Source of the DNA: Sinohyriopsis cumingii
Lineage: Eukaryota > Mollusca > Bivalvia > Unionida > Unionidae
Direction: 5' to 3'
Length of the DNA: 64,000 nt
NCBI GenBank assembly: GCA_028554795.2
Contig: CM068839.1
Span: 12,861,220-12,925,219 of the forward strand
A program made the position numbers and the translations under genes. The notes beneath the pieces were generated by a model that was not told where the DNA came from, did no database searches, and was given only the letters and a program-made list of their open reading frames with translations. Below are positions 1-64,000 of this stretch, piece by piece; within the stretch, counting starts at the first letter, position 1; every line of letters starts with the position of its first letter.

Positions 1-1040
1 ATTTTGCAGTGATTGCCTGCGCTTGTTTCCAGCCTGGAAACCATATTCTCATTGGGAAAAAAATTGTTCCATTATATTAAATTATGTATGTATTAAATGT
101 ATGTATTATGTATTAAATTTTTGTCATAGAGAGGGTCTTTAAAGAATGAAACCCGTGTATATCAGTGACATCTGATTGGCAGACATTATTGCCTTTATAG
201 ACCTTAAGAGTCTGTATCTATCATCCAATTTCTATAAAACTTTGTAAACGGGTTTATATCATCATGATCTCGGATGAATATGAGCATACTAATTATGCCG
301 TTGTCTTTTGAAAGAATTTTGTATTGGGATAGGTAAAAATCAACGTGATATAAAGTCTGGGAAATAATTTTAATGGAATGCATTCAAGCCTGCTTAGTGA
401 AATCATTAACTGTATAGTTATGTTATCGGGGTGAACAGTATCAGGCCCACGTTGCTCTCATTTTGTTTAGGCGCCCCATTTGCAAATGGGAGGAAGGGAT
501 TTTCATGTTGAACTGGACTGATATCAGGAAGAGTGTTATCGGTGTAAGAATAGATGGGAAGTGTTGCATAATAGAATTAGACACGCACACATGCACTGGA
601 TTACATTTTTTGTATTGAGTTCATTTTCTCTGACCGTTGTTCATAGAGTCGTGAAATGTAATGGGTGTATTCATCTCGGAGGATACTACCCACTATGTGC
701 AAGATTAGATCACATTGACCTACTTTTCATACTCCAGCAATTTCGTTTCTATATCTATAGTCATGGAATTTGATGGATATAGAATATATATCTTAGGAAT
801 ATTAGTCAGCTGACTGACCTACTCTTATGTTCACAGTGATCTACATTTTTTGATTTATAACAGAGCAGTGAGACGACCCTCTGAAGAATTATTATAAAAC
901 ATGATACATTATACAATTTAAAAATGTTGCCTTTTTGTTTGAGGAAAAAATATTTCACCTGCATGATGCAACAACAAATACAATAATGTGACATAACATT
1001 AACAATAATTTCACAAATCACCAGACATCATATTAACCAC
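1..1040. other. non-coding AT-rich host DNA
   Basis: No supported gene. Short open frames here lack coding character. The stretch at about 165-295 (GATTGGC followed by a TCATCCAATTTCTA-like segment) resembles sequence at about 25200-25470 and 47220-47600, so it is a dispersed host repeat. It probably lies in an intron upstream of the RING exon at 1484. Confidence 0.5.
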
Positions 1041-1345
1041 TGACCGCTCCAGTGGCCTAGTGGTTAGAGCTTCTGCCCCAGATGTGGAAGGTTGTGGGTT
1101 CAAACCCTGGCTGAGTCATACCAAAGACTTGCAAAAATCGTACTAACAGCTGCCTCGCTAGACGCTCAGCATTAAGAGGTTAGTGTTAGGACTGGTTGGC
1201 CTGGTGTCAGGATAATGTGACTGGGTACATGCTACATGTCTGCGGCATGATGCCCCAGTGCAAGACATCACTTGAAACTGCCACACTGCAGACATCGTAG
1301 CGATATGACTGGACAATTGTTAAAACTACATTAAAAATCTATATC
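1041..1345 (+). repeat. tRNA-derived SINE
   Basis: A tRNA-like head has an A-box-like TGGCCTAGTGG and a B-box GGTTCAAACCC. It is followed by a conserved body (GCTGAGTCATACCAAAGACTT) that recurs at 6905-7125. This is the usual structure of a Pol III SINE. It sits in the host gene upstream of the RING exon and carries no coding content. Confidence 0.7.
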
Positions 1346-1483
1346 ACACACACACTCGTATTAACCACTGATAAACATCTAAGAGAAATCTTGTAATAAT
1401 AGTAATGAATGTAATAGAATGATAAAAGTATAACATCTTGAGTTAATGTATTAAAGTGTTTTTGTTGTTTTATTTTCTTTTAG

Positions 1484-1589
1484 AGGATGTTTTGACTGAA
1501 GATAAAGGAGAGTGCTGTATATGTTTAGAAGATTTAGCACAAGGCGACACGATAGCGCGACTACCTTGTTTATGTATATATCATAAAGT
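1484..1589 (+). CDS. ZNRF1/2: ZNRF1/2-like RING E3 ligase, penultimate coding exon
   Basis: This internal exon is bounded by a polypyrimidine tract plus TAG before 1484 and a strong GTAAGT donor at 1590. It enters with two bases of a split codon and leaves with GT. The translation contains the start of a RING finger: ECCICLEDL, then QGDTIARLPCLCIYHK, which supplies the first Zn-binding Cys pair and the C-x-C-x2-H segment. This wording is characteristic of the C-terminal RING of ZNRF1/ZNRF2, membrane-associated ubiquitin ligases. The RING continues in the exon at 7789 with matching phase. Upstream exons, including the zinc-finger part, are outside the window. Choice between ZNRF1 and ZNRF2 is not possible. 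Confidence 0.85.
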
Positions 1590-2084
1590 GTAAGTAAATG
1601 AAAATTTACTTTTCATTGATAATATGATAGAGCAAAATAAAAAACCAAACTTTTAAAGCAGAGTACAATTTTGCAAATATTCAAATAAAAAATATCAGTA
1701 TTGGAATATTTGTTTGTTGGCCTTGCATGTAAGCAGTATTTTGTAAAGAAACATTGTGAAATGTCATCTTTGCAAGGTTATTATAAAAAAAATGAAAGAA
1801 GTGGTATTGTTTTTATCCACACTTTTGTACAGTGAGTAATGTCAAAATCCCATGTCATCCTGAATATACCAATTTCAATCATACTGATTCAACACTTTTT
1901 ATGACCCACCCCCACCCCACCATAAGACCCAGCATATTATGATGTTGGTTTCATCTGTTACCGCGGGAGGTCGTGGGTTCGATCCAAATCACATCACATC
2001 ACACCATCTGTTACCAATTTGGTTTCAACACAGCTAATAATAGATTTTCCATACAACTAAAAATCGATGTGTTCATCATCTGCA

Positions 2085-5000
2085 GCTACCAAACATTGTG
2101 GATGGCTTGCATGTTGGCTAATGAAGAACCCTATCAATTTTATGTGATAAAGCTACCAAATGTTGTGGATGGCATGTACTTTGGCTAATAAATAACCCTA
2201 TCAATTTTATTTGATAAAGCTACCAAACGTTGTGGATGGCTTGTACTTTGGCTAATGAAGAACCCTATCAATTTTATGTGATAAAGCTACCAAACGTTGT
2301 GGATGGCTTGTACATTGGCTAAATGAAGAACCCTATTGATTTTATGTGATAAAGCTACCAAACGTTGTGGATGGCTTGCACTTTGGTTAATGAAGAACCC
2401 TACTGATTTTATGTGATAAAGCTACCAAACATTGTGGATGGCTTGCACTTTGGCTAATGAAGAACCCTATTGATTTTATGTGATAAAGCTACCAAACGTT
2501 GTGGATGGCTTGTACTTTGGCTAATAAATAACCCTATTGATTTTATGTGATAAAGCTACCAAACGTTGTGGATGGCTTGTACTTTGGCTAATGAATAACC
2601 CTATTGATTTTATGTGATAAAGCTACCAAACATTGTGGATGGCTTTCACGTTGGCTAATGGATAACACTATTGATTTTATGTGATAAAGCTACCAGATGT
2701 TGTGGATGGCTTGTACTTTGGCTAAATGAAGAACCCTATCAATTTAATGTGATAAAGCTACCAAACATTGTGGATGGCTTGTACTTTGGCTAATGAAGAA
2801 CCCTATCAATTTTATGTGATAAAGCTACCAAACGTTGTGGATGGCTTGCACTTTGGCTAATGAAGAACCCCATCAATTTTAATGTGATAAAGCTACCAAA
2901 CGTTGTGGATGGCTTGTACTTTGGCTAATGAAGAACCCTATCAATTTTATGTGATAAAGCTACCAAACGTTGTGGATGGCTTGCACTTTGGCTAATGAAG
3001 AACCCCATCAATTTTAATGTGATAAAGCTACCAAACGTTGTGGATGGCTTGCACTTTGGCTAATGAAGAACACTATTGATTTTATGTGATAAAGCTACCA
3101 TTTGTTGTGGATGGCTTGTACTTTGGCTAATGAAGAACCCTATTGATTTTATGTGATAAAGCTACCAAACGTTGTGGATGGCTTGCACTTTGGCTAATGA
3201 AGAACCCTATTGATTTTATGTGATAAAGCTACCAAATGTTGTGGATGACTTGTACTTTGGCTAAATGAAGAACCCTATCAATTTAATGTGATAAAGCTAC
3301 CAAACATTGTGGATGGCTTGCACTTTGGCTAATGAAGAACCCTATTGATTTTATGTGATAAAGCTACCAAACGTTGTGGATGGCTTTCACGTTGGCTAAT
3401 GAATAACCCTATTGATTTTATGTGATAAAGCTACCAAATGTTGTGGATGGCTTGTACTTTGGCAAAATGAAGAACCCTATCAATTTAATGTGATAAAGCT
3501 ACCAAACATTGTGGATGGCTTGCACTTTGGCTAATGAAGAACCCTATTGATTTTATGTGATAAAGCTACCAAATGTTGTGGATGGCTTGCACTTTGGCTA
3601 ATGAAGAACCCTATTGATTTTATATGATAAAGCTACCAAATGTTGTGGATGGCTTGCACTTTGGCTAATGAAGAACCCTTTTGATTTTATGTGATAAAGC
3701 TACCAAACGTTGTGGATGGCTTGTACTTTGGCTAATGAAGAACCCTATTGATTTTATGTGATAAAGCTACCAAATGTTGTGGATGGCTTGTACTTTGGCT
3801 AAATGAAGAACCCTATCAATTTAATGTGATAAAGCTACCAAACATTGTGGATGGCTTGCACTTTGGCTAATGAAGAACCCTATTGATTTTATGTGATAAA
3901 GCTACCAAATGTTGTGGATGGCTTGCACTTTGGCTAATGAAGAACCCTATTGATTTTATGTGATAAAGCTACCAAATGTTGTGGATGGCTTGCACTTTGG
4001 CTAATGAAGAACCCTTTTGATTTTATGTGATAAAGCTACCAATCGTTGTGGATGGCATTCACATTGGTTAATGAATAACCCTATTGATTTTATGTGATAA
4101 AGCTACCAAATGTTGTGGATGGCTTGTACTTTGGCTAAATGAAGAACCCTATCAATTTAATGTGATAAAGCTACCAAACATTGTGGATGGCTTGCACTTT
4201 GGCTAATGAAGAACCCTATTGATTTTATGTGATAAAGCTACCAAATGTTGTGGATGGCTTGCACTTTGGCTAATGAATAACCCTATTGATTTTATATGAT
4301 AAAGCTACCAAATGTTGTGGATGGCTTGCACTTTGGCTAATGAAGAACCCTATTGATTTTATGTGATAAAGCTACCAAACGTTGTGGATGGCTTGTACTT
4401 TGGCTAGTGAAGAACCCCATCAATTTTAATGTGATAAAGCTACCAAACGTTGTGGATGGCTTGTACTTTGGCTAATGAAGAACCCTATCAATTTTATGTG
4501 ATAAAGCTACTAAACGTTGTGGATGGCTTGCACTTTGGCTAATGAAGAACCCAATTGATTTTATGTGATGAAGCTACCAAACGTTGTGGATGGCTTGTAC
4601 TTTGGCTAATGAAGAACCCTATTGATTTTATGTGATAAAGCTATCAAATGGTGTGGATGGCTTGTACATTGGCTAATGAAGAACCCTATCGATTTTATGT
4701 GATAAAGCTACCAAATGTTGTGGATGGCTTGCACTTTGGCTAATGAAGAACCCTATTGATTTTATGTGATAAAGCTACCAAACATTGTGGATGGCTTGTA
4801 CTTTGGCTAATGAATAACCCTATTGATTTTATGTGATAAAGCTACCAAACGTTGTGGATGGCTTGCACTTTGGCTAATGAAGAACCCTATTGATTTTATG
4901 TGATAAAGCTACCAAACGTTGTGGATGGCTTTCACATTGGCTAATGAATAACCCTATTGATTTTATGTGATAAAGCTACCAAACATTGTGGATGGCTTTC

Positions 5001-5985
5001 ACTTTGGCTAATGAAGAACCCTATCAATTTTATGTGATAAAGCTACCATATGTTGTGGATGGCTTGCACTTTGGCTAATGAATAACCCTATTGATTTTAT
5101 GTGATAAAGCTACCAAACGTTGTGGATGGCTTGTACATTGGCTAATAAATAACCCTATTGATTTTATGTGATAAAGCTACCAAACGTTGTGGATGGCTTG
5201 TACTTTGGCTAATGAATAACCCTATTGATTTTATGTGATAAAGCTACCAAATGTTGTGGATGGCTTGCACTTTGGCTAATGAATAACCCTATTGATTTTA
5301 TGTGATAAAGCTACCAAATGTTGTGGATGGCTTGTACTTTGGCTAAATGAAGAACCCTATCAATTTAATGTGATAAAGCTACCAAACGTTGTGGATGGCT
5401 TGCATTTTGGCTAATGAAGAACCCTATCAATTTTATGTGATAAAGCTACCATATGTTGTGGATGGCTTGTACTTTGGCTAAATGAATAACCCTATTGATT
5501 TTATTTGATAAAGCTACCAAACGTTGTGGATGGCTTGTACTTTGGCTAATAAATAACCCTATTGATTTTATGTGATAAAGCTACCAAACGTTGTGGATGG
5601 CTTGTACATTGGCTAATAAATAACCCTATTGATTTTATGTGATAAAGCTACCAAACGTTGTGGATGGCTTGCACTTTGGCTAATGAAGAACCCTATTGAT
5701 TTTATGTGATAAAGCTACTAAACGTTGTGGATGGCTTGCACTTTGGCTAATGAAGAACCCTATTGATTTTATGTGATAAAGCTACCATTTGTTGTGGATG
5801 GCTTGTACTTTGGCTAAATGAAGAACCCTATCAATTTTAATGTGATAAAGCTACCAAACGTTGTGGATGGCTTGTACTTTGGCTAATGAAGAACCCTATC
5901 AATTTTATGTGATAAAGCTACCAAACGTTGTATATGGTTTGCACTTTTGCTAATGAAGAACCCTAGTGATTTTATTTGATAAAGC
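2085..5985. repeat. 67-bp satellite, about 58 copies, inside ZNRF intron
   Basis: Near-identical 67-bp units run head to tail, with variable positions such as TTGCACTTT or TTGTACATT and CTATTGA or CTATCAA. A core of each is AAAGCTACCAAACGTTGTGG. The period was read from unit starts 2221 and 2288. There is no unique spacer between units, so this is not a CRISPR-like array. The unit resembles a single-copy dispersed repeat found at 6290-6900, 11880-12420 and 17690-18230, from which it probably expanded. Confidence 0.95.
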
Positions 5986-6074
5986 TCAAAGACTAAGGTA
6001 ACTGTGACTGAAAGAAAGAAAAAACAGTTTTAGCACAACAATTCAAGTTTCCCATCATCAACAGATACCAGACT

Positions 6075-6272
6075 TTCTGGGTAGATGTAGGGTAAGGAAG
6101 AATCCAATCATGGGTAGATGTAGGGTAAGGAAGAATCCAATCATGGGTAGATGTAGGGTAAGGAAGAATCCAATCATGGGTAGATGTAGGGTAAGGAAGA
6201 ATCCAATCATGGGTAGGTGTAGGGTAAGGAAGAATCCAATCATGGGTAGGTGTAGGGTAAGGAAGAATCCAA
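6075..6272. repeat. 33-bp minisatellite, 6 copies
   Basis: Six copies of a 33-bp unit beginning TGGGTAGATGTAGGGTAAGG. Because 33 is a multiple of 3 it leaves an open frame on the minus strand with an 11-residue repeat. That frame is a by-product of the repeat, not a gene. Confidence 0.9.
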
Positions 6273-6289
6273 TCAGTTTTGTAGTTTGA

Positions 6290-6900
6290 AGTTCAAAGTG
6301 CATGGTCATTACCTGAAGGTAGACAAATGCTTTATTCACAATAATTTGAGCTCTCCGTCATCAGTGGTTACCAAACTTTGTGGATGACTTGCATTTGGGA
6401 TGGAAAAGAACCTTAATGAATTTGTATTTAAAAGGTCAAAGTCACTGTAACTGAAAAAAGAAATATGACATTTCTGCATCACATGCATCAACTAAGCTTT
6501 GCCTGATGTCTTGTATTTGAGATAATGAAGTTTATTGGTTTTGCAGTCAGAAGGTCAGAGGCAAAGGTGACTTGACCAAAGGAAGAAAAAAGGTTTCTGC
6601 ACAATAGTTTGAATTCTACTACACCATCTGAAGTTACCAGACTTTGTGGATAGCTTGCACTTCGGGTAAAGGGAAACCTATAAATTCGGTGGCAAATGTC
6701 AAGGTCACTGACTGAAAGAAGGCAAATTATTTCTGCACTCTAACATTAGTTCTCAACCATTAACAGTCACTTTTGTCTCCTTCTTGAGCTTAGGAAGAAC
6801 TCTTGATTTTGGGCTCAAAATGTGCAAGGTGAAGGTCACACTTAAGATAAATGGTTTCTTCATATTAACATGAATTCTCCATCAGCTGCTGTTACCAGTC
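6290..6900. repeat. dispersed repeat family related to the 67-bp satellite
   Basis: Degenerate blocks share TTACCAAACTTTGTGGAT, GACTTGCA and AAGGTCACTGTGACTGAAAG phrases with 11880-12420 and 17690-18230. It is an old dispersed host repeat in the ZNRF intron, with no open reading frame of note. Confidence 0.6.
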
Positions 6901-6904
6901 TTTT

Positions 6905-7125
6905 TGGAAATGCCCAGGTGGCCTTGTGGTAAGAGTGTTCGCCTCGTATGTGGGAGGTTGCATGTTCGAAGCCCGGCTGAGTCATACCAAAGACTTATAC
7001 AGATGGTACTAGAAGCTGCTCAGCATTAAGAGCTTAGTGCTAGGACTAATCTGCCTAGTGTCATGATAATATAACTGGGTGGAACATGATGCTATATGTC
7101 TGTGGCATGATGCTCCAGTGCTAGA
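6905..7125 (+). repeat. tRNA-derived SINE
   Basis: Same family as 1041-1345: A-box-like GGCCTTGTGGTAAGAG, B-box-like GTTCGAAGCCC, then the GCTGAGTCATACCAAAGACTT body and a CAGCATTAAGAGCTTAGTG tail segment. Confidence 0.7.
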
Positions 7126-7788
7126 CATCACTGTTAAATTATACCATATTGGTCAGAGCATCCATGTCCCAGGGATGTATTTCTGCCTCAAAAAAGCTAT
7201 GGGTAGCAGTGACCCAGTTATTATCAGAAACAAGTTGGCAGCAACAAAACCATTTCTCATCAACAACAGAGAAAGAAAATATTTATCTCCATTTTAAACA
7301 GAAACATTTTAGGACATATCTGTAATAGTATTGAGCCAAATTTCATTATGTTGCAAAGACTTTGAGGAGCTACAATTGAATTTGGGTGGTCATGCCCTGC
7401 CCAATGAAGTTCTGATATATATCTAAGAATGGATTACATCCATCTGTCAGTCCATTTATCTATCCCTCTGTCACAGTTTTCATTTTCAGAGCACGATTCC
7501 AAAACGGTTGTGGTGGCTATTATTATCTGTGCCTCTTACCATTTACAATTATTCATGTCCATTATTTTTTGACATCGTGTTTTCGTTTCTGGGGTATAAT
7601 TTGGTACATACACATATAGGGTATGAGACATGTGATCCAGATGTGCCTTTTGCTATTTTTAATCTTTTTTGCCCATTTATCAGGAAAGGAAAAGGTATTT
7701 CCAAAACGAAGATCTCTGCATGAGCAAAGTTTTTAAAGCAGTTTTCCAAGACTTGTAACTAAAAATTTGTATCACTTTTTATTTTCAG

Positions 7789-7846
7789 ATGCATTGATAG
7801 TTGGTTCAAGAAAAACAGATCCTGCCCAGAACATCCTCAGGATTAA
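7789..7846 (+). CDS. ZNRF1/2: ZNRF1/2-like RING E3 ligase, terminal coding exon
   Basis: The acceptor TTATTTTCAG ends at 7788. Joined to the exon ending at 1589, the split codon is completed and the frame reads through CIDSWFKKNRSCPEHPQD to TAA at 7844-7846. This supplies the last Zn-binding Cys pair of the RING and the CPEHP tail typical of ZNRF1/2. The phase match, the family-specific end and the strong splice sites support one gene with a 6,199-bp intron. The 3' UTR follows. Confidence 0.85.
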
Positions 7847-8394
7847 TATTTGGAGGAATAAACAGCAAGATTACACCAGTGAAATTTGTGTCCTAGGGCT
7901 TTCTGATTTTTATTTAAATTGAAGTTTGTTGTACTTAGCATTCTTAGAGAAGGTCCCTGTTCACACATGTGATATTATTGACTCATCAGGGAATTCATTC
8001 TGGAAGAGACTACAAAGTTAAGAATATAAAATTCATGATTTCTGGATGTGGACTGATATGCAAATAAAGTCTGTGTTATTCTAAGAATGGAGAAAATTAC
8101 GTCTTATCATGACTTATTTATTGAAAGCTTCGTATGTGATATATTGATGTAACAATGCTGTACAGATTAGTTTAAGTACGTTTTATTGCCAGAAGTAAAT
8201 ACAAATATAAATGGCAAATGGATTGTAAACAGTTTTTAAAATTTTCATACAGGTTTTTGAATGTTGAACAGAAAAGACATTATATTCAAGAATATGCAGT
8301 AAGTTAAAATGGAGTCATTATTACCTTAATACAGATTTATACTAGGTATGAAATATTAAACATTTACCAGATGTACTCGAATATACGTTGAGTT
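7847..8394 (+). other. probable 3' UTR of the ZNRF-like gene
   Basis: Non-coding AT-rich sequence directly after the stop codon. AATAAA occurs at about 7855 and again at 8063-8068 (inside CAAATAAAGTCTGTG). The second is a likely main polyadenylation signal. Confidence 0.5.
8063..8068 (+). terminator. polyadenylation signal AATAAA of the ZNRF-like gene
   Basis: A canonical AATAAA lies 217 bases after the stop codon and is followed by a T-containing GTCTGTGTTATT stretch, a plausible downstream element. Confidence 0.45.
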
Positions 8395-8545
8395 CAAGTG
8401 TAAACAATATATGTCCTGATCTGCTTTGTCCCCCTGATTACTCATACAAACTGCATTGACCCAGATCTACCAGTACATTATGCCCCAGCAGGTCTGGGTT
8501 TATGCAGTTCGCAGTTGGACTCGACTTTTAAGTGAGTATATTTAG
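8395..8545. repeat. dispersed repeat (GATCTGC family)
   Basis: Shares GATCTGC..CATAATGC-like and TGGACTCGACTTTTAAG phrases with 10490-10690 and 23500-23700. It is a degenerate dispersed element with internal inverted similarity, possibly MITE-like. Confidence 0.5.
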
Positions 8546-8829
8546 TACATCATCATATTTACCAATTTCAGGTGGAGAAATAATGACAAAAAAATATGAA
8601 GATAAAGGCTAAAAGATCAAAAGAAATGCCTGAAGATTGGTCATCATAGGGTTCAACCATGGTATAACAAAAGAACCACGGTATAACAAAAGAACACTTG
8701 TTGCATGAATGCATTTTGTATAGCATGATTCATTGAGGGCTTCACAATTTTAGTTTACTTCTGTCCCTGATTCACCAACAAATTATAAAGCATAATTTGG
8801 ACTTGAAGCATTTCATTGGTTGAACTTAA

Positions 8830-9455
8830 GTCAGACTTAAATTTCATCCAGTCAGATTACTGACTTCCAGATATAACATTAACTCTAGACCAAATCAGTT
8901 GGTGAAATCCAGGCCTGCAGATTGACTTAAATTTCATCCAGTCAGATTACTGACTTCTAGATGTAACATTAACTCTGGACCAAATCAGTTGGTGAAATAG
9001 GCCTGGAAATTGACTTAAATTTCATCCAGTCAGATTACTGACTTCCAGATATAACATTAACTCTAGACCAAATCAGTTGGTGAAATCCAGGCCTGCAGAT
9101 TGACTTAAATTTCATCCAGTCAGATTACTGACTTCCAGATATAACATTAACTCTGGACCAAATCAGTTGGTGAAATCCAGGCCTGCAGATTGACTTAAAT
9201 TTCATCCAGTCAGATTACTGACTTCCAGATATAACATTAACTCTAGACCAAATCAGTTGGTGAAATACAGGCCTGCAGATTGACTTAAATTTCATCCAGT
9301 CAGATTACTGACTTCCAGATATAACATTAACTCTAGACCAAATCAGTTGGTGAAATCCAGGCCTGCAGATTGACTTAAATTTCATCCAGTCAGATTATTG
9401 ACTTCTAGATGTAACATTAACTCTGGACCAAATTAGTTGGTGAAATCAGGCCTGG
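8830..9455. repeat. 90-bp minisatellite, about 7 copies
   Basis: Units of 90 bp were read from starts 9091, 9181 and 9271. Each contains GACTTAAATTTCATCCAGTC and ACCAAATCAGTTGGTGAAAT. Copies differ at few positions, so the array is young. Confidence 0.95.
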
Positions 9456-9469
9456 AAATTGTTTGTGCA

Positions 9470-10480
9470 GTAATAGCTTCATCCATTGTTAATATTCATT
9501 CACTTAGATTAGGAGATGATAGCAGGCAATGTAAAATCAGCTTCTTGTTGTGTCCATCATATCAAAATTTTAGTGTTATAAATTTCATGTTGTTTGTAAA
9601 ATTTGATAGCTAATCATAAAGTATTGATCCTAAAATTTTTAGCATAGACATGAAAGTCTTGAATTTTTTAATTTGTTTACATGAAATATAACAACAAATT
9701 TAATTCATGCAACAAAATTGACTTCCAAGAAGTTTTCAGGAAAGTTTATTAGTTAATGTGGCACATCCTATAACTTTTAAAATACATTTGACATTTATTT
9801 CTATAAATAAACTTTTTCAGTGTATATCAACACTTTTGAAGATTAAAAACATCATTATCCTTCCTGGTTATCATAGGAGTACTAATAATGTTGATTTAAT
9901 TTGCCTATACACTGTTTGTTGGTATCACATATGAGAGACATTATTTAAGAGTGTTGAATTGTTTCCCAAACTTTGTACGGAATAATTGCATCTGCAAAAG
10001 ACCATTTCTTTGCCTTGATATGTAACGAGAAATTAGAAGTATTCGAGTATACTACAATGCTATTTTACCTGTAAATTTCATTACCTTGATATATAGAGAT
10101 ATTAGATGTGCTTGAGTATAGTACTAGTGCTGTTTTACCTGTGAATTTCATTACCTTGATATGTAAAGAGAAAGTATATGTACTTGAGTATAGTACACCT
10201 GCTTTTTCTTGAACTGATAATTCACCAGGCTCAGACTTTTTCAATCAATCATATTTTATTTGAAATCCCAATGGACTTACAACCATCTGAAGCCTGGCTA
10301 TGTGTAAATCATTAAACAGTGACACCAGGGATGCGAAGTATGTATAACTTTGAAGCAGCATGGTTCGCTTAATGTTACGACACCTAACTAATTTGCTAAT
10401 GTCTTACCATTTTCATAAGCTGTCTTTCATATATAGAAACTGCTCTGATAACAAATTGAAATGATTGACACATTTACTTG
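9470..10480. other. non-coding; three short tandem copies near 10010-10205
   Basis: AT-rich, no gene. Three degenerate copies of a roughly 70-bp segment (CCTTGATAT.TA..GAGA, then TTTACCTGTGAATTTCATTA) lie at about 10013, 10082 and 10153. Confidence 0.5.
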
Positions 10481-10489
10481 CTTGTAAGT

Positions 10490-10690
10490 TGAGTCGACCA
10501 CAAACAACAATGATCCTGATCTGCCGTAGCATAATGCACCTACAGGTCAGGGTCTTTGTGGTTTGTTCTACTGATTGGTCCTAACAACACTGCACAAACC
10601 TAGATCTGCCAGCACATTATGTGACAGCAAATCTGGGTCTATGCAGTTTACAGTTGGTCTTGATTTATAAGCAAATATATGTGGTATCCC
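10490..10690. repeat. dispersed repeat (GATCTGC family)
   Basis: Contains CCTGATCTGCCGTAGCATAATGC and a second, inverted-like half ending in TTGATTTATAAGC. It matches 8395-8545 and 23500-23700. Confidence 0.5.
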
Positions 10691-11506
10691 TGCTTTCATC
10701 AAGTGAACACTACAAGTTGTTAGTTTCCCAAGAATCTTTCACCATTGTACTTACAATTTTTGTTGTCGTGTTTATGTTGTGCACATTCATTTATTTTGTC
10801 CTGCACCACAAATTTGAAAGAAGGCTTTTTTGCCAAGGTTATCTGTTTTATGCTCTGACAGGTTTTGTTTGTACTAGTAACAATGTATTTTATGCTGTCC
10901 TTCACACTGAATTTGTTTGCTCCATTATGAAAAAGAACTATTGCAAAAAATCATTCTGTTCCATCGCTTTTTGTTTATTTCATACATTAACAACTCTGTA
11001 AGATGTGGTAATATTTATTGCATAATTCTGGTGAGATATATTTTTTTAATTGTTTGATTATATGCCATCATGTGATCTGCAGTAATTCATGATATTGCAA
11101 ATTGATGAGTGGCTGCATCTTAAGAAGAATAGCTCTACTGTACCAAATGTAGGTCTTAGTGACCTGTTTTTTTTATATACGAGTAATATGCATATTTTCT
11201 TAAGTTCGTTCATACTTGTCTTTAACACTATTTCACTTTGGTCATTAAAATTGGTGTGTGGATACATGTCATTTAAAGCAACTTAATCGTATCAAAAGCA
11301 GGCCACTGCAGTCAATTTTCTAGGCTTGTTTGACTTTTGTGTTTTCAGTGGTTAGTTTGCAACACTATCATTATTTCGGAACTTATTTGACATCACTCAC
11401 CAAATTTATTTTGAGGTTTCTAATGAAGAATAACTCAACCTAGCCAAAAATAGGCCACTGTAGCCTTTTTTGGCTGCTTTATCAACTCTTGCACATACAG
11501 ACTTTC
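10691..11506. other. non-coding host DNA
   Basis: No gene supported. Open frames here begin at GTG or TTG, have no recognisable domain and overlap the dispersed repeat edge. Confidence 0.5.
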
Positions 11507-11514
11507 CATGCCAT

Positions 11515-11729
11515 CAGAGGCGTAGCTATGATATTTTGCGCCCGGGGACGAACTATAAAATTGGCGCCCCAGCCCCCTCCCCGTTTAATCACATTTTTGA
11601 ATATTACCCTTGTTTACTTATTATAATGTAACGTTGTAAGCCTCATTTTGGCGCCCCTGTACCTTGGCGCCCGGGGACATATGTGCCCCCCTGCCCCCCC
11701 CCCCCCCCCCCCCCCCAGCTACGCCTCTG
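11515..11729. mobile_element. hAT-type MITE, 215 bp, with 8-bp target duplication
   Basis: The terminal inverted repeats are CAGAGGCGTAGCT at 11515 and AGCTACGCCTCTG ending at 11729. They are flanked by a perfect 8-bp duplication CATGCCAT at 11507-11514 and 11730-11737. An 8-bp duplication with CAG..CTG ends is the signature of hAT transposons. The body has no transposase and contains a long C run at about 11691-11716 that may be unstable or hard to sequence. Confidence 0.9.
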
Positions 11730-11879
11730 CATGCCATATCTTCCACAGTAGAAGCCCGACATCTGTCAGACTACATACATGGACTTCTCTACAAGCATGT
11801 AACGTCAGTACAGAAAATTACATAAATGTGCCCTAATTTGACTACTTTTGTTATTCAGTCACTAAAAGTGAATATTTAA

Positions 11880-12420
11880 ACCCCTGCCATAAAGTGGAGT
11901 GTGACATCCATTCCTACATCCATCCATTTGTCATCCGTTTCTTCCCAATTTTGTTTTCTACACAGTAAATCAAGTTTTTCGCAACTTACCATTACCAAAC
12001 TTGGTGGATGGCTTGCAGTAGGGTTAAGGAAAAAACCTGTCTAACGATCAGGGGTCAAAGTCACTGTGACCTGAAGAAAAATTATTTCTCTTCAGTAACT
12101 ATGTTCTACATCACAGACCTGGTCCTAACTTGCACATGGAATTAGGTTGAATCCTATTGATTTTAAGGTTAAAAGGTTAAAATGTCAAGATGGCTGGAAA
12201 ATGGAAAGAAAGCAAATTCTGCACAAACGTTTCAGTTCTTGACCCTGCATCTTCACCAAAGTTTGTGGTATTAAAGAAGTCTATTGACTTTGGGGTCATA
12301 AGGTCATTGCCTCAATGGTTGAAAGAAGAAAATGATTTTTGCTTAATTTTTGTTGAAAACCACATACCTTGACAAATGCTTGTGGAGGATTTACACTAGG
12401 TAGGGAAGAAGCATGGGTTT
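11880..12420. repeat. dispersed repeat family related to the 67-bp satellite
   Basis: Contains TTACCAAACTTGGTGGATGG, CTTGCAGTAGGGTTAAGG and GGGGTCAAAGTCACTGTGACC phrases. It is another degenerate member of the family at 6290-6900. Confidence 0.6.
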
Positions 12421-13384
12421 CAGGGTGAAAATAAAAGCTGAAATTTATTACCTTTAGTTTAAGAGCATATGTTTTGATGACAGTTCCAGGTCACAGACCC
12501 ATTTGTCATTAATCTCTAGTCAGCCATGGCTTACATAGCATCTCCGTAAAGGTTTATTTAACATGGAGATGGCATACAATGCACCATTCACAGTAATCTT
12601 GTAAGCATGGATCTTTAGCATGGTTTATCCAGCATTTATCAAACTGTACATGTATATGCATTTTCTGAAGTACTGCAGTATCTTTTCGGAATTAGGTCAC
12701 TGTTGCCTGTTTGTTAACTTTGACTTCATCATGGATTTTATTCAATATCTTGAACACTATCAATTTTACACTAGTGAAACTTTCTCAGTGTATATGTCCT
12801 AATGAGCTGTATTTTGCATTTATAAAAGTGTGTCAGTATCAGCAAAACCAGGTTACTTTGACCTACCTTTGATGCTTCAGAGACATTTCTGTTAGCATGT
12901 ACATGGCACACAAATTATATTGTTTAGCTTTAGCCACTTGCTTCACAGGGCAGGTAACTTGGAACTTTTATTCAATTGGCATAAATTATACTCATCCTGT
13001 ACTGGTGTATAATTTTGAAAATTTAAACTTCATCAGTCACATGATTTGGCAACTTCAGTACATTCAGGCTATAAACCCACAAGTTAGTAGGATTTGAGAC
13101 TGCTGCTGATGCATATTTGCAACAATCATGACAAAATTGGTCATTAGACTCGTGTTCTAACCAGTCATATTCAGCATGACATGCCTATTGAATGTTTCTT
13201 ATGTTTTGTAGAATCATGCTGCTTTTTCGAAAGATTTCTCTTCTTTGCTTCTGTTTTAGCCTCTGTTTTCTCTCAGAAAACTAATGAATATCATATATGC
13301 CTACTGTCAAAACAATTATTGGTGACATTGACCTCTGATATGTCTTAATGAAATTGCCTGTTGCATCAGATGCAGCTAACCCAG
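12421..13384. other. non-coding host DNA
   Basis: AT-rich sequence with scattered short frames. No domain, splice-supported exon or repeat array was seen. Confidence 0.5.
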
Positions 13385-14085
13385 TTTGCAAACCAGTCAG
13401 TATTGTCTGGTACTTGAGCTTTTTTTTCAGATAGACTGCATTATCAAATACAAACCTCTCAATATAGTCCGGTGCTTTATCTCTTTTTCCAGATAGACTG
13501 CATTATAAAATACAAACCAGTCAGTATTGTCCGGTACTTTAGCTCTTTTTCTAGATAGACTGCATTATAAAATACAAACCTCTCAATATAGTTCAGTACT
13601 TTATCTCTTTTTCCAGATAGATTGCATTATAAAATACAAACCAGTCAGTATTGTCTGGTACTTTATCTCCCTTTCCAGATAGACTGCATTATAAAATACA
13701 AACCTCTCATATAGTCGAGTACTTTAGCTCTTTTTCCAAATAGACTGCATTATAAAAATACAAACCTCTCGATATAGTCTGGTACTTAGCTCTTTTTCCA
13801 GATAGACTGCATTATAAAATACAAACCTCTCAATATAGTTTGGTACTTTATCTCTTTTTCCAGATAAACTGCATTATAAAATACAAACCAGTCAGTATTG
13901 TCTGGTACTTTGCTCTTTTTCCAAATAGACTGCATTATAAAATACAAACCTCTCATTATAGTCCGGTACTTTGGCTCTTTTTTCCATATGAACTGAATTA
14001 TAAAATATGAACCTGTCCATATTGTCTGTTACTTCAGCTCTATTTTGAGATGAACTGCATTGTAAAATACAAAGTTATTGATAAT
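13385..14085. repeat. 63-bp minisatellite, about 11 copies
   Basis: Units contain AAATACAAACCAGTCAGTAT, TGGTACTTTAGCTCTTTTTC and CAGATAGACTGCATTATAA. Divergence rises toward the 3' end (about 13980-14085). Confidence 0.9.
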
Positions 14086-14729
14086 TTGACACTAAATTCA
14101 TAACACTTGTACCCAGAACATTGAAAATCACGGATTATTCCTGCTGTATTAGAATCTCATATGCCTTATGTGAATGTGATCTGTGTTAAATTACACATAT
14201 GATTTAAGTTTGAGTATTAGATTATTATGCGTCTGGCTGATAGAGACTCCGTGCAAATGGATATGCTTTATGCTATGTCAGATGACACAGCTTTTGAATA
14301 AAGAATGAACCACCAGTGATTAAAGAAAACACATATTTTTAATTTTTTTCAAACAACTGACCTAACGTTGTGCTCTTTTTATCTTGTCTTGAAAAAAGTC
14401 ACTTGCCACCTGTCAATTTTAAATATGAGTGGACAAGTGAAATTTTGTGTGTAGCTATGTTGCCTTTGAATGCATTTCGTTTAATACTACAAAAGTTAAC
14501 ATTATCCAAAGTGACCTTTAAGCTACTATAACCCAGTACTACATTTAAATATATGGTTGATAGGGATTTGTATTTTGATGCACATCTTTAATATTGGGAG
14601 GCGATTGTGATCCAGTCCATCCTTTTAATAACTGTAATATATGTGACATTAATGTTATTCATATTGCATCTGTATCTTCTCATACAACTACCACCACCAG
14701 CCAGGAAAATGGCCCCTTGGTAATAACAT

Positions 14730-15115
14730 TGAAAATATTGCGCTTCCCACCCTACTCTCATATCTATAGTTACTGGGCATGAAATGGCAACTTTATATAT
14801 GCAGCTGATATTTGATCCCATGATCAGGATAATAACATGGAATTGATTGATATCCCCACCCTATTATTATATCTATAGTTACCGGGCATGAAATGGCAAT
14901 TTTATATATGCAACTAATATTTGATCTCAGGATCAGGATCCATAACTTGTAAACTATTGAGATCCATATTCAGTTATGTTGGTGTACTTACTGGGCATGA
15001 AATGTCAACTTTATATATGCAACTAATATTTGATCTCAGGATCAGGGTCCATAACTTGGAAACTATTGAGATCCATGTTCAGTTATGTAGGTATACTTGC
15101 TGGGCATAAGAAGGC
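14730..15115. repeat. 109-bp minisatellite, about 3.5 copies
   Basis: The phrase GGGCATGAAATGGCAA recurs at about 14776, 14886, 14994 and 15102. Between copies lie TATATATGCA, CTAATATTTGATC and CCATAACTTG. Confidence 0.85.
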
Positions 15116-15189
15116 AAATTTACATATGCAGTTGACAATGACCTCAGGGTCAATCCCTAACCTCGATGATTTGGTCCCTCGGTCACAAG

Positions 15190-16320
15190 TTGGAAACTAC
15201 TGAGATTCCTATCCTTTAACCTTGTACATACTACTTGTCATGAAGCTATAAACGCACATACCCGACTGGCATTACCCATAGTAACCGGCCCAAAAGGTTG
15301 CAAGCTTTGAGATGGACGTCAGAAGCAAGAAGCTTGGGAATATGTTTTTCAGATACAGAATTCTTGTTTGGAATTATAACTATACCATTATCTCATCTGT
15401 TTTATATGCATCTATTTTGTACTTCTTGGCAATGTTAACAAATCATTAGATATGTACAAATAATTTTGCTTTGTAAAAATTTTATTATTGTAAGCAGGCA
15501 GCCTATCAGATGATTGTACTGTATAACATTTAATATCAATGAAATTATGCTTGGTGTGTAAAAATATCTCTACATTTTTATTTCATGCAAGTTGTATATA
15601 CAGATGTGTTTCATGTCAACAGTCTTCATACATGGCTTGTGTATCTTTCATTTATCTTGGCGCAGACTTGACACTGTGATCACTTTGTCATCTTTTGTTT
15701 ATGTATCTGTCTTTATGTCAGTCCATTCATCCAAACCCCATATTAACCCTGGTATTTTACTTTCCGTTTTGTACACCTATTATAGCTGAAAAAATTGGCT
15801 GGACAAAAAGTGGGTCTTGTTCTATTATTCTAGTCTTGCATAGATAATCAGGGAGCCTTAAGTGCTTAGTAATAGTGGGATGGACAAAAATAAGTCTTGT
15901 TCCATTATTCTAGCATTCCATACATAATTGGTGACCTTAAGTGTCTAACAAAGGTGGCATTGCTTAGGCAAACGTGATAAAAATTGAATTCATATGTAGA
16001 AATTTGCTTTGAAATACACTTTTATGGTCTTAATACTGTTCTTTAGTTTATTTTCTGGAGGAATGGTTTTTGTGGTTTAGACATGATAACGTGGAATTTT
16101 TTTCAGTACTTGTATTTATGGATTGAGCCTGGTAGCATTGTGATATTTTCGGCATGGAAGATCCAGTTTGCAATAACTATAAAATCATGAAAATTGGGTT
16201 CCTGCAAATAAAAGTTAACCTATACCATGTTGGAAAATAATCCATATTTAATAAGACAGGAGGGTAATTTTTTTTCAGCCGTGACCAGTTAAAAGATGTC
16301 ATATAAATGGATTTTACTTG
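15190..16320. other. non-coding host DNA
   Basis: No supported gene. Two diverged copies of a segment with GGACAAAAA.TGGGTCTTGTTC..TTATTCTAG lie at about 15800 and 15885. Confidence 0.5.
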
Positions 16321-16324
16321 CTTA

Positions 16325-16870
16325 TTTGATCCAGCCAGCTCAATACAGAAGACTACTCACTGATTGGATCCAACCTACTCCATTTTAAAGACAGCACTCA
16401 CTAATTAGATCCAGCAAACTCAATGCAGAAGACAGTACTCACTGATTGGATCCATGCCAACTCAATACTGAAGACAGCACTCACTCATCGGATCCAGCAA
16501 ACTCAATAAAGAAGATAGTACTCACTGATTGTATCCATGCCAACTCAATACAGTAGACAGTACTCACTGACTGGATCCATGCCAACTCAATACTGAAGAC
16601 AGCACTCATTTATTGGATCCAGCCAACTCAAGAAAGAAGATAGTACTCACTGATTGTATCCATGCCAACTCAATGCAGAAGACAGTACTCACTGATTGGA
16701 TCCATGCCAACTCAGTGCAGAAGACAGTACTCACTGATTGGATCCATGCCAACTCAATACAGAAAACATTACTCACTGATTGGATCCATGCCAATTCAGT
16801 ACTGACATAGCACTCACTAATTGGATTCATGCCAACTCAATACTGAAGATAGCACTCACTAATTGGATAA
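16325..16870. repeat. 42-bp minisatellite, about 13 copies
   Basis: Units are of the form CACTGATTGGATCCATGCCA followed by ACTCAATACAGAAGACAGTACT. 42 is divisible by 3, so both strands show open frames of 14-residue repeats. These are artefacts. Confidence 0.9.
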
Positions 16871-17363
16871 GCAATACAGGTGGTAGAAATGAACCACTTC
16901 GAAAAAGTCGCTCTTAGATAACAGATTTATCTGTTTGCAGATGCACTGAGTACAAAATTGTTTTCTTTTTGTCAGTACATTAACTTCGCTGTCTGCTCAG
17001 TAACTATTGAAGGACTTTTTAATGGACTTGAACAGTGATATGGTGGAGGTATCAAAATGTCCAAGGTCAGGTCAGAGTTTTACTTTTTTGTCAGATTTTA
17101 AATTAGGAACCCATTTGACTTGCAGACTTGCCCTTGCATCATAAACTAAGATTTGTTCAGTGTATACTTGTGAAAAGGGTACCTGTGATTTTCCAGGAAA
17201 TTAAGGTGTTTTAATCACTACTGATAATTCATTGCATAACTCCTGTTTTTGGGGATGTTTCTAAAAATACGAATTTAAAAAAAAATTCAAATGCATTATT
17301 GCAAGCTTCCCTCATGATGTTTCCTTTCATTTCTGAAGATGTATTCCTTAATAGATAATCAGC

Positions 17364-17655
17364 TGCCAACAAGGGATGCCTTTAGTATAATGCTGGCTTT
17401 ACAACAAGGGATGCCTTTAGTATAATGCTGGCTTTACAACAAGGGATGCCTTTAGTATAATGCTGGTTTTACAACAAGGGATGTCTTTAGTATAATGCTG
17501 GCTTTACAACAAGGGATGCCTTTAGTATAATGCTGGCTTTACAACAAGGGATGCCTTTAGTATAATGCTGGCTTTACAACAAGGGATGCCTTTAGTATAA
17601 TGCTGGCTTTACAACAAGGGATGCCTTTAGTATAATGCTGGCTTTACAACACTGC
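17364..17655. repeat. 35-bp minisatellite, 8 nearly identical copies
   Basis: Repeats of ACAACAAGGGATGCCTTTAG plus TATAATGCTGGCTTT occur every 35 bp (17401, 17436 and onward). They are almost invariant, so the array is recent. Confidence 0.95.
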
Positions 17656-17689
17656 TTTGCTCAAGGGATATTTTTAATATACCTGCCAG

Positions 17690-18230
17690 AAGTGTTATAT
17701 TATGAGGCGGTCCATGAGGTTACTAACTTGGTTTCTGCACAATAATTTGAGTCGCACTTGTGTAAGGAAAAAGAACCCTAATTGACTTTGGAGTCAACTG
17801 AGAAAGGACGTGTTTTTTCCCTAGAGACCCTAGTTCTCCCACTGTGCTTTCTCCATGGCACTGGCTGGGCAAGTGATTTAAGGCTACATCCTAGGCTGTT
17901 AAAACAAGACTGCAGGTTGCATCCGACACACGGTCAATAGGTTGCACATCTCTGATATAAAGTTATCCAACTTTGTGGATGGCATGCACTTTGTATAAAA
18001 AGAACTATATTGATTTTTGGACCCAAAGATCAACAGTCAAGGCTCCTGTGACTGAAAGAATAGAAATAGCTTCCTCACAATAATATTAGCTCTGCATCAT
18101 AAACCTGAACCAAACTCTCTGGATGGTTTGCACTTAGGATAAGGAAGAAGACTTAATTTGGGGGTCAACAGAATGGTCTTTACTGAAAGAACGAACGTGA
18201 TTTCAGCACAAGTTTAAAATTGTCTGAATA
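17690..18230. repeat. dispersed repeat family related to the 67-bp satellite
   Basis: Contains TATCCAACTTTGTGGATGGC, ATGCACTTTG, GGATGGTTTGCACTTAGG and TGACTGAAAGAA phrases shared with 6290-6900. Confidence 0.55.
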
Positions 18231-18491
18231 TAGGACTATTGGACAGGGTGGGAATACAATGTGCCATTCACAGTTAATTTTTTTTGGTATTAACTCGAAC
18301 AAAATAACATCACAGATCATTAGACCTTTCAGACATGTCTACCAACCCTGCAAATTTATGTTACCCGAATCGATGGGAGGACTGCAGATTCAGACCTGAT
18401 ATGGTTAGTTAAACATAGTACATAATATGGGACAACGAGACTTGTAACCAGAAGGAGAACTGAAATGCAAGAAATATGTAATAAGTGGTAT

Positions 18492-18612
18492 TTACAGTAA
18501 TGCAGGAACTGTTGCTTTGATTTATTTTGATCAAGTTTGAGATAATTCTTTTACAGTAATGCAGGAACTGTTGCTTTGATTTATTTTGATCAAATTTGAG
18601 ATAATTCTTTTT
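18492..18612. repeat. 59-bp direct duplication
   Basis: Two near-identical copies beginning TTACAGTAATGCAGGAACTG start at 18492 and 18551. Confidence 0.9.
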
Positions 18613-19815
18613 AAGTAATATTTCTAAACTATCTTATTTTTTTACACATTAGGAAAGATTTTTATATGTATACGAGTGTTTGTGGTACATTAATCACATT
18701 TTACAAAGGGTTTCTCCATGCATAATGTAAGTCATTTAACCTGGGACTAGAATTAAAAAGGAATTTGCATCTGAGCACGTTATCAAAATGTAGCAGACTC
18801 CCAGTTTGTATGCACAAGAGACGCCCTGTCACTGTGTTTCACAGCTGAGCTCAGAGGAAAAGCGGGGGTACCTGGTCCATGAGGCATTTAATCTATCTTA
18901 TTATTACCTATGGAAGAGGCTTCCAAAGGTGAAATTTGATGTTGTCTTGATTGATTGTTTAGTAAAATGATTGGTTAACTTCATGGTTTCACTTTCATTT
19001 CAATGTCAAACAGTCGAAGACAAAAATTAAATTAACTTTGGGCCAAGGCATTTGACAACAAATTCAACAAAATACAATAATTGTTAAAAGGGGGACTAAA
19101 ATTGTGAAATATTTAAATATCTGGATATGGGAGGGGGGAGCTATTTTTAATTCAGTGACCGTTATATTGGCATTTCAATTCCAGATCTAAAGGTCTAGTC
19201 TTCTTGATAAATTATATTTAAATCCATCCAAGAATTATTCGAACACTTTTGTAACTACCTTATTAATAAAACGAGATTGCTTATTACCATTATAAAAGTA
19301 CAAGAAAAAACACGTCTGTTCTGGTCAGAAAACGTTCATGGATATGATTAAATAAGTGGCAAGTTTCTAATGTCGCCCACTTTTTTTTAAACAAACTTTA
19401 CAAATTGCAAATTCCAACCAATGATGTTATGCTCCCACTGAAATTGTCGAAGGAATCGTATTGTCTTATCCCAAATCCATTTCATAATGATAATATAAAA
19501 ACTATCAACTTACAGTCGTGCAATTTTAAACACGTTATCTTGATTTTAAATAAATGACCTGGTTGTATTTTCAAGCCATTTAAGTAGCTTTTAATATTTA
19601 CACTTTTGATCTTGTGGGATATCATACCTTTTATTTTTACAGCACTCGTGTTAGCCTGGTTTACAAATTTAATTTAGTAGTCATATTTGTATTAATACGT
19701 AATTGTCCAATTCTATTTTCATGCCTTCAAGTAATTTTCAAAATTTTGTCTTCATTTTAAAGTTTTGGGAGTAAGACTTTTGATATTTTCATTGGAATCC
19801 ATCATATATTACAGA
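18613..19815. other. non-coding host DNA
   Basis: AT-rich, with no coding exon, RNA gene or array recognised. Confidence 0.5.
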
Positions 19816-19819
19816 CTTC

Positions 19820-20060
19820 ACACTAAAAGTTTGCTAGCATTTTCACATCAGAAGGCCTCGCTTTTTATTGTATTTTCACGTCGGAAGGCCTCGCATTTGA
19901 TGGCATTTTCACGTCGGAAGGCCTCGCATTTGATAGCATTTTCACATCATAAGGCATCGGTTTTGATTGTATTTTCACGTCGGAAGGCCTCGCTTTTGAT
20001 TGTATTTTCACATCGGAATCCATCGCATTTGATAGCATTTTCACATCGGGAGGTCTCATT
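19820..20060. repeat. 33-bp minisatellite, about 7 copies
   Basis: Units contain ATTTTCACGTCGGAAGGCCT and CGCATTTGATAG. The 33-bp period opens frames on both strands. The 111-residue plus-strand frame is a repeat artefact. Confidence 0.9.
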
Positions 20061-20278
20061 CAGGTCAGTGTCACTATGTTACATTTGTATCTTCATATAG
20101 TCATGAATTCAACATTATATATCTTGTTTTCATTAGATTTCTTGGGGTTTATATTCATGCTATATAGAATGCTGTGATGATAGACAGACAGGGCTGTCTC
20201 GGTCAGTCTGGACTACTGAAAAATGCTATAAATGTACCATATGCAGAGTATACCATAGTTATCGGAAATATATACAGA

Positions 20279-20515
20279 GACCCAGGGTGGCTGAGTGTTC
20301 TAAGGGGATCGCCTTTACAGATCACTGACATCTCGCCCCTTTCCGCGTGAAATTCGAGTCTCGGGCTCGTTCAACGTGTTTACGTGAGAAAGCTTGCCAG
20401 TAGCTTCCCATGGGTCGGTGGTTCTTCCCAGGGTTTTTCTGGGTTCTTCCTCCACCAAATACACTGGCCGCCATGTATAGTTTGTGCTGAAAAAAATGTT
20501 ATTAAATTCATAACA
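20279..20515 (+). repeat. tRNA-derived SINE (leucine/serine-like head)
   Basis: The head GGCTGAGTGTTCTAAGG has an A-box-like layout. The B-box region is degenerate. The body is GAGAAAGCTTGCCAGTAGCTT, GGGTCGGTGGTTCTT, CTGGCCGCCATGTATAG, ending near AACAACAGC. The same family occurs at 24474 and, reversed, at 24985. Confidence 0.75.
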
Positions 20516-20754
20516 ACAGCAAACATGGATGCAGCCTAATATTGTAAATGCAACTGTGTTTTTGTAAGTATTGCCTTACAGTGATGCCATGTAGGAAATG
20601 AGTTATTGAAGGTTATATACACATTTTATCCGTTATCGGACTGTTGGGATTGACTGACATTTATAATTTCAGCTATTTAAAATGTTTTAAGTAGATCAGC
20701 TCTGACCCTGTTACATTATGCTAGAGTTGGGTGTAACTAAAGGTCAGTATTTTC

Positions 20755-20965
20755 GTGATATGCAAGGTTTTATGATACAAAAGCCTGTCACATTCATGAT
20801 GCAAGGTTTTATGATACAAAGCCTGTCACATTCATGGCAATAAAACTACATGTTGTATTAGTAATATCGATAACGTTGACCATTGAGTAAATTAAAAACA
20901 TGGCAATAAAGTTACATGTTGTATTGGTAATCTCGATAACGTTGACCATTGAGTAAATTAAGTAT
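20755..20965. repeat. two short local direct duplications
   Basis: TGCAAGGTTTTATGATACAA followed by GCCTGTCACATTCATG occurs twice (about 20760 and 20801). A segment with ATGGCAATAAA.TACATGTTGTATT and GATAACGTTGACCATTGAGT also occurs twice (about 20835 and 20900). Confidence 0.85.
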
Positions 20966-21224
20966 GCTATTTTGATATGTATAAAAAAATCACTTAAGAA
21001 TGGTATATGTTAACAAATTTGTTACATAAATATAAGCATATTTGTATATCTGTCCATTGTTTTTATACCTACATTGTGTCGATTGATTTATTTGTTTAGC
21101 TCTCCTGGTTATGCTGCTTACGTGATGCCCTCTTGTCCGTCGTCCATCCGTCTGTTAGCAGAAGTTTGTTATCGACGCTTAGCTTTTCCTAAACTACTGG
21201 AGGATTGTAATGCAGCTTGGAAAA

Positions 21225-21960
21225 CTCAATTTATTCCAGGTCTGTTTGGTCTTTAATGAAGATGAAACTTGGCAAACGCACATTTATTCCACGGTCTGTT
21301 TGGTCTTAAATAAAAGTGAAACTTGGCAAACGTACATTTATTCCACGGTCTGTTTGGTCTTAAATAAAAGTGAAACTTGGCAAACGTACATTTATTCCAC
21401 GGTCTGTTTGGTCTTAAATAAAAGTGAAACTTGGCAAACGCACATTTATTCCACGGTCTGTTTGGTCTTAAATGAAAAATAAATTTGGCAAACGCACATT
21501 TATTCCATGGTCTGTTTCGTGTTAAATAAAAGTGAAATTTGGCAAACGCACATTTATTCCACGGTCTGTTTGGTTATAAATGAAAATGAGACTTGGCAAA
21601 CGCACATTTATACCACGGTCTGTTTGGTCTTAATTGAAAATGAAACTTGGTAAACGCACATTTATTCCACGGTCTGTTTGGTCTTAAATGAAAGTGAAGC
21701 TTGACAAACGCACATTTATACCACGGTCCGTTTGGTCTTAAATGAACATGAAACTTGGCAAACGCACATTTATTCCACCGTCTGTTTGATCTTTAATGAA
21801 CATGAAACTTGGCAAACGCACATTTATTCCACCGTCTGTTTGATCTTAAATGAACATGAAACTTGGCAAACGCACATTTATTCCACCGTCTGTTTGATCT
21901 TTAATGAAAACGAAACTTGACAGACGCACATTCATTCCACGGTCTGTTTGGTCTTAAATC
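21225..21960. repeat. 54-bp minisatellite, about 13 copies
   Basis: Units contain GAAACTTGGCAAACGCACAT, TTATTCCACGGTCTGTTTGG and TCTTAAATGAAAAT. The period was read from 21241, 21295 and 21349. 54 is divisible by 3 and leaves 18-residue repeat frames that are not genes. Confidence 0.95.
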
Positions 21961-22885
21961 AAAATTATGGCGCATATGCATCCTTTAGGGCTGCAGCTGC
22001 TTTAAAGGTTTATCGCTAATCAGATGGCACGGAGTTTTCTTTCCAATCAGGATATTTGTTTTTAATTACCCCTTGATACATAAATTTTTCAACCCGTATA
22101 CTGGATATAATAGGTTCTTATTTTCAATAAATCAGAATAAGAATATTTTTTCAAGCTATTTCAGGCCGAATTTGTTATAATTTTTAAAATCTCAGCCCCA
22201 TCTCCACCCCACCCCCACCCTTAAATAAAAATCCGTTGCCGCTTTTATCTGAGTAGATGGTCCCGTGAACATGGAAGTTTTGTGATGTCAAGTTAGTCTG
22301 GAATGAAAATGTGGACAACTTCACATCCAATATTGCCGCCACGGCAGCTGCCATTAAAATCATGTTATTGTTACTTCTAAATGGATGATGGGGTCCACAT
22401 GAGTATTCTCGTGGTCTTGTTGGCGATGTTGAAAATCTTGGTTTAGCATCTTCTGGGGCGTTTAAAGTTGTAGCAAGATCTAGTTTTCATGACATGTAAG
22501 ATACAATTTAGGTATAGTCTATTTGATTACAAACAATGAAAACGGTGCCAATCAGGCCTCCGATACGATTACCCTGTCAGCTATCTTCAAAATCTTGTTG
22601 TAAGAGAGGACCTTATAGACAGTGGGTTTTCACTCATAGTCTTCTTGTATCCAGCTCGTCCCGAGTTATAAAACAAAACAGTGCTTATGAATGGTGGCTA
22701 TCTTGAACATCGTGTTATCACTGCTCCGCTTGGTATGATGGTATCAAATGGGATTGCACTAAAAACCTATTCACTGCATGTAATTGATCCTAAACAGTGG
22801 TCATACTGACATTAAAAGAAAACTACTTTATTCTTGCAATATACAGTTAATCGTATATTAAAATATTAAATAGCAAAACGATTTT
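21961..22885. other. non-coding, dispersed repeat
   Basis: Phrases such as CCAATATTGCCGCCAC, CTTCTAAATGGATGATGG and GGTCCTAAATGAAAATGG-type segments recur at 46080-46960. This is a dispersed host repeat without coding capacity. Confidence 0.5.
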
Positions 22886-22888
22886 GAG

Positions 22889-23040
22889 AGTCGCGGTAGC
22901 TCAGTAGAGCATCGGTCTCATAATCCAAGTGTCGCGGGTTCGATACCCACCCAGGCCAGTCGTCAGGGTCTGGTGCCTCTGTGTGTGCAAAGTACCGTTA
23001 AAACCAAACAACCAAAAAAAATAAACGAAAAAAGAAACCC
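22889..23040 (+). repeat. tRNA-Met-like SINE or tRNA relic
   Basis: GGTAGCTCAGTAGAGCATCG, then CTCATAA (CAT anticodon position), then GGGTTCGATACCC resemble tRNA-Met. The anticodon stem has a mismatch and the acceptor arms do not pair well. A-rich sequence follows at about 22995-23038, as in SINE tails. Confidence 0.55.
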
Positions 23041-24470
23041 TAGAATTGAAGACTGGACTATATTTGGCTGCTTTTTGCTGACTAAATCGAAAGGTGATTT
23101 CACTAAAATACTACTACAGCATCATGTTCTAACGGCAAAATGGTGCTCGCCGGACCTTGAGTGAGACACCATAGTGGTGGTCAAAAAATTGTTGTTATCA
23201 GTACTCCTGTCACATAAATGGTGGTACTTGTAAAGGTTTAATTGGTTCTGAAGAAAACTGGTGCTCATCTGATTATCCAAACATCATCACTATTTTGAAA
23301 AAGTTTGGAAGACCAGACCAAGTTGACTTTTGGGTCAAGTCAGAGGTCATTGCTTTCATATTTTGGCTTACTTGGCCATTACGCAAAATGGACGCTTAGG
23401 GGCATGTTTATACGCCTGTAGTGCGTCCTTCAACAACTACAACTTACAAGCGCAATTGGACAAATTGCTAAAGTATTTACTCGCTTATGAGCCAAAAAAA
23501 ATTGCAAAAAACAACAAAGATCCCGATTTACCATAGGATAATGCGCCTGCAGACCAGGGTATATGTTGCTTGCTCTACTGGTTACTCCTACCAAACTGCA
23601 CAGACCCAGATCTGCCGTCGCATAATGCGCGGGCTGATCTGGTCGGTGCAGTTTGGAGTTGGATTCGACTTAAAAGCGAGTGTATACGGTCCCTAATATG
23701 GTATAGACTCTATAGAGCATCCTGGCATAAAAGACCTCTCACGTGTGAACAAATAATGCTGATCCGCTATTAAATATGGTTGCTATTAATATTATTAGAA
23801 AACCCTTTAAATTATTTATAAAAAGCCGCTGCAGTGTATTATACCAGTTATAATAGAAAATATGAAGACATTTCACTTTGTCACAGACGATGCAGATCTG
23901 TCATCAATATGGCCACCATTGCTAAAAATAGAAAAAATAAATATTGAACAAAAATAAATAAAACAATTTCTGTTTCCAAAAAAAAGTGCTGCTCAGTGAA
24001 TTGACCGAATTTGACAAAAAGAATATTGGCATAGAAGGCATTCGAGTTAGAGGAATTTGATGCATGTTCACGACTGTTAGAAGACAAACATTGATGACGT
24101 GGGCGAATGATGCTGATGTGCCATATAACATGGATGAAGAAAGAATAACTAGGAAAACACTGAAACAATTGTTTTCATGACATCAACAGCCTTGAACGAA
24201 ATTTAAATTTGCCACAAACGATGCTGATGTGTCATCAGTTATGGATGAATATTTAAAAAGCATTGGACGAAATTCCAACAGCAATATTTATTGGCTAGCT
24301 CCTCTTGGATTTCGCTTTTGGCTAGATATCAGCAGGCGAAGTAGTCATTATTTTTCCACCCGCAGTTTTAAAATGTCTGTAAAACTATGTTAAAGATGTA
24401 GATAGTTTGTCACTGTCGCTAGTTACCCTTTTGCCTCCAGGATGTTTTGATGAAAACTACATGTGAAATG
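23041..24470. other. non-coding host DNA with a GATCTGC-family repeat at 23500-23700
   Basis: The segment 23500-23700 has ATAATGCGCCTGCAGACCAG and GATCTGCCGTCGCATAATGC in opposite arrangement, matching 8395 and 10490. No gene was recognised in the remainder. Confidence 0.5.
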
Positions 24471-24473
24471 ATT

Positions 24474-24722
24474 GGGGCCCCGAGTGGCCGAGTGGTCTAA
24501 AGCGCTGTCCGTCACGGATCACTGCCATCTCACCTCTGTCTGCGTGGGTTCGAGTCCAAGGCTCGGCAAATGTGGATATGTGAGAAAGCTTGCCGGTAGC
24601 TTCTCGTGGGTCGGTGGTTCTTTCCGGGGTTTTCCCGGTTCTTCCTCCACCATTAATACTGGCCGCCATGTATAGCCTATCTTGTGCTGAAAAATGGCGT
24701 TAAACAATATAACAACAACAAC
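24474..24722 (+). repeat. tRNA-derived SINE
   Basis: A well preserved copy: CGAGTGGCCGAGTGGTCTAA (A-box), GGGTTCGAGTCC (B-box), body GTGGGTCGGTGGTTCTTTCC, CTGGCCGCCATGTATAG, and a terminal (AAC)n run. Confidence 0.85.
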
Positions 24723-24984
24723 ATGTGAAATGATTATTATGATAGGTAAATTTCTTAGTAATTTCGGTATGACCTGCGTGCGTCGTACGCCCGTCAGCAT
24801 GATCTTGTTAACATGACTCCATATTTATGATTGGATTTCAGTCAGACTTGACATGCTGTATTATAACAATCTCGAACGAGTAACGACCGTCAGCTGTTTC
24901 ACGCATACTAACGAAATGATCATGTATTTGATTAGTTCACATTGTTACCGCGCTGGAGAAAATATTACTGATCCAGTTTTCATG

Positions 24985-25195
24985 AAACAAGGAATTGTTG
25001 TTGTTGTTGTAATAGGGTTTAACGCCATTTTTCAGCACACAATAGGCTATGCATGATGGCCAGTATTAATGGTGAAGGAAGAACCCGGAAAAACCACGGA
25101 AAGAACCACCGACCCACGAGAAGCTACTGGCAAGCTTTCTCACATACCCACATTGGCTGAATCCGAAACTCGAACCCACGCAGACAGAGAAACAA
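24985..25195 (-). repeat. tRNA-derived SINE, reverse orientation
   Basis: The reverse complement matches 24474-24722: (TTG)n at 24990, GAACCACCGACCCACGAGAA, and TCGAACCCACGCAGACAGAG. It lies 340 bp from the Polinton. Confidence 0.8.
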
Positions 25196-25527
25196 GGAAT
25201 ACATGCTCATATTAAGATCTCAGATGAGTTCGATAATGAGGGACGTCTATACATACTAATGATGTCATCTTGCTTCAGATTGGCTGAGCTTGTTACCACC
25301 ATATTTCTAACCTGATTTTGTTCAAACATGAAAGACTGGCGTGTATCATACATATCTTGGAGGAGTTCGATTATTAGGAGATGTTATCTTGTATCTGATT
25401 GGCTGAGTTTATAACATCTGATTTTTATGAAATTTTGATTATAAGCCTACATGTTTAAGATTTTCCATTAAATCTATTATGCATGAACCCATGACTAGTA
25501 ATGTCGCAATTTTTAATGTGGATATCT

Positions 25528-25533
25528 GAGATT
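25528..25533. repeat. 6-bp target-site duplication, left copy (GAGATT)
   Basis: GAGATT immediately precedes the AGTAG end of element 1 and recurs at 45696-45701 immediately after its CTACT end. Six-base duplications are the norm for Polinton integrases. Confidence 0.95.
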
Positions 25534-25897
25534 AGTAGTTAAGGGGGGCACTTTACGGACAATGGGAATTAGCATTACAGACCCCCCTGGGTTAGATTAC
25601 GGACAATGGAAATTTAACATGGCGAAAAATCGTGGGTCAGATTACGGACAAGGGGAATTAACATGGCGATAAATCGTGGGTCACTTTACGGACAAGGGGA
25701 ATTTAACATGGCGATAAATCGTGGGTCACTCTACGGACAAGGGGAATTTAACATGGGGAATAGTTTGGGCTTGTTTAGGGACAAGGGGAATTTAACATGG
25801 GATTTTTTTTTAAAAAAAAATTTTTTAAAAAAGGGGTAGGCAATTCAAAGACTATCTCTTTTCGAGAAATATGGCTGGCCCTGAAAAGGGCCTTTGG
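25534..25897 (+). repeat. element 1 left terminal inverted repeat, 364 bp
   Basis: Base-for-base inverse of 45332-45695 as far as read. It contains four or five subterminal direct repeats of about 44-45 bp (each with ACGGACAAGGGGAATTTAAC and AAATCGTGGGTCA). An AT-only palindromic spacer lies at about 25800-25830. The inner end is the histone-type stem-loop, finishing exactly at its CCAAAGG edge. Confidence 0.97.
25877..25892 (-). terminator. histone-type 3' stem-loop after cassette-1 gene
   Basis: On the minus strand this reads GGCCCTTTTCAGGGCC: a 6-bp stem with a TTTC loop, preceded by CCAAA and followed by AGCCA. A purine-rich CGAAAAGAGAT lies about 12 nt further on. It starts 19 nt after the stop codon of 25912-26298. 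The layout matches the histone mRNA stem-loop, cleavage site and downstream element. Confidence 0.8.
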
Positions 25898-25911
25898 GTT
25901 TTCTTCTTCTT

Positions 25912-26298
25912 CTAATTTCTTCTTTTCCTCCACCAAGTTCTTATTTTATCTCCTACACTCTTCTTCTCTTTCTTTTTTTTCTTCTCCTCCTCTTCTTTCT
26001 TCTTCTCTTCCTCCTCTTCTTTCTTCCTCTTTTCATTTTCTTCTTCTTTTTCAATTTTTTCGTTCCAATTGCGTATTCTTATTCTTTCCTCTTCATCCTC
26101 CTTCTCCTCCTTAATCTCTTTCATGACACCACTAATCTTGTCCTTTGCTTTCCTTAAGTTATTAATTTCCATCTTCACACGATGGGGACTATAGGAATAA
26201 TGGTCTTCAACCAGTCTTAATAGCATCTGTTCCATTATTCCTAAGTTGTCTAAAACGTCTTGCAAGGTTTGTATTTTGTCGATTTGGTTTGACGCCAT
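25912..26298 (-). CDS. small coiled-coil protein, terminal cassette 1
   Basis: 128 residues from an ATG about 56 nt after a TATA-like box and just beyond the shared upstream motif at 26356-26386. The N-terminal half (about 1-60) is amphipathic helix. Residues about 60-115 are a lysine/glutamate-rich charged run likely to form a single helix or coiled coil. The C-terminus is basic (WWRKRRN). There is no signal peptide and no known domain. It is one of three tandem cassettes and shares helix spacing weakly with the next two. It ends 19 nt before a histone-type stem-loop inside the terminal repeat. Function unknown. Its terminal position and strong shared promoter suggest an early or regulatory role (inference). 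Confidence 0.6.
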   Translation of the reverse strand: MASNQIDKIQTLQDVLDNLGIMEQMLLRLVEDHYSYSPHRVKMEINNLRKAKDKISGVMKEIKEEKEDEEERIRIRNWNEKIEKEEENEKRKKEEEEEKKKEEEEKKKKKEKKSVGDKIRTWWRKRRN

Positions 26299-26355
26299 CT
26301 TCTTTTTATTCTTTGCAGAATGGTTTGAACGACGAACACTGTGGGTTATTATAGT

Positions 26356-26386
26356 GAAAGCGCGGACGTGATGGAAAACATCCCCC
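26356..26386 (-). promoter_or_regulatory. shared upstream motif plus TATA, cassette 1
   Basis: On the minus strand GGGGATGTTTTCC is followed by CACGTCCGCGCTTTCA, then CTATAATAA about 1-10 nt on. The same motif stands before the other two cassettes, always about 60 nt upstream of the ATG. A further copy without TATA lies at 26430-26457. Confidence 0.75.
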
Positions 26387-26686
26387 TAAAAAACATAAAA
26401 TGGATCTTACCTAGATCATGACCCAACAACGCGCGAACGTGAAGGAAAACATCCCCACTTTTCTCATTTCATATAATATAACCCTAACTATACTCTCCAC
26501 ATACGCTAAGAAACAATAAAGAAACCCATAATCTACTATTCACACAAACTTACTTTACTATTTACTAACACAAACACACAATCACATACACTTCCACTAT
26601 TAATAAAGAGTTAGTGTTTATATTCACACTACTCTACCTACATACATTGGCCAATTGATCGTTATTTCTTTTCTAGAGTATTGGGT

Positions 26687-26702
26687 AGCCCTGAAAAGGG
26701 CT
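26687..26702 (-). terminator. histone-type 3' stem-loop after cassette-2 gene
   Basis: Minus strand AGCCCTTTTCAGGGCT then ACCCA, with CTAGAAAAGAAAT about 12 nt on. It starts 29 nt after the stop of 26732-27091. The outer base pair is A-T instead of G-C, so the stem is conserved by a compensating pair change. Confidence 0.8.
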
Positions 26703-26731
26703 GTTTTGTTTGGAACTTCATGGGCACCTGG

Positions 26732-27091
26732 TTAATGGTGGCACCTTCCAGGCCTGGCGCCACATACGCATCTTATCCCCCAGTTACTTTTTACCTTTTG
26801 GGGGGAGAGAGCAGAGGCAGGATATGTCGCTTCAGAATCCCAATTTTCGCTCTCTGGGATTTTGAAATTTCTTCTCTCCTTTTCCTCCTCCTCTTCTTTG
26901 TTTCTTCTTTCCTCTTTATATCTTCTTTCTTCTTCTTTATATCTTCTCTCCTCCTCTTCTTTGTTTCTTCTTTCCTCCTCTCTTATCCTTCCCTCCTCGA
27001 CAATGGCTTCCGCGGCCAGTTCATTTAATATGCGCCTGGCATATTCCAGATGCACATGAAGCTCCAACAGTTTCTCAAGTCTCGTGTTCAT
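26732..27091 (-). CDS. small coiled-coil protein, terminal cassette 2
   Basis: 119 residues, using the ATG at 27091, which sits 59 nt after TATAAAT. A longer frame starts only at TTG. Residues 1-30 form an amphipathic helix with L-x2-L spacing resembling cassette 3. Residues about 35-75 are repeats of EERRYKEE type. The C-terminal 40 residues are less ordered and contain a CVCGARPGRC segment. No known domain. It is followed by a histone-type stem-loop 29 nt downstream. The 130 bp after this gene and after cassette 3 are alike, so the cassettes arose by tandem duplication. Confidence 0.6.
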   Translation of the reverse strand: MNTRLEKLLELHVHLEYARRILNELAAEAIVEEGRIREEERRNKEEEERRYKEEERRYKEERRNKEEEEEKERRNFKIPESENWDSEATYPASALSPQKVKSNWGIRCVCGARPGRCHH

Positions 27092-27152
27092 TTTTTGGTG
27101 TTGATCAATCAACAAGGGTAGCTGGACTGCCGAACGAGTTTCAATTTATACT

Positions 27153-27183
27153 GAAAGCGCGGACGTGAAGGAAAACATCCCCC
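27153..27183 (-). promoter_or_regulatory. shared upstream motif plus TATA, cassette 2
   Basis: Minus strand GGGGGATGTTTTCCTTCACG, then TCCGCGCTTTCAG and TATAAAT. The TATA lies 59 nt before the ATG at 27091. Confidence 0.75.
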
Positions 27184-27540
27184 TAATAACATAAAATTCA
27201 TCTTACCTAGATCATGACCAAAAAAAAAACAACAACGCGCCGACCTAAAAGAAACACTCACTCACTTTTTTATGATACCCATCACTATTTTAAAATTTTT
27301 ACAAATCACTTCAATAGACTATCCACATAAGCAAAACAATCCAATCTAACTCCAAATATACACCTCAAAAACCCAAAAAACATCATTTTAATCCACTATC
27401 CACACCAACCTACTTTATCACTTACAAACACCAACACATACCCTAACTTTTTTAATAGCAAGAGTTAGTGTTTATTTTCACACTACTCTACTTACACACA
27501 TTGGCAAATTAATAGTTATTTCTTTTCTAGAGTATTGGGT

Positions 27541-27556
27541 AGCCCTGAAAAGGGCT
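27541..27556 (-). terminator. histone-type 3' stem-loop after cassette-3 gene
   Basis: Minus strand AGCCCTTTTCAGGGCT then ACCCA and CTAGAAAAGAAAT. It starts 28 nt after the stop of 27585-27953. Same pair-swapped stem as cassette 2. Confidence 0.8.
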
Positions 27557-27584
27557 GTTTTTTTGTTTGCTATGGCATTCTTTT

Positions 27585-27953
27585 TTAGTTTCTAAGAATG
27601 CGATGTCCTCTGAGGATAGACTTTCTGGCAATAGGTCTGCTTCTTCGGAAAGAGAAGAAGAACTCTTTGGTGTCGATACGGCAATCGACAAAGCCTCTGT
27701 CAGCTTCAGGTTGCTGCTGCTGTTGTTGTTGTTGCTGTTGTTGCTGCTGTTGCTGCTGTCTCTGAAGTCTGTACTTCTCTGTCCATTCTTCTTTTTCCCT
27801 GTTCACTTCTTCTCTGAAGAGCTCTTCTATTAGGTCTTCAGTGATTTTTAACATTCTCACATTCTCTATTTCTTCTGGCTTTGGTATCAGACTGTGTCTG
27901 ACCCTATGCAAATTCACGTAGGCTTCGTTGAGCTTAGCTAGTTTGGAGCACAT
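27585..27953 (-). CDS. small polyglutamine coiled-coil protein, terminal cassette 3
   Basis: 122 residues from the ATG at 27953. The longer frame starts at TTG. Residues 1-60 are helical (L-x2-L-x3-Y-V-x-L), similar in spacing to cassette 2. A run of about 17 glutamines coded by mixed CAG/CAA follows at about residues 67-85. The tail is arginine-rich. Mixed codons suggest the run is kept at protein level and is not only slippage. No known domain. The promoter motif is at 28015-28045 and a histone-type stem-loop lies 28 nt after the stop. Function unknown. Confidence 0.6.
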   Translation of the reverse strand: MCSKLAKLNEAYVNLHRVRHSLIPKPEEIENVRMLKITEDLIEELFREEVNREKEEWTEKYRLQRQQQQQQQQQQQQQQQQPEADRGFVDCRIDTKEFFFSFRRSRPIARKSILRGHRILRN

Positions 27954-28014
27954 CTTCGTAGGAGGATGAGTCGACAATGGATGGTTAGACTGGGAACAAA
28001 CCGGTTCTTAAAGT

Positions 28015-28045
28015 TAAAGCGCGGACGTGAAGGAAAACATCCCCC
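28015..28045 (-). promoter_or_regulatory. shared upstream motif, cassette 3
   Basis: Minus strand GGGGATGTTTTCCTTCACGT then CCGCGCTTTAA. The TATA equivalent is a weak CTTTAAG. The distance to the ATG (about 60 nt) matches the other cassettes. Confidence 0.75.
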
Positions 28046-28162
28046 ACACGGTTTTTTCGAGCCGCAACGTTCATGAGAGGGATAGTAAGAAATGAAAGAG
28101 CATCAATTCAACATTCTTATAGCTAAACAAACCACAAAGGCATTTTTTTTCTTCAAAACACA

Positions 28163-28175
28163 ACATTTTTTATTC
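28163..28175 (-). terminator. polyadenylation signal after the protease gene
   Basis: AATAAA on the minus strand in an AT-rich 240-bp spacer between the protease stop and the cassette-3 promoter. No histone-type stem-loop occurs here, unlike in the terminal cassettes. Confidence 0.5.
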
Positions 28176-28284
28176 AAAAATCACTTAACACTAAACAACA
28201 ACTCTAACATTTTTAACAATAATCCAACACTATAACATCAAACAATTTTTTCAAATCACAAACATTTTTTTCTCAATGCACAAT

Positions 28285-28845
28285 CTACTTTAAACAGGGC
28301 TGACAACGTTGTGAATGAAATTGTGATTTCCACTGTTGGAAATCATTAGGCCATTGATGGACACTACGTTTCCTAGCTTGAGACAAAAGATAAGCATAAT
28401 GGTCACAAAACCATCGATCTACTTTCACATCGTTTCTAGCAGAAGAACGAGGATCGAAATGAGTCACTAAATGTTCTAAGGAATAGTCCAGGCTGCGATG
28501 ATGCAGAAAATACACACAGTACTGTCCACACACCAAGGAATCTGTGCCTTGTAATTTCACGTTATTGAATCGGGTGGTTTGAGCATTTCTTCTCATAAAG
28601 TCGATGATATCGTCTTCCAAAGGGGGCAATCCGTACGAATCGAAATATTCCACACATCCTTCTTGAGGAAAGTAGACGGCTACCCAGTGGGTTCCTGGGA
28701 GATGACTTTCGTCCGTGTTGATCACGTAAGCTTGATGGTCTTTAGGTTTGCGATGAGGGAGTTCATCTTTAGCACAGACGACAGGATTCCAAGAAGCCGT
28801 ATACGAACTGTGGTTCAAAAGGTAATAAAGTTCCCAGGTATCCAT
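28285..28845 (-). CDS. PRO: adenain-like cysteine protease (Polinton PRO)
   Basis: 186 residues, close to the usual 200 for adenovirus-type maturation proteases (C5/Ulp1 fold). Catalytic features in order: His in GTHWVAVYF (about residue 53), acidic partner in EYFDSYG (about 69), and nucleophile Cys in CGQYCVYFL (about 112) with the preceding Gln of the oxyanion hole. The family cleaves capsid and core precursors, often after GG or GxG sites in virion proteins. It is the last gene of the virion block, 21 bp from the next gene upstream. The frame is intact. An equivalent in element 2 would lie beyond the window. Confidence 0.93.
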   Translation of the reverse strand: MDTWELYYLLNHSSYTASWNPVVCAKDELPHRKPKDHQAYVINTDESHLPGTHWVAVYFPQEGCVEYFDSYGLPPLEDDIIDFMRRNAQTTRFNNVKLQGTDSLVCGQYCVYFLHHRSLDYSLEHLVTHFDPRSSARNDVKVDRWFCDHYAYLLSQARKRSVHQWPNDFQQWKSQFHSQRCQPCLK

Positions 28846-28866
28846 TGATTTGTGTTTTTTTCTTCT

Positions 28867-29346
28867 TCACAGGTAATAATAAGTCGTCAATTCGATTCTG
28901 ACTTTTTGCTTGAAAATGTCTGACGAATAAACGGTTATTCGTTCTGTTTCCTCACTCTGATTCAGGAGAGCTTCGATACGATGGATCTCTTGAGTGGTTA
29001 ATGGTGGACAAGAATGTTCACGCAAGTCTTTATACCACTGGTGCAACACGTCTTTGTTCGAGATGAGACTCCAAGCTTCGTCCAGATACTCGTCCAATTT
29101 TTCTTCTTGACTCAACATCAGGCATTTATCGTGTTGAATTTGACTGGGATGATCGTTTTGACATCCATAACAATTTTTCTTGATCAATTCCGTCATTTTG
29201 TCGACCAAGTGGTTGGCAAAACAGGAGACTAAATGGGCTTCTTGTTCTGGCCATCTTGACTTCATCATGATCACTTCTTCCACAGTCTCCTCACATTTCA
29301 TGTCCAAAGTTTCTCCACTAGGTAAAGAGGAATAACAGTCTTCCAT
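28867..29346 (-). CDS. conserved Polinton Cys/His protein
   Basis: 159 residues from an ATG that lies 49 bases inside the end of the capsid gene in another frame. Central CYGCQNDHPSQIQHDKC (about residues 59-75) could bind zinc. The rest is mostly helical and acidic. Proteins with a C-x-G-C..HPSQ..H..C core next to the capsid gene are common in Polintons as far as I recall. Their role is not established. Possibly a transcription or assembly factor (inference). Confidence 0.7.
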   Translation of the reverse strand: MEDCYSSLPSGETLDMKCEETVEEVIMMKSRWPEQEAHLVSCFANHLVDKMTELIKKNCYGCQNDHPSQIQHDKCLMLSQEEKLDEYLDEAWSLISNKDVLHQWYKDLREHSCPPLTTQEIHRIEALLNQSEETERITVYSSDIFKQKVRIELTTYYYL

Positions 29347-30674
29347 GGTTTCTGGTAATCTAGAATGACTTCTCTCAAACTGTTGATTTCTATGGTATTG
29401 TCGAATTCTGCATACAGAATGACGTTCACCGTTTCATCAGGGATTCGGTCTTTAAACTGAATTTCCACACGAATCTGGCCAGATTTTATAGGGTGGAAAT
29501 GTCCCTCGTCGCTGCCTTGGTCAGGAGTGAAATCGAAAGCCCACAAAGCATAGCCTCCTACGTAATCCTCGTACGTAATACCGTGACTGGTGTTGGTTCC
29601 TAACTGGCCGGTGGCTTCGTACAGGGACAAGTACGATCTCAAGTAATTCTTCTTCTCAAAGTCAGGTTCGAAAGGTCGGGTACACAAGGTCTTGCCATCG
29701 CGACTGACTTCGATCTTGGACACGCCAAAGTGTTGAAAGTTGAAAGGATTTTTACCCAAATCTCCGTTGAAGGCTGTATTTTCGACGATACCAACGATCA
29801 AACGTTTGGGTAGCTGTCCTTGAAACAGATGATCTTCGATCATGGATCGTTGTCCCTTGGGAATGGTGAAGGTTTTCACTTCCACGCGTCGGATCGGATA
29901 CTTAGCGGTCGTTCTGCTCAACGTCTGACTGATGTCGTTACCCACTTTAGGTAACACTTCTACGCGTCGTACGTAGAGCCTGGCTTCCTCGATGACAGTT
30001 TTGCAAGCAGTTTTACCTATCAAATGGAAAGCGGTACTGCTACGATTCAGTCTCAGGCGGACATTCACCCCGTTTAGCAAATATTTCTCTTGTAACCACA
30101 TGTCCAAATGCAAACGATCCATCAGTTCTAAACTTTTGTTGTCTCCTATGATTCTGTTTCTTCGTTCTATAAATCCGTCATTTGTTGGTTTAGTTTTATC
30201 CTTTGTATCAGTTTGGAATTCTTCAAACTGGCCTGCTTCGTCAGCTTCCCATAGCACACAGGCATTGAGATGAGTGTTCTTGGCATCTATTCCGTACGTC
30301 AAGAGATTTTCCAGGTAGGCACGATAAGGGTAAGTATCCATGCTGCTGCTGACCAGTTTGTTGTTCAAGTACAAGTCCACTCCGCTAAACAAGGAATGCA
30401 TGAAATTGTTGACGGGAGCTATTACCTCATCGCCATCTAGGGTCGAATTGTCCTCATCGACAACTTTGACTTTCAAGTACAAGTAACTGCTATTCAGATC
30501 GATGTAATCTTCGGGCTGTCCTTTGATTTCAAACTCGATGGGAGCTGAGGCTGTCAATGAGGAGACGGGGTGAAATTCCACCCATTGGGATTCTTGCATC
30601 GTCATCATGGTGGGGGGCATGGCAAACAGATCCAGTTCCGTCTTGGAACAAGCGCAAGATTCTCGGTGCATCAT
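29298..30674 (-). CDS. MCP: major capsid protein, double jelly-roll (F54H12.2-like)
   Basis: 458 residues. The N-terminus (about 14-60) has the DLFAMPP..WVEFHPVSSL and IEFEIKGQPEDYIDL segments typical of Polinton major capsid proteins, often annotated as F54H12.2-like. The family has two jelly-roll domains and forms hexon-like trimers. Later segments are rich in short beta strands as expected. ATGATG offers two start choices one codon apart. The end overlaps the downstream gene by 49 bases. The reading frame is intact, so virion proteins appear better kept than polB. Confidence 0.9.
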   Translation of the reverse strand: MMHRESCACSKTELDLFAMPPTMMTMQESQWVEFHPVSSLTASAPIEFEIKGQPEDYIDLNSSYLYLKVKVVDEDNSTLDGDEVIAPVNNFMHSLFSGVDLYLNNKLVSSSMDTYPYRAYLENLLTYGIDAKNTHLNACVLWEADEAGQFEEFQTDTKDKTKPTNDGFIERRNRIIGDNKSLELMDRLHLDMWLQEKYLLNGVNVRLRLNRSSTAFHLIGKTACKTVIEEARLYVRRVEVLPKVGNDISQTLSRTTAKYPIRRVEVKTFTIPKGQRSMIEDHLFQGQLPKRLIVGIVENTAFNGDLGKNPFNFQHFGVSKIEVSRDGKTLCTRPFEPDFEKKNYLRSYLSLYEATGQLGTNTSHGITYEDYVGGYALWAFDFTPDQGSDEGHFHPIKSGQIRVEIQFKDRIPDETVNVILYAEFDNTIEINSLREVILDYQKPWKTVIPLYLVEKLWT

Positions 30675-30690
30675 TTTTTTGTCTCTTTTC

Positions 30691-31110
30691 TCAATAATCG
30701 AAAACGTCTAAGTCTCGAACGGTTCTTCTTTTCTTGGCCTTTCTCGCTTGAAGTCTGGTGAAAGGGTGTTTTCTTCGTCGTCGTCTTTTTCTGCCTTGTC
30801 CTTGCTGAATGCCTGATTCGGTAGCGTGCAGGGCATTTATAGGTGTGTCTCGTCGGCCCAAAATGTCTTTGCCCGTTTGCAGCAAGACATTTTTGCCTGC
30901 CCTCATGAAGGCTTCTTTAGGGTTTTGTTTGTCGATGATGACATTTTGGAGAAATTCTTTGCCTTGCGTCAGTGACGCATCTTTCAAGGCGTGCAATCCG
31001 CGTGTCACCATCGGTTTCAACACCGGGACCACCGAACGAAAGGCCGATTTTAACATGTCTCCTAAACCGTGTCCTCGCTGTCGAGCAACCCCTTGGTACA
31101 CTGGATACAT
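30691..31110 (-). CDS. basic core-like virion protein (pX/pVI-like candidate)
   Basis: 139 residues. Residues about 14-45 form an amphipathic helix (GLGDMLKSAFRSVVPVLKP), a middle helical stretch follows, and residues about 103-132 are strongly basic (RKRRRRRKH, KKRR). Membrane-active helix plus basic tail resembles adenovirus core/pVI-type proteins. Homology cannot be shown by eye. It lies between the two capsid genes with 7- and 16-bp spacers, in line with a virion role. Confidence 0.6.
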   Translation of the reverse strand: MYPVYQGVARQRGHGLGDMLKSAFRSVVPVLKPMVTRGLHALKDASLTQGKEFLQNVIIDKQNPKEAFMRAGKNVLLQTGKDILGRRDTPINALHATESGIQQGQGRKRRRRRKHPFTRLQARKAKKRRTVRDLDVFDY

Positions 31111-31117
31111 GACTTAC

Positions 31118-32035
31118 TTACGAGTCGTGAGAGAACCGTTTTCGAAAATGGAGTTTCACCGTGACTTTTCCTTTGGTGAATGGAATATTTTGTCCCAAAT
31201 CTCCTTTTATAGCAATGTTGACCGTGTCCAAATACGACTTGCTGACAGGCAAATAATGAGGATGGACAAATTCGCGGTGGACGTGGTAAGTGTTTCCACC
31301 TTCCTGGTCACTGACCGTGGTATTATCCACTTTGAAAGGAATGACACGCAGTAACGGTACAGAGGTGTGTCCCACCACGTTATACTCCACCACATCGGAG
31401 TACACGAACATTAAATTCAGTCCTTGATTCAGTTCTACAGGGAATCGAAAAAACTTGTAAAATTCCGTATTGCTGTTGATCTTCGGATTAAAATTTGGAG
31501 CCATGTTTGTGTCTCCACCTAAAATATCAAACAAGTCACGATTGAAACTGATGGACATCGTTTGGGTATCCTGAAATTTCATCAGTAAGCGACGAGCCAC
31601 TTTATGGTACTCCAGGGTGACACTTTTTTTGGTTCTGTTCAGGGCTTTGGCAAAGGCGAACTCGAACCTGTCCGCAATAGTGTCCACCAAATGTTGGCCA
31701 CTAAAATAAAACCCTGGTGGAATTTTCACGGTGTAGATTTTGAAGGCTGGATTGCTGGTGGATGTTGTTGTGATCCCTGAAAACCCGATGTCAGTCATGG
31801 CTTCTTGTAATTGTTGGTTCAGGATTTCGACCTCAAAAAAGTTTTGAGTTTCAGTGATGTTTTTGATTTGTGTAGGGTGAATCATTTCTACTAAAGCCAC
31901 TTCCCAATGGGCTTCGTGATCTAAGGGGATGGCTTGAGGTAATTTGGCCGTGTAACAGCACAATGTGTTATTGGGAAACACCTCCATGGAACTGTCACTG
32001 GGTAAGGTTAAGTAAAATTGGTTTTGGTGACTCAT
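31118..32035 (-). CDS. mCP: minor capsid protein, penton-like single jelly-roll
   Basis: 305 residues beginning with the QFYLTLPSDSSMEVFPNNT type N-terminus that marks Polinton penton proteins. WEVALVEMIHPTQ follows at about residue 40. Beta-rich throughout, with no transmembrane segment. It forms the vertex pentamers in the family. Its ATG overlaps the stop of the upstream membrane gene as ATGA (32032-32035), a compact arrangement. Frame intact. Confidence 0.88.
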   Translation of the reverse strand: MSHQNQFYLTLPSDSSMEVFPNNTLCCYTAKLPQAIPLDHEAHWEVALVEMIHPTQIKNITETQNFFEVEILNQQLQEAMTDIGFSGITTTSTSNPAFKIYTVKIPPGFYFSGQHLVDTIADRFEFAFAKALNRTKKSVTLEYHKVARRLLMKFQDTQTMSISFNRDLFDILGGDTNMAPNFNPKINSNTEFYKFFRFPVELNQGLNLMFVYSDVVEYNVVGHTSVPLLRVIPFKVDNTTVSDQEGGNTYHVHREFVHPHYLPVSKSYLDTVNIAIKGDLGQNIPFTKGKVTVKLHFRKRFSHDS

Positions 32036-32451
32036 AATTCCAGAGTTCTGTGGCTCTCCGAGGGGATATTACTGGACGTCAGAGGCGTGTCTCCGCCCAA
32101 AATGGGGTTCTGATTGTGGTTGGACTGGTGACTGGCACTGGCACTGGCACTGGACACAACGTTCCCGTTCGAGGAGAATTTCAGGGAGGGATTGGGAAGC
32201 AGGTAACCGATGCAACTGCTCAATAAAATGGTCCACAATTGTTTGTCTCCTTGTTGCAAACTCAAATTGGCGATGGCTGCCCCGATGACACAATACACCA
32301 CGAAGATTTGGCAGAAAAAGACGATTTGCGTTTTAGGCACACGTTCTCCACACCACACCCACAAGGGTTGTTTTTGTAAATCTTGCACAGAAGAACTAGG
32401 GGAAGAAGGAGTGGTCGACGTAGCTGCGTCTGCTGCTGTGTGAAAGGGCAT
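32032..32451 (-). CDS. conserved Polinton membrane protein
   Basis: 139 residues, using the ATG at 32451. A slightly longer frame begins at GTG. A Ser/Thr-rich N-terminus is followed by one or two hydrophobic segments: IVFFCQIFVVYCVIGAAIA (about 47-66) and WTILLSSCIGYLLPNP (about 78-93). The SSC(I/L)GYLLPNP motif is, as far as I recall, a recurrent feature of a small Polinton membrane protein next to the integrase. Role unknown, perhaps virion membrane or envelope interaction. The start of its counterpart in element 2 is at 63859. Confidence 0.75.
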   Translation of the reverse strand: MPFHTAADAATSTTPSSPSSSVQDLQKQPLWVWCGERVPKTQIVFFCQIFVVYCVIGAAIANLSLQQGDKQLWTILLSSCIGYLLPNPSLKFSSNGNVVSSASASASHQSNHNQNPILGGDTPLTSSNIPSESHRTLEL

Positions 32452-32456
32452 GATGG

Positions 32457-33569
32457 TCACTTCTTCTTTTTATAGTCGATGACTTGCGAAGCGTCGATCC
32501 AAGAATCGAAACTGGGTGGATATCCTTTCCAACGTACTTTGACTTCTTTGACACGTCGTTTGCCCACTTTACGGGTTCTGCGTTCGAGAATGCTTTCGAT
32601 GTCGTACACGTCGTCTTCTTTTTTGGTGACACGTTGTAACTCGGGCAAATAAAACGTTCCTTTGAGTACTTCTCCGTTCATGTCTTCCAATTTATAGACG
32701 GCAGGATGACGGCCATGCACTCGTCCAGTGACGCGAAACAATTCGGTCGTCCAGTTAGGTAAGTAACCTTTGTCGAAAGTGCGTTTGGTTTTGCCAATGC
32801 GCACCCAATCTCCTACGGTCAACTCTCCACTTTTCTTGGGGACAGCCCTCGTCGGGGACGTACCGAACAGGCGCTCGAACACCAGCACTTCGTTGTCGGG
32901 AGTCACGTCTTGCGGGGCACGTCCGATGCTTCGATGGTAAGATTGGTTGTACGCTTGCACCAGGTGCGGTAAGATGTCGATGTACTTCAGAGTGTGGTGA
33001 TGCGTAAAATATTTCCACATGCGTTCTTTCAAAGTGCGTTGAAAACGTTCCACGATGCTGGCTTTGGTTTCGGGATTCTCGGTGGTAAAAAAATGAATGT
33101 CACGTTTCTTTAATTCTTTTTGGAAAGCTTGGTTCAGAAATTCGGTGCCTTTGTCCGTTTGCCATCGAAGAGGGCGACGACCGCTTTGTTTCAACACCCG
33201 TTGCAGGGCTCGCACTAACTCGCTGCTCGATTTGGAAGTCAAGGGCACGACCCAGGCAAATTTGGAAAAGACGTCGATGACACAAAACAAATATTTGTAG
33301 CCACGATTGTAGCTGGCCAAATGAGAGACATCGGCTAAATCGGCTTGCCATTGATGATCGATGCCTTCCACTCGGGTGCGACTTCTGGCAAACTTGCGTC
33401 GAATGGGTTTGTGCAAAGTGTAGGTAGCTTGTTCTTGTAACCATCGTTGCACTTGAGGTAAACGGAGACTTTTCAGTCGCGTTTTGGCAGCACGATACAA
33501 TTTTTGAACTCCTGCGTAACCTGCAGGATGCGAGGGATCGTAGTAAATGCTGGCTAAGACTTTTTCCAT
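32457..33569 (-). CDS. INT: retroviral-type integrase with C-terminal chromodomain
   Basis: 370 residues. The DDE core has the first Asp in WQADLADVSH (about residue 75), the second in WQTDKGTEF (about 139) and Glu in KASIVERFQRTLKERMW (about 170), with the usual spacing. An SH3-like segment follows (GDWVRIGKTKRTFDKGY). A chromodomain lies at about 315-365 (DVYDIESILERR..VKVRWKGYP..SWI). It catalyses insertion with 6-bp duplications. The chromodomain probably guides integration to modified histones. It shares high identity with 62744-63853. All catalytic residues are present, so it is the best preserved replication-side gene. Confidence 0.95.
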   Translation of the reverse strand: MEKVLASIYYDPSHPAGYAGVQKLYRAAKTRLKSLRLPQVQRWLQEQATYTLHKPIRRKFARSRTRVEGIDHQWQADLADVSHLASYNRGYKYLFCVIDVFSKFAWVVPLTSKSSSELVRALQRVLKQSGRRPLRWQTDKGTEFLNQAFQKELKKRDIHFFTTENPETKASIVERFQRTLKERMWKYFTHHHTLKYIDILPHLVQAYNQSYHRSIGRAPQDVTPDNEVLVFERLFGTSPTRAVPKKSGELTVGDWVRIGKTKRTFDKGYLPNWTTELFRVTGRVHGRHPAVYKLEDMNGEVLKGTFYLPELQRVTKKEDDVYDIESILERRTRKVGKRRVKEVKVRWKGYPPSFDSWIDASQVIDYKKKK

Positions 33570-33591
33570 TTTTTTATTTTGTGTTGGTGTG

Positions 33592-34293
33592 TTAATAAGT
33601 CACCCACTCTTCGGTGATGCTACTTTGGGTGGGACGAAAGGGTGGTTTGGAAACAGATTTACGTGTCCGATGGGCTACGGGAGTAGAAGTCGAAGGTAGT
33701 GGTGGTGGTGGAGGTGGCAATGGAATGGCTTTGGTTTTCTTTTCTTTTTTCACTTCTGGTTTCCCTTCTTTCTTTTTCACTTCTGTCGAAGGAGGCGTGG
33801 ACATCATCTTTTTAACCCAAGCTTTCATTTCTTCTCGTTGGGGTGTGGGGGACGGGGTCAACAAGGATGCTGCAATCTTACTCGAAATGGGAGCTGCTGA
33901 CGGTGTTTGAAACACTTCGCGCATCTCTTCTTCCTCAGGTCTTTGTGGGGTAGCATCTCTGGTGACCCTTGGGGATGGTAGTGGTGGTGGTAATGATGAT
34001 GATGGTGCTGGACTTTTCATCAAGGTCTTAAAATCTTTCAGAGTGGGTAAAGCTGTTTCGTCTAAAGCTTTCTGGTGAAAGAGTTGCAGTCGTTGCAAGA
34101 GTTGACCGTACTTTTGCGATTTTTCTGTTTCGGACAAATCTTGGCGATCCATCAAGGATTGCAGTTCGTGTTGTAACTGGGACATCTCGCTCAAATTGGG
34201 ATTGGGAGGTAAATGCGGGGTGCGTTGTTCTTGCCATCGATGGTATTCCATCCATCGTTTGTAAGGCACTAAAGCTAGTTTTCGTCCTTCCAT
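33592..34293 (-). CDS. unidentified virion-block protein, coiled coil plus proline-rich tail
   Basis: 233 residues. Residues 1-100 are well conserved with element 2 (LALVPYKRWMEYHRW, then a long Q/L-rich helix). Residues about 110-215 are proline-, serine- and lysine-rich and variable between copies. The last residues EEWVTY form a short conserved end. No known domain. It stands between integrase and small basic proteins, so an internal virion or scaffold role is possible (inference). Confidence 0.65.
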   Translation of the reverse strand: MEGRKLALVPYKRWMEYHRWQEQRTPHLPPNPNLSEMSQLQHELQSLMDRQDLSETEKSQKYGQLLQRLQLFHQKALDETALPTLKDFKTLMKSPAPSSSLPPPLPSPRVTRDATPQRPEEEEMREVFQTPSAAPISSKIAASLLTPSPTPQREEMKAWVKKMMSTPPSTEVKKKEGKPEVKKEKKTKAIPLPPPPPPLPSTSTPVAHRTRKSVSKPPFRPTQSSITEEWVTY

Positions 34294-34341
34294 GGGTTGT
34301 CAGGGGTCGATTCTGAGATCTTGGGACTTCCGAGGGCCTTT

Positions 34342-34728
34342 TTATCTTGCTCCCACCAGTCCTCCCAACATGGTTCCCAAGACTCCTTTCAGTATGGGGC
34401 CTAACAAGAGAGGTAAAATGCCTCCACGTTGGACCAACATCTTCTTTTTTTGACGAATGGGAATTTTCTTTCGAACCATTTGGCGAAGAACGTGACGATG
34501 TTTGCCTAAGCATTGTTTCTGGTGTTTGGACAAAGGGATCGTGCCTTTCAAAACGTTCAAACAACATTCGCACACGGTATCGATGACCTCTTTGGAGGCC
34601 GTTTGAATGAGTTTTTTTCGTAGGGGTGAAGAAGCTTTGGACAGGACAGATAACATGTCCCCATGTTTAGCTAAACGTGGTGGCAGTCCTTTTCTTTTCT
34701 TTACTTGGGGTTTTCTGGAGGGTGACAT
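34342..34728 (-). CDS. small basic virion-type protein with GG motif and hydrophobic tail
   Basis: 128 residues with the ATG at 34728. An upstream in-frame ATG adds 8 residues, but element 2 lacks it. A basic N-terminus is followed by a helical middle (VCECCLNVLKGTIPLSKHQK), then KKKMLVQRGGILPLLLGPIL and a glycine-rich hydrophobic end. Small Polinton proteins of this plan are widespread and resemble adenovirus minor core precursors. The GG could be a maturation cleavage site. Its KK-x-(I/L)-x2-GG-hydrophobic end recurs in the 318-aa protein at 35048-36004. Confidence 0.7.
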   Translation of the reverse strand: MSPSRKPQVKKRKGLPPRLAKHGDMLSVLSKASSPLRKKLIQTASKEVIDTVCECCLNVLKGTIPLSKHQKQCLGKHRHVLRQMVRKKIPIRQKKKMLVQRGGILPLLLGPILKGVLGTMLGGLVGAR

Positions 34729-34812
34729 TTTTGCTTGTGGGTTCCGGGACATTCACCGAACAGACACTAACGTCGATGACTTAACGCACACCCTTTTATC
34801 TTTTTTTTGGGA

Positions 34813-35001
34813 CTATCGCTTTGTCATAAAGGTGACAATGTTTTTCCCAAAATCACCAAGGAATCCTCCCCTTTGTTGACGCCTCTTTTTCTTGGAACGA
34901 CTGTGTCTTTTCTTAGGGTAATGTCGATGCTTGGCTAAGCGCTTTGTCGGATGACGCGTCTGCCTTTGTCTCTTTCTTTTGTGGCTTCTTGGAGGTGACA
35001 T
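34813..35001 (-). CDS. 62-aa arginine-rich peptide (adenovirus mu-like), element 1 only
   Basis: 62 residues. The first 46 are about half Arg/Lys (HKRKRQRQTRH, KKRHSRSKKKRRQQ). It then has RGGFLGDFG and a short hydrophobic end. The plan of basic DNA-condensing peptide followed by GG and a hydrophobic segment recalls adenovirus pX/mu precursors. Element 2 lacks it: there only about 60 bp separate the flanking genes. Either a recent gain in element 1 or a deletion in element 2. Confidence 0.6.
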   Translation of the reverse strand: MSPPRSHKRKRQRQTRHPTKRLAKHRHYPKKRHSRSKKKRRQQRGGFLGDFGKNIVTFMTKR

Positions 35002-35047
35002 CTTTTTTACAAGTTCACTGATACCCCGACTTGGTCACAGGCTCTTT

Positions 35048-36004
35048 TTATACTGGAACGCGTCGCCACTGGTTGTCTTTACGTTTTATCAGTTTGAGGA
35101 CAGGCATGACACGTCGTGCAGGGGTACGCAACGGACTAAATCGAGCCAGTTCATGCTTGGACAAATCCAGTAAACTTTGTAACATGCCCGATCTTTCTTG
35201 GACTTTGATTTTGGGAGAAGGTACTTTGTGAGCAGCAGCCACTGCCACTAAATTGGAGGGTCCTGCCACTGGGGAAGTTCTTTTGGGGGTCATCAACGGA
35301 GATGTTCTTGGTGTGATCAACGTCTCCAAGTACTCTTCAGTTCTGGGTGTCATCAACGGAGAAGTGGATGAACGTGAGGATGCCGGAGACGCAGTCACTG
35401 CCGTGGCAGGTCGTGGTTTGCGAGTGTAAGGTTGCGTCCTGGCCGAAGTGCCTCTCTTGCGACTAGTTTTCTTCTGTGGACTTTTCTTTTTCTGGGGACT
35501 TTTTCTCTGTTTCTTTTTCTGGGGGCTTCTTTTCTTTTTCCGGGGTGGTGGTGTCTGGTAAGAGGAGGGTCCTGCCACTGGAGAAGTTATTCTTCTTGGG
35601 GACCTGGTCTTTTTCTTTTTCTTCTTGGGGCTTCGTTGGACTTTTGTCTTGGGGATAACTTTGGGGGCATTAGGATCCCATCTTAAGAGTGAGCGAATGA
35701 TGACCCCTCCTAGAGTACCGCTCCCTCCAGGTTTCAAAATGATTTGTTTTTTGGTTTGAGTGTCAATGCGGGGATCGGCCAGTTGGACCAAAGCGACTTT
35801 GTTTCGATCGAAAAAGCGTTTGGTTTGATGAGGAATCTGAATGATTCCTTGGAGTAATTGACGTGCCGTCACCGTGAACCATCGTAAGACTTCTTTGAGA
35901 CTAGCTTCTAAGACACGGGCTCGTGTTTGTGGATCTTTTTCTCGACTGATGCCATACAAGGCACGAATCAATTTGACGGGAAGATGCGACTGAAGGGACG
36001 TCAT
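35048..36004 (-). CDS. basic virion-type protein with KKK/SP-rich linker
   Basis: 318 residues from the ATG at 36004. Longer frames need TTG and overlap the ATPase. Residues 1-125 are helical (VKLIRALYG, ARVLEASLKEVLRWF) and end in TKKQIILKPGGSGTLGG. Residues about 130-260 are low complexity, with lysine runs and SPQKKK and TSPLMTP repeats, as in DNA-binding tails. Residues 270-318 are helical again. A core or minor capsid role is likely. Its stop codon lies inside the TATAAAAA-like box (35045-35052) that precedes the next gene. The element 2 copy is frameshifted. Confidence 0.65.
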   Translation of the reverse strand: MTSLQSHLPVKLIRALYGISREKDPQTRARVLEASLKEVLRWFTVTARQLLQGIIQIPHQTKRFFDRNKVALVQLADPRIDTQTKKQIILKPGGSGTLGGVIIRSLLRWDPNAPKVIPKTKVQRSPKKKKKKTRSPRRITSPVAGPSSYQTPPPRKKKRSPQKKKQRKSPQKKKSPQKKTSRKRGTSARTQPYTRKPRPATAVTASPASSRSSTSPLMTPRTEEYLETLITPRTSPLMTPKRTSPVAGPSNLVAVAAAHKVPSPKIKVQERSGMLQSLLDLSKHELARFSPLRTPARRVMPVLKLIKRKDNQWRRVPV

Positions 36005-36042
36005 GTTCACACTGTGTGAGACAGACGAAAAAGGGTCTGAGG

Positions 36043-36050
36043 TTTTTATA
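36043..36050 (-). promoter_or_regulatory. TATA box overlapping ATPase stop codon
   Basis: Minus strand TATAAAAA. The ATPase stop TAA (36046-36048) is within it. The next ATG is 39 nt downstream. The same layout occurs in element 2 at about 60590-60597. Confidence 0.65.
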
Positions 36051-36801
36051 GATTTTTTGATGGGGAGTGAAATGAAGTCGAGGACAGAGACGTGTACAGG
36101 ACAGGCCCTCCGTCTTGGCACCAGTGGTGAAACAAGTGGGTACGAAATCGCAAATCCTCGGGGGTCGTAGGTTTCAAATCGACGAGTAAATAGGCGTGTG
36201 GCGTTTGAGTGGCATCGTCGTACGCCTGAGTCAGCCAAGGCGTTCCTAACTGTTTGGCTAAGACTTGCACTTGCGATTTATCTCGAGGGCTTTTAAACAA
36301 GACCACGTAATGCGCATTGAGACTGATGGTGCGATGGGCTTTACTTTGTTGAAACAAATTTTGGGTGATGTAAATGACACTGGCATTACGGTGATGCCCT
36401 TTGCGCGTGAACCACAATTTAATTTCTTCTTCGTCTTCTCCTAACATGTCGTCGAAAATGACCAAATGGGTTTGACGGGAGGCAGAGACGATGCCGTCGT
36501 CTTCTTTAGGAATGCCTTCCACAAACACGATGGAATCGCCTTGACTTTCTCGCAAGAGGCTGTACGCCGATTGCCACTCTTTGTAACACCACACGATCCG
36601 TTGAGGGGGCCGATCGATCAAATGATGTTTATGTTCGATCAAACGTTTGACGAATTCGGTTTTGCCTGAACCGCTAGGTCCAGCAATGAGCATGTTAAAG
36701 GGATGACGAAGATACAAAGCCTCCCAACTGGCACGATCTAAGTGTTCGTCGATGACTTTGACAGTAGAGGAAGAGGGAGCAGAGACAGTAGAGGTAGCCA
36801 T
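36046..36801 (-). CDS. ATP: genome-packaging ATPase (A32/FtsK-HerA type)
   Basis: 251 residues from the ATG at 36801, which lies about 47 nt after a TATATAAA box (36848-36855). Longer frames start at non-ATG codons. Walker A is GPSGSGKTEF (about residue 42), Walker B is HLVIFDDM (about 106) and a sensor segment is VIYITQNLFQQ (about 138). The family pumps DNA into Polinton and NCLDV-type capsids. The last nine residues differ from element 2, where the frame stops earlier. Motifs are intact. Confidence 0.93.
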   Translation of the reverse strand: MATSTVSAPSSSTVKVIDEHLDRASWEALYLRHPFNMLIAGPSGSGKTEFVKRLIEHKHHLIDRPPQRIVWCYKEWQSAYSLLRESQGDSIVFVEGIPKEDDGIVSASRQTHLVIFDDMLGEDEEEIKLWFTRKGHHRNASVIYITQNLFQQSKAHRTISLNAHYVVLFKSPRDKSQVQVLAKQLGTPWLTQAYDDATQTPHAYLLVDLKPTTPEDLRFRTHLFHHWCQDGGPVLYTSLSSTSFHSPSKNL

Positions 36802-36847
36802 GGTGTGAGAAATGTCACTTGTGACACGAAAACGAACAAGACAAGAG

Positions 36848-36855
36848 TTTATATA
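36848..36855 (-). promoter_or_regulatory. TATA box of the packaging ATPase gene
   Basis: Minus strand TATATAAA, conserved in element 2 at 59785-59792, with the ATG about 47 nt on. Confidence 0.7.
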
Positions 36856-36889
36856 CTTTTTCAGAACACGTTTATTGAATGTTTTTTTA

Positions 36890-37400
36890 TCAAACATGAA
36901 TACGAAAGACAAAAATACATAAAAGCCAAAGGCTTAAGTACAAGGATAAAAGGCACATGATAACGATGAACGTGGAATAAACACAAGTGTCTGTACAACA
37001 ATCACATCTTTTGGGTAATGTTCTAACCAGTTCAACAGGGGGTAAGGTCACACAAGTGTCCTCCCGAAAGGGTCTTTCAGGTCTGTGCACGACAGTCCTG
37101 TCCTGGGTGACGGGTTCTTCTGGCACCGTCACTAACACGGGTTGAAAAGTAACTTTTTTCCTTGAACAACTCTCGTGCATACTGGGCCACTTCTTGGGTC
37201 CAAGCCTCAAAATCCCATTCTTTCCAGGCACGGACATCTGTCCAATGGGGATGTAAGTCACAAGCTACACACACATCGTCATACACGTCTTGGGTAGCTA
37301 AAAGTTGACGAATCTTTTTTTCCCGTAGAGGTCGAGAAGTATCCAGATGAAAACGCAAGGCTTTGAGCAAAAGGAGTTTTTCGTGACCATTTAAGGCCAT
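36890..37400 (-). pseudogene. tail-anchored helical protein, frameshifted in element 1
   Basis: The intact version is in element 2 (59244-59753, 170 residues). In element 1 an A-run at about 37155-37160 carries one extra base compared with element 2. The N-terminal frame therefore runs into a false end, and the C-terminal part with its membrane anchor is in another frame. The ATG is at 37400. Apart from this the two copies are close. An assembly error in the homopolymer is possible, so the break should be confirmed in reads. Confidence 0.7.
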
Positions 37401-37615
37401 GGAGGTGGTAAGTACTGATCGTAAAGAGTCCACAAAGAATCGGCTGGTAAACGAAATCCCAAAAAACAAGTCACTAAGACACACACCACTTGTCGTCCCA
37501 AATTGAATGGATACAGTTCTTGTAATAATCGATGGTAATGATCCACGGTTTAAATATGGTCATTGAGTTCCTTCCACGGAATCTGTTGGATGACATGTGA
37601 CATAAGTCGTGGCAT
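37391..37615 (-). pseudogene. 74-codon small gene with a nonsense codon in element 1
   Basis: The frame matches 59029-59253 across its whole length. CAA is replaced by TAA at 37550-37552, leaving 21 residues. Most other differences between the copies leave the protein unchanged, which supports a real gene. It overlaps the end of the F-box-like gene upstream and the start of the tail-anchored gene downstream. Confidence 0.6.
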
Positions 37616-38078
37616 GGCAGCCTGTTTTTATAGTCTCTTTGTTTCGGAAACAATACACGTACTTTCTAGCCAGAGATCTTCGTTCTCCAGTAGGGAATCT
37701 AAATCTTGCATACTGTAACCGAAACTTCAGAGTTCGTTTAGAAGTTTCCTCTTCCTCTAAGTAGATTCCACGTAAAATATGTTGATAATCCTTTAACTTG
37801 TCTTCCTCAATGTATTGCTGTAGGTGAATCTCGAAGTAACCAAAATAATGAACATTTCGATCATTCACTAACTCAAAGTGTTGAACAAGGTCTGACCACT
37901 GAAACAATTTCTGACGAATCAGTTCTCTTATACCATTCAGGTACCAGTGGTTAAAGATCTGGTGACGTAACGGATGCAATTGTTCTTTACGTTTGACTTG
38001 TATTTTGACCAGCTCTCGGTAAATGCGTTCTCTCAACTCCACAGGCAAAGCACGAATGTTCTCTAGCAAAGTATCCAT
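37560..38078 (-). CDS. F-box-like protein, copy 2 of element 1
   Basis: 172 residues. Residues 5-25 (ENIRALPVELRERIYREL) resemble an F-box start (LP-x-E-L-x2-x-I). The remainder is helical and basic, with a conserved NHWYLNGIRELI segment at about 46. It is paralogous to 38091-38546. Its first residues match the truncated copy 58325-58597 of element 2 and the rest match 58560-59057, so it looks like a recombinant of two tandem copies. Function inferred: Skp1 binding and redirected ubiquitination. The F-box call is by motif only. Confidence 0.6.
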   Translation of the reverse strand: MDTLLENIRALPVELRERIYRELVKIQVKRKEQLHPLRHQIFNHWYLNGIRELIRQKLFQWSDLVQHFELVNDRNVHYFGYFEIHLQQYIEEDKLKDYQHILRGIYLEEEETSKRTLKFRLQYARFRFPTGERRSLARKYVYCFRNKETIKTGCHATTYVTCHPTDSVEGTQ

Positions 38079-38090
38079 GAATAGGTCATA

Positions 38091-38546
38091 CTAAATCCTC
38101 TTTGGTCTGACACAAGAAATGTACTCTTTGCACAAACATGGTTTCGCTTCAGTGTCGAATTTAAATCGTTGAGTCACTAATCTACACATTACAATTCGTT
38201 CAGAAGTTTCCTCTTTCACTAAGTTGACATTCTGTTCAAGATGTTGGTAATTCGTTAACTCTTCCTCTGGAATTCGATGCAGTACGTTTACAATGATGTA
38301 GGTAGAATCGTCCATACCAAACCAATCCTTTTTAAAACTAGAGGATCGTTGATCAATGTCTGTCCGATGGAACACTTTCAATTGAATCAATCCTTGTATA
38401 GCCTTCAGGTACCAGTGGTTCAAACACCGGTGACGTAACGGATGCAATTGTTCTTTACGTTTCACTTGTATTTTGACCAGCTCTCGGTAAATGCGTTCTC
38501 TCAACTCCACAGGCAAAGCACGAATGTTCTCTTGTAAAGTATCCAT
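38091..38546 (-). CDS. F-box-like protein, copy 1 of element 1
   Basis: 151 residues with the same N-terminal ALPVELRERIYRELVKIQ block and an NHWYLKAIQGLI segment. C-terminal RPKRI. The orthologue in element 2 is 57854-58312, and the two differ by few residues. It lies 12 bp from copy 2 and 32 bp from the BIR gene, suggesting one transcription block. Cys residues near the end (CLCKEYISC) could bind metal but this is not clear. Confidence 0.6.
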   Translation of the reverse strand: MDTLQENIRALPVELRERIYRELVKIQVKRKEQLHPLRHRCLNHWYLKAIQGLIQLKVFHRTDIDQRSSSFKKDWFGMDDSTYIIVNVLHRIPEEELTNYQHLEQNVNLVKEETSERIVMCRLVTQRFKFDTEAKPCLCKEYISCVRPKRI

Positions 38547-38578
38547 GAACAGATTATTATTTATGGTAAGAAGTTACT

Positions 38579-39316
38579 TCAATGTCTCGGTCCCACTAAG
38601 GGTAAGTAATGACAATTCGGTGACCATCGAGCATGTTCTACGTAGGCCGAATCTTGCGGTTCCCAGTGGTGAAGTGTCACATCGCAACTGAAGCACCTGA
38701 CTTTATCTCCTTCGCCCAAGTAGAAAAATCCGGCTCTGGCTAATTCTTCGGGGGTCGGTCCTCCCAGATACTTTGGCCATTTTCCTTTGAACGATTGAAG
38801 ACGATTTTCAAAGTCGCAGTATTCCGACAAACGCACAGGAAACGAATATTCGTTTTTCACAGGTTCGTTTCGATGAGGGTTGAGTGACATGGGTAGGAGT
38901 TTGCTCAAGGCTGGATGACATCCGTAGGGGGGTAGACGTGAAGGTGAACATTCCCCTTTAAACCCGGTAAAATGTCTAAGAGGACGAGCGGCATCACTTT
39001 CGCATCCCTCAGGTTTGACACGCACAGCATCACTTTCCATGACAGGGGCAGTGAGAACAAAGTTCCCATGATGCTTTACGGCATCGCTCAGGTCACAACG
39101 TACAGCATCGTATCCATCGCAAGGCTCACAATCGCACTCGTCTGCAAACTCCGTTACGCAATTACAATGGTAACCACATGGACAATCGCAGTTTCCTTCT
39201 GGACATTTTCCGTCGCAATGCCTGGGTCTTATCCATCCAGTATTAGTCACACTAGAGGAAAATACAACTTTTTTACAATCCCCAAACTGGAACGATGTCT
39301 CTTTCAAAGTATTCAT
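38579..39316 (-). CDS. BIR-domain protein (IAP-like) with Cys-rich N-terminus
   Basis: 245 residues. The C-terminal BIR domain lies at about 165-240: R.QSFKGKWP, then ARAGFFYLGEGDKVRCFSC, W..QDSAYVEHARWSPNC, giving the C-x2-C..H..C zinc site and the BIR fold signature. The N-terminal 30-75 region is Cys-rich (CPEGNCDCPCGYHCNC) and is shortened in element 2. There is no RING. Related virus proteins bind caspases or IAP antagonists and block apoptosis. That function here is inferred. Confidence 0.85.
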   Translation of the reverse strand: MNTLKETSFQFGDCKKVVFSSSVTNTGWIRPRHCDGKCPEGNCDCPCGYHCNCVTEFADECDCEPCDGYDAVRCDLSDAVKHHGNFVLTAPVMESDAVRVKPEGCESDAARPLRHFTGFKGECSPSRLPPYGCHPALSKLLPMSLNPHRNEPVKNEYSFPVRLSEYCDFENRLQSFKGKWPKYLGGPTPEELARAGFFYLGEGDKVRCFSCDVTLHHWEPQDSAYVEHARWSPNCHYLPLVGPRH

Positions 39317-39348
39317 CTTGTTCGCTCGGTCTTGGTAGTCCCAATGAA

Positions 39349-42300
39349 CTATCGATCTTGCCTAGGGTTCCTTTTTATATACAGACCAATACCGACGTGA
39401 CCGTACGGTAAGGTGAAATGATTGGGAAGTCGCACTCGCTTCTGGTACACGATTTGATAAACTTTTTCCAAAGGTCGACTGACGATGTGGTGAGTGGGTA
39501 AACGTACAATCTTGTTCGGTTGGTAAGTGGTCACTTTAAAGTTTCCATCCTCTTCCGATTGCAAGGCTTCTTTCAATACCCCAAAGTTGACCACTCGACT
39601 GGTACGATGATTCAGAGTCAGTCCTTTCACTTTGCACGTCGTGTGCACTTCTCCTTGTTTGTCCCGGTATTCGTAGCCGTAATTTTTGGGACCGCCACTG
39701 ACGAAACTTAGAATCTTGTCGTCGGGATGCTCGTCTGTCCAGGCTCCTAAACGGTCTCCTTCGATGTCAGGGTGATGTTGAATCGGGTGATGGATGTAAA
39801 TGCAACTGTCCGTGTCAAAGTACAGGACGCGTTCTTCTAACAGTTCTAAAGCTTCGTACAATTTTAAGCGAGCATGGGCTGTTACGTAAGCCGCAATGAT
39901 GACATTTCCAAAGGGGTCGTCTTGTACAAAGTCCAGATCTTCTTCGTAATTGACTAAGATCAAATCCTCGCGAACGACGTCCACGTGTTTCATGAATTTG
40001 GTTTTGTCGTGAATCATCTGAAAGTAGCGGGAAGGTTCTGTCAAATATTCCGTCTTGGGTAAACACGGGCGTTGTGCCATTTTACCCCACAAGCAATTTA
40101 ACATCACTTTGGCAAACGATCGCCTGCCTTCGTTTTTCTCGATGTGGTCTAAAGTGATGCCTTCTTGTTCGTAATATTTCTCTTTGAATTTTATTTGGTC
40201 TTCGGGAGTGTGACACCAGGAAGGATAGCCGCTGGCTTCTTGCTTCAGTTTCAAAAAGGCATCCACGTAGTCGGCGAAAATGCCTTTCTGAGTAGGGTCA
40301 CCCTTGTGGTAATGTTGTGTCTTGGGAAAGTGGCAAATTTCGTACACTTCTAACAGTTGGTATCCCATGTCCAGAGCTTTGAACAATTCTACGCTGACCC
40401 AGGTTCCCGTCAAGGCCCGTTCTTCCTGGCTGTGCTGACAAGGTTGGTCTTGGTTGCACGTTTCGGCACAAGTACGGCACAAGGGAAACATCAGTTTGCC
40501 TTGACAATGGTGAGGTAAGACGGGATGGTATAGGTTCGTGGGAGGCAAAACTTTGCACTTGATCAAGCCTTCGTATTGTCGAATGTTGACCAGGTCGATG
40601 TGTTCCGTCAGCAATTGCGGGTGCCCTACAGGAAAGCGACAATATTTGCACACGTAGGGATGCAGCGAACACACGTCCAAGTATTTGATTTCTTCTCCTT
40701 TCTCTTCGTCGGCTTGGTACAGCAAACAGGTGGCATTGGTCCTTCCTCCGTACAAACTATCCCTCGGGTTCAGCGGGTCCATGAACTGTTAACTTTCCAC
40801 GAGGCGTTTAAACTCGGGATCGGTTTTCAAACGGTGATCGTATTCGTGTTCCCACATTTCCACCACTTGGTATCCTTGCTGTTCTAACTTTAGGCGCCGC
40901 TGACAAGTGTCCTGGTACAAGTCTTCCATGGTTCGTTGCAAAAACTGATTTTTAGTGCCACGGTCAGGGTAACAGACGGGACATCCGTGAAATAAGCAAC
41001 CGTTAAACTCGTACACGATCTTGGGGTTTTCTAAGTCCCAGCCATCGACCGAATACGTTCCGATGGTCTTTTCGCCCCCTCCGTTGCGAGCATGCTGAAT
41101 CCACTTGTCTTCCTTGTCACACAAGTAATGTAACCAGCGTAAGGCTTTGACCGAGTATTGACGTTTGACAAAGTGGGTCGTTTGAGGGCTGATGACAGCC
41201 ACGGTGTTTTCAGGCATGAATCGTTGGCGGTACACTAAGGAACACGCTTTGGCAATGGTGCAAGCTTCTTTCAAAGGATCGACCCCTCCGTGTTCCATGA
41301 ACAGTTCTCGAAATTTTCCACAGCAACGCCGTAAAATGTCCACGTCGGAACGACAATACTTTAACATTTCTTCCTGAAAGTCGAAGGGGTCAGAGGCGTG
41401 AGCCTGATACCAAGCGTAGAAAGCTTCTCGTTGTTCGGTACGCATGTTGTCGGGGTCGTAATAGTGAGCCTCAGGTAAATGGGGTAGAACGGCGTGTTGA
41501 TTGGCTTCCGTATTGAAAAAGTGTGGAAAGTACCCTTTAGCCATTTCTGTCATTCCAAACGTTTTAGGCATTCGGCTCAAGGCATGGCCAAGTAGCTCAT
41601 CGAATCTTTAAACTGTACTTGTCCCACTTGCATGAAAATGATTTTGGCTCCGTTCAAAGTGACTTTAGGACGTTCGGTGCCTTGTTCCGTATAGTACCTC
41701 AAAAGAAACTGTCCATCGTATCCGGAGAAATTGTGAGCCATCACCGTGGCATGACGATGACAATCTCCGTAACGTTCGATATCCTCTTGGCTCCACGTCT
41801 TGTCGACGGGGTCTAAGACCCATTGGGCAAAATCGGCTAACGTGTTTGGCCCCCGAAAGATTTTTTCACGTCCTCCGGGAATCTTGCTGCAGTGAGGGCA
41901 ATGACTGAAGATAGGTTCTTGAATGCACTTCTCGCACGCTCGATGAGCCACGCAGAAATTAGGAATGTGAATGCCGGTCTCTTGCATGCATTCGAAATCG
42001 AAAAAGATGAAATTGCCTTTCTTCTTGTGACCGTCCTCTTTCTCTGGTGGGGGTTGGTATTTTTGCACGTAACATTGGTGTTCCAAGTCCACGATGCGGT
42101 GACAAATGTGACATTTTTTCTTTCCTGAACATACGTGTGCCTTGGTATTATTGGTACGTATGACTTGTTCACACGTAGAGCACAATCTCAGCAGTTGACA
42201 AGCGCATTTCTTCTGTGAACCTTGCGTCTTCAAATGTTGTTGGTAACAGGTAGGGCTGACAAACGTGCGCAGACAAGTTGAACAAGGCACTGGTTCTTCG

Positions 42301-43395
42301 CTCAGACAGGGTGAAGAGGCCAAACATCCTGTGCATTTCGATCCGCAATGCTTGTGTTGCTCTCGATTGTTATAACCATGGTCACATTTCTCACAGTAAT
42401 AACTGTATCCCAGGAATCCAGTGATAGTGGTAATCGTATCGAAATGGTCATCGTGATAATAGACATGAATGTATTTTCCGTCCTTAAAGTCTTGCCCTCG
42501 AAACAATAGAGGTCCGCGCACTTCTTGAGGGTGCACTTTCAAGGTGTATCGTGGAGCTAGGACATCTTGCAATTTTTGCATCTCAGGAATGCCGCAGGGT
42601 GTGTCTTTGGGCAGTCCGGCTTGTTGTAACAGGAGTTCTGCTTCATTTCGTTTTTTGGCTCGGTCGGAACGTTGAATAGTGTCCCAGGTTCTTTTCCATT
42701 CTACCGTGTCGTTCTTGTTGGCATAGGTTCGTCCCACCACGATGGCACGGGCTAAGCACATCTGGTCATGAGGGTTGTCAATTCGGACGAGACTCTTTTT
42801 GGTGTTGCGAAGGTCGTCCACCAATAACATCTTTTTGCGTCCTGTCCCTTGAGGAGGAGAGACGTGGGTCATGTCCAGTGTGGCTTTACCATCGGTGATG
42901 TCAAACTGATCATTAGATTGTTGTACGTGTTGAATCTTGTCCATGACTTTGGAAGCAGTCAATTCTGCAGGGGTGCTAAACTCGATCCAAACAGGGGATT
43001 TCAAACCGTCGTGTTGTATGGAAAGTCTCAAGCGATCGTCTTCTTTGGGTTGACATTGTCGCTTAAGTGCAGTGAGCAGAGAATCCCACACTCCGGTGAT
43101 GAACCCTTCTGCTTTCTCTAACGGCACTTCGGACTTGAAATCTTTAAACTTCACCGTGTATTTGTAAGCCGTGGTTCTAAATTTTCTAGAGGAGCGCTTT
43201 TCCGTCTCTCGAATGGAATAGTATTTTTCAGGGTTGACTAAGGGTGGTAAACTTGGTTTAGAGGTTTCAAATTCTGGTTCACTCATGTCCTCTTCAAAAT
43301 CACTGGCATGAATTTGTGCCAAGATTTCAGCCCTGGTACGAGGCGATAGATCACGTTTCTGCCTCTTACTTCTCGAATGAATGGGATCGTTTCAT
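39349..43395 (-). pseudogene. POLB: protein-primed DNA polymerase B, element 1, broken
   Basis: The family replicates Polinton DNA from a terminal protein. Visible motifs: exonuclease I FFDFECMQ, II HNFSGYDGQ, III YCRSDVDIL, polymerase motif A as CSLHPYV, B as KVMLNCLWGK, C as YFDTDS. Two zinc-finger-like Cys pairs occur before the exonuclease. Breaks: a 20-base deletion after codon 9 gives TAA at 43366-43368; a one-base deletion at about 41581 creates TGA; an in-frame TAA lies at 40786-40788 (shared with element 2); motif A Tyr is His. Open segments are 41577-43322, 40789-41580 and 39349-40782. Not functional as read unless there is readthrough and repair. Confidence 0.92.
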
Positions 43396-43529
43396 CTTAA
43401 AATCAAAAAGTCAAATGACTCAAGTTCAAACACCATAAGCTACTTTATAGTCATAGCAGACCAGCGTATATAAAAGGGTGTGTGTCTTGTCCTTTCACTA
43501 TTCATTTCACTCTCAAGCCGAGCACAACG
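43396..43529. promoter_or_regulatory. divergent promoter between polB and the zinc-knuckle gene
   Basis: Toward plus: TATATAAAAGGG at about 43469, 60 nt before the ATG at 43530. Toward minus: ACTATAAAG at about 43443-43451, about 50 nt before the polB ATG at 43395. Both are conserved in element 2 (52604-52737). Confidence 0.65.
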
Positions 43530-44000
43530 ATGGAAGAGACTAACCAGATGGAACGTTTCGTCAGAGCTTTGCGAGGGGTCATTAGAAAATTCTCTTCAGA
43601 CCAGCCTACGGACTACTCTCCTTCCTTTAGAGATAAAAGTCAAGATACTTGCTATATCTGTCAGAAGAAAGGGCATTGGTCTTCAGAGTGTCCAGACCGT
43701 GAAAAAAGAACAAAAACAGGGACTAAAAAAGACAAAAGTCAAGATACCTGTTATTATTGTAAAGAAAAAGGACATTGGTCTCCAGATTGCCCAAAAAAGA
43801 AACAAGAGGAGTCAGAAGAAAAGAAGGATTCTTCAGAAGAAGAGAGGAATTCTTCAGAGGAAGAGAGGGATTCTTCTGAGGAAGAAAGAAGACAGGTGAA
43901 GAAAAAGAAACAGGAGAAAAAAAGAAGAAGGGAAGAAAGCGAGGAGGAAGAAGAGGAAAAGAGTGTGACGGTGAAGAAATTCAAAAAACAGAGAGACTAA
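43530..44000 (+). CDS. CCHC zinc-knuckle protein with acidic serine repeats
   Basis: 156 residues from the ATG at 43530. The longer GTG frame would start before the expected transcript start. Two knuckles: CYICQKKGHWSSEC and CYYCKEKGHWSPDC (C-x2-C-x4-H-x4-C), about 30 residues apart. Then SSEEER repeats (possible casein kinase 2 sites) and a KKKKQEKKRRREE tail. It probably binds single-stranded nucleic acid. It is next to polB on a shared promoter, so a replication accessory role is possible. It is followed by AATAAA at 44018 and 44087, with no stem-loop. Confidence 0.8.
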   Translation: MEETNQMERFVRALRGVIRKFSSDQPTDYSPSFRDKSQDTCYICQKKGHWSSECPDREKRTKTGTKKDKSQDTCYYCKEKGHWSPDCPKKKQEESEEKKDSSEEERNSSEEERDSSEEERRQVKKKKQEKKRRREESEEEEEEKSVTVKKFKKQRD

Positions 44001-44086
44001 ACAAGGAGAAAAGAAAAAATAAATGAACTTTTTATTAAAGTGTTGAGTTGTGAATTGTGAATTGGATTGTAAAAAATGGAGAAAAG

Positions 44087-44092
44087 AATAAA
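44087..44092 (+). terminator. polyadenylation signal of the zinc-knuckle gene
   Basis: AATAAA conserved in element 2 (TTTATT at 52041-52046). The convergent neighbour ends with a stem-loop instead, a clean contrast within 200 bp. Confidence 0.6.
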
Positions 44093-44251
44093 TGAATGAT
44101 ATAAGGTAAGAGTCTTTGAGTTTTGATTTTAAAATAAGAAGCTACACTCACGCACTCATACACAGACACGTACTATAAGGGTAAAATGGGTGGGGTTTAT
44201 TTGTGACTTATTGGCAAATTGAAATTGTATTTCTTCTCGAGAAATGTGGGT

Positions 44252-44267
44252 GGCCCTGAAAAGGGCC
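44252..44267 (-). terminator. histone-type 3' stem-loop after the Q/E-rich gene (element 1)
   Basis: Minus strand GGCCCTTTTCAGGGCC followed by ACCCA and, about 12 nt on, CTCGAGAAGAAAT. It starts 27 nt after the stop of 44295-44864. This is the full consensus layout. Confidence 0.85.
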
Positions 44268-44294
44268 TTTTCTCTTTATGGTGCAGGGGTGAGT

Positions 44295-44864
44295 TTAAGC
44301 AATCAATTTTAACTGCCTTAAGCCTTTGCCACGGCCAAGGCCTACTTCTGGACTGCGTAATGATGATAATGATTGGGTTGAAATCACTAAGGGTGGTACG
44401 GTAGGCTTAGTCACAGGGTTGACGTGTTTAGCTCGGGAAGGTCGTATTCTCTTCGGTCGTGATAAAGAAGTCTGATACATTTGTTTCAGACTTCTTAACT
44501 CCGCTAAAATGTCCAACAGTACCGTGACCGTTTGATTTTCACCCTCTTGTTTCTTTGCTGCTACTTCTTCTTGCTGTTGTTTTTTTCTTACCTCTTCTTC
44601 TTCTTGTTGCTGTTGCTGTAAGAGAAAAGCCTGTTCCGCTTCCTTTTGTCGTTGTATAAATTTCTCCAATTCTTCTTTCTGTCTCTGTCTAAAATTCTCC
44701 ACTTGCGGTAATGAAGAAGGTAACGAAGGTTCCGGAACAAATTCTTGCGAGGAGAGAAAATCGACAAAATCCCAATTCACCTCTTCTGAAAGTAAGTCCG
44801 GGTTCCCTTGGGCGGTCTCCCCTGCTGGTGCACCCCATTGGATCGTTTTCTGAGTTTCCGTCAT
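44295..44864 (-). CDS. Q/E-rich coiled-coil protein of the terminal divergent pair
   Basis: 189 residues. The acidic N-terminus (VNWDFVDFLSSQEF, about 28-41) could be an activation-type patch. The long coiled coil at about 55-110 is full of QKEEL and QQQQ. A helix with TVLLDILAELRSLKQMY follows, then a basic tail with RPKRIRPSRAKHV. 90% or more identical to 51267-51839. No known domain. The layout of acidic patch, dimer helix and basic end could suit a DNA-binding regulator (inference). Its promoter has a CRE and TATA. It ends at a histone-type stem-loop. Confidence 0.75.
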   Translation of the reverse strand: MTETQKTIQWGAPAGETAQGNPDLLSEEVNWDFVDFLSSQEFVPEPSLPSSLPQVENFRQRQKEELEKFIQRQKEAEQAFLLQQQQQEEEEVRKKQQQEEVAAKKQEGENQTVTVLLDILAELRSLKQMYQTSLSRPKRIRPSRAKHVNPVTKPTVPPLVISTQSLSSLRSPEVGLGRGKGLRQLKLIA

Positions 44865-45083
44865 GTTGAATCACTGTCGCATAGATTGACTGCACACAAG
44901 CGCTAGCGAATCTATATAGACTACGTGACGTCACAGACTGCTCTCTTCGGATTGGATGCGGGCTGACTGAATTCTGTAACGCGTGTTCGGATTGGTGAAT
45001 GAACTCAATCCGTTTCAATCCTTTCTGTCCCTATAAATAAGCGCAGTTCACTGCATTGATTCACCTATTGTAGGAGCCTCAAC
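44865..45083. promoter_or_regulatory. divergent promoter with CRE, two CCAAT boxes and TATA boxes (element 1)
   Basis: For the minus gene: TATATA at 44913-44918 and a perfect TGACGTCA at 44926-44933. Two inverted CCAAT boxes (ATTGG) stand at 44951 and 44991. For the plus gene: CTATAAATA at about 45031, 50 nt before the ATG. All are conserved in element 2. Confidence 0.75.
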
Positions 45084-45314
45084 ATGTGGACCGACGTTGA
45101 ATCTTCAACCCTTGTGTCAACAATGATGTTCAGGACGGACATGCTCATGTATGTCCGATCCAAGTGGACCGTTGTCCACAGGACCAGCAGCAGCCTGTGG
45201 ATAAGAAGAGTCTATATAGAGAGACAAGGTTGCCTCAAGAGGACTCTGATGTACGGCCCTGCTGTAAGACGAAGTTTGAGGACAAGAAGATGTCGCAAAT
45301 GCCCTTTATGTTAA
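45084..45314 (+). CDS. small basic protein of the terminal divergent pair
   Basis: 76 residues, starting MWTDV, arginine-rich, ending CRKCPLC (possible zinc pair). Counterpart 50814-51047 has 77 residues. The copies differ at about a fifth of positions and by a 3-base indel, so the frame is kept, which favours coding. No known domain and no resemblance to a histone. The stop is 22 nt before a histone-type stem-loop that forms the inner edge of the right terminal repeat. Confidence 0.65.
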   Translation: MWTDVESSTLVSTMMFRTDMLMYVRSKWTVVHRTSSSLWIRRVYIERQGCLKRTLMYGPAVRRSLRTRRCRKCPLC

Positions 45315-45331
45315 GGGCATATTAACATAAA

Positions 45332-45695
45332 CCAAAGGCCCTTTTCAGGGCCAGCCATATTTCTCGAAAAGAGATAGTCTTTGAATTGCCTACCCCTTTT
45401 TTAAAAAATTTTTTTTTTTAAAAAAATCCCATGTTAAATTCCCCTTGTCCCTAAACAAGCCCAAACTATTCCCCATGTTAAATTCCCCTTGTCCGTAGAG
45501 TGACCCACGATTTATCGCCATGTTAAATTCCCCTTGTCCGTAAAGTGACCCACGATTTATCGCCATGTTAATTCCCCTTGTCCGTAATCTGACCCACGAT
45601 TTTTCGCCATGTTAAATTTCCATTGTCCGTAATCTAACCCAGGGGGGTCTGTAATGCTAATTCCCATTGTCCGTAAAGTGCCCCCCTTAACTACT
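45332..45695 (-). repeat. element 1 right terminal inverted repeat, 364 bp
   Basis: Inverse of 25534-25897. It ends CTACT, followed directly by the GAGATT duplication. Its inner edge is CCAAAGG of the stem-loop at 45337. Confidence 0.97.
45337..45352 (+). terminator. histone-type 3' stem-loop after the small basic gene (element 1)
   Basis: GGCCCTTTTCAGGGCC preceded by CCAAA (45332-45336), followed by AGCCA and then CGAAAAGAGAT at 45365-45375. Both flanks match the histone consensus closely. Confidence 0.85.
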
Positions 45696-45701
45696 GAGAT
45701 T
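45696..45701. repeat. 6-bp target-site duplication, right copy (GAGATT)
   Basis: Identical to 25528-25533. Confidence 0.95.
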
Positions 45702-47630
45702 ATTATCACTCGAGAGACTTTATTTCTGATTCCGTTTGAAAAAAACTTTACAGATGGGCCAGATCTCATATGGGTACAATTGTGTGCGAGATCCATGCAT
45801 CTCATCGGCTGAGTTTATCGGCACTTTAGTGACTGTGTTTCTGATTAATATTTTTATTTATTAAACTTGTAAATAGGATTATATCACCAAGATATATCAT
45901 GATTTGGGAAACAGAACAATATTAAGATGTTGAATTGTTATCTTTACTGGTCATAGTCCATGAGAGTTCTTGAGATGGTTGGATATCTGTCTGTCCTCCG
46001 CCCTAACGTTAGCACAATATTGTTATCCCTGCTCGTAAACTATTTAGAGGTATGTTCATTCCATAGTTTAGTTGCTCCTAAATGAAAAGTGTGCTGCTCA
46101 GACATCCAATATGGCAGCCACAATGGCTTTCTTCAAAATCTTATCGCTACTCTTTCTGAATGGACGGTCATATCAACATGTGATTTTCACTAACAGACTT
46201 TTTATGTCGTGTTGGTCTTAAAGGAAAACAGTATCGATCAGACGTTCAGTATGGACGCCAAAGCAGTCATCTTGAAAATATTGCTATAGCTATCCGTTCT
46301 GAACGAAAAATCATATTAAACAGGGAGGTTTCAACAGAAGACTTCTTAAGATAGCTAGTTAGCCCTAAATGAAAATTGTACCGTTTGCACATCCAGTATT
46401 ACTGCCATAGCCGCCATCTTGAAAATTCTGTTGTCGCTATTCCTCCAGAATGGATGGTCATTATCAACATGACGTTTTCACTTAAATATTTCGTATGATG
46501 TATAATTGGTTCTAAATGAAAATGGTGCCTCGCAGAAAAATACGATGGCCTCCACATAAGAAATCTTGAAAATGGCAGCAGCACTTCTGAATGAATGGTT
46601 ATATCAACATGGGGTTTTCACTGAAAGATTTATTTTAACTAGTTGGTTGTAAATTAAGATGGTGTCGATCTGACCTCCAGATGGTCATCTAAGACAAGAG
46701 AGTATCTCAGTTCCTTCCAAATAGATATTGGGTTTCAACTAGCAGACTTCTCGTGATACCTAGTTGGTCCTAAATGAACGTGGTACCAGTCGATTATCCA
46801 ATATATCTGCCACGACGACCGTCTTTACTGCCTGCATATCCCCATGAATGGATGGTAATATTGATACCGGGTTTTCACCAAAAGACTAATGAGGTCTACT
46901 TAGTCCTAACTGCAAAGGATGCCTGTCTGACATCCAATACGGCCACCACAACAGTAAAATCTGAAATCCCTGCTCTTGCTGACAAATATCAGATATACTT
47001 CCAACTCGCTGCAGTTAATAAAATGATTTTATCTTAAATTCCTTGAAATTCTGTTCGACCAGGAGAGCGTCAGTCCCGGCGAGGGACTCTTGTTTTTATT
47101 ATTATGAGTGTGATTTGTACATATTTATGAGGTGATCTTTTATCTGAATGGAGATTTTTAAAACCACACGAGAGACTGTTATATTTAGAATTTTGAACAT
47201 GGTAAATAAGGTCTTGTTATCAAGAGTTTGGGTGAGTACAATTCACGCATATTAATAACGTGATCTTGCATCAGATTGGCTGAGCTTATAAACACTCTAG
47301 CAGCTACAGTTCTAATCTGATTTTTGATCGAATCTAATTGTTAAATTGACTCGTATTTTTGGAATGTTAGATAAGTTTGATTGTAAACGAAAGCTGCTGT
47401 AGAATTTTGTGACACCTTATTTGATAATATTATAATCTCTAGACAGATTGTTTAATAGAGGGGATATACGAATGTTAATGAGAAACCTTGCGTCTGATTG
47501 GCTGAGCATAGACCTAGAAAATATATTTCTCATCCAATTTCTAAACTCCATAAATGGGTTTATGTCATCAAGTATTTTGGATGCATATGAGCAAGAGACT
47601 GCATAGTATTGATACCTTTATCTTTATAAA
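45702..47630. other. non-coding host DNA between the two elements
   Basis: Dispersed repeat copies with GGATGGTCATATCAACATG, GATTTTCACT and CATCTTGAAAAT phrases, matching 21961-22885. Further on is the GATTGGCTGAGC family (47220-47600). No gene. Confidence 0.5.
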
Positions 47631-48480
47631 GAACGCATATAAGGTTTTAGTAGAACTGTAAAATCAACGTAAAGAACGCGTATCAGGATTTAGTAGAACT
47701 GTAGAATCAACATAAAGAACGCGTATCAGGATTTAGTAGAACTGTAGAATCAACATAAAGAACGCGTATCAGGATTTAGTAGAACTGTAAAATCAACATA
47801 AAGAACGCGTATCAGGATTTAGTAGAACTGTAGAATCAACATAACGCGTATCAGGATTTAGTAGAACTGTAAAATCAACATAAAGAACGCGTATCAGGAT
47901 TTAGTAGAACTGTAGAATCAACATAAAGAACGCGTATCAGGATTTAGTAGAACTGTAAAATCAACGTAAAGAACGCGTATCAGGATTTAGTAGAACTGTA
48001 AAATCAACGTAAAGAACGCGTATCATAATTTAGTAGAACTGTAAAATCAACGTAAAGAACGCGTATCAGGATTTAGTAGAACTGTAGAATCAACATAAAG
48101 AACGCGTATCATAATTTAGTAGAACTGTAGAATCAACATAAAGAACGCATATCAGGATTTAGTAGAACTGTAGAATCAACATAAAGAACGCGTATCAGGA
48201 TTTAGTAGAACTGTAGAATCAACATAAAGAACGCGTATCAGGATTTAGTAGAACTGTAGAATCAACATAAAGAACGCGTATCAGGATTTAGTAGAACTGT
48301 AGAATCAACATAACGCGTATCAGGATTTAGTAGAACTGTAGAATCAACATAAAGAACGCGTATCAGGATTTAGTAGAACTGTAAAATCAACATAAAGAAC
48401 ACGTATCAGGATTTAGTAGAGCTGTAGAATCAACATAAAGAACGCGTATCAGGATTTAGTAGAACTGTAAAATCAACATG
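47630..48480. repeat. 43-bp minisatellite, about 20 copies
   Basis: Units AAAGAACGCGTATCAGGATT, TAGTAGAACTGTAGAATCAACAT. Two units share a 5-base deletion (CATAACGCG), so block duplication occurred within the array. Confidence 0.95.
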
Positions 48481-49495
48481 ATATACAATTTAGATGATAG
48501 TTCACATGGGTTGCATTCTTACAATATTTTACATACATCTGCTGACGGAAATGGTCAAAGTCGAACGAGCCATATCAAGTCTACCTGAGTCTAGTCTCTT
48601 TTTCTTTCTTTCCTATAGCAAACATGAAATTATGAAACCATTAAAACTTGTGTGGCTAGAAAACGCGGGTCAATAACAGACCTATGATGACTGAATTCTT
48701 TCAATACAATTATTCCTTCCTGAAATATTGATGATTACCCATGATTAATTACTGTGGCTACTTTTTTTTGAACGAATTGTCTACATAACGGTAATGCGTA
48801 GAGATACAGTTATTAACCATAGGCTTCGTAATTATTGGTTATGCGCAAGGCCAGATTAAAGTCGGAGCCAATGAAACAATTGCATCAGATCTCGGCCTTG
48901 GACCACGTCTTTCAGAAAGGATTCTGACCTGATAACATTCTAGTTGGTACGAATGATGCATATTTGCAGTCATACGCGACTTTTGTCATTACAAACAGGA
49001 AAAAAACCCAGCTTAAAACCACATCGCTGAACAGAATTTAACCAAATTTGTTAACAAGCATCCTGGCCAGAAGTTTAAATTTATACACACGCTACTGGTT
49101 GGCTGCCAAATATGGCCACTGTTCCCAAAAAATAGAAAAAAAAGTTATTTTCAAAGCTGGCTTAACAGAATTTGGTCATGTTTAACTGAAAGGATTCATG
49201 CATTGCGAACTTTCAGATTTGTACAAATGATCTGCTTTTGCAAATTAAAATGGGAAAATATCAATTCTAAAGAAAAATACAGAGCAAAATTTAACCAATA
49301 TAAATCATCCTGAGAAGAAGAACTTTAAATTCTATATGCATGATGCCGATATGCCACCGTTACTATAAAATGGGAAAACCTTTAAATCGACCTTGTTCAA
49401 AATAGGATGAAAACCATCCTGACATGAGGACGTCTCAAATTTGGCCGCCATTACCTATGTCAGTGACATTTAAACGACTTAAAATTATTTTAAAA
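48481..49495. other. non-coding host DNA
   Basis: No gene recognised. Confidence 0.5.
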
Positions 49496-49529
49496 AATGA
49501 GCCGTCCACTGGGTGTCCTTTGGTCCCCG

Positions 49530-50180
49530 ACTGTGTCGTTGACCTAGTCGCTGGGTCGTCGAACGAGTTGATGTGTCGTCGACTGTGTCGCTGACTTGGT
49601 CGATGAGTCGCCGACTGGATCGCAAACTTGGTCTTATAGTCTCCTACTGGGTCGGATAGTAAGTCGCAGAGTCGTCGACTGTGTCGCTGACTTGTTCCCA
49701 GAGTCGCCCACTGTGTCGTCGACTGAGTCGCTGGGTCGTCGACTGGATCACAACTTGGTCGCAGAGTCGCCGACTGAAACACAGATTCATTGTCTGTGTC
49801 GCACACTTGGTTGCAGAGTCCTGACTGGGTCGCAGAGTCGTCGTCTGGGTCGCTGACTTGGTCCCAGAGTCGAGTCCCTGGGTCGTCGACTGGATCACAA
49901 ACTTGGTCGCAGAGTCACCGACTGGGTCACAGATTCGTTGTGTCGCAGACTTGGTTGCAGAGTCCCGACTGGGTAGCGAAGTCGTCGACTGATTCGCTGA
50001 CTTGGTTGCAGAGTCGCCTACTGGGTCGCAGAGTGAGCTGAGGAGTCGTCGACTGTGTCGCTGGCTGTGCTGCAGAGTCGCTGACTAGGTTGCATACTTT
50101 GTCGCAGAGTCGTCGACTGGGTCGCTGACTGTTTCACAGTCACCGACTGGACCACTGAGTCGTCGACTGTGTCTCCGACA
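49530..50180. repeat. degenerate GTCG-rich array
   Basis: Repeated phrases such as GAGTCGTCGACTG, GTCGCTGACTTGGTC and GGTCGCAGAGTCGCC in variable order, rich in CpG and GTCGAC. Frames open on both strands because stop codons are rare. There is no sign of a protein. Confidence 0.8.
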
Positions 50181-50391
50181 AGGTGTCACGGAACTGTATA
50201 AACCTTTTATTTATTAAATACATGTACTCCGGTTTCGTTTTTTATGTACAACGATACCTGAGGGTGATATATGTATATTGTACAAAGATTTCGAAATAGT
50301 GAGTTCGGTTCATCCTATGCCGCACGTGCGAAGTGCTTTCGATGGGAATACTTCCAGTGCGTTGACGATGAATTGGGGCATCTTCTATGTA

Positions 50392-50796
50392 AGTAGTAAT
50401 AGGGGTCACTTTACGTACAATGGGAATTAGCATTACAGACCCCCCCCCCTCCGGTCCAGATTACGTACAATGGAAATTTAACATGGCGAAAAATCGTGGG
50501 TCAGATTACGTACAATGGGAATTAACATGGGAATAAATCGTGGGTCACTTTACGTACAAGGGGAATTTAACATGGGAATAAATCGTGGGTCACTTTACGT
50601 ACAAGGGGAATTTAACATGGGGGAATAGAGTTTGGGCTTGTCTAGGGACAAGGGGAATTGAATATGGGATTTTTTTTTTTTTTTTTTAAAAATTTAAATT
50701 TAAATTTAAATTTAAATTTTAAAAAAAAGGGGTAGGCAATTGAAAAGTCATTCTCTTTTCGAGAAATATGCGTGGCCCTGAAAAGGGCCTTTGGAT
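50392..50796 (+). repeat. element 2 left terminal repeat
   Basis: Same plan as element 1: about four subterminal units with TACGTACAAGGGGAATTTAA and AAATCGTGGGTCA. An AT-only spacer lies at about 50669-50728, here expanded to repeated AAATTTAAATTT palindromes. It then ends at the stem-loop and CCAAAGG edge (inner end inferred). Confidence 0.85.
50774..50789 (-). terminator. histone-type 3' stem-loop after the small basic gene (element 2)
   Basis: Minus strand GGCCCTTTTCAGGGCC preceded by CCAAA, followed by ACGCA and CGAAAAGAGAAT. It starts 24 nt after the stop of 50814-51047. Confidence 0.85.
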
Positions 50797-50813
50797 TTAT
50801 GTTAATGTATCCA

Positions 50814-51047
50814 TTAACATAAAGGGCACCGCATTGGTCTTCTTCTTGTCCTTAGGCTGCGTCTCACTGTTGGCCCGTAAATCAGCACTCTTTTGAGGCA
50901 TCCTTGTCTTTCTACGTAGATCCTACGTATCCACAGACTGGTGTTCGTCCTGTGGACAACGGTCCACTTGGATCGGACATACATGAGCATGTCCTTCCTG
51001 AACATCATCCTTGACACAAGCGTTGAAGAGTGCACATCGGTCCACAT
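50814..51047 (-). CDS. small basic protein of the terminal divergent pair (element 2)
   Basis: 77 residues, counterpart of 45084-45314. Conserved blocks include DMLMYVRSKWTVVHRT and RRSLRTRR, ending in RCPLC. Function unknown. The shared frame with an in-frame indel supports translation. Confidence 0.65.
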   Translation of the reverse strand: MWTDVHSSTLVSRMMFRKDMLMYVRSKWTVVHRTNTSLWIRRIYVERQGCLKRVLIYGPTVRRSLRTRRRPMRCPLC

Positions 51048-51266
51048 GTTGAGGCGCCGAGAACAGGTGAATCAATGCAGTGAACTGCGCTTATTTATAG
51101 GTAGAGGAAGGATTGAAACGGATTGAGTTCATTCACCAATCCAAACACGCGTTACAAAATTCAGTCAGCCCGCATCCAATCCGAAGAGAGCAGTCTGTGA
51201 CGTCAGTTGGTCTATATAGATTTGCTAGCGCTTGTGTGCAGTCAATCTATACGACAGTGATTCAAC
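51048..51266. promoter_or_regulatory. divergent promoter with CRE, CCAAT and TATA boxes (element 2)
   Basis: CCAAT at 51136-51140 and 51176-51180, TGACGTCA at 51198-51205, TATATA at 51213-51218, and toward minus CTATAAATA at about 51092-51100. Order and spacing match 44865-45083. Confidence 0.75.
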
Positions 51267-51839
51267 ATGACGGAAATTCAGAAAACGATCCATTGGGGTG
51301 CACCAACAGGGGAGACTGCCCAAGGGAACCCGGATTTACTTTCAGAAGAGGTGAATTGGGATTTTTTGGATTTTCTCTCCTCGCAAGAATTTGTTCCGGA
51401 ACCTTCGTTACCTTCTTCATTACCGCAAGTGGAAAATTTTAGACAGAGACAGAAAGAAGAATTGGAGAAATTTATGCAACGACAAAAGGAAGCGGAACAA
51501 GCTTTTATCCTACAGCAACAGCAGCAAGAAGAAGAGGTAAGAAAAAAACAACAGCAACAACAGCAAGAAGAAGTAGCAGCAAAGAAACAAGAGGGTGAAA
51601 ATCAAACGGTCACGGTACTGTTGGACATTTTAGCGGAGTTAAGAAGTCTGAAACAAATGTATCAGACTTCTTTATTACGACCGAAGAGAATACGACCTTC
51701 CCGAGCTAAACACGTTAACCCTGTGACTAAGCCTACCGTACCACCCTTAGTGATTTCAACCCAATCATCATCATTACGCAGTCCAGAAGTAGGCCTTGGC
51801 CGTGGCAAAGGCTTAAGACAGTTAAAGTTGATTGCTTAA
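51267..51839 (+). CDS. Q/E-rich coiled-coil protein (element 2)
   Basis: 190 residues, counterpart of 44295-44864. It differs mainly in the length of the Q run (about residue 95) and one deleted residue near the C-terminus. Frame intact. It is followed by a stem-loop 25 nt downstream. An AATAAA also lies just before that loop, so either 3' end mode is possible in this copy. Confidence 0.75.
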   Translation: MTEIQKTIHWGAPTGETAQGNPDLLSEEVNWDFLDFLSSQEFVPEPSLPSSLPQVENFRQRQKEELEKFMQRQKEAEQAFILQQQQQEEEVRKKQQQQQQEEVAAKKQEGENQTVTVLLDILAELRSLKQMYQTSLLRPKRIRPSRAKHVNPVTKPTVPPLVISTQSSSLRSPEVGLGRGKGLRQLKLIA

Positions 51840-51864
51840 ACTCACCCCTACACCGAAATAAAAA

Positions 51865-51880
51865 GGCCCTTTTCAGGGCC
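51865..51880 (+). terminator. histone-type 3' stem-loop after the Q/E-rich gene (element 2)
   Basis: GGCCCTTTTCAGGGCC, then ACCCA (51881-51885), then CTTGAAAAGAAAT from 51891. This is the closest match in the window to the full histone layout. Confidence 0.87.
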
Positions 51881-52129
51881 ACCCACATTTCTTGAAAAGA
51901 AATACAATTTCAATTTGCCAATAACTCAAAAAAACAAAAAAAAACATTTTACCCCTATAGTACGTGTTTTTGTATGAGTGCGTGAGTGCAGCTTCTTATT
52001 TTAAAATCATAACTCAAAGACACTTACCTTATATCATTAATTTATTCTTTTATCCATTGTTACAATCCAATTCACAATTCACAATACAACACTTTATAAA
52101 AAGTTCATTGACTTCTTCTGTCTCCTTGT

Positions 52130-52603
52130 TTAGTCTCTCTTTTTTTTAAATTTCTTCACCGTCATACTCTTTTCCTCTTCTTCTTCCTCCTCGCTTTCTT
52201 CCCTTCTTCTTTTCTTCTCCTGCTTCTTTTTCTTCACCTGTCTGCTTTCTTCCCCTGAAGAATCCCTCTCTTCTTCCGAAGAATCCCTCTCTTCTTCTGA
52301 AGAATTTCTCTTTTCTTCTGACTCCTCTTGTTTCTTTTTTGGGCAATCTGCAGACCAATGTCCTTTTTCTTTACAATAATAACAGGTATATTGACTTTTG
52401 TCTTTTTTAGCCCCTGTTTTTGTTCTTTTTTGACGGTCTGGACACTCTGAAGACCAATGCCCTTTCTTCTGACAGATATAGCAAGTATCTTGACTTTTAT
52501 CTCGAAAGGAAGGAGAGTAGTCCGTGGGGTGGTCTGAAGAGAATTTTCTAATGACCCCTCGCAAAGCTCTGACGAAACGTTCGATTTGGTTAGTCTCTTC
52601 CAT
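52130..52603 (-). CDS. CCHC zinc-knuckle protein (element 2)
   Basis: 157 residues from the ATG at 52603. Both knuckles are intact (CYICQKKGHWSSEC, CYYCKEKGHWSADC), with fewer acidic serine repeats than element 1. The conserved AATAAA is at 52041-52046. It diverges from polB across 52604-52737. Confidence 0.8.
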   Translation of the reverse strand: MEETNQIERFVRALRGVIRKFSSDHPTDYSPSFRDKSQDTCYICQKKGHWSSECPDRQKRTKTGAKKDKSQYTCYYCKEKGHWSADCPKKKQEESEEKRNSSEEERDSSEEERDSSGEESRQVKKKKQEKKRRREESEEEEEEEKSMTVKKFKKKRD

Positions 52604-52737
52604 CGTTGTGCTCGGCTTGAGAGTGAAATGAATAGTGAAAGGACAAGACACACACCCTTTTATATACGCTGGTCTGCCATGACTATAAATTAGTCTATGG
52701 TGTTTAAACTTGAGTCATTTGACGTTTTGCACTCAAG
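52604..52737. promoter_or_regulatory. divergent promoter, zinc-knuckle gene and polB (element 2)
   Basis: TATATAAAAGGG (minus sense, about 52657-52668) and CTATAAATT (plus, about 52682-52690), each about 50-60 nt from its ATG. Confidence 0.65.
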
Positions 52738-55700
52738 ATGAAACGATCCTATTCATTTGAGAAGAAAGAAGAAGAAGAAGAAAGTAAGAGGCAGAAACGT
52801 GATCTATCGCCTCGTACCAGGGCTGAAATCTTGGCACAAATTCATGCCAGTGATTTTGAAGAGGACATGAGTGAACCAGAATTTGAAACCTCTAAACCAA
52901 GTTCACCACCCTTAGTCAACCCTGAAAAATACTATTCCATTCGAGAGACGGAAAAGCGCTCCTCTAGAAAATTTAGAACCACGGCTTACAAATACACGGT
53001 GAAGTTTAAAGATTTCAAGGCTGAAGTGCCGTTAGAGAAAGCAGAAGTGTTCATCACTGGGGTGTGGGATTCTTTGCTCGCTGCACTCAAGCGACAATGT
53101 CAACCCAAAGAAGACGATCGCTTGAGACTTTCCATACAACACGACGGTTTGAAATCTCCTGTTTGGATCGAGTTTAGCACCCCTGCAGAATTGACCGCTT
53201 CAAAAGTCATGGACAAGATTCAACACGTACAACAATCTAATGATCAGTTTGACATCACCGATGGTAAAGCCACACTGGACATGACCCACGTCTCTCCTCC
53301 TCAAGGGACTGGACGCAAAAAGATGTTATTGGTGGACGACCTTCGCAACACCAAAAAGAGTCTCGTCCGAATTAACAACCCTCATGACCAGATGTGTTTA
53401 GCCCGTGCCATCGTGGTGGGACGAACCTATGCCAACAAGAACGACACGGTAGAATGGAAAAGAACCTGGAACACTATTCAACATTCCGATCGAGCCAAAC
53501 AAGGAAACGAAGCAGAACTCCTGTTGCAACAAGCTGGCCTGTCCAAAGACACACCCTGTGGCATTCCTGAGATGCAAAAATTGCAAGATGTCCTAGCTCC
53601 ACGATACACCTTGAAAGTGCACCCTCAAGAAATGCGCGGACCTCTGTTGTTTCGAGGCCAAGATTTTAAGGACGGAAAATACATTCACCTTTATCATCAC
53701 GATGAACATTTCGATACCATTACCAGTATCACTGGATTCCTGGGATATGTTTATTACTGTGAGAAATGTGATTATGGTTTTAACAATCGAGAGCAACACA
53801 AACATTGTGGAATGAAATGCCCAGGATGTTTGGCCTCTCCACCCTGTCTGAGCGAAGAACCAGTGCCTTGTTCAACTTGTCTGCGCACGTTTGTCAACCC
53901 TACCTGTTACCAACAACATCTGAAGACGCAAGGTTCACAGAAGAAATGCTACGAGCAAAAATACCAACCCTCACCAGAGAAAGAGGACGGTCACAAGAAG
54001 AAAGGCAATTTCATCTTTTTCGATTTCGAATGCATGCAAGAGACCGGCATTCACATTCCTAATTTCTGTGTGGCTCATCGAGCGTGCGAGAAGTGTATTC
54101 AAGAACCTATCTTCAGTCATTGCCCTCACTGCAGCAAGATTCCTGGAGGGCGTGAAAAAATCTTTCGGGGACCTAACACGTTAGCCGATTTTGCCCAATG
54201 GGTCTTAGACCCCATCGACAAGACGTGGAGCCAAGAGGACATCGAACGTTACGGAGATTGTCATCGTCATGCCACGGTGATGGCTCACAATTTCTCCGGA
54301 TACGATGGACAGTTTCTTCTCAGATACTATACGGAACATGGCACCGAGCGTCCTAAAGTGACTTTGAACGGAGCCAAAATCATTTTCATGCAAGTGGGAC
54401 AAGTGCAGTTTAAAGATTCGATGAGCTATTTGGCCATGCCTTTGAGTCGAATGCCTAAAACGTTTGGAATGACAGAAATGGCTAAAGGGTACTTTCCACA
54501 CTTTTTCAATACGGAAGCCAATCAACACGCCGTTCTACCCCATTTGCCCGAGGCTCACTATTACGACCCCGACAACATGCGTACCGAACAACGAGAAGCT
54601 TTCTACGCTTGGTACCAGGCTCACGCCTCGGACCCTTTCGACTTTCAGGAAGAAATATTAAAGTATTGTCGTTCCGACGTGGACATTTTGCGACGTTGCT
54701 GTGGAAAATTTCGAGAACTGTTCATGGAACACAGAGGGGTCGATCCTTTGAAAGAAGCTTGCACCATTGCCAAAGCGTGTTCCTTAGTGTATCGACAACG
54801 ATTCATGCCTGAAAACACCGTGGCTGTCATCAGCCCTCAAACGACCCACTATGTCAAACGTCAATACTCGGTGAAAGCCCTACGCTGGTTACATTACTTG
54901 TGCGACAAGGAAGACAAGTGGATTCAGCATGCTCGCAACGGAGGGGGCGAAAAGACCATCGGAACGTATTCGGTCGATGGCTGGGACTTAGAAAACCCCA
55001 AGATCGTGTACGAGTTTAACGGTTGCTTATTTCACGGATGTACCGTCTGTTACCCTGACCGTGGCACTAAAAATCAGTTTTTGCAACGAACCATGGAAGA
55101 CTTGTACCAGGACACTTGTCAGCGACGCCTAAAGTTAGAACAGCAAGGATACCAAGTGGTGGAAATGTGGGAACACGAGTACGATTACCGTATGAAAACC
55201 GATCCCGAGTTTAAACGCCTCGTGGAAAGTTAACAGTTCATGGACCCGCTGAACCCGAGGGATAGTTTGTACGGAGGAAGGACCAATGCCACCTGTTTGC
55301 TGTACCAAGCCGACGAAGAGAAAGGAGAAGAAATCAAATACTTGGACGTGTGTTCGCTGTATCCCTACGTGTGCAAATATTGTCGCTTTCCTGTAGGGCA
55401 CCCACAATTGCTGACGGAACACATCGACCTGGTCAACATTCGACAATACGAAGGCTTGATCAAGTGTAAAGTTTTGCCACCCACGAACCTATACCATCCC
55501 GTCTTACCTCACCATTGTCAAGGCAAACTGATGTTTCCCTCGTGCCGTACTTGTGCCGAAACGTGCAACCAAGACCAACCTTGTCAGCACAGCCAGGAAG
55601 AACGGGCCTTGACGGGAACCTGGGTCAGCGTAGAATTGTTCAAAGCTCTGGACATGGGATACCAACTGTTAGAAGTGTACGAAATTTGTCACTTTCCCAA

Positions 55701-56649
55701 GACACAACAATACCACAAGGGTGACCCCAGTCAGAAAGGCATTTTCGCCGACTACGTGGATGCCTTTTTGAAACTGAAGCAAGAAGCCAGCGGCTATCCG
55801 CCCTGGTGTCACACTCCCGAAGACCAAATACAATTCAAAGAGAAATATCTTGAACAAGAAGGCATCTCTTTAGACCACATCGACAAAAACGAAGGCAGGC
55901 GATCGTTTGCCAAAGTGATGTTAAATTGCTTGTGGGGTAAAATGGCATAACGACCGTGTTAACCCAAGACGGAATATTTGACAGAATCTTCCCGCTACTT
56001 CCAGATGATTCACGACAAAACCAAATACATGAAACACGTGGACGTCGTTCGAGAGGATTTGATCTTGGTCAATTACGAAGAAGATCTGGACTTTGTGCAA
56101 GACGACCCTTTTGGAAATGTCATCATTGCGGCTTACGTGACAGCTCATGCTCGCTAAAAATTGTACGAAGCTTTAGAACTGTTAGGAGAACGTGTCCTGT
56201 ACTTTGACACGGACAGTTGCATTTACATCCATCACCCGATTCAACATCACCCTGACATCGAAGGAGACCGTTTAGGAGCCTGGACAGACGAGCATCCCGA
56301 CGACAAGATTCTAAGTTTCGTCAGTGGCAGCCCCAAAAATTACGGCTACGAATACCGGGACGAACAAGGAGAAGTGCACACGACGTGCAAAGTGAAAGGA
56401 CTGACTCTGAATCATCGTACCAGTCGAGTGGTCAACTTTGGGGTATTGAAAGAAGCCTTGCAATCCGGAGAGGATGGAAACTTTAAAGTGACCACCGATC
56501 AACCGAACAAGATTGTACGTTTACCCACTCACCACATCGTCAGTCGGCCCTTGGAAAAAGTCTATCAAATCGTGTACCAGAAGCGAGTGCGACTTCCCAA
56601 TCATTTCACCTTACCGTATGGACACGTTGGTATAAAACATTGGTTGTAA
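52738..56649 (+). pseudogene. POLB: protein-primed DNA polymerase B, element 2, broken
   Basis: Starts at an ATG followed by an acidic/basic N-terminus (EKKEEEEES). Exonuclease motifs FFDFECMQ, HNFSGYDGQ and YCRSDVDIL, and polymerase motifs CSLYPYV, KVMLNCLWGK and YFDTDS are all present, about 1,303 codons in one frame. Stops: TAA at 55231-55233 (same place as element 1), then TAA at 55948-55950, 55960-55962 and 56155-56157. No frameshift was seen. A 132-bp in-frame deletion near 53950 removes two Cys/His finger-like units present in element 1. The C-terminal tail after motif C is replaced by a short different end (KHWL). Confidence 0.92.
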
Positions 56650-56672
56650 GAGGATAGTCACACGCTAGAAGG

Positions 56673-57131
56673 ATGACTTCGCCACAGCAAGAATCGAGTG
56701 AGAAACCCGATGAGAACTCTAAGTTCAAACCCTACCATTTTCCAGTCTTCTTACCTGACTATTGTGATTGTGCCCGTCGATTGGACACGTTTCAGAAATG
56801 GCCTACTGATAGGGAAGGATTACCTTCTTCGCATGTTTTAGCTAGAACAGGATTTGTCTACTTGGGACCTGAGTCAGGATTGGGATACGAGGTACAGTGT
56901 TTCGCTTGCGGACTGAAGTTACGAACGGATCTATGTATCTATAAAGATTCAGCTATTCCGGAACATACTCGATGGTCTCCGCACTGCCCTTACCTTTCTA
57001 TGGCCTTTCCGCCCATCACACTACGGTACAATGTTGACGGTACCTTAGAGACGGTACCTTCCAGAACAAGATATAAAAAACATAAAAAAGGAAAGATGTA
57101 CAAGCTGGAGACTGCATTGCGACTAGTATAA
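56673..57131 (+). CDS. BIR-domain protein, extra copy only in element 2
   Basis: 152 residues. The BIR domain lies at about 25-110: RRLDTFQKWP, LARTGFVYLGP, VQCFACGLKL, then HTRWSPHCPYL, with the C-x2-C..H..C zinc site and a slightly longer loop before the first Cys. No RING. A basic tail (RYKKHKKGK) follows. It lies 23 bp after the polB end. Its stop codon sits inside TATAAAAA (57127-57134) serving the next gene. Element 1 has no counterpart. Confidence 0.85.
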   Translation: MTSPQQESSEKPDENSKFKPYHFPVFLPDYCDCARRLDTFQKWPTDREGLPSSHVLARTGFVYLGPESGLGYEVQCFACGLKLRTDLCIYKDSAIPEHTRWSPHCPYLSMAFPPITLRYNVDGTLETVPSRTRYKKHKKGKMYKLETALRLV

Positions 57132-57134
57132 AAA
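57127..57134 (+). promoter_or_regulatory. TATA box overlapping BIR stop codon
   Basis: TATAAAAA contains the stop TAA (57129-57131). The next ATG is 56 nt downstream. The same box in element 1 (about 39372-39379) lies inside the polB end. Confidence 0.65.
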
Positions 57135-57189
57135 GGGGCTATGGTCAAGATCGATAGTTCATTGTGACTACCAAGACCGAGCGAACAAC

Positions 57190-57831
57190 ATGAATACTTT
57201 CAGAGAAACACAGAACAAGTTGTTTAGAAAGGCACAATTCAAGTGTGAAGCTTCGGAAGTGGAATGCGATTGTGAGCCTTGCGATGGGTACGATGCTGTA
57301 CGTTGTGACCTTAGCGATGCCGTAAAGCATCATCATGGGAACTTTGTTCTCACTACCCCTATCATGGAAAGTGATGCTGTGCGTGTCAAACCTGAGGAAT
57401 GCGAAAGTGATGCCGCTCGTCCTCTTGGACATTTTACTGGATTTCGTTTTAAAGGGGAATGTTCACCTTCACGTCTACCCCCCTACGGATGTCATCCAGC
57501 CCTGAGCAAACTCCTGCCCATGTCACTCAACCCTCATCGAAACGAACCTGTGAAAGACGAATATTCGTTCCCTGTGCGTTTGTCGGAATACTGCGACTTT
57601 GAAAATCGTCTTCAATCGTTCAAAGGAAAATGGCCTAAGTATCTGGGAGGACCGACCCCCGAAGAATTAGCCAGAGCCGGATTTTTCTACTTGGGCGAAG
57701 GAGATAAAGTCAAGTGCTTCAGTTGCGGTGTGTCACTTCACCACTGGGAACCGCAAGATTCGGCCTACGTAGAACATGCTCGATGGTCACCGAATTGTCA
57801 TTACTTACCCTTAGTGGGACCGAGACATTGA
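57190..57831 (+). CDS. BIR-domain protein (element 2 counterpart of 38579-39316)
   Basis: 213 residues. The BIR domain is intact at about 130-208 (ARAGFFYLGEGDKVKCFSC, HARWSPNC). The N-terminal Cys-rich block is shortened by about 30 residues compared with element 1, keeping CDCEPCDGYDAVRC. Confidence 0.85.
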   Translation: MNTFRETQNKLFRKAQFKCEASEVECDCEPCDGYDAVRCDLSDAVKHHHGNFVLTTPIMESDAVRVKPEECESDAARPLGHFTGFRFKGECSPSRLPPYGCHPALSKLLPMSLNPHRNEPVKDEYSFPVRLSEYCDFENRLQSFKGKWPKYLGGPTPEELARAGFFYLGEGDKVKCFSCGVSLHHWEPQDSAYVEHARWSPNCHYLPLVGPRH

Positions 57832-57853
57832 AGTAACTTACCATAATCTGTTC

Positions 57854-58312
57854 ATGGATACTTTACAAGAGAACATTCGTGCTTTGCCTGTGGAGTTGAG
57901 AGAACGCATTTACCGAGAGCTGGTCAAAATACAAGTGAAACGTAAAGAACAATTGCATCCGTTACGTCACCGGTGTTTGAACCACTGGTACCTGAAGGCT
58001 ATACAAGGACTGATTCAATTGAAAGTGTTCCATTGGACAGACATTGATCAACGATCCCCTGGTTTTAAAAAGGATTGGTTTGTTATGGACGATTCTATCT
58101 ACTACATCATTGTAAACTTACTGCATCGAATTCCAGAGGAAGAGTTAACGAATTACCAACATCTTGAACAGAATGTCAACTTAGTGAAAGAGGAAACTTC
58201 TGAACGAATTGTAATGTGTAGATTAGTGACTAAACGATTTAAATTCGACACTGAAGTAAAACCATGTTTGTGCAAAGAGTACATTTCTTGTGTCAGACCA
58301 AAGAGGATTTAG
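57854..58312 (+). CDS. F-box-like protein A (element 2)
   Basis: 152 residues, orthologue of 38091-38546. The N-terminal ALPVELRERIYREL block and HWYLKAIQGLI are conserved. Frame intact. First of three tandem copies in element 2. Confidence 0.6.
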   Translation: MDTLQENIRALPVELRERIYRELVKIQVKRKEQLHPLRHRCLNHWYLKAIQGLIQLKVFHWTDIDQRSPGFKKDWFVMDDSIYYIIVNLLHRIPEEELTNYQHLEQNVNLVKEETSERIVMCRLVTKRFKFDTEVKPCLCKEYISCVRPKRI

Positions 58313-58324
58313 TATGACCTATTC

Positions 58325-58597
58325 ATGGATACTTTGCTAGAGAACATTCGTGCTTTGCCTGTGGAGTTGAGAGAACGCATTTACCGAGAACTGATCAAAA
58401 TACAAGTGAAACGCAAACTCAAAGTTATTCATCCGTTTTTAAATTATGCTCTGTTCCAAAGTACAAGAAGACTGATTATGAGTGGATATTACATCAGGCA
58501 CAAAGTTAAACGAGGCTATTGGTCACCACCCAACGATTCCAAAAACAGTGTATATACTTATGGATACTTTACAAGAGAACATTTTGGGCTTGCCTGA
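58325..58597 (+). pseudogene. F-box-like protein B, shortened copy (element 2)
   Basis: 90 residues. The N-terminal 30 match the family (MDTLLENIRALPVELRER), the rest is diverged, and its end overlaps the start of copy C in another frame. Either a remnant or a short functional variant. Confidence 0.5.
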
Positions 58598-59057
58598 GGA
58601 GTTGAGAGAAAGGATTTACCGAGAACTGGTCAAAATACAAGTGAAACGTAAAGAACAATTGCATCCGTTACGTCATCAGATCTTTAACCACTGGTACCTG
58701 AATGGTATAAGAGGACTGATTCGTCAGAAATTTTTTCAGTGGTCAGACCTTGTTGAACACTTTCAGTTTGGGAATGATGATGAACTAGACGTTCGTAATT
58801 TTGGATACTTCGAGATTCACTTACTGCAACGTATTGAGGAAGACGTGTTAAAGGATTACCAACATTTGTTACATGGAATCTGCTTAAAGAAAGACGAAAC
58901 ATCTAGACAAACTCTGACGTTTCAGTTACAGTATGTAACATTTAAATTCCCTACTGGAGAACGAACATGTTTGGTTAGAAATTACCTTTATTGCTTCCGA
59001 AACAAAGAGACTATAAAATCAAGTTGCCATGCCACGGATTATGTCACATATTATTGA
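58560..59057 (+). CDS. F-box-like protein C (element 2)
   Basis: 165 residues from the ATG at 58560, chosen because the family starts MDTL. A longer frame begins earlier without similarity. LPEELRERIYREL and NHWYLNGIRGLI are present. It overlaps copy B by 38 bases. Confidence 0.6.
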   Translation: MDTLQENILGLPEELRERIYRELVKIQVKRKEQLHPLRHQIFNHWYLNGIRGLIRQKFFQWSDLVEHFQFGNDDELDVRNFGYFEIHLLQRIEEDVLKDYQHLLHGICLKKDETSRQTLTFQLQYVTFKFPTGERTCLVRNYLYCFRNKETIKSSCHATDYVTYY

Positions 59058-59253
59058 ACAGATTCCGTGGAAGGAACTCAATGACCATATTCAAACCGTG
59101 GATCATTACCACCTATTAATACAAGAACTGTATCCATTCAATTTGGGACGACAAGTGGTGTGTGTCTTAGTGACTTGTTTTCTGGGATTTCGTTTACCAG
59201 CCGATTCCTTGTGGACTCTTTACGATCAGTACTTACCACCTCAATGGCCTTAA
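59029..59253 (+). CDS. 74-residue small protein (element 2)
   Basis: Intact here, nonsense in element 1. It has a hydrophobic segment VVCVLVTCFLGFRL at about residues 42-55 and ends LYDQYLPPQWP. It overlaps copy C and the next gene. No known family. Confidence 0.55.
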   Translation: MPRIMSHIIEQIPWKELNDHIQTVDHYHLLIQELYPFNLGRQVVCVLVTCFLGFRLPADSLWTLYDQYLPPQWP

Positions 59254-59753
59254 ATGGTCACGAAAACCTCCTTTTGCTCAAAGCCTTGCGTTTTCATCTG
59301 GATACTTCTCGACCTCAACAGGCAAAAAAGATTCGTCAACTTTTAGCTACCCAAGACGTGTATGACGATGTGTGTGTAGCTTGTGACTTACATCCCCATT
59401 GGACAGATGTCCGTGCCTGGAAAGAATGGGGTTTTGAGGCTTGGACCCAAGAAGTGGCCCAGTATGCACGAGAGTTGTTCAAGGAAAAAATTACTTTTCA
59501 ACCCGTGTTAGTGACGGTGCCAGAAGAACCCGTCACCCAGGACGGGACTGTCGTGGACAGACCTGAAAGACCCTTTCGGGAGGACACTTGTGTGACCTTA
59601 CCCCCTACTATAGAACTGGTTAGAACTTTACCCAAAACATGTTGTTGTACAGACACTTGTTTTTATTCCACGTTAATGGTTATCATGTGCCTTTTATCCT
59701 TGTACTTAAGCCTTTGGCTTTTATGTATTTTTGTCTTTCGTATTCATGTTTGA
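59244..59753 (+). CDS. tail-anchored helical protein
   Basis: 169 residues from the ATG at 59244. Longer frames begin at GTG. The helical N-terminal domain spans about 1-80 (LLLLKALRFHLD, IRQLLATQDVYDDVC, WKEWGFEAWTQEV). A proline-rich linker follows, then a 22-residue membrane anchor near the end (LMVIMCLLSLYLSLWLLCIF). The plan of alpha domain plus tail anchor is seen in Bcl-2-like and death-fold proteins, but no BH motif was identified, so this is only a suggestion. Next to BIR and F-box-like genes. AATAAA follows at about 59763. Confidence 0.6.
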   Translation: MALNGHENLLLLKALRFHLDTSRPQQAKKIRQLLATQDVYDDVCVACDLHPHWTDVRAWKEWGFEAWTQEVAQYARELFKEKITFQPVLVTVPEEPVTQDGTVVDRPERPFREDTCVTLPPTIELVRTLPKTCCCTDTCFYSTLMVIMCLLSLYLSLWLLCIFVFRIHV

Positions 59754-59784
59754 AAAAACATTCAATAAACGTGTTCTTAAAAAG

Positions 59785-59792
59785 TATATAAA
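59785..59792 (+). promoter_or_regulatory. TATA box of the packaging ATPase gene (element 2)
   Basis: TATATAAA, 47 nt before the ATG at 59839, conserved with element 1. Confidence 0.7.
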
Positions 59793-59838
59793 CTCTTGTC
59801 TTGTTTGTTTTCGTGTCACAAGTGACATTTCTCACACT

Positions 59839-60567
59839 ATGGCTACCTCTGCTGTCTCTGCTCCCTCTTCCTCTACTGTCAAAGTCATCGACGAACACTT
59901 TGATCGTGCCAGTTGGGAGGCTTTGTATCTTCGCCATCCCTTTAACATGCTCATTGCTGGACCTAGCGGTTCAGGCAAAACCGAATTCGTCAAACGTTTG
60001 ATCGAGCATAAACATCATTTGATCGATCGGCCCCCTCAACGGATCGTGTGGTGTTACAAAGAGTGGCAATCGGCGTACAGCCTCTTGCGAGAAAGTCAAG
60101 GCGATTCCATCGTGTTTGTGGAAGGCATTCCTAAAGAAGACGACGGCATCGTCTCTGCCTCCCGTCAAACCCATTTGGTCATTTTCGACGACATGTTAGG
60201 AGAAGACGAAGAAGAAATTAAATTGTGGTTGACACGCAAAGGGCATCACCGTAATGCCAGTGTCGTTTACATCACCCAAAATTTGTTTCAACAAAGTAAA
60301 GCCCATCGCACCATCAGTCTCAATGCGCATTACGTGGTCTTGTTTAAAAGCCCTCGAGATAAATCGCAAGTGCAAGTCTTAGCCAAACAGTTAGGAACGC
60401 CTTGGCTGACTCAGGCGTACGACGATGCCACTAAAACGCCACACGCCTATTTACTCGTCGATTTGAAACCTACGACCCCCGAGGATTTGCGATTTCGTAC
60501 CCACTTGTTTCACCACTGGTGCCAAGACGGAGGGCCTGTCCTGTACACGTCTCTGTCCTCGACTTAA
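59839..60567 (+). CDS. ATP: genome-packaging ATPase (element 2)
   Basis: 242 residues. GPSGSGKTEF, HLVIFDDM and YITQNLF are intact. It ends LSST, nine residues shorter than element 1, because a stop occurs before the TATA box of the next gene instead of inside it. Confidence 0.92.
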   Translation: MATSAVSAPSSSTVKVIDEHFDRASWEALYLRHPFNMLIAGPSGSGKTEFVKRLIEHKHHLIDRPPQRIVWCYKEWQSAYSLLRESQGDSIVFVEGIPKEDDGIVSASRQTHLVIFDDMLGEDEEEIKLWLTRKGHHRNASVVYITQNLFQQSKAHRTISLNAHYVVLFKSPRDKSQVQVLAKQLGTPWLTQAYDDATKTPHAYLLVDLKPTTPEDLRFRTHLFHHWCQDGGPVLYTSLSST

Positions 60568-60636
60568 TTTCACTCCACATAAAAAAAATCTATAAAAACC
60601 TCAGACCCTTTTTCGTCTGTCTCACACAGTGTGAAC

Positions 60637-61592
60637 ATGACGTCCCTTCAGTCGCATCTTCCCGTCAAATTCATTCGTGCCTTGTATGGCATCAGTCGAG
60701 AAAAAAATCCACAAACACGACCTCGTGTCTTAGAAGCTAGTCTCAAAGAAGTCTTACGATGGTTCACGGTGACGGCACGTCAATTACTCCAAGGAATCAT
60801 TCAGATTCCTCATCAAACCAAACGCTTTTTCGATCGAAACAAAGTCGCTTTGGTCCAACTGGCCGATCCCCGCATCGACACTCAAACCAAAAAACAAATC
60901 ATTTTGAAACCTGGAGGGAGCGGTACTCTAGGAGGGGTCATCATTCGCTCACTCTTAAGATGGGATCCTAATGCCCCCAAAGTTATACCCAAGAAAAAAG
61001 TCCAACGAAGCCCGAAGAAGAAAAAGAAAAAGACCAGGTCCCCAAGAAAAACTTCTCCAGTGGCAGGACCCTCCTCTTCTCAGACACCACCCCGGAAAAA
61101 GAAAAGAAGCCCCCAGAAAAAGAAACAGAGAAAAAGTCCCCAGAAAAAGAAAAGTCCACAGAAGAAAACTAGTCGCAAGAGAGGCACTTCTTTTAGGCCA
61201 GGACGCAACCTTACACTCGCAAACCACGACCTGCCACGGCGGTGACTACGTCTCCGGCAGCCTCACGTTCATCCACTTCTCCGTTGATGACACCATGAAC
61301 TGAAGAGTACTTGGAGACGTTGATCACACCAAGAACTTCTCCGTTGATGACCCCAAAAAGAACTTCCCCAGTGGCAGGACCCTCCAATTTAGTGGCAGTG
61401 GCTGCTGCTCACAAAGTACTTTCTCCTAAAATCAAAGTCCATGAGAGATCGGGTATGTTACAAAGTTTACTGGATTTGTCCAAGCAAGAACTGGCTCGAT
61501 TTAGTCCGTTGCGTACCCCTGCACGACGTGTCATGCCTGTCATGAAGTTGATACGCCGTAAAGACAATCAGTGGCGACGCGTTCCAGTATAA
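60637..61592 (+). pseudogene. basic KKK/SP-rich virion-type protein, frameshifted (element 2)
   Basis: Counterpart of 35048-36004, start ATG at 60637. Five extra bases near 61190-61197 shift the frame, and a substitution creates TGA at about 61300. Open parts are 60637-61245 and 61311-61592. The final stop (61590-61592) lies in TATAAAAA. Confidence 0.75.
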
Positions 61593-61653
61593 AAAAGGCC
61601 TGTGACCAAGTCGGGGGTATCAGTGTTTTTTTGGTACTCCTGAACACTCAAAG

Positions 61654-62040
61654 ATGTCACCCTCCAGAAAACCCCAAGGAAAGAAAAGGAAAGGACTACC
61701 ACCACGTTTAGTCAAACATGGGGACATGTTATCTATCCTGTCCAAAGCTTCTCCACCTCTACGAAAAAAACTCATTCAATCGGCCTCCAAAGAGGTCATC
61801 AATACCGTGTGTGAATGTTGTTTGAACGTCTTGAAAGGCACGATCCCTTTGTCCAAACACCAGAAACAATGCTTAAGCAAACATCGTCACGTTCTTCGCC
61901 AAATGGTTCAAAAGAACATTCCCATTCGTCAAAAGAAGAAGATGTTGGTCCAACGTGGAGGCATTTTGCCTCTCTTGTTAGGCCCCATACTGAAAGGAGT
62001 CTTGGGAACCATGTTGGGAGGACTGGTGGGAGCAAGATAA
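61654..62040 (+). CDS. small basic virion-type protein with GG motif (element 2)
   Basis: 128 residues, counterpart of 34342-34728, with few changes. KKKMLVQRGGILPLLLGP is intact. It follows the broken gene directly, without the 62-aa basic gene seen in element 1. Its stop overlaps GATAAAAAGG. Confidence 0.7.
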   Translation: MSPSRKPQGKKRKGLPPRLVKHGDMLSILSKASPPLRKKLIQSASKEVINTVCECCLNVLKGTIPLSKHQKQCLSKHRHVLRQMVQKNIPIRQKKKMLVQRGGILPLLLGPILKGVLGTMLGGLVGAR

Positions 62041-62089
62041 AAAGGCCCTCGGAAGTCCCAAGATCTCAGAATCGACCCCTGACAACCCC

Positions 62090-62695
62090 ATGGAAGGACG
62101 AAAACTAGCTTTAGTGCCTTACAAACGATGGATGGAATACCATCGGTGGCAAGAACAACGCACCCCGCATTTACCTCCCAATCCCAATTTGAGTGAGATG
62201 TCGCAGTTACAACACGAATTGCAGTCCTTGATGGATCGCCAAGATTTGTCCGAAACAGAAAAATCGCAAAAGTACGGTCAACTCTTGCAACGACTGCAAC
62301 TCTTTCACCAGAAAGCTTTAGACGAAACAGCTCTACCCACTCTGAAAGATTTTAAGACCTTGATGAAAAGTCCAGCACCATCACCAGTACCAGTACCAGT
62401 ACCACCAGTACCAGTGGCCAAGACAGAAAAAGGAAAAGAAGAAGAAGAAGAAGGGTTTCAAACTCCACCAGAAAAAGTACGCAAGTTAACAACACCACCT
62501 ACCTCCAGAATTGGATGGATTAAAAAGATGATGGCCACCCCTTCTTCATCACAAGAGAAAAAGAAAGTGAAGACAGAAGTGAAACAAGAACCGATATCCC
62601 CCGCTCAGACATCCTCCTCCTCTTCAACACCTATTGCCGGTCGCACACGCAAAGCATTGCAATCCAAAAAAAATACCCCAAGAGAAAAAGAGTAG
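62090..62695 (+). CDS. coiled-coil/proline-rich virion-block protein, C-terminal frameshift (element 2)
   Basis: 201 residues. The first 110 are nearly identical to 33592-34293. The variable linker has VPVPVPPVPV-type repeats. A run of eight A at about 62667-62674 probably carries a one-base change: the family's conserved EWV-x-Y end is still visible in another frame just before TAA at 62721-62723. The effect is loss of the last few residues. Confidence 0.65.
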   Translation: MEGRKLALVPYKRWMEYHRWQEQRTPHLPPNPNLSEMSQLQHELQSLMDRQDLSETEKSQKYGQLLQRLQLFHQKALDETALPTLKDFKTLMKSPAPSPVPVPVPPVPVAKTEKGKEEEEEGFQTPPEKVRKLTTPPTSRIGWIKKMMATPSSSQEKKKVKTEVKQEPISPAQTSSSSSTPIAGRTRKALQSKKNTPREKE

Positions 62696-62743
62696 CATCT
62701 TCCAAGAGTGGGTGCCTTATTAACGCACCAACCAACACAAAAA

Positions 62744-63853
62744 ATGGAAAAAGTCTTAGCCAGCATTTACTACGATCCCTCCCATCCTGCAGGTTACGCA
62801 GGAGTTCAAAAATTGTATCGTGCTGCCAAAACGCGACTGAAAAGTCTCCGTTTACCTCAAGTGCAACGATGGTTACAAGAACAAGCTACTTACACTTTAC
62901 ACAAACCCATTCGACGCAAGTTTGCCAGAAGTCGCACCCGAGTGGAAGGCATCGATCATCAATGGCAAGCCGATTTAGCCGATGTCTCTCATTTGGCCAG
63001 CTACAATCGTGGCTACAAATATTTGTTTTGTGTCATCGACGTCTTTTCCAAATTTGCCTGGGTCGTGCCCTTGACTTCCAAATCGAGCAGCGAGTTAGTG
63101 CGAGCCCTGCAACGGGTGTTGAAACAAAGCGGTCGTCACCCTCTTCGATGGCAAACGGACAAAGGCACCGAATTTCTGAACCAAGCTTTCCAAAAAGAAT
63201 TAAAGAAACGTGACATTCATTTTTTTACCACCGAGAATCCCGAAACCAAAGCCAGCATCGTGGAACGTTTTCAACGCACTTTGAAAGAACGCATGTGGAA
63301 ATATTTTACGCATCACCACACTCTGAAGTACATCGACATCTTACCGCACCTGGTGCAAGCGTACAACCAATCTTACCATCGAAGCATCGGACGTGCCCCG
63401 CAAGACGTGACTCCCGACAACGAAGTGATGGTGTTTGAGCGTCTGTTTGGTAGGTCCCCGACGAGGGCTGTCCCCAAGAAAAGTGGAATGTTGGCCGTAG
63501 GAGATTGGGTGCGCATTGGCAAAACCAAACGCACTTTCGACAAAGGTTACTTACCTAACTGGACCACCGAATTGTTTCGCGTCACTGGACGAGTGCATGG
63601 CCGTCATCCTGCCGTCTATAAATTGGAAGACATGAACGGAGAAGTGCTCAAAGGAACGTTTTATTTGCCCGAGTTACAACGTGTGACCAAAAAAGAAGAC
63701 GACGTGTACGACATCGAAAGCATTCTCGAACGCAGAACCCGTAAAGTGGGCAAACGACGTGTCAAAGAAGTCAAAGTACGTTGGAAAGGATATCCACCCA
63801 GTTTTGATTCTTGGATCGACGCTTCGCAAGTCATCGACTATAAAAAGAAGTGA
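62744..63853 (+). CDS. INT: chromodomain integrase (element 2)
   Basis: 369 residues from the ATG at 62744. D, D and E in QADLADV, TDKGTEF and KASIVERFQ are intact, as is the chromodomain VKVRWKGYP. Very close to element 1, with synonymous changes dominating by eye, which suggests it was under selection until recently. Confidence 0.95.
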   Translation: MEKVLASIYYDPSHPAGYAGVQKLYRAAKTRLKSLRLPQVQRWLQEQATYTLHKPIRRKFARSRTRVEGIDHQWQADLADVSHLASYNRGYKYLFCVIDVFSKFAWVVPLTSKSSSELVRALQRVLKQSGRHPLRWQTDKGTEFLNQAFQKELKKRDIHFFTTENPETKASIVERFQRTLKERMWKYFTHHHTLKYIDILPHLVQAYNQSYHRSIGRAPQDVTPDNEVMVFERLFGRSPTRAVPKKSGMLAVGDWVRIGKTKRTFDKGYLPNWTTELFRVTGRVHGRHPAVYKLEDMNGEVLKGTFYLPELQRVTKKEDDVYDIESILERRTRKVGKRRVKEVKVRWKGYPPSFDSWIDASQVIDYKKK

Positions 63854-63858
63854 CCATC

Positions 63859-64000
63859 ATGCCCTTTCACACAGACGCAGCTACGTCGACCACTCCTCCT
63901 TCACCTAGTTCTTCTGTGCAAGATTTACAAAAACAACCCTTGTGGGTGTGGTGTGGAAAACGTGTGCCTAAAACGCAAATCGTCTTTTTCTGCCAAATCT
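63859..64000 (+). CDS. Polinton membrane protein, 5' part only (element 2)
   Basis: Start ATG at 63859, 5 bp after the integrase stop. Matches 32032-32451 through KTQIVFFCQ, where the window ends. Confidence 0.75.
   Translation, partial: MPFHTDAATSTTPPSPSSSVQDLQKQPLWVWCGKRVPKTQIVFFCQI

Follow-up and report, generated by a model that had tools for sequence, protein, structure and literature searches.

The locus raises the question of why genes at the ends of virus-like transposons should close with a hairpin of the kind that ends animal histone messages, and what such an ending might do for them. The window, a stretch of 64,000 nucleotides from contig CM068839.1 of the bivalve Sinohyriopsis cumingii, holds two Polintons with seven terminal genes, each of which is followed by this hairpin.

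The two Polintons and their genes

Element A spans 20,162 bp (25534–45695), with the ends AGTAGTTAAG...CTTAACTACT, and is bordered by a 6-bp target duplication, GAGATT (25528–25533 and 45696–45701). Its left terminal inverted repeat (25534–25905, 372 nt) is 99% identical to the right one (45324–45695). Element B (50392–64000) runs off the end of the window; its start was placed visually, by resemblance to the end of A. Matches above the cut-off were obtained in both elements for a retroviral-type integrase with a chromodomain (rve and Chromo), a protein-primed DNA polymerase B (DNA_pol_B_2, in broken reading frames) and an A32-like packaging ATPase (Pox_A32). A cysteine protease match (Peptidase_C5), looked for in A, was below its cut-off (E 0.011). 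The Polinton identity proposed in the initial annotation is well supported by the integrase, polymerase and ATPase matches in both elements and, in A, by the inverted repeats and the 6-bp target duplication, features shared with Polintons/Mavericks and adintoviruses.

Three terminal genes of A, all on the minus strand, encode proteins of 128 aa (25912–26298), 119 aa (26732–27091) and 122 aa (27585–27953), none of which matched a family above the cut-off. A further gene of A (189 aa, 44295–44864, minus strand), with relatives among metagenome proteins, is divergently paired with an arginine-rich 76-aa gene (45084–45314, plus strand, pI 11.1). Their counterparts in B encode 190 aa (51267–51839, plus strand) and 77 aa (50814–51047, minus strand), respectively. 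All seven genes are short and consist of a single ORF, and the dN/dS values for the four that are comparable between A and B are low, at 0.15 and 0.21. The idea that they are captured histones was ruled out, as no histone family appeared in the Pfam matches of the seven proteins to E 0.5. Structure prediction rendered the 190-aa protein as a single long helix (pTM 0.26).

A second type of gene ending occurs in the same elements. The protease-like gene that closes the core gene block (28285–28845, minus strand; match below the cut-off) has no stem-loop and carries AATAAA 110 nt after its stop codon. The zinc-knuckle gene of A (43530–44000, plus strand) likewise lacks the stem-loop, with AATAAA 17 and 86 nt after the stop, as does its counterpart in B (52130–52603, minus strand; identified by comparison with A), with AATAAA at 83 nt. 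Two types of gene ending within one element, with histone-type hairpins on the terminal genes, distinguish A and B from known Polintons/Mavericks and adintoviruses. The description of hairpins as ending all of the terminal genes holds for the element ends inside the window, the other end of B lying outside it.

The histone-type 3′ signal

The seven copies of the 16-nt stem-loop claimed at the outset were all recovered in place as exact matches in the window; 100 shuffles gave a mean of 0.06, and none reached seven. When RF00032, the Rfam covariance model of the histone 3′ stem-loop, was run over the window as had been suggested, it matched all seven hairpins. Five exceed its curated gathering score of 34 bits: those at 25877–25892 (minus strand, 35.6 bits; after the 128-aa gene, inside the left terminal inverted repeat of A), 44252–44267 (minus strand, 37.9 bits; after the 189-aa gene), 45337–45352 (plus strand, 35.6 bits; after the 76-aa gene, inside the right repeat of A), 50774–50789 (minus strand, 37.1 bits; after the 77-aa gene) and 51865–51880 (plus strand, 42.5 bits, the top score of the seven; after the 190-aa gene). 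The remaining two, after the 119-aa and 122-aa genes (26687–26702 and 27541–27556, both on the minus strand), are A-U variants of 31 bits (E 6.4e-5), below the gathering score.

Every hairpin lies on the sense strand, 19–29 nt 3′ of a stop codon, within the 19–30 nt first given; of 40,292 random placements of the 16-mer in element A, 483 put it 15–35 nt 3′ of a sense stop. The five bases directly 3′ of the hairpin are ACCCA at four sites and one-base variants at three (AGCCA at two, ACGCA at one), and CCAAA precedes the stem at three sites, both as originally described. These five bases open a spacer with a purine-rich element, located at 26662–26686, 27516–27540, 44228–44251 (minus strand) and 51881–51904 (plus strand) for ACCCA, at 25852–25876 (minus strand) and 45353–45377 (plus strand) for AGCCA, and at 50749–50773 (minus strand) for ACGCA. 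The purine-rich element is present at all seven sites, but its core (AAAAGA at six, AGAAGA at 44252) starts 9 nt after the fifth base, past the expected cut, rather than the approximately 12 nt initially estimated. An AATT(T/G)GCC or AATTGCC box follows 31–33 nt after all seven hairpins, for example at 51912–51919 (plus strand).

The 6-bp stem (G-C as second pair, U-A as last) and its UUUC loop, the A-rich 5′ flank, the ACCCA-type cut site and the purine core about 10 nt on are those of metazoan replication-dependent histone 3′ ends (SLBP/U7). The short single-ORF genes with the hairpin near the stop resemble metazoan histone genes as well, and the layout is the same as in the mouse H2a pre-mRNA shown in PMC7026596. 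Unlike in the metazoan system, the genes are non-histone and lie within a virus-like transposon, the first pair is A-U in two copies, and the AATT(T/G)GCC box is an extra conserved element. The histone-type signal put forward in the initial annotation is well supported by the RF00032 scores, together with fixed spacing, strand, position and conservation.

It is very improbable that the hairpin arose by convergence, as the element's own terminator or packaging signal comparable to mimivirus poly(A) hairpins, which are palindromic. Such an origin would fit the three of seven hairpins in the terminal repeat region, a second weak hairpin predicted just downstream at four of the five sites folded and, going by the available part of PMC4402537, the termination of transcripts by hairpins in other large DNA viruses. 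The mimivirus palindromes described there also stand at the 3′ ends of viral genes, but their sequence shows no conservation; a viral RNase III-like enzyme cuts inside the hairpin, and polyadenylation follows. Here, by contrast, the sequence, the UUUC loop, the A-rich 5′ flank and the ACCCA-type 3′ flank agree with the histone model, and the 30 reading frames scanned yielded neither an RNase III nor a poly(A) polymerase.

Conservation of the cassette within and beyond the window

The seven hairpins are not seven independent events, as their flanking sequence sorts them into three families (25877/45337/50774, 44252/51865 and 26687/27541). In the 6 of 16 possible between-family pairs that were compared, 14–16 of 16 hairpin positions are identical, against 7–12 of 25–28 in the stop-to-hairpin stretch and 7–18 of 48–53 in the far 3′ part. 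Between the 76-aa and 77-aa genes, 49% of synonymous sites are different, but the hairpins behind them are identical. The first base pair of the stem has been switched on both sides, from G-C to A-U, and all 42 of 42 cells are paired. This is the only compensatory change in the stem; shuffles matched the covariation score in 20 of 500 cases and the count of both-side pairs in 257 of 500.

These comparisons bear on the possibility that the cassette is a relic, taken over from a histone gene of the host and multiplied through terminal repeats and gene duplications, with ordinary or cryptic poly(A) sites being used. A single cassette common to the 3′ ends, two hairpin copies within near-identical inverted repeats, and AATAAA beyond the hairpin in two of the seven genes would all suit this origin. 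However, a relic would be expected to decay, whereas the hairpin has been kept while identity in the neighbouring stretches falls to 15–48% between families; the switch of the first stem pair on both sides and the retention of the cassette in the tails of two relatives also argue against a relic, which is considered quite unlikely.

The two relatives, P0012 and P0142, correspond to two different terminal genes, and the proteins have no likeness to each other; their tails nevertheless match (E 2.8e-9). In the window, the P0012 tail has its best seven matches at the seven hairpins (E 9e-5 to 0.2). When this tail was back-translated, all six stem pairs were possible, as for 67 of 4,000 random hexapeptides. 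The P0142 tail allows five of six, the first base pair not being encodable, a level reached by 622 of 4,000. As read from these protein tails, the cassette appears to be present in both relatives, without the first pair in P0142.

Other hairpin-bearing elements were sought in IMG/VR with two exact hairpin patterns, which returned three loci. Two of them (L001 and L002) had no Rfam match at E 0.01, and L003 was set aside solely since its match sits inside an opposite-strand ORF. IMG/VR searches with the integrase and the 190-aa protein found no relatives. Related integrases occur in ten loci from assemblies labelled bacterial, eight at 34–49% identity and two at 24–26%. Neither RF00032 at its gathering score nor an ad hoc hairpin rule of our own gave a match in any of these ten loci with more distant integrases. 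This test is weak for terminal regions because only five of the ten loci (L004–L008) extend past a protease match (by approximately 0.8–2.9 kb) and no inverted repeats were found in the five checked.

The 2025 survey PMC12220804 lists, in its available part, six RF00032 histone 3′ UTR stem-loop matches in 8,300 Polinton-like virus genomes. The same Rfam family is thus recorded in related elements, and the comparison goes by that count, the text at hand giving neither gene context nor mechanism. The original statement that nothing of the kind had been reported in Polintons stands as far as discussion in that text is concerned, and has to be amended for the six hairpins counted.

Proposed processing of the terminal messages

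The seven terminal genes carry histone-type 3′ signals, with hairpin and spacer of the kind found in animal histone genes, and it is quite probable that their messages are cut by the host histone machinery and left without poly(A). SLBP would bind the hairpin, and U7 snRNP would guide cleavage by CPSF73 just after it, leaving the message without a poly(A) tail; its stability and translation would then track DNA replication. Each element would produce two classes of message, with ordinary poly(A) signals ending the messages of the core genes and of the zinc-knuckle gene, and hairpins ending those of the outermost genes. Three of the outermost genes are read towards the element end, into the terminal repeat region, and at these three sites none of 11 kinds of poly(A) hexamer was found between the hairpin and the element end. 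AATAAA lies between stop and hairpin in one of the seven genes.

Pairing of the spacers was assessed with U7 RNAs from other animals. With human and mouse U7, which are not the host's, none of the seven spacers paired better than most controls; with Drosophila U7, again not the host's, pairing was clearly above controls at one of seven.

Animal histone messages owe their coupling to replication to this same hairpin. On balance, we lean towards the broader reading that an animal Polinton lineage has co-opted the replication-dependent histone 3′ system, so that polyadenylated core messages would be joined by SLBP-bound terminal messages without poly(A) only during DNA copying. The element may benefit from expression in cells that copy DNA (dividing, germline or early embryonic) and from a compact end signal within its terminal repeat.

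Histone-type processing could instead serve as a compact 3′ signal, or as a cell-type alternative to poly(A), without S-phase coupling. Timing is not readable from sequence, and AATAAA beyond the hairpin in two of seven genes would leave room for a polyadenylated form, which misprocessed histone transcripts can also take (available text of PMC6303110); C. elegans histone genes carry both hairpin and poly(A) signal, according to the accessible part of PMC1924863. Since the same hairpin couples animal histone messages to replication, this uncoupled use is regarded as rather unlikely.

To our knowledge, the histone-type ending without poly(A) is so far known from histone genes alone. If the co-option reading is true, non-histone transposon genes with the full signal break this rule, a mobile element is coupled to DNA replication via its RNA ends, and the terminal genes provide a natural experiment on the effect of the hairpin by itself, while poly(A)-selected RNA-seq overlooks them.

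For the paired terminal genes, CCAAT boxes raised the idea of a divergent promoter like that of histone genes. It is not claimed because the two CCAAT per 219-nt region were matched by 1,413 and 1,504 of 20,000 shuffles. The 219-nt regions also hold a candidate TGACGTCA site and candidate TATA boxes.

Hairpins downstream of seven Polinton genes

The seven copies of a 16-mer hairpin described in the initial annotation are present, exact, at 25877, 26687, 27541, 44252, 45337, 50774 and 51865, where 0.06 copies would be expected, and no eighth copy occurs across the 64 kb when up to two mismatches are allowed. An Rfam scan of the whole window gave five matches to RF00032, the histone 3´ stem-loop, at the gathering score, plus one tRNA. 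All seven sites match this model, although the two A–U variants (26687 and 27541; 31 bits, E 6.4e-5) do so only below the gathering score, in a scan relaxed to E 0.5 that detected no other site in the window. As also claimed, every hairpin lies on the coding strand shortly after a stop codon, with a gap of 19–29 nt. A purine core accompanies each of them, but it begins 9 nt past the fifth 3´ base instead of the proposed distance of about 12. Furthermore, a box reading AATT(T/G)GCC or AATTGCC is found 31–33 nt 3´ of all seven hairpins (e.g. 51912–51919).

The mouse H2a pre-mRNA, as seen in H2a constructs (PMC7026596), has the layout found in the window: hairpin, ACCCA, 11 nt and AAAGAG. None of the seven hairpin-gene proteins matches a histone family (Pfam, E up to 0.5). 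At the sequence level, there is strong evidence that these seven non-histone Polinton genes have a 3´ end of the histone type; from what is established about the histone system, U7 cleavage, absence of poly(A) and S-phase coupling would be expected.

Pairing with U7 was assessed in 21 combinations using the human, mouse and Drosophila sequences given in PMC7026596, which may differ from that of the host. With human and mouse U7, none of the seven spacers pairs better than most controls, the best case being equalled by 1,006 of 3,000. With Drosophila U7, the pairing of the 50774 spacer beats all 3,000 controls and 1,000 shuffles; that of 44252 is equalled by 285 of the 3,000 controls, those of 25877 and 45337 by 485, and the other three by 826–1,544. 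Some predicted duplexes place the stretch containing the AATT(T/G)GCC box against the 5´ end of Drosophila U7. The spacer is also predicted to form a second hairpin at four of five sites folded (51887–51904, 44229–44245, 50751–50765 and 25855–25867), a fold that could either mask the U7 target or expose it.

Conservation of the cassette

Dissimilar flanks divide the seven 3´ regions into three families (25877/45337/50774, 44252/51865 and 26687/27541). In one alignment of these regions, covering 6 of the 16 possible between-family pairs, the hairpin is identical at 14–16 of 16 positions and the stretch after it at 17–22 of 28–30, with 7–12 of 25–28 between stop and hairpin and 7–18 of 48–53 in the far 3´ part. 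Both hairpin differences are a change of the first base pair from G–C to A–U, leaving 42 of 42 cells paired. This change gives weak support, since shuffles equalled the covariation score in 20 of 500 cases and the number of pairs changed on both sides in 257 of 500.

Between the two Polintons of the window, elements A and B, 49% of the synonymous sites in the 76/77-aa genes (45084 and 50814) differ, yet the downstream hairpins are identical. Farther out, the similarity between the terminal repeats rises (92% over 177 nt); therefore, exchange between repeats may contribute to the identity of these hairpins.

Metagenome relatives of the 190-aa protein (P0012) and of the 77-aa protein (P0142) extend beyond the usual stop. 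The two window proteins have no likeness to each other, and the tails of their relatives match each other (E 2.8e-9). Among the window matches to the P0012 tail, the best seven fall at the seven stem-loop sites (E 9e-5 to 0.2), ahead of an unrelated match at 0.28. The best four of the P0142 tail are also stem-loop sites (E 4e-4 to 0.01), the remaining three scoring 0.13, 2.3 and 3.2 among unrelated matches. Since the tails of unlike proteins match both each other and the stem-loop sites, two different genes in related elements also seem to end in the cassette, including a stretch able to encode AATTGCCAA past the purine core; there the cassette is read from protein sequence. By back-translation, the P0012 tail is compatible with the full stem and the P0142 tail with five of six pairs.

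RF00032 is absent from ten loci that encode related integrases, in assemblies labelled bacterial; five of these loci reach past the protease match. It is possible that the hairpin is limited to a single Polinton lineage, or that it occurs just in hosts possessing the SLBP system. Polinton-like fragments in which the order of the core genes is conserved (L004–L008 and L011) lie in assemblies bearing bacterial labels (Escarpia and Bathymodiolus symbionts, Limnohabitans and others); they are probably contamination from the host or another eukaryote.

Polyadenylation signals and a previous tally

AATAAA and ATTAAA were searched within 250 nt of 35 reading frames. The protease-like gene (28285), the zinc-knuckle gene (43530) and its counterpart in B (52130) have AATAAA at 17–110 nt without a hairpin and seem to close other transcription units. 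Two core-block frames (33592 and 59244) have it at 10–13 nt, and the other 23 hairpin-less frames have neither hexamer in this range. Neither is present in four of the seven hairpin genes; AATAAA lies past the hairpin in two (27585 and 44295) and between stop and hairpin in one (51267). Because C. elegans histone genes carry hairpin and AATAAA together (PMC1924863), its presence does not alone exclude histone-type processing. None of 11 hexamer variants occurs from hairpin to element end at the three terminal-repeat sites.

The initial annotation knew of no report of this signal in Polintons. However, six histone 3´ UTR stem-loop matches are tallied among 8,300 Polinton-like virus genomes in PMC12220804, with none in cryptophyte elements and no comment in the sections consulted, so the raw signal had already been counted in this broad group. 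The gene context, orientation and mechanism of the hairpins are absent from those sections. Among the matches listed in open-licence PMC, judged by title and abstract start, no paper addressed 3´ ends of the histone type in genes of viruses or Polintons.

The hairpin genes and their elements

Comparison of A with B by simple counting, without a significance test and covering the four hairpin genes that have counterparts, gave dN/dS values of 0.21 for the 189/190-aa pair (44295 and 51267) and 0.15 for the 76/77-aa pair. Metagenome relatives number 20 for the 190-aa protein, 16 of them aligned, and two for the 77-aa protein. The 76-aa protein is arginine-rich (pI 11.1). The charged 128-aa and 119-aa proteins (25912 and 26732) match TAF4 and the acidic region of CAF1A below cut-off, probably because of their composition.

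Four copies of the motif GATGTTTTCCWTCACGTYCGCG are present in the window, on the minus strand (26382, 26453, 27179 and 28041), each preceding one of the three left-end hairpin genes, with two copies before a single gene; the motif resembles a promoter element common to these genes. The 189/190-aa and 76/77-aa genes form a divergent pair, recalling divergent histone gene pairs, and their intergenic regions (44865–45083 and 51048–51266) contain TGACGTCA, TATA boxes and CCAAT boxes, the number of the last showing no excess over chance.

Element A (25534–45695) is bounded by inverted repeats of 372 nt, 99% alike, with a GAGATT target duplication, while element B, inverted relative to A, begins at about 50392 and continues past the end of the window. 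Each element contains an rve-chromo integrase, DNA_pol_B_2 pieces, a Pox_A32-type ATPase and a BIR (inhibitor-of-apoptosis) domain gene (38579–39316 and 57190–57831). Among the 120 integrase relatives listed of 2,543, those with organism names come from Saccostrea, Ostrea and Branchiostoma, which points towards a marine animal as host. The polymerase frame is broken at the corresponding place in A and B (40782–40789 and 55233–55240); decay in an ancestor, an intron or a site of frameshifting could account for this shared break. A second break (41571–41577) is found in A and not in B. Finally, both elements carry duplicated genes of unassigned function (37560–38546 and 57854–59057; 172/151 aa in A), 87% alike over 210 nt.
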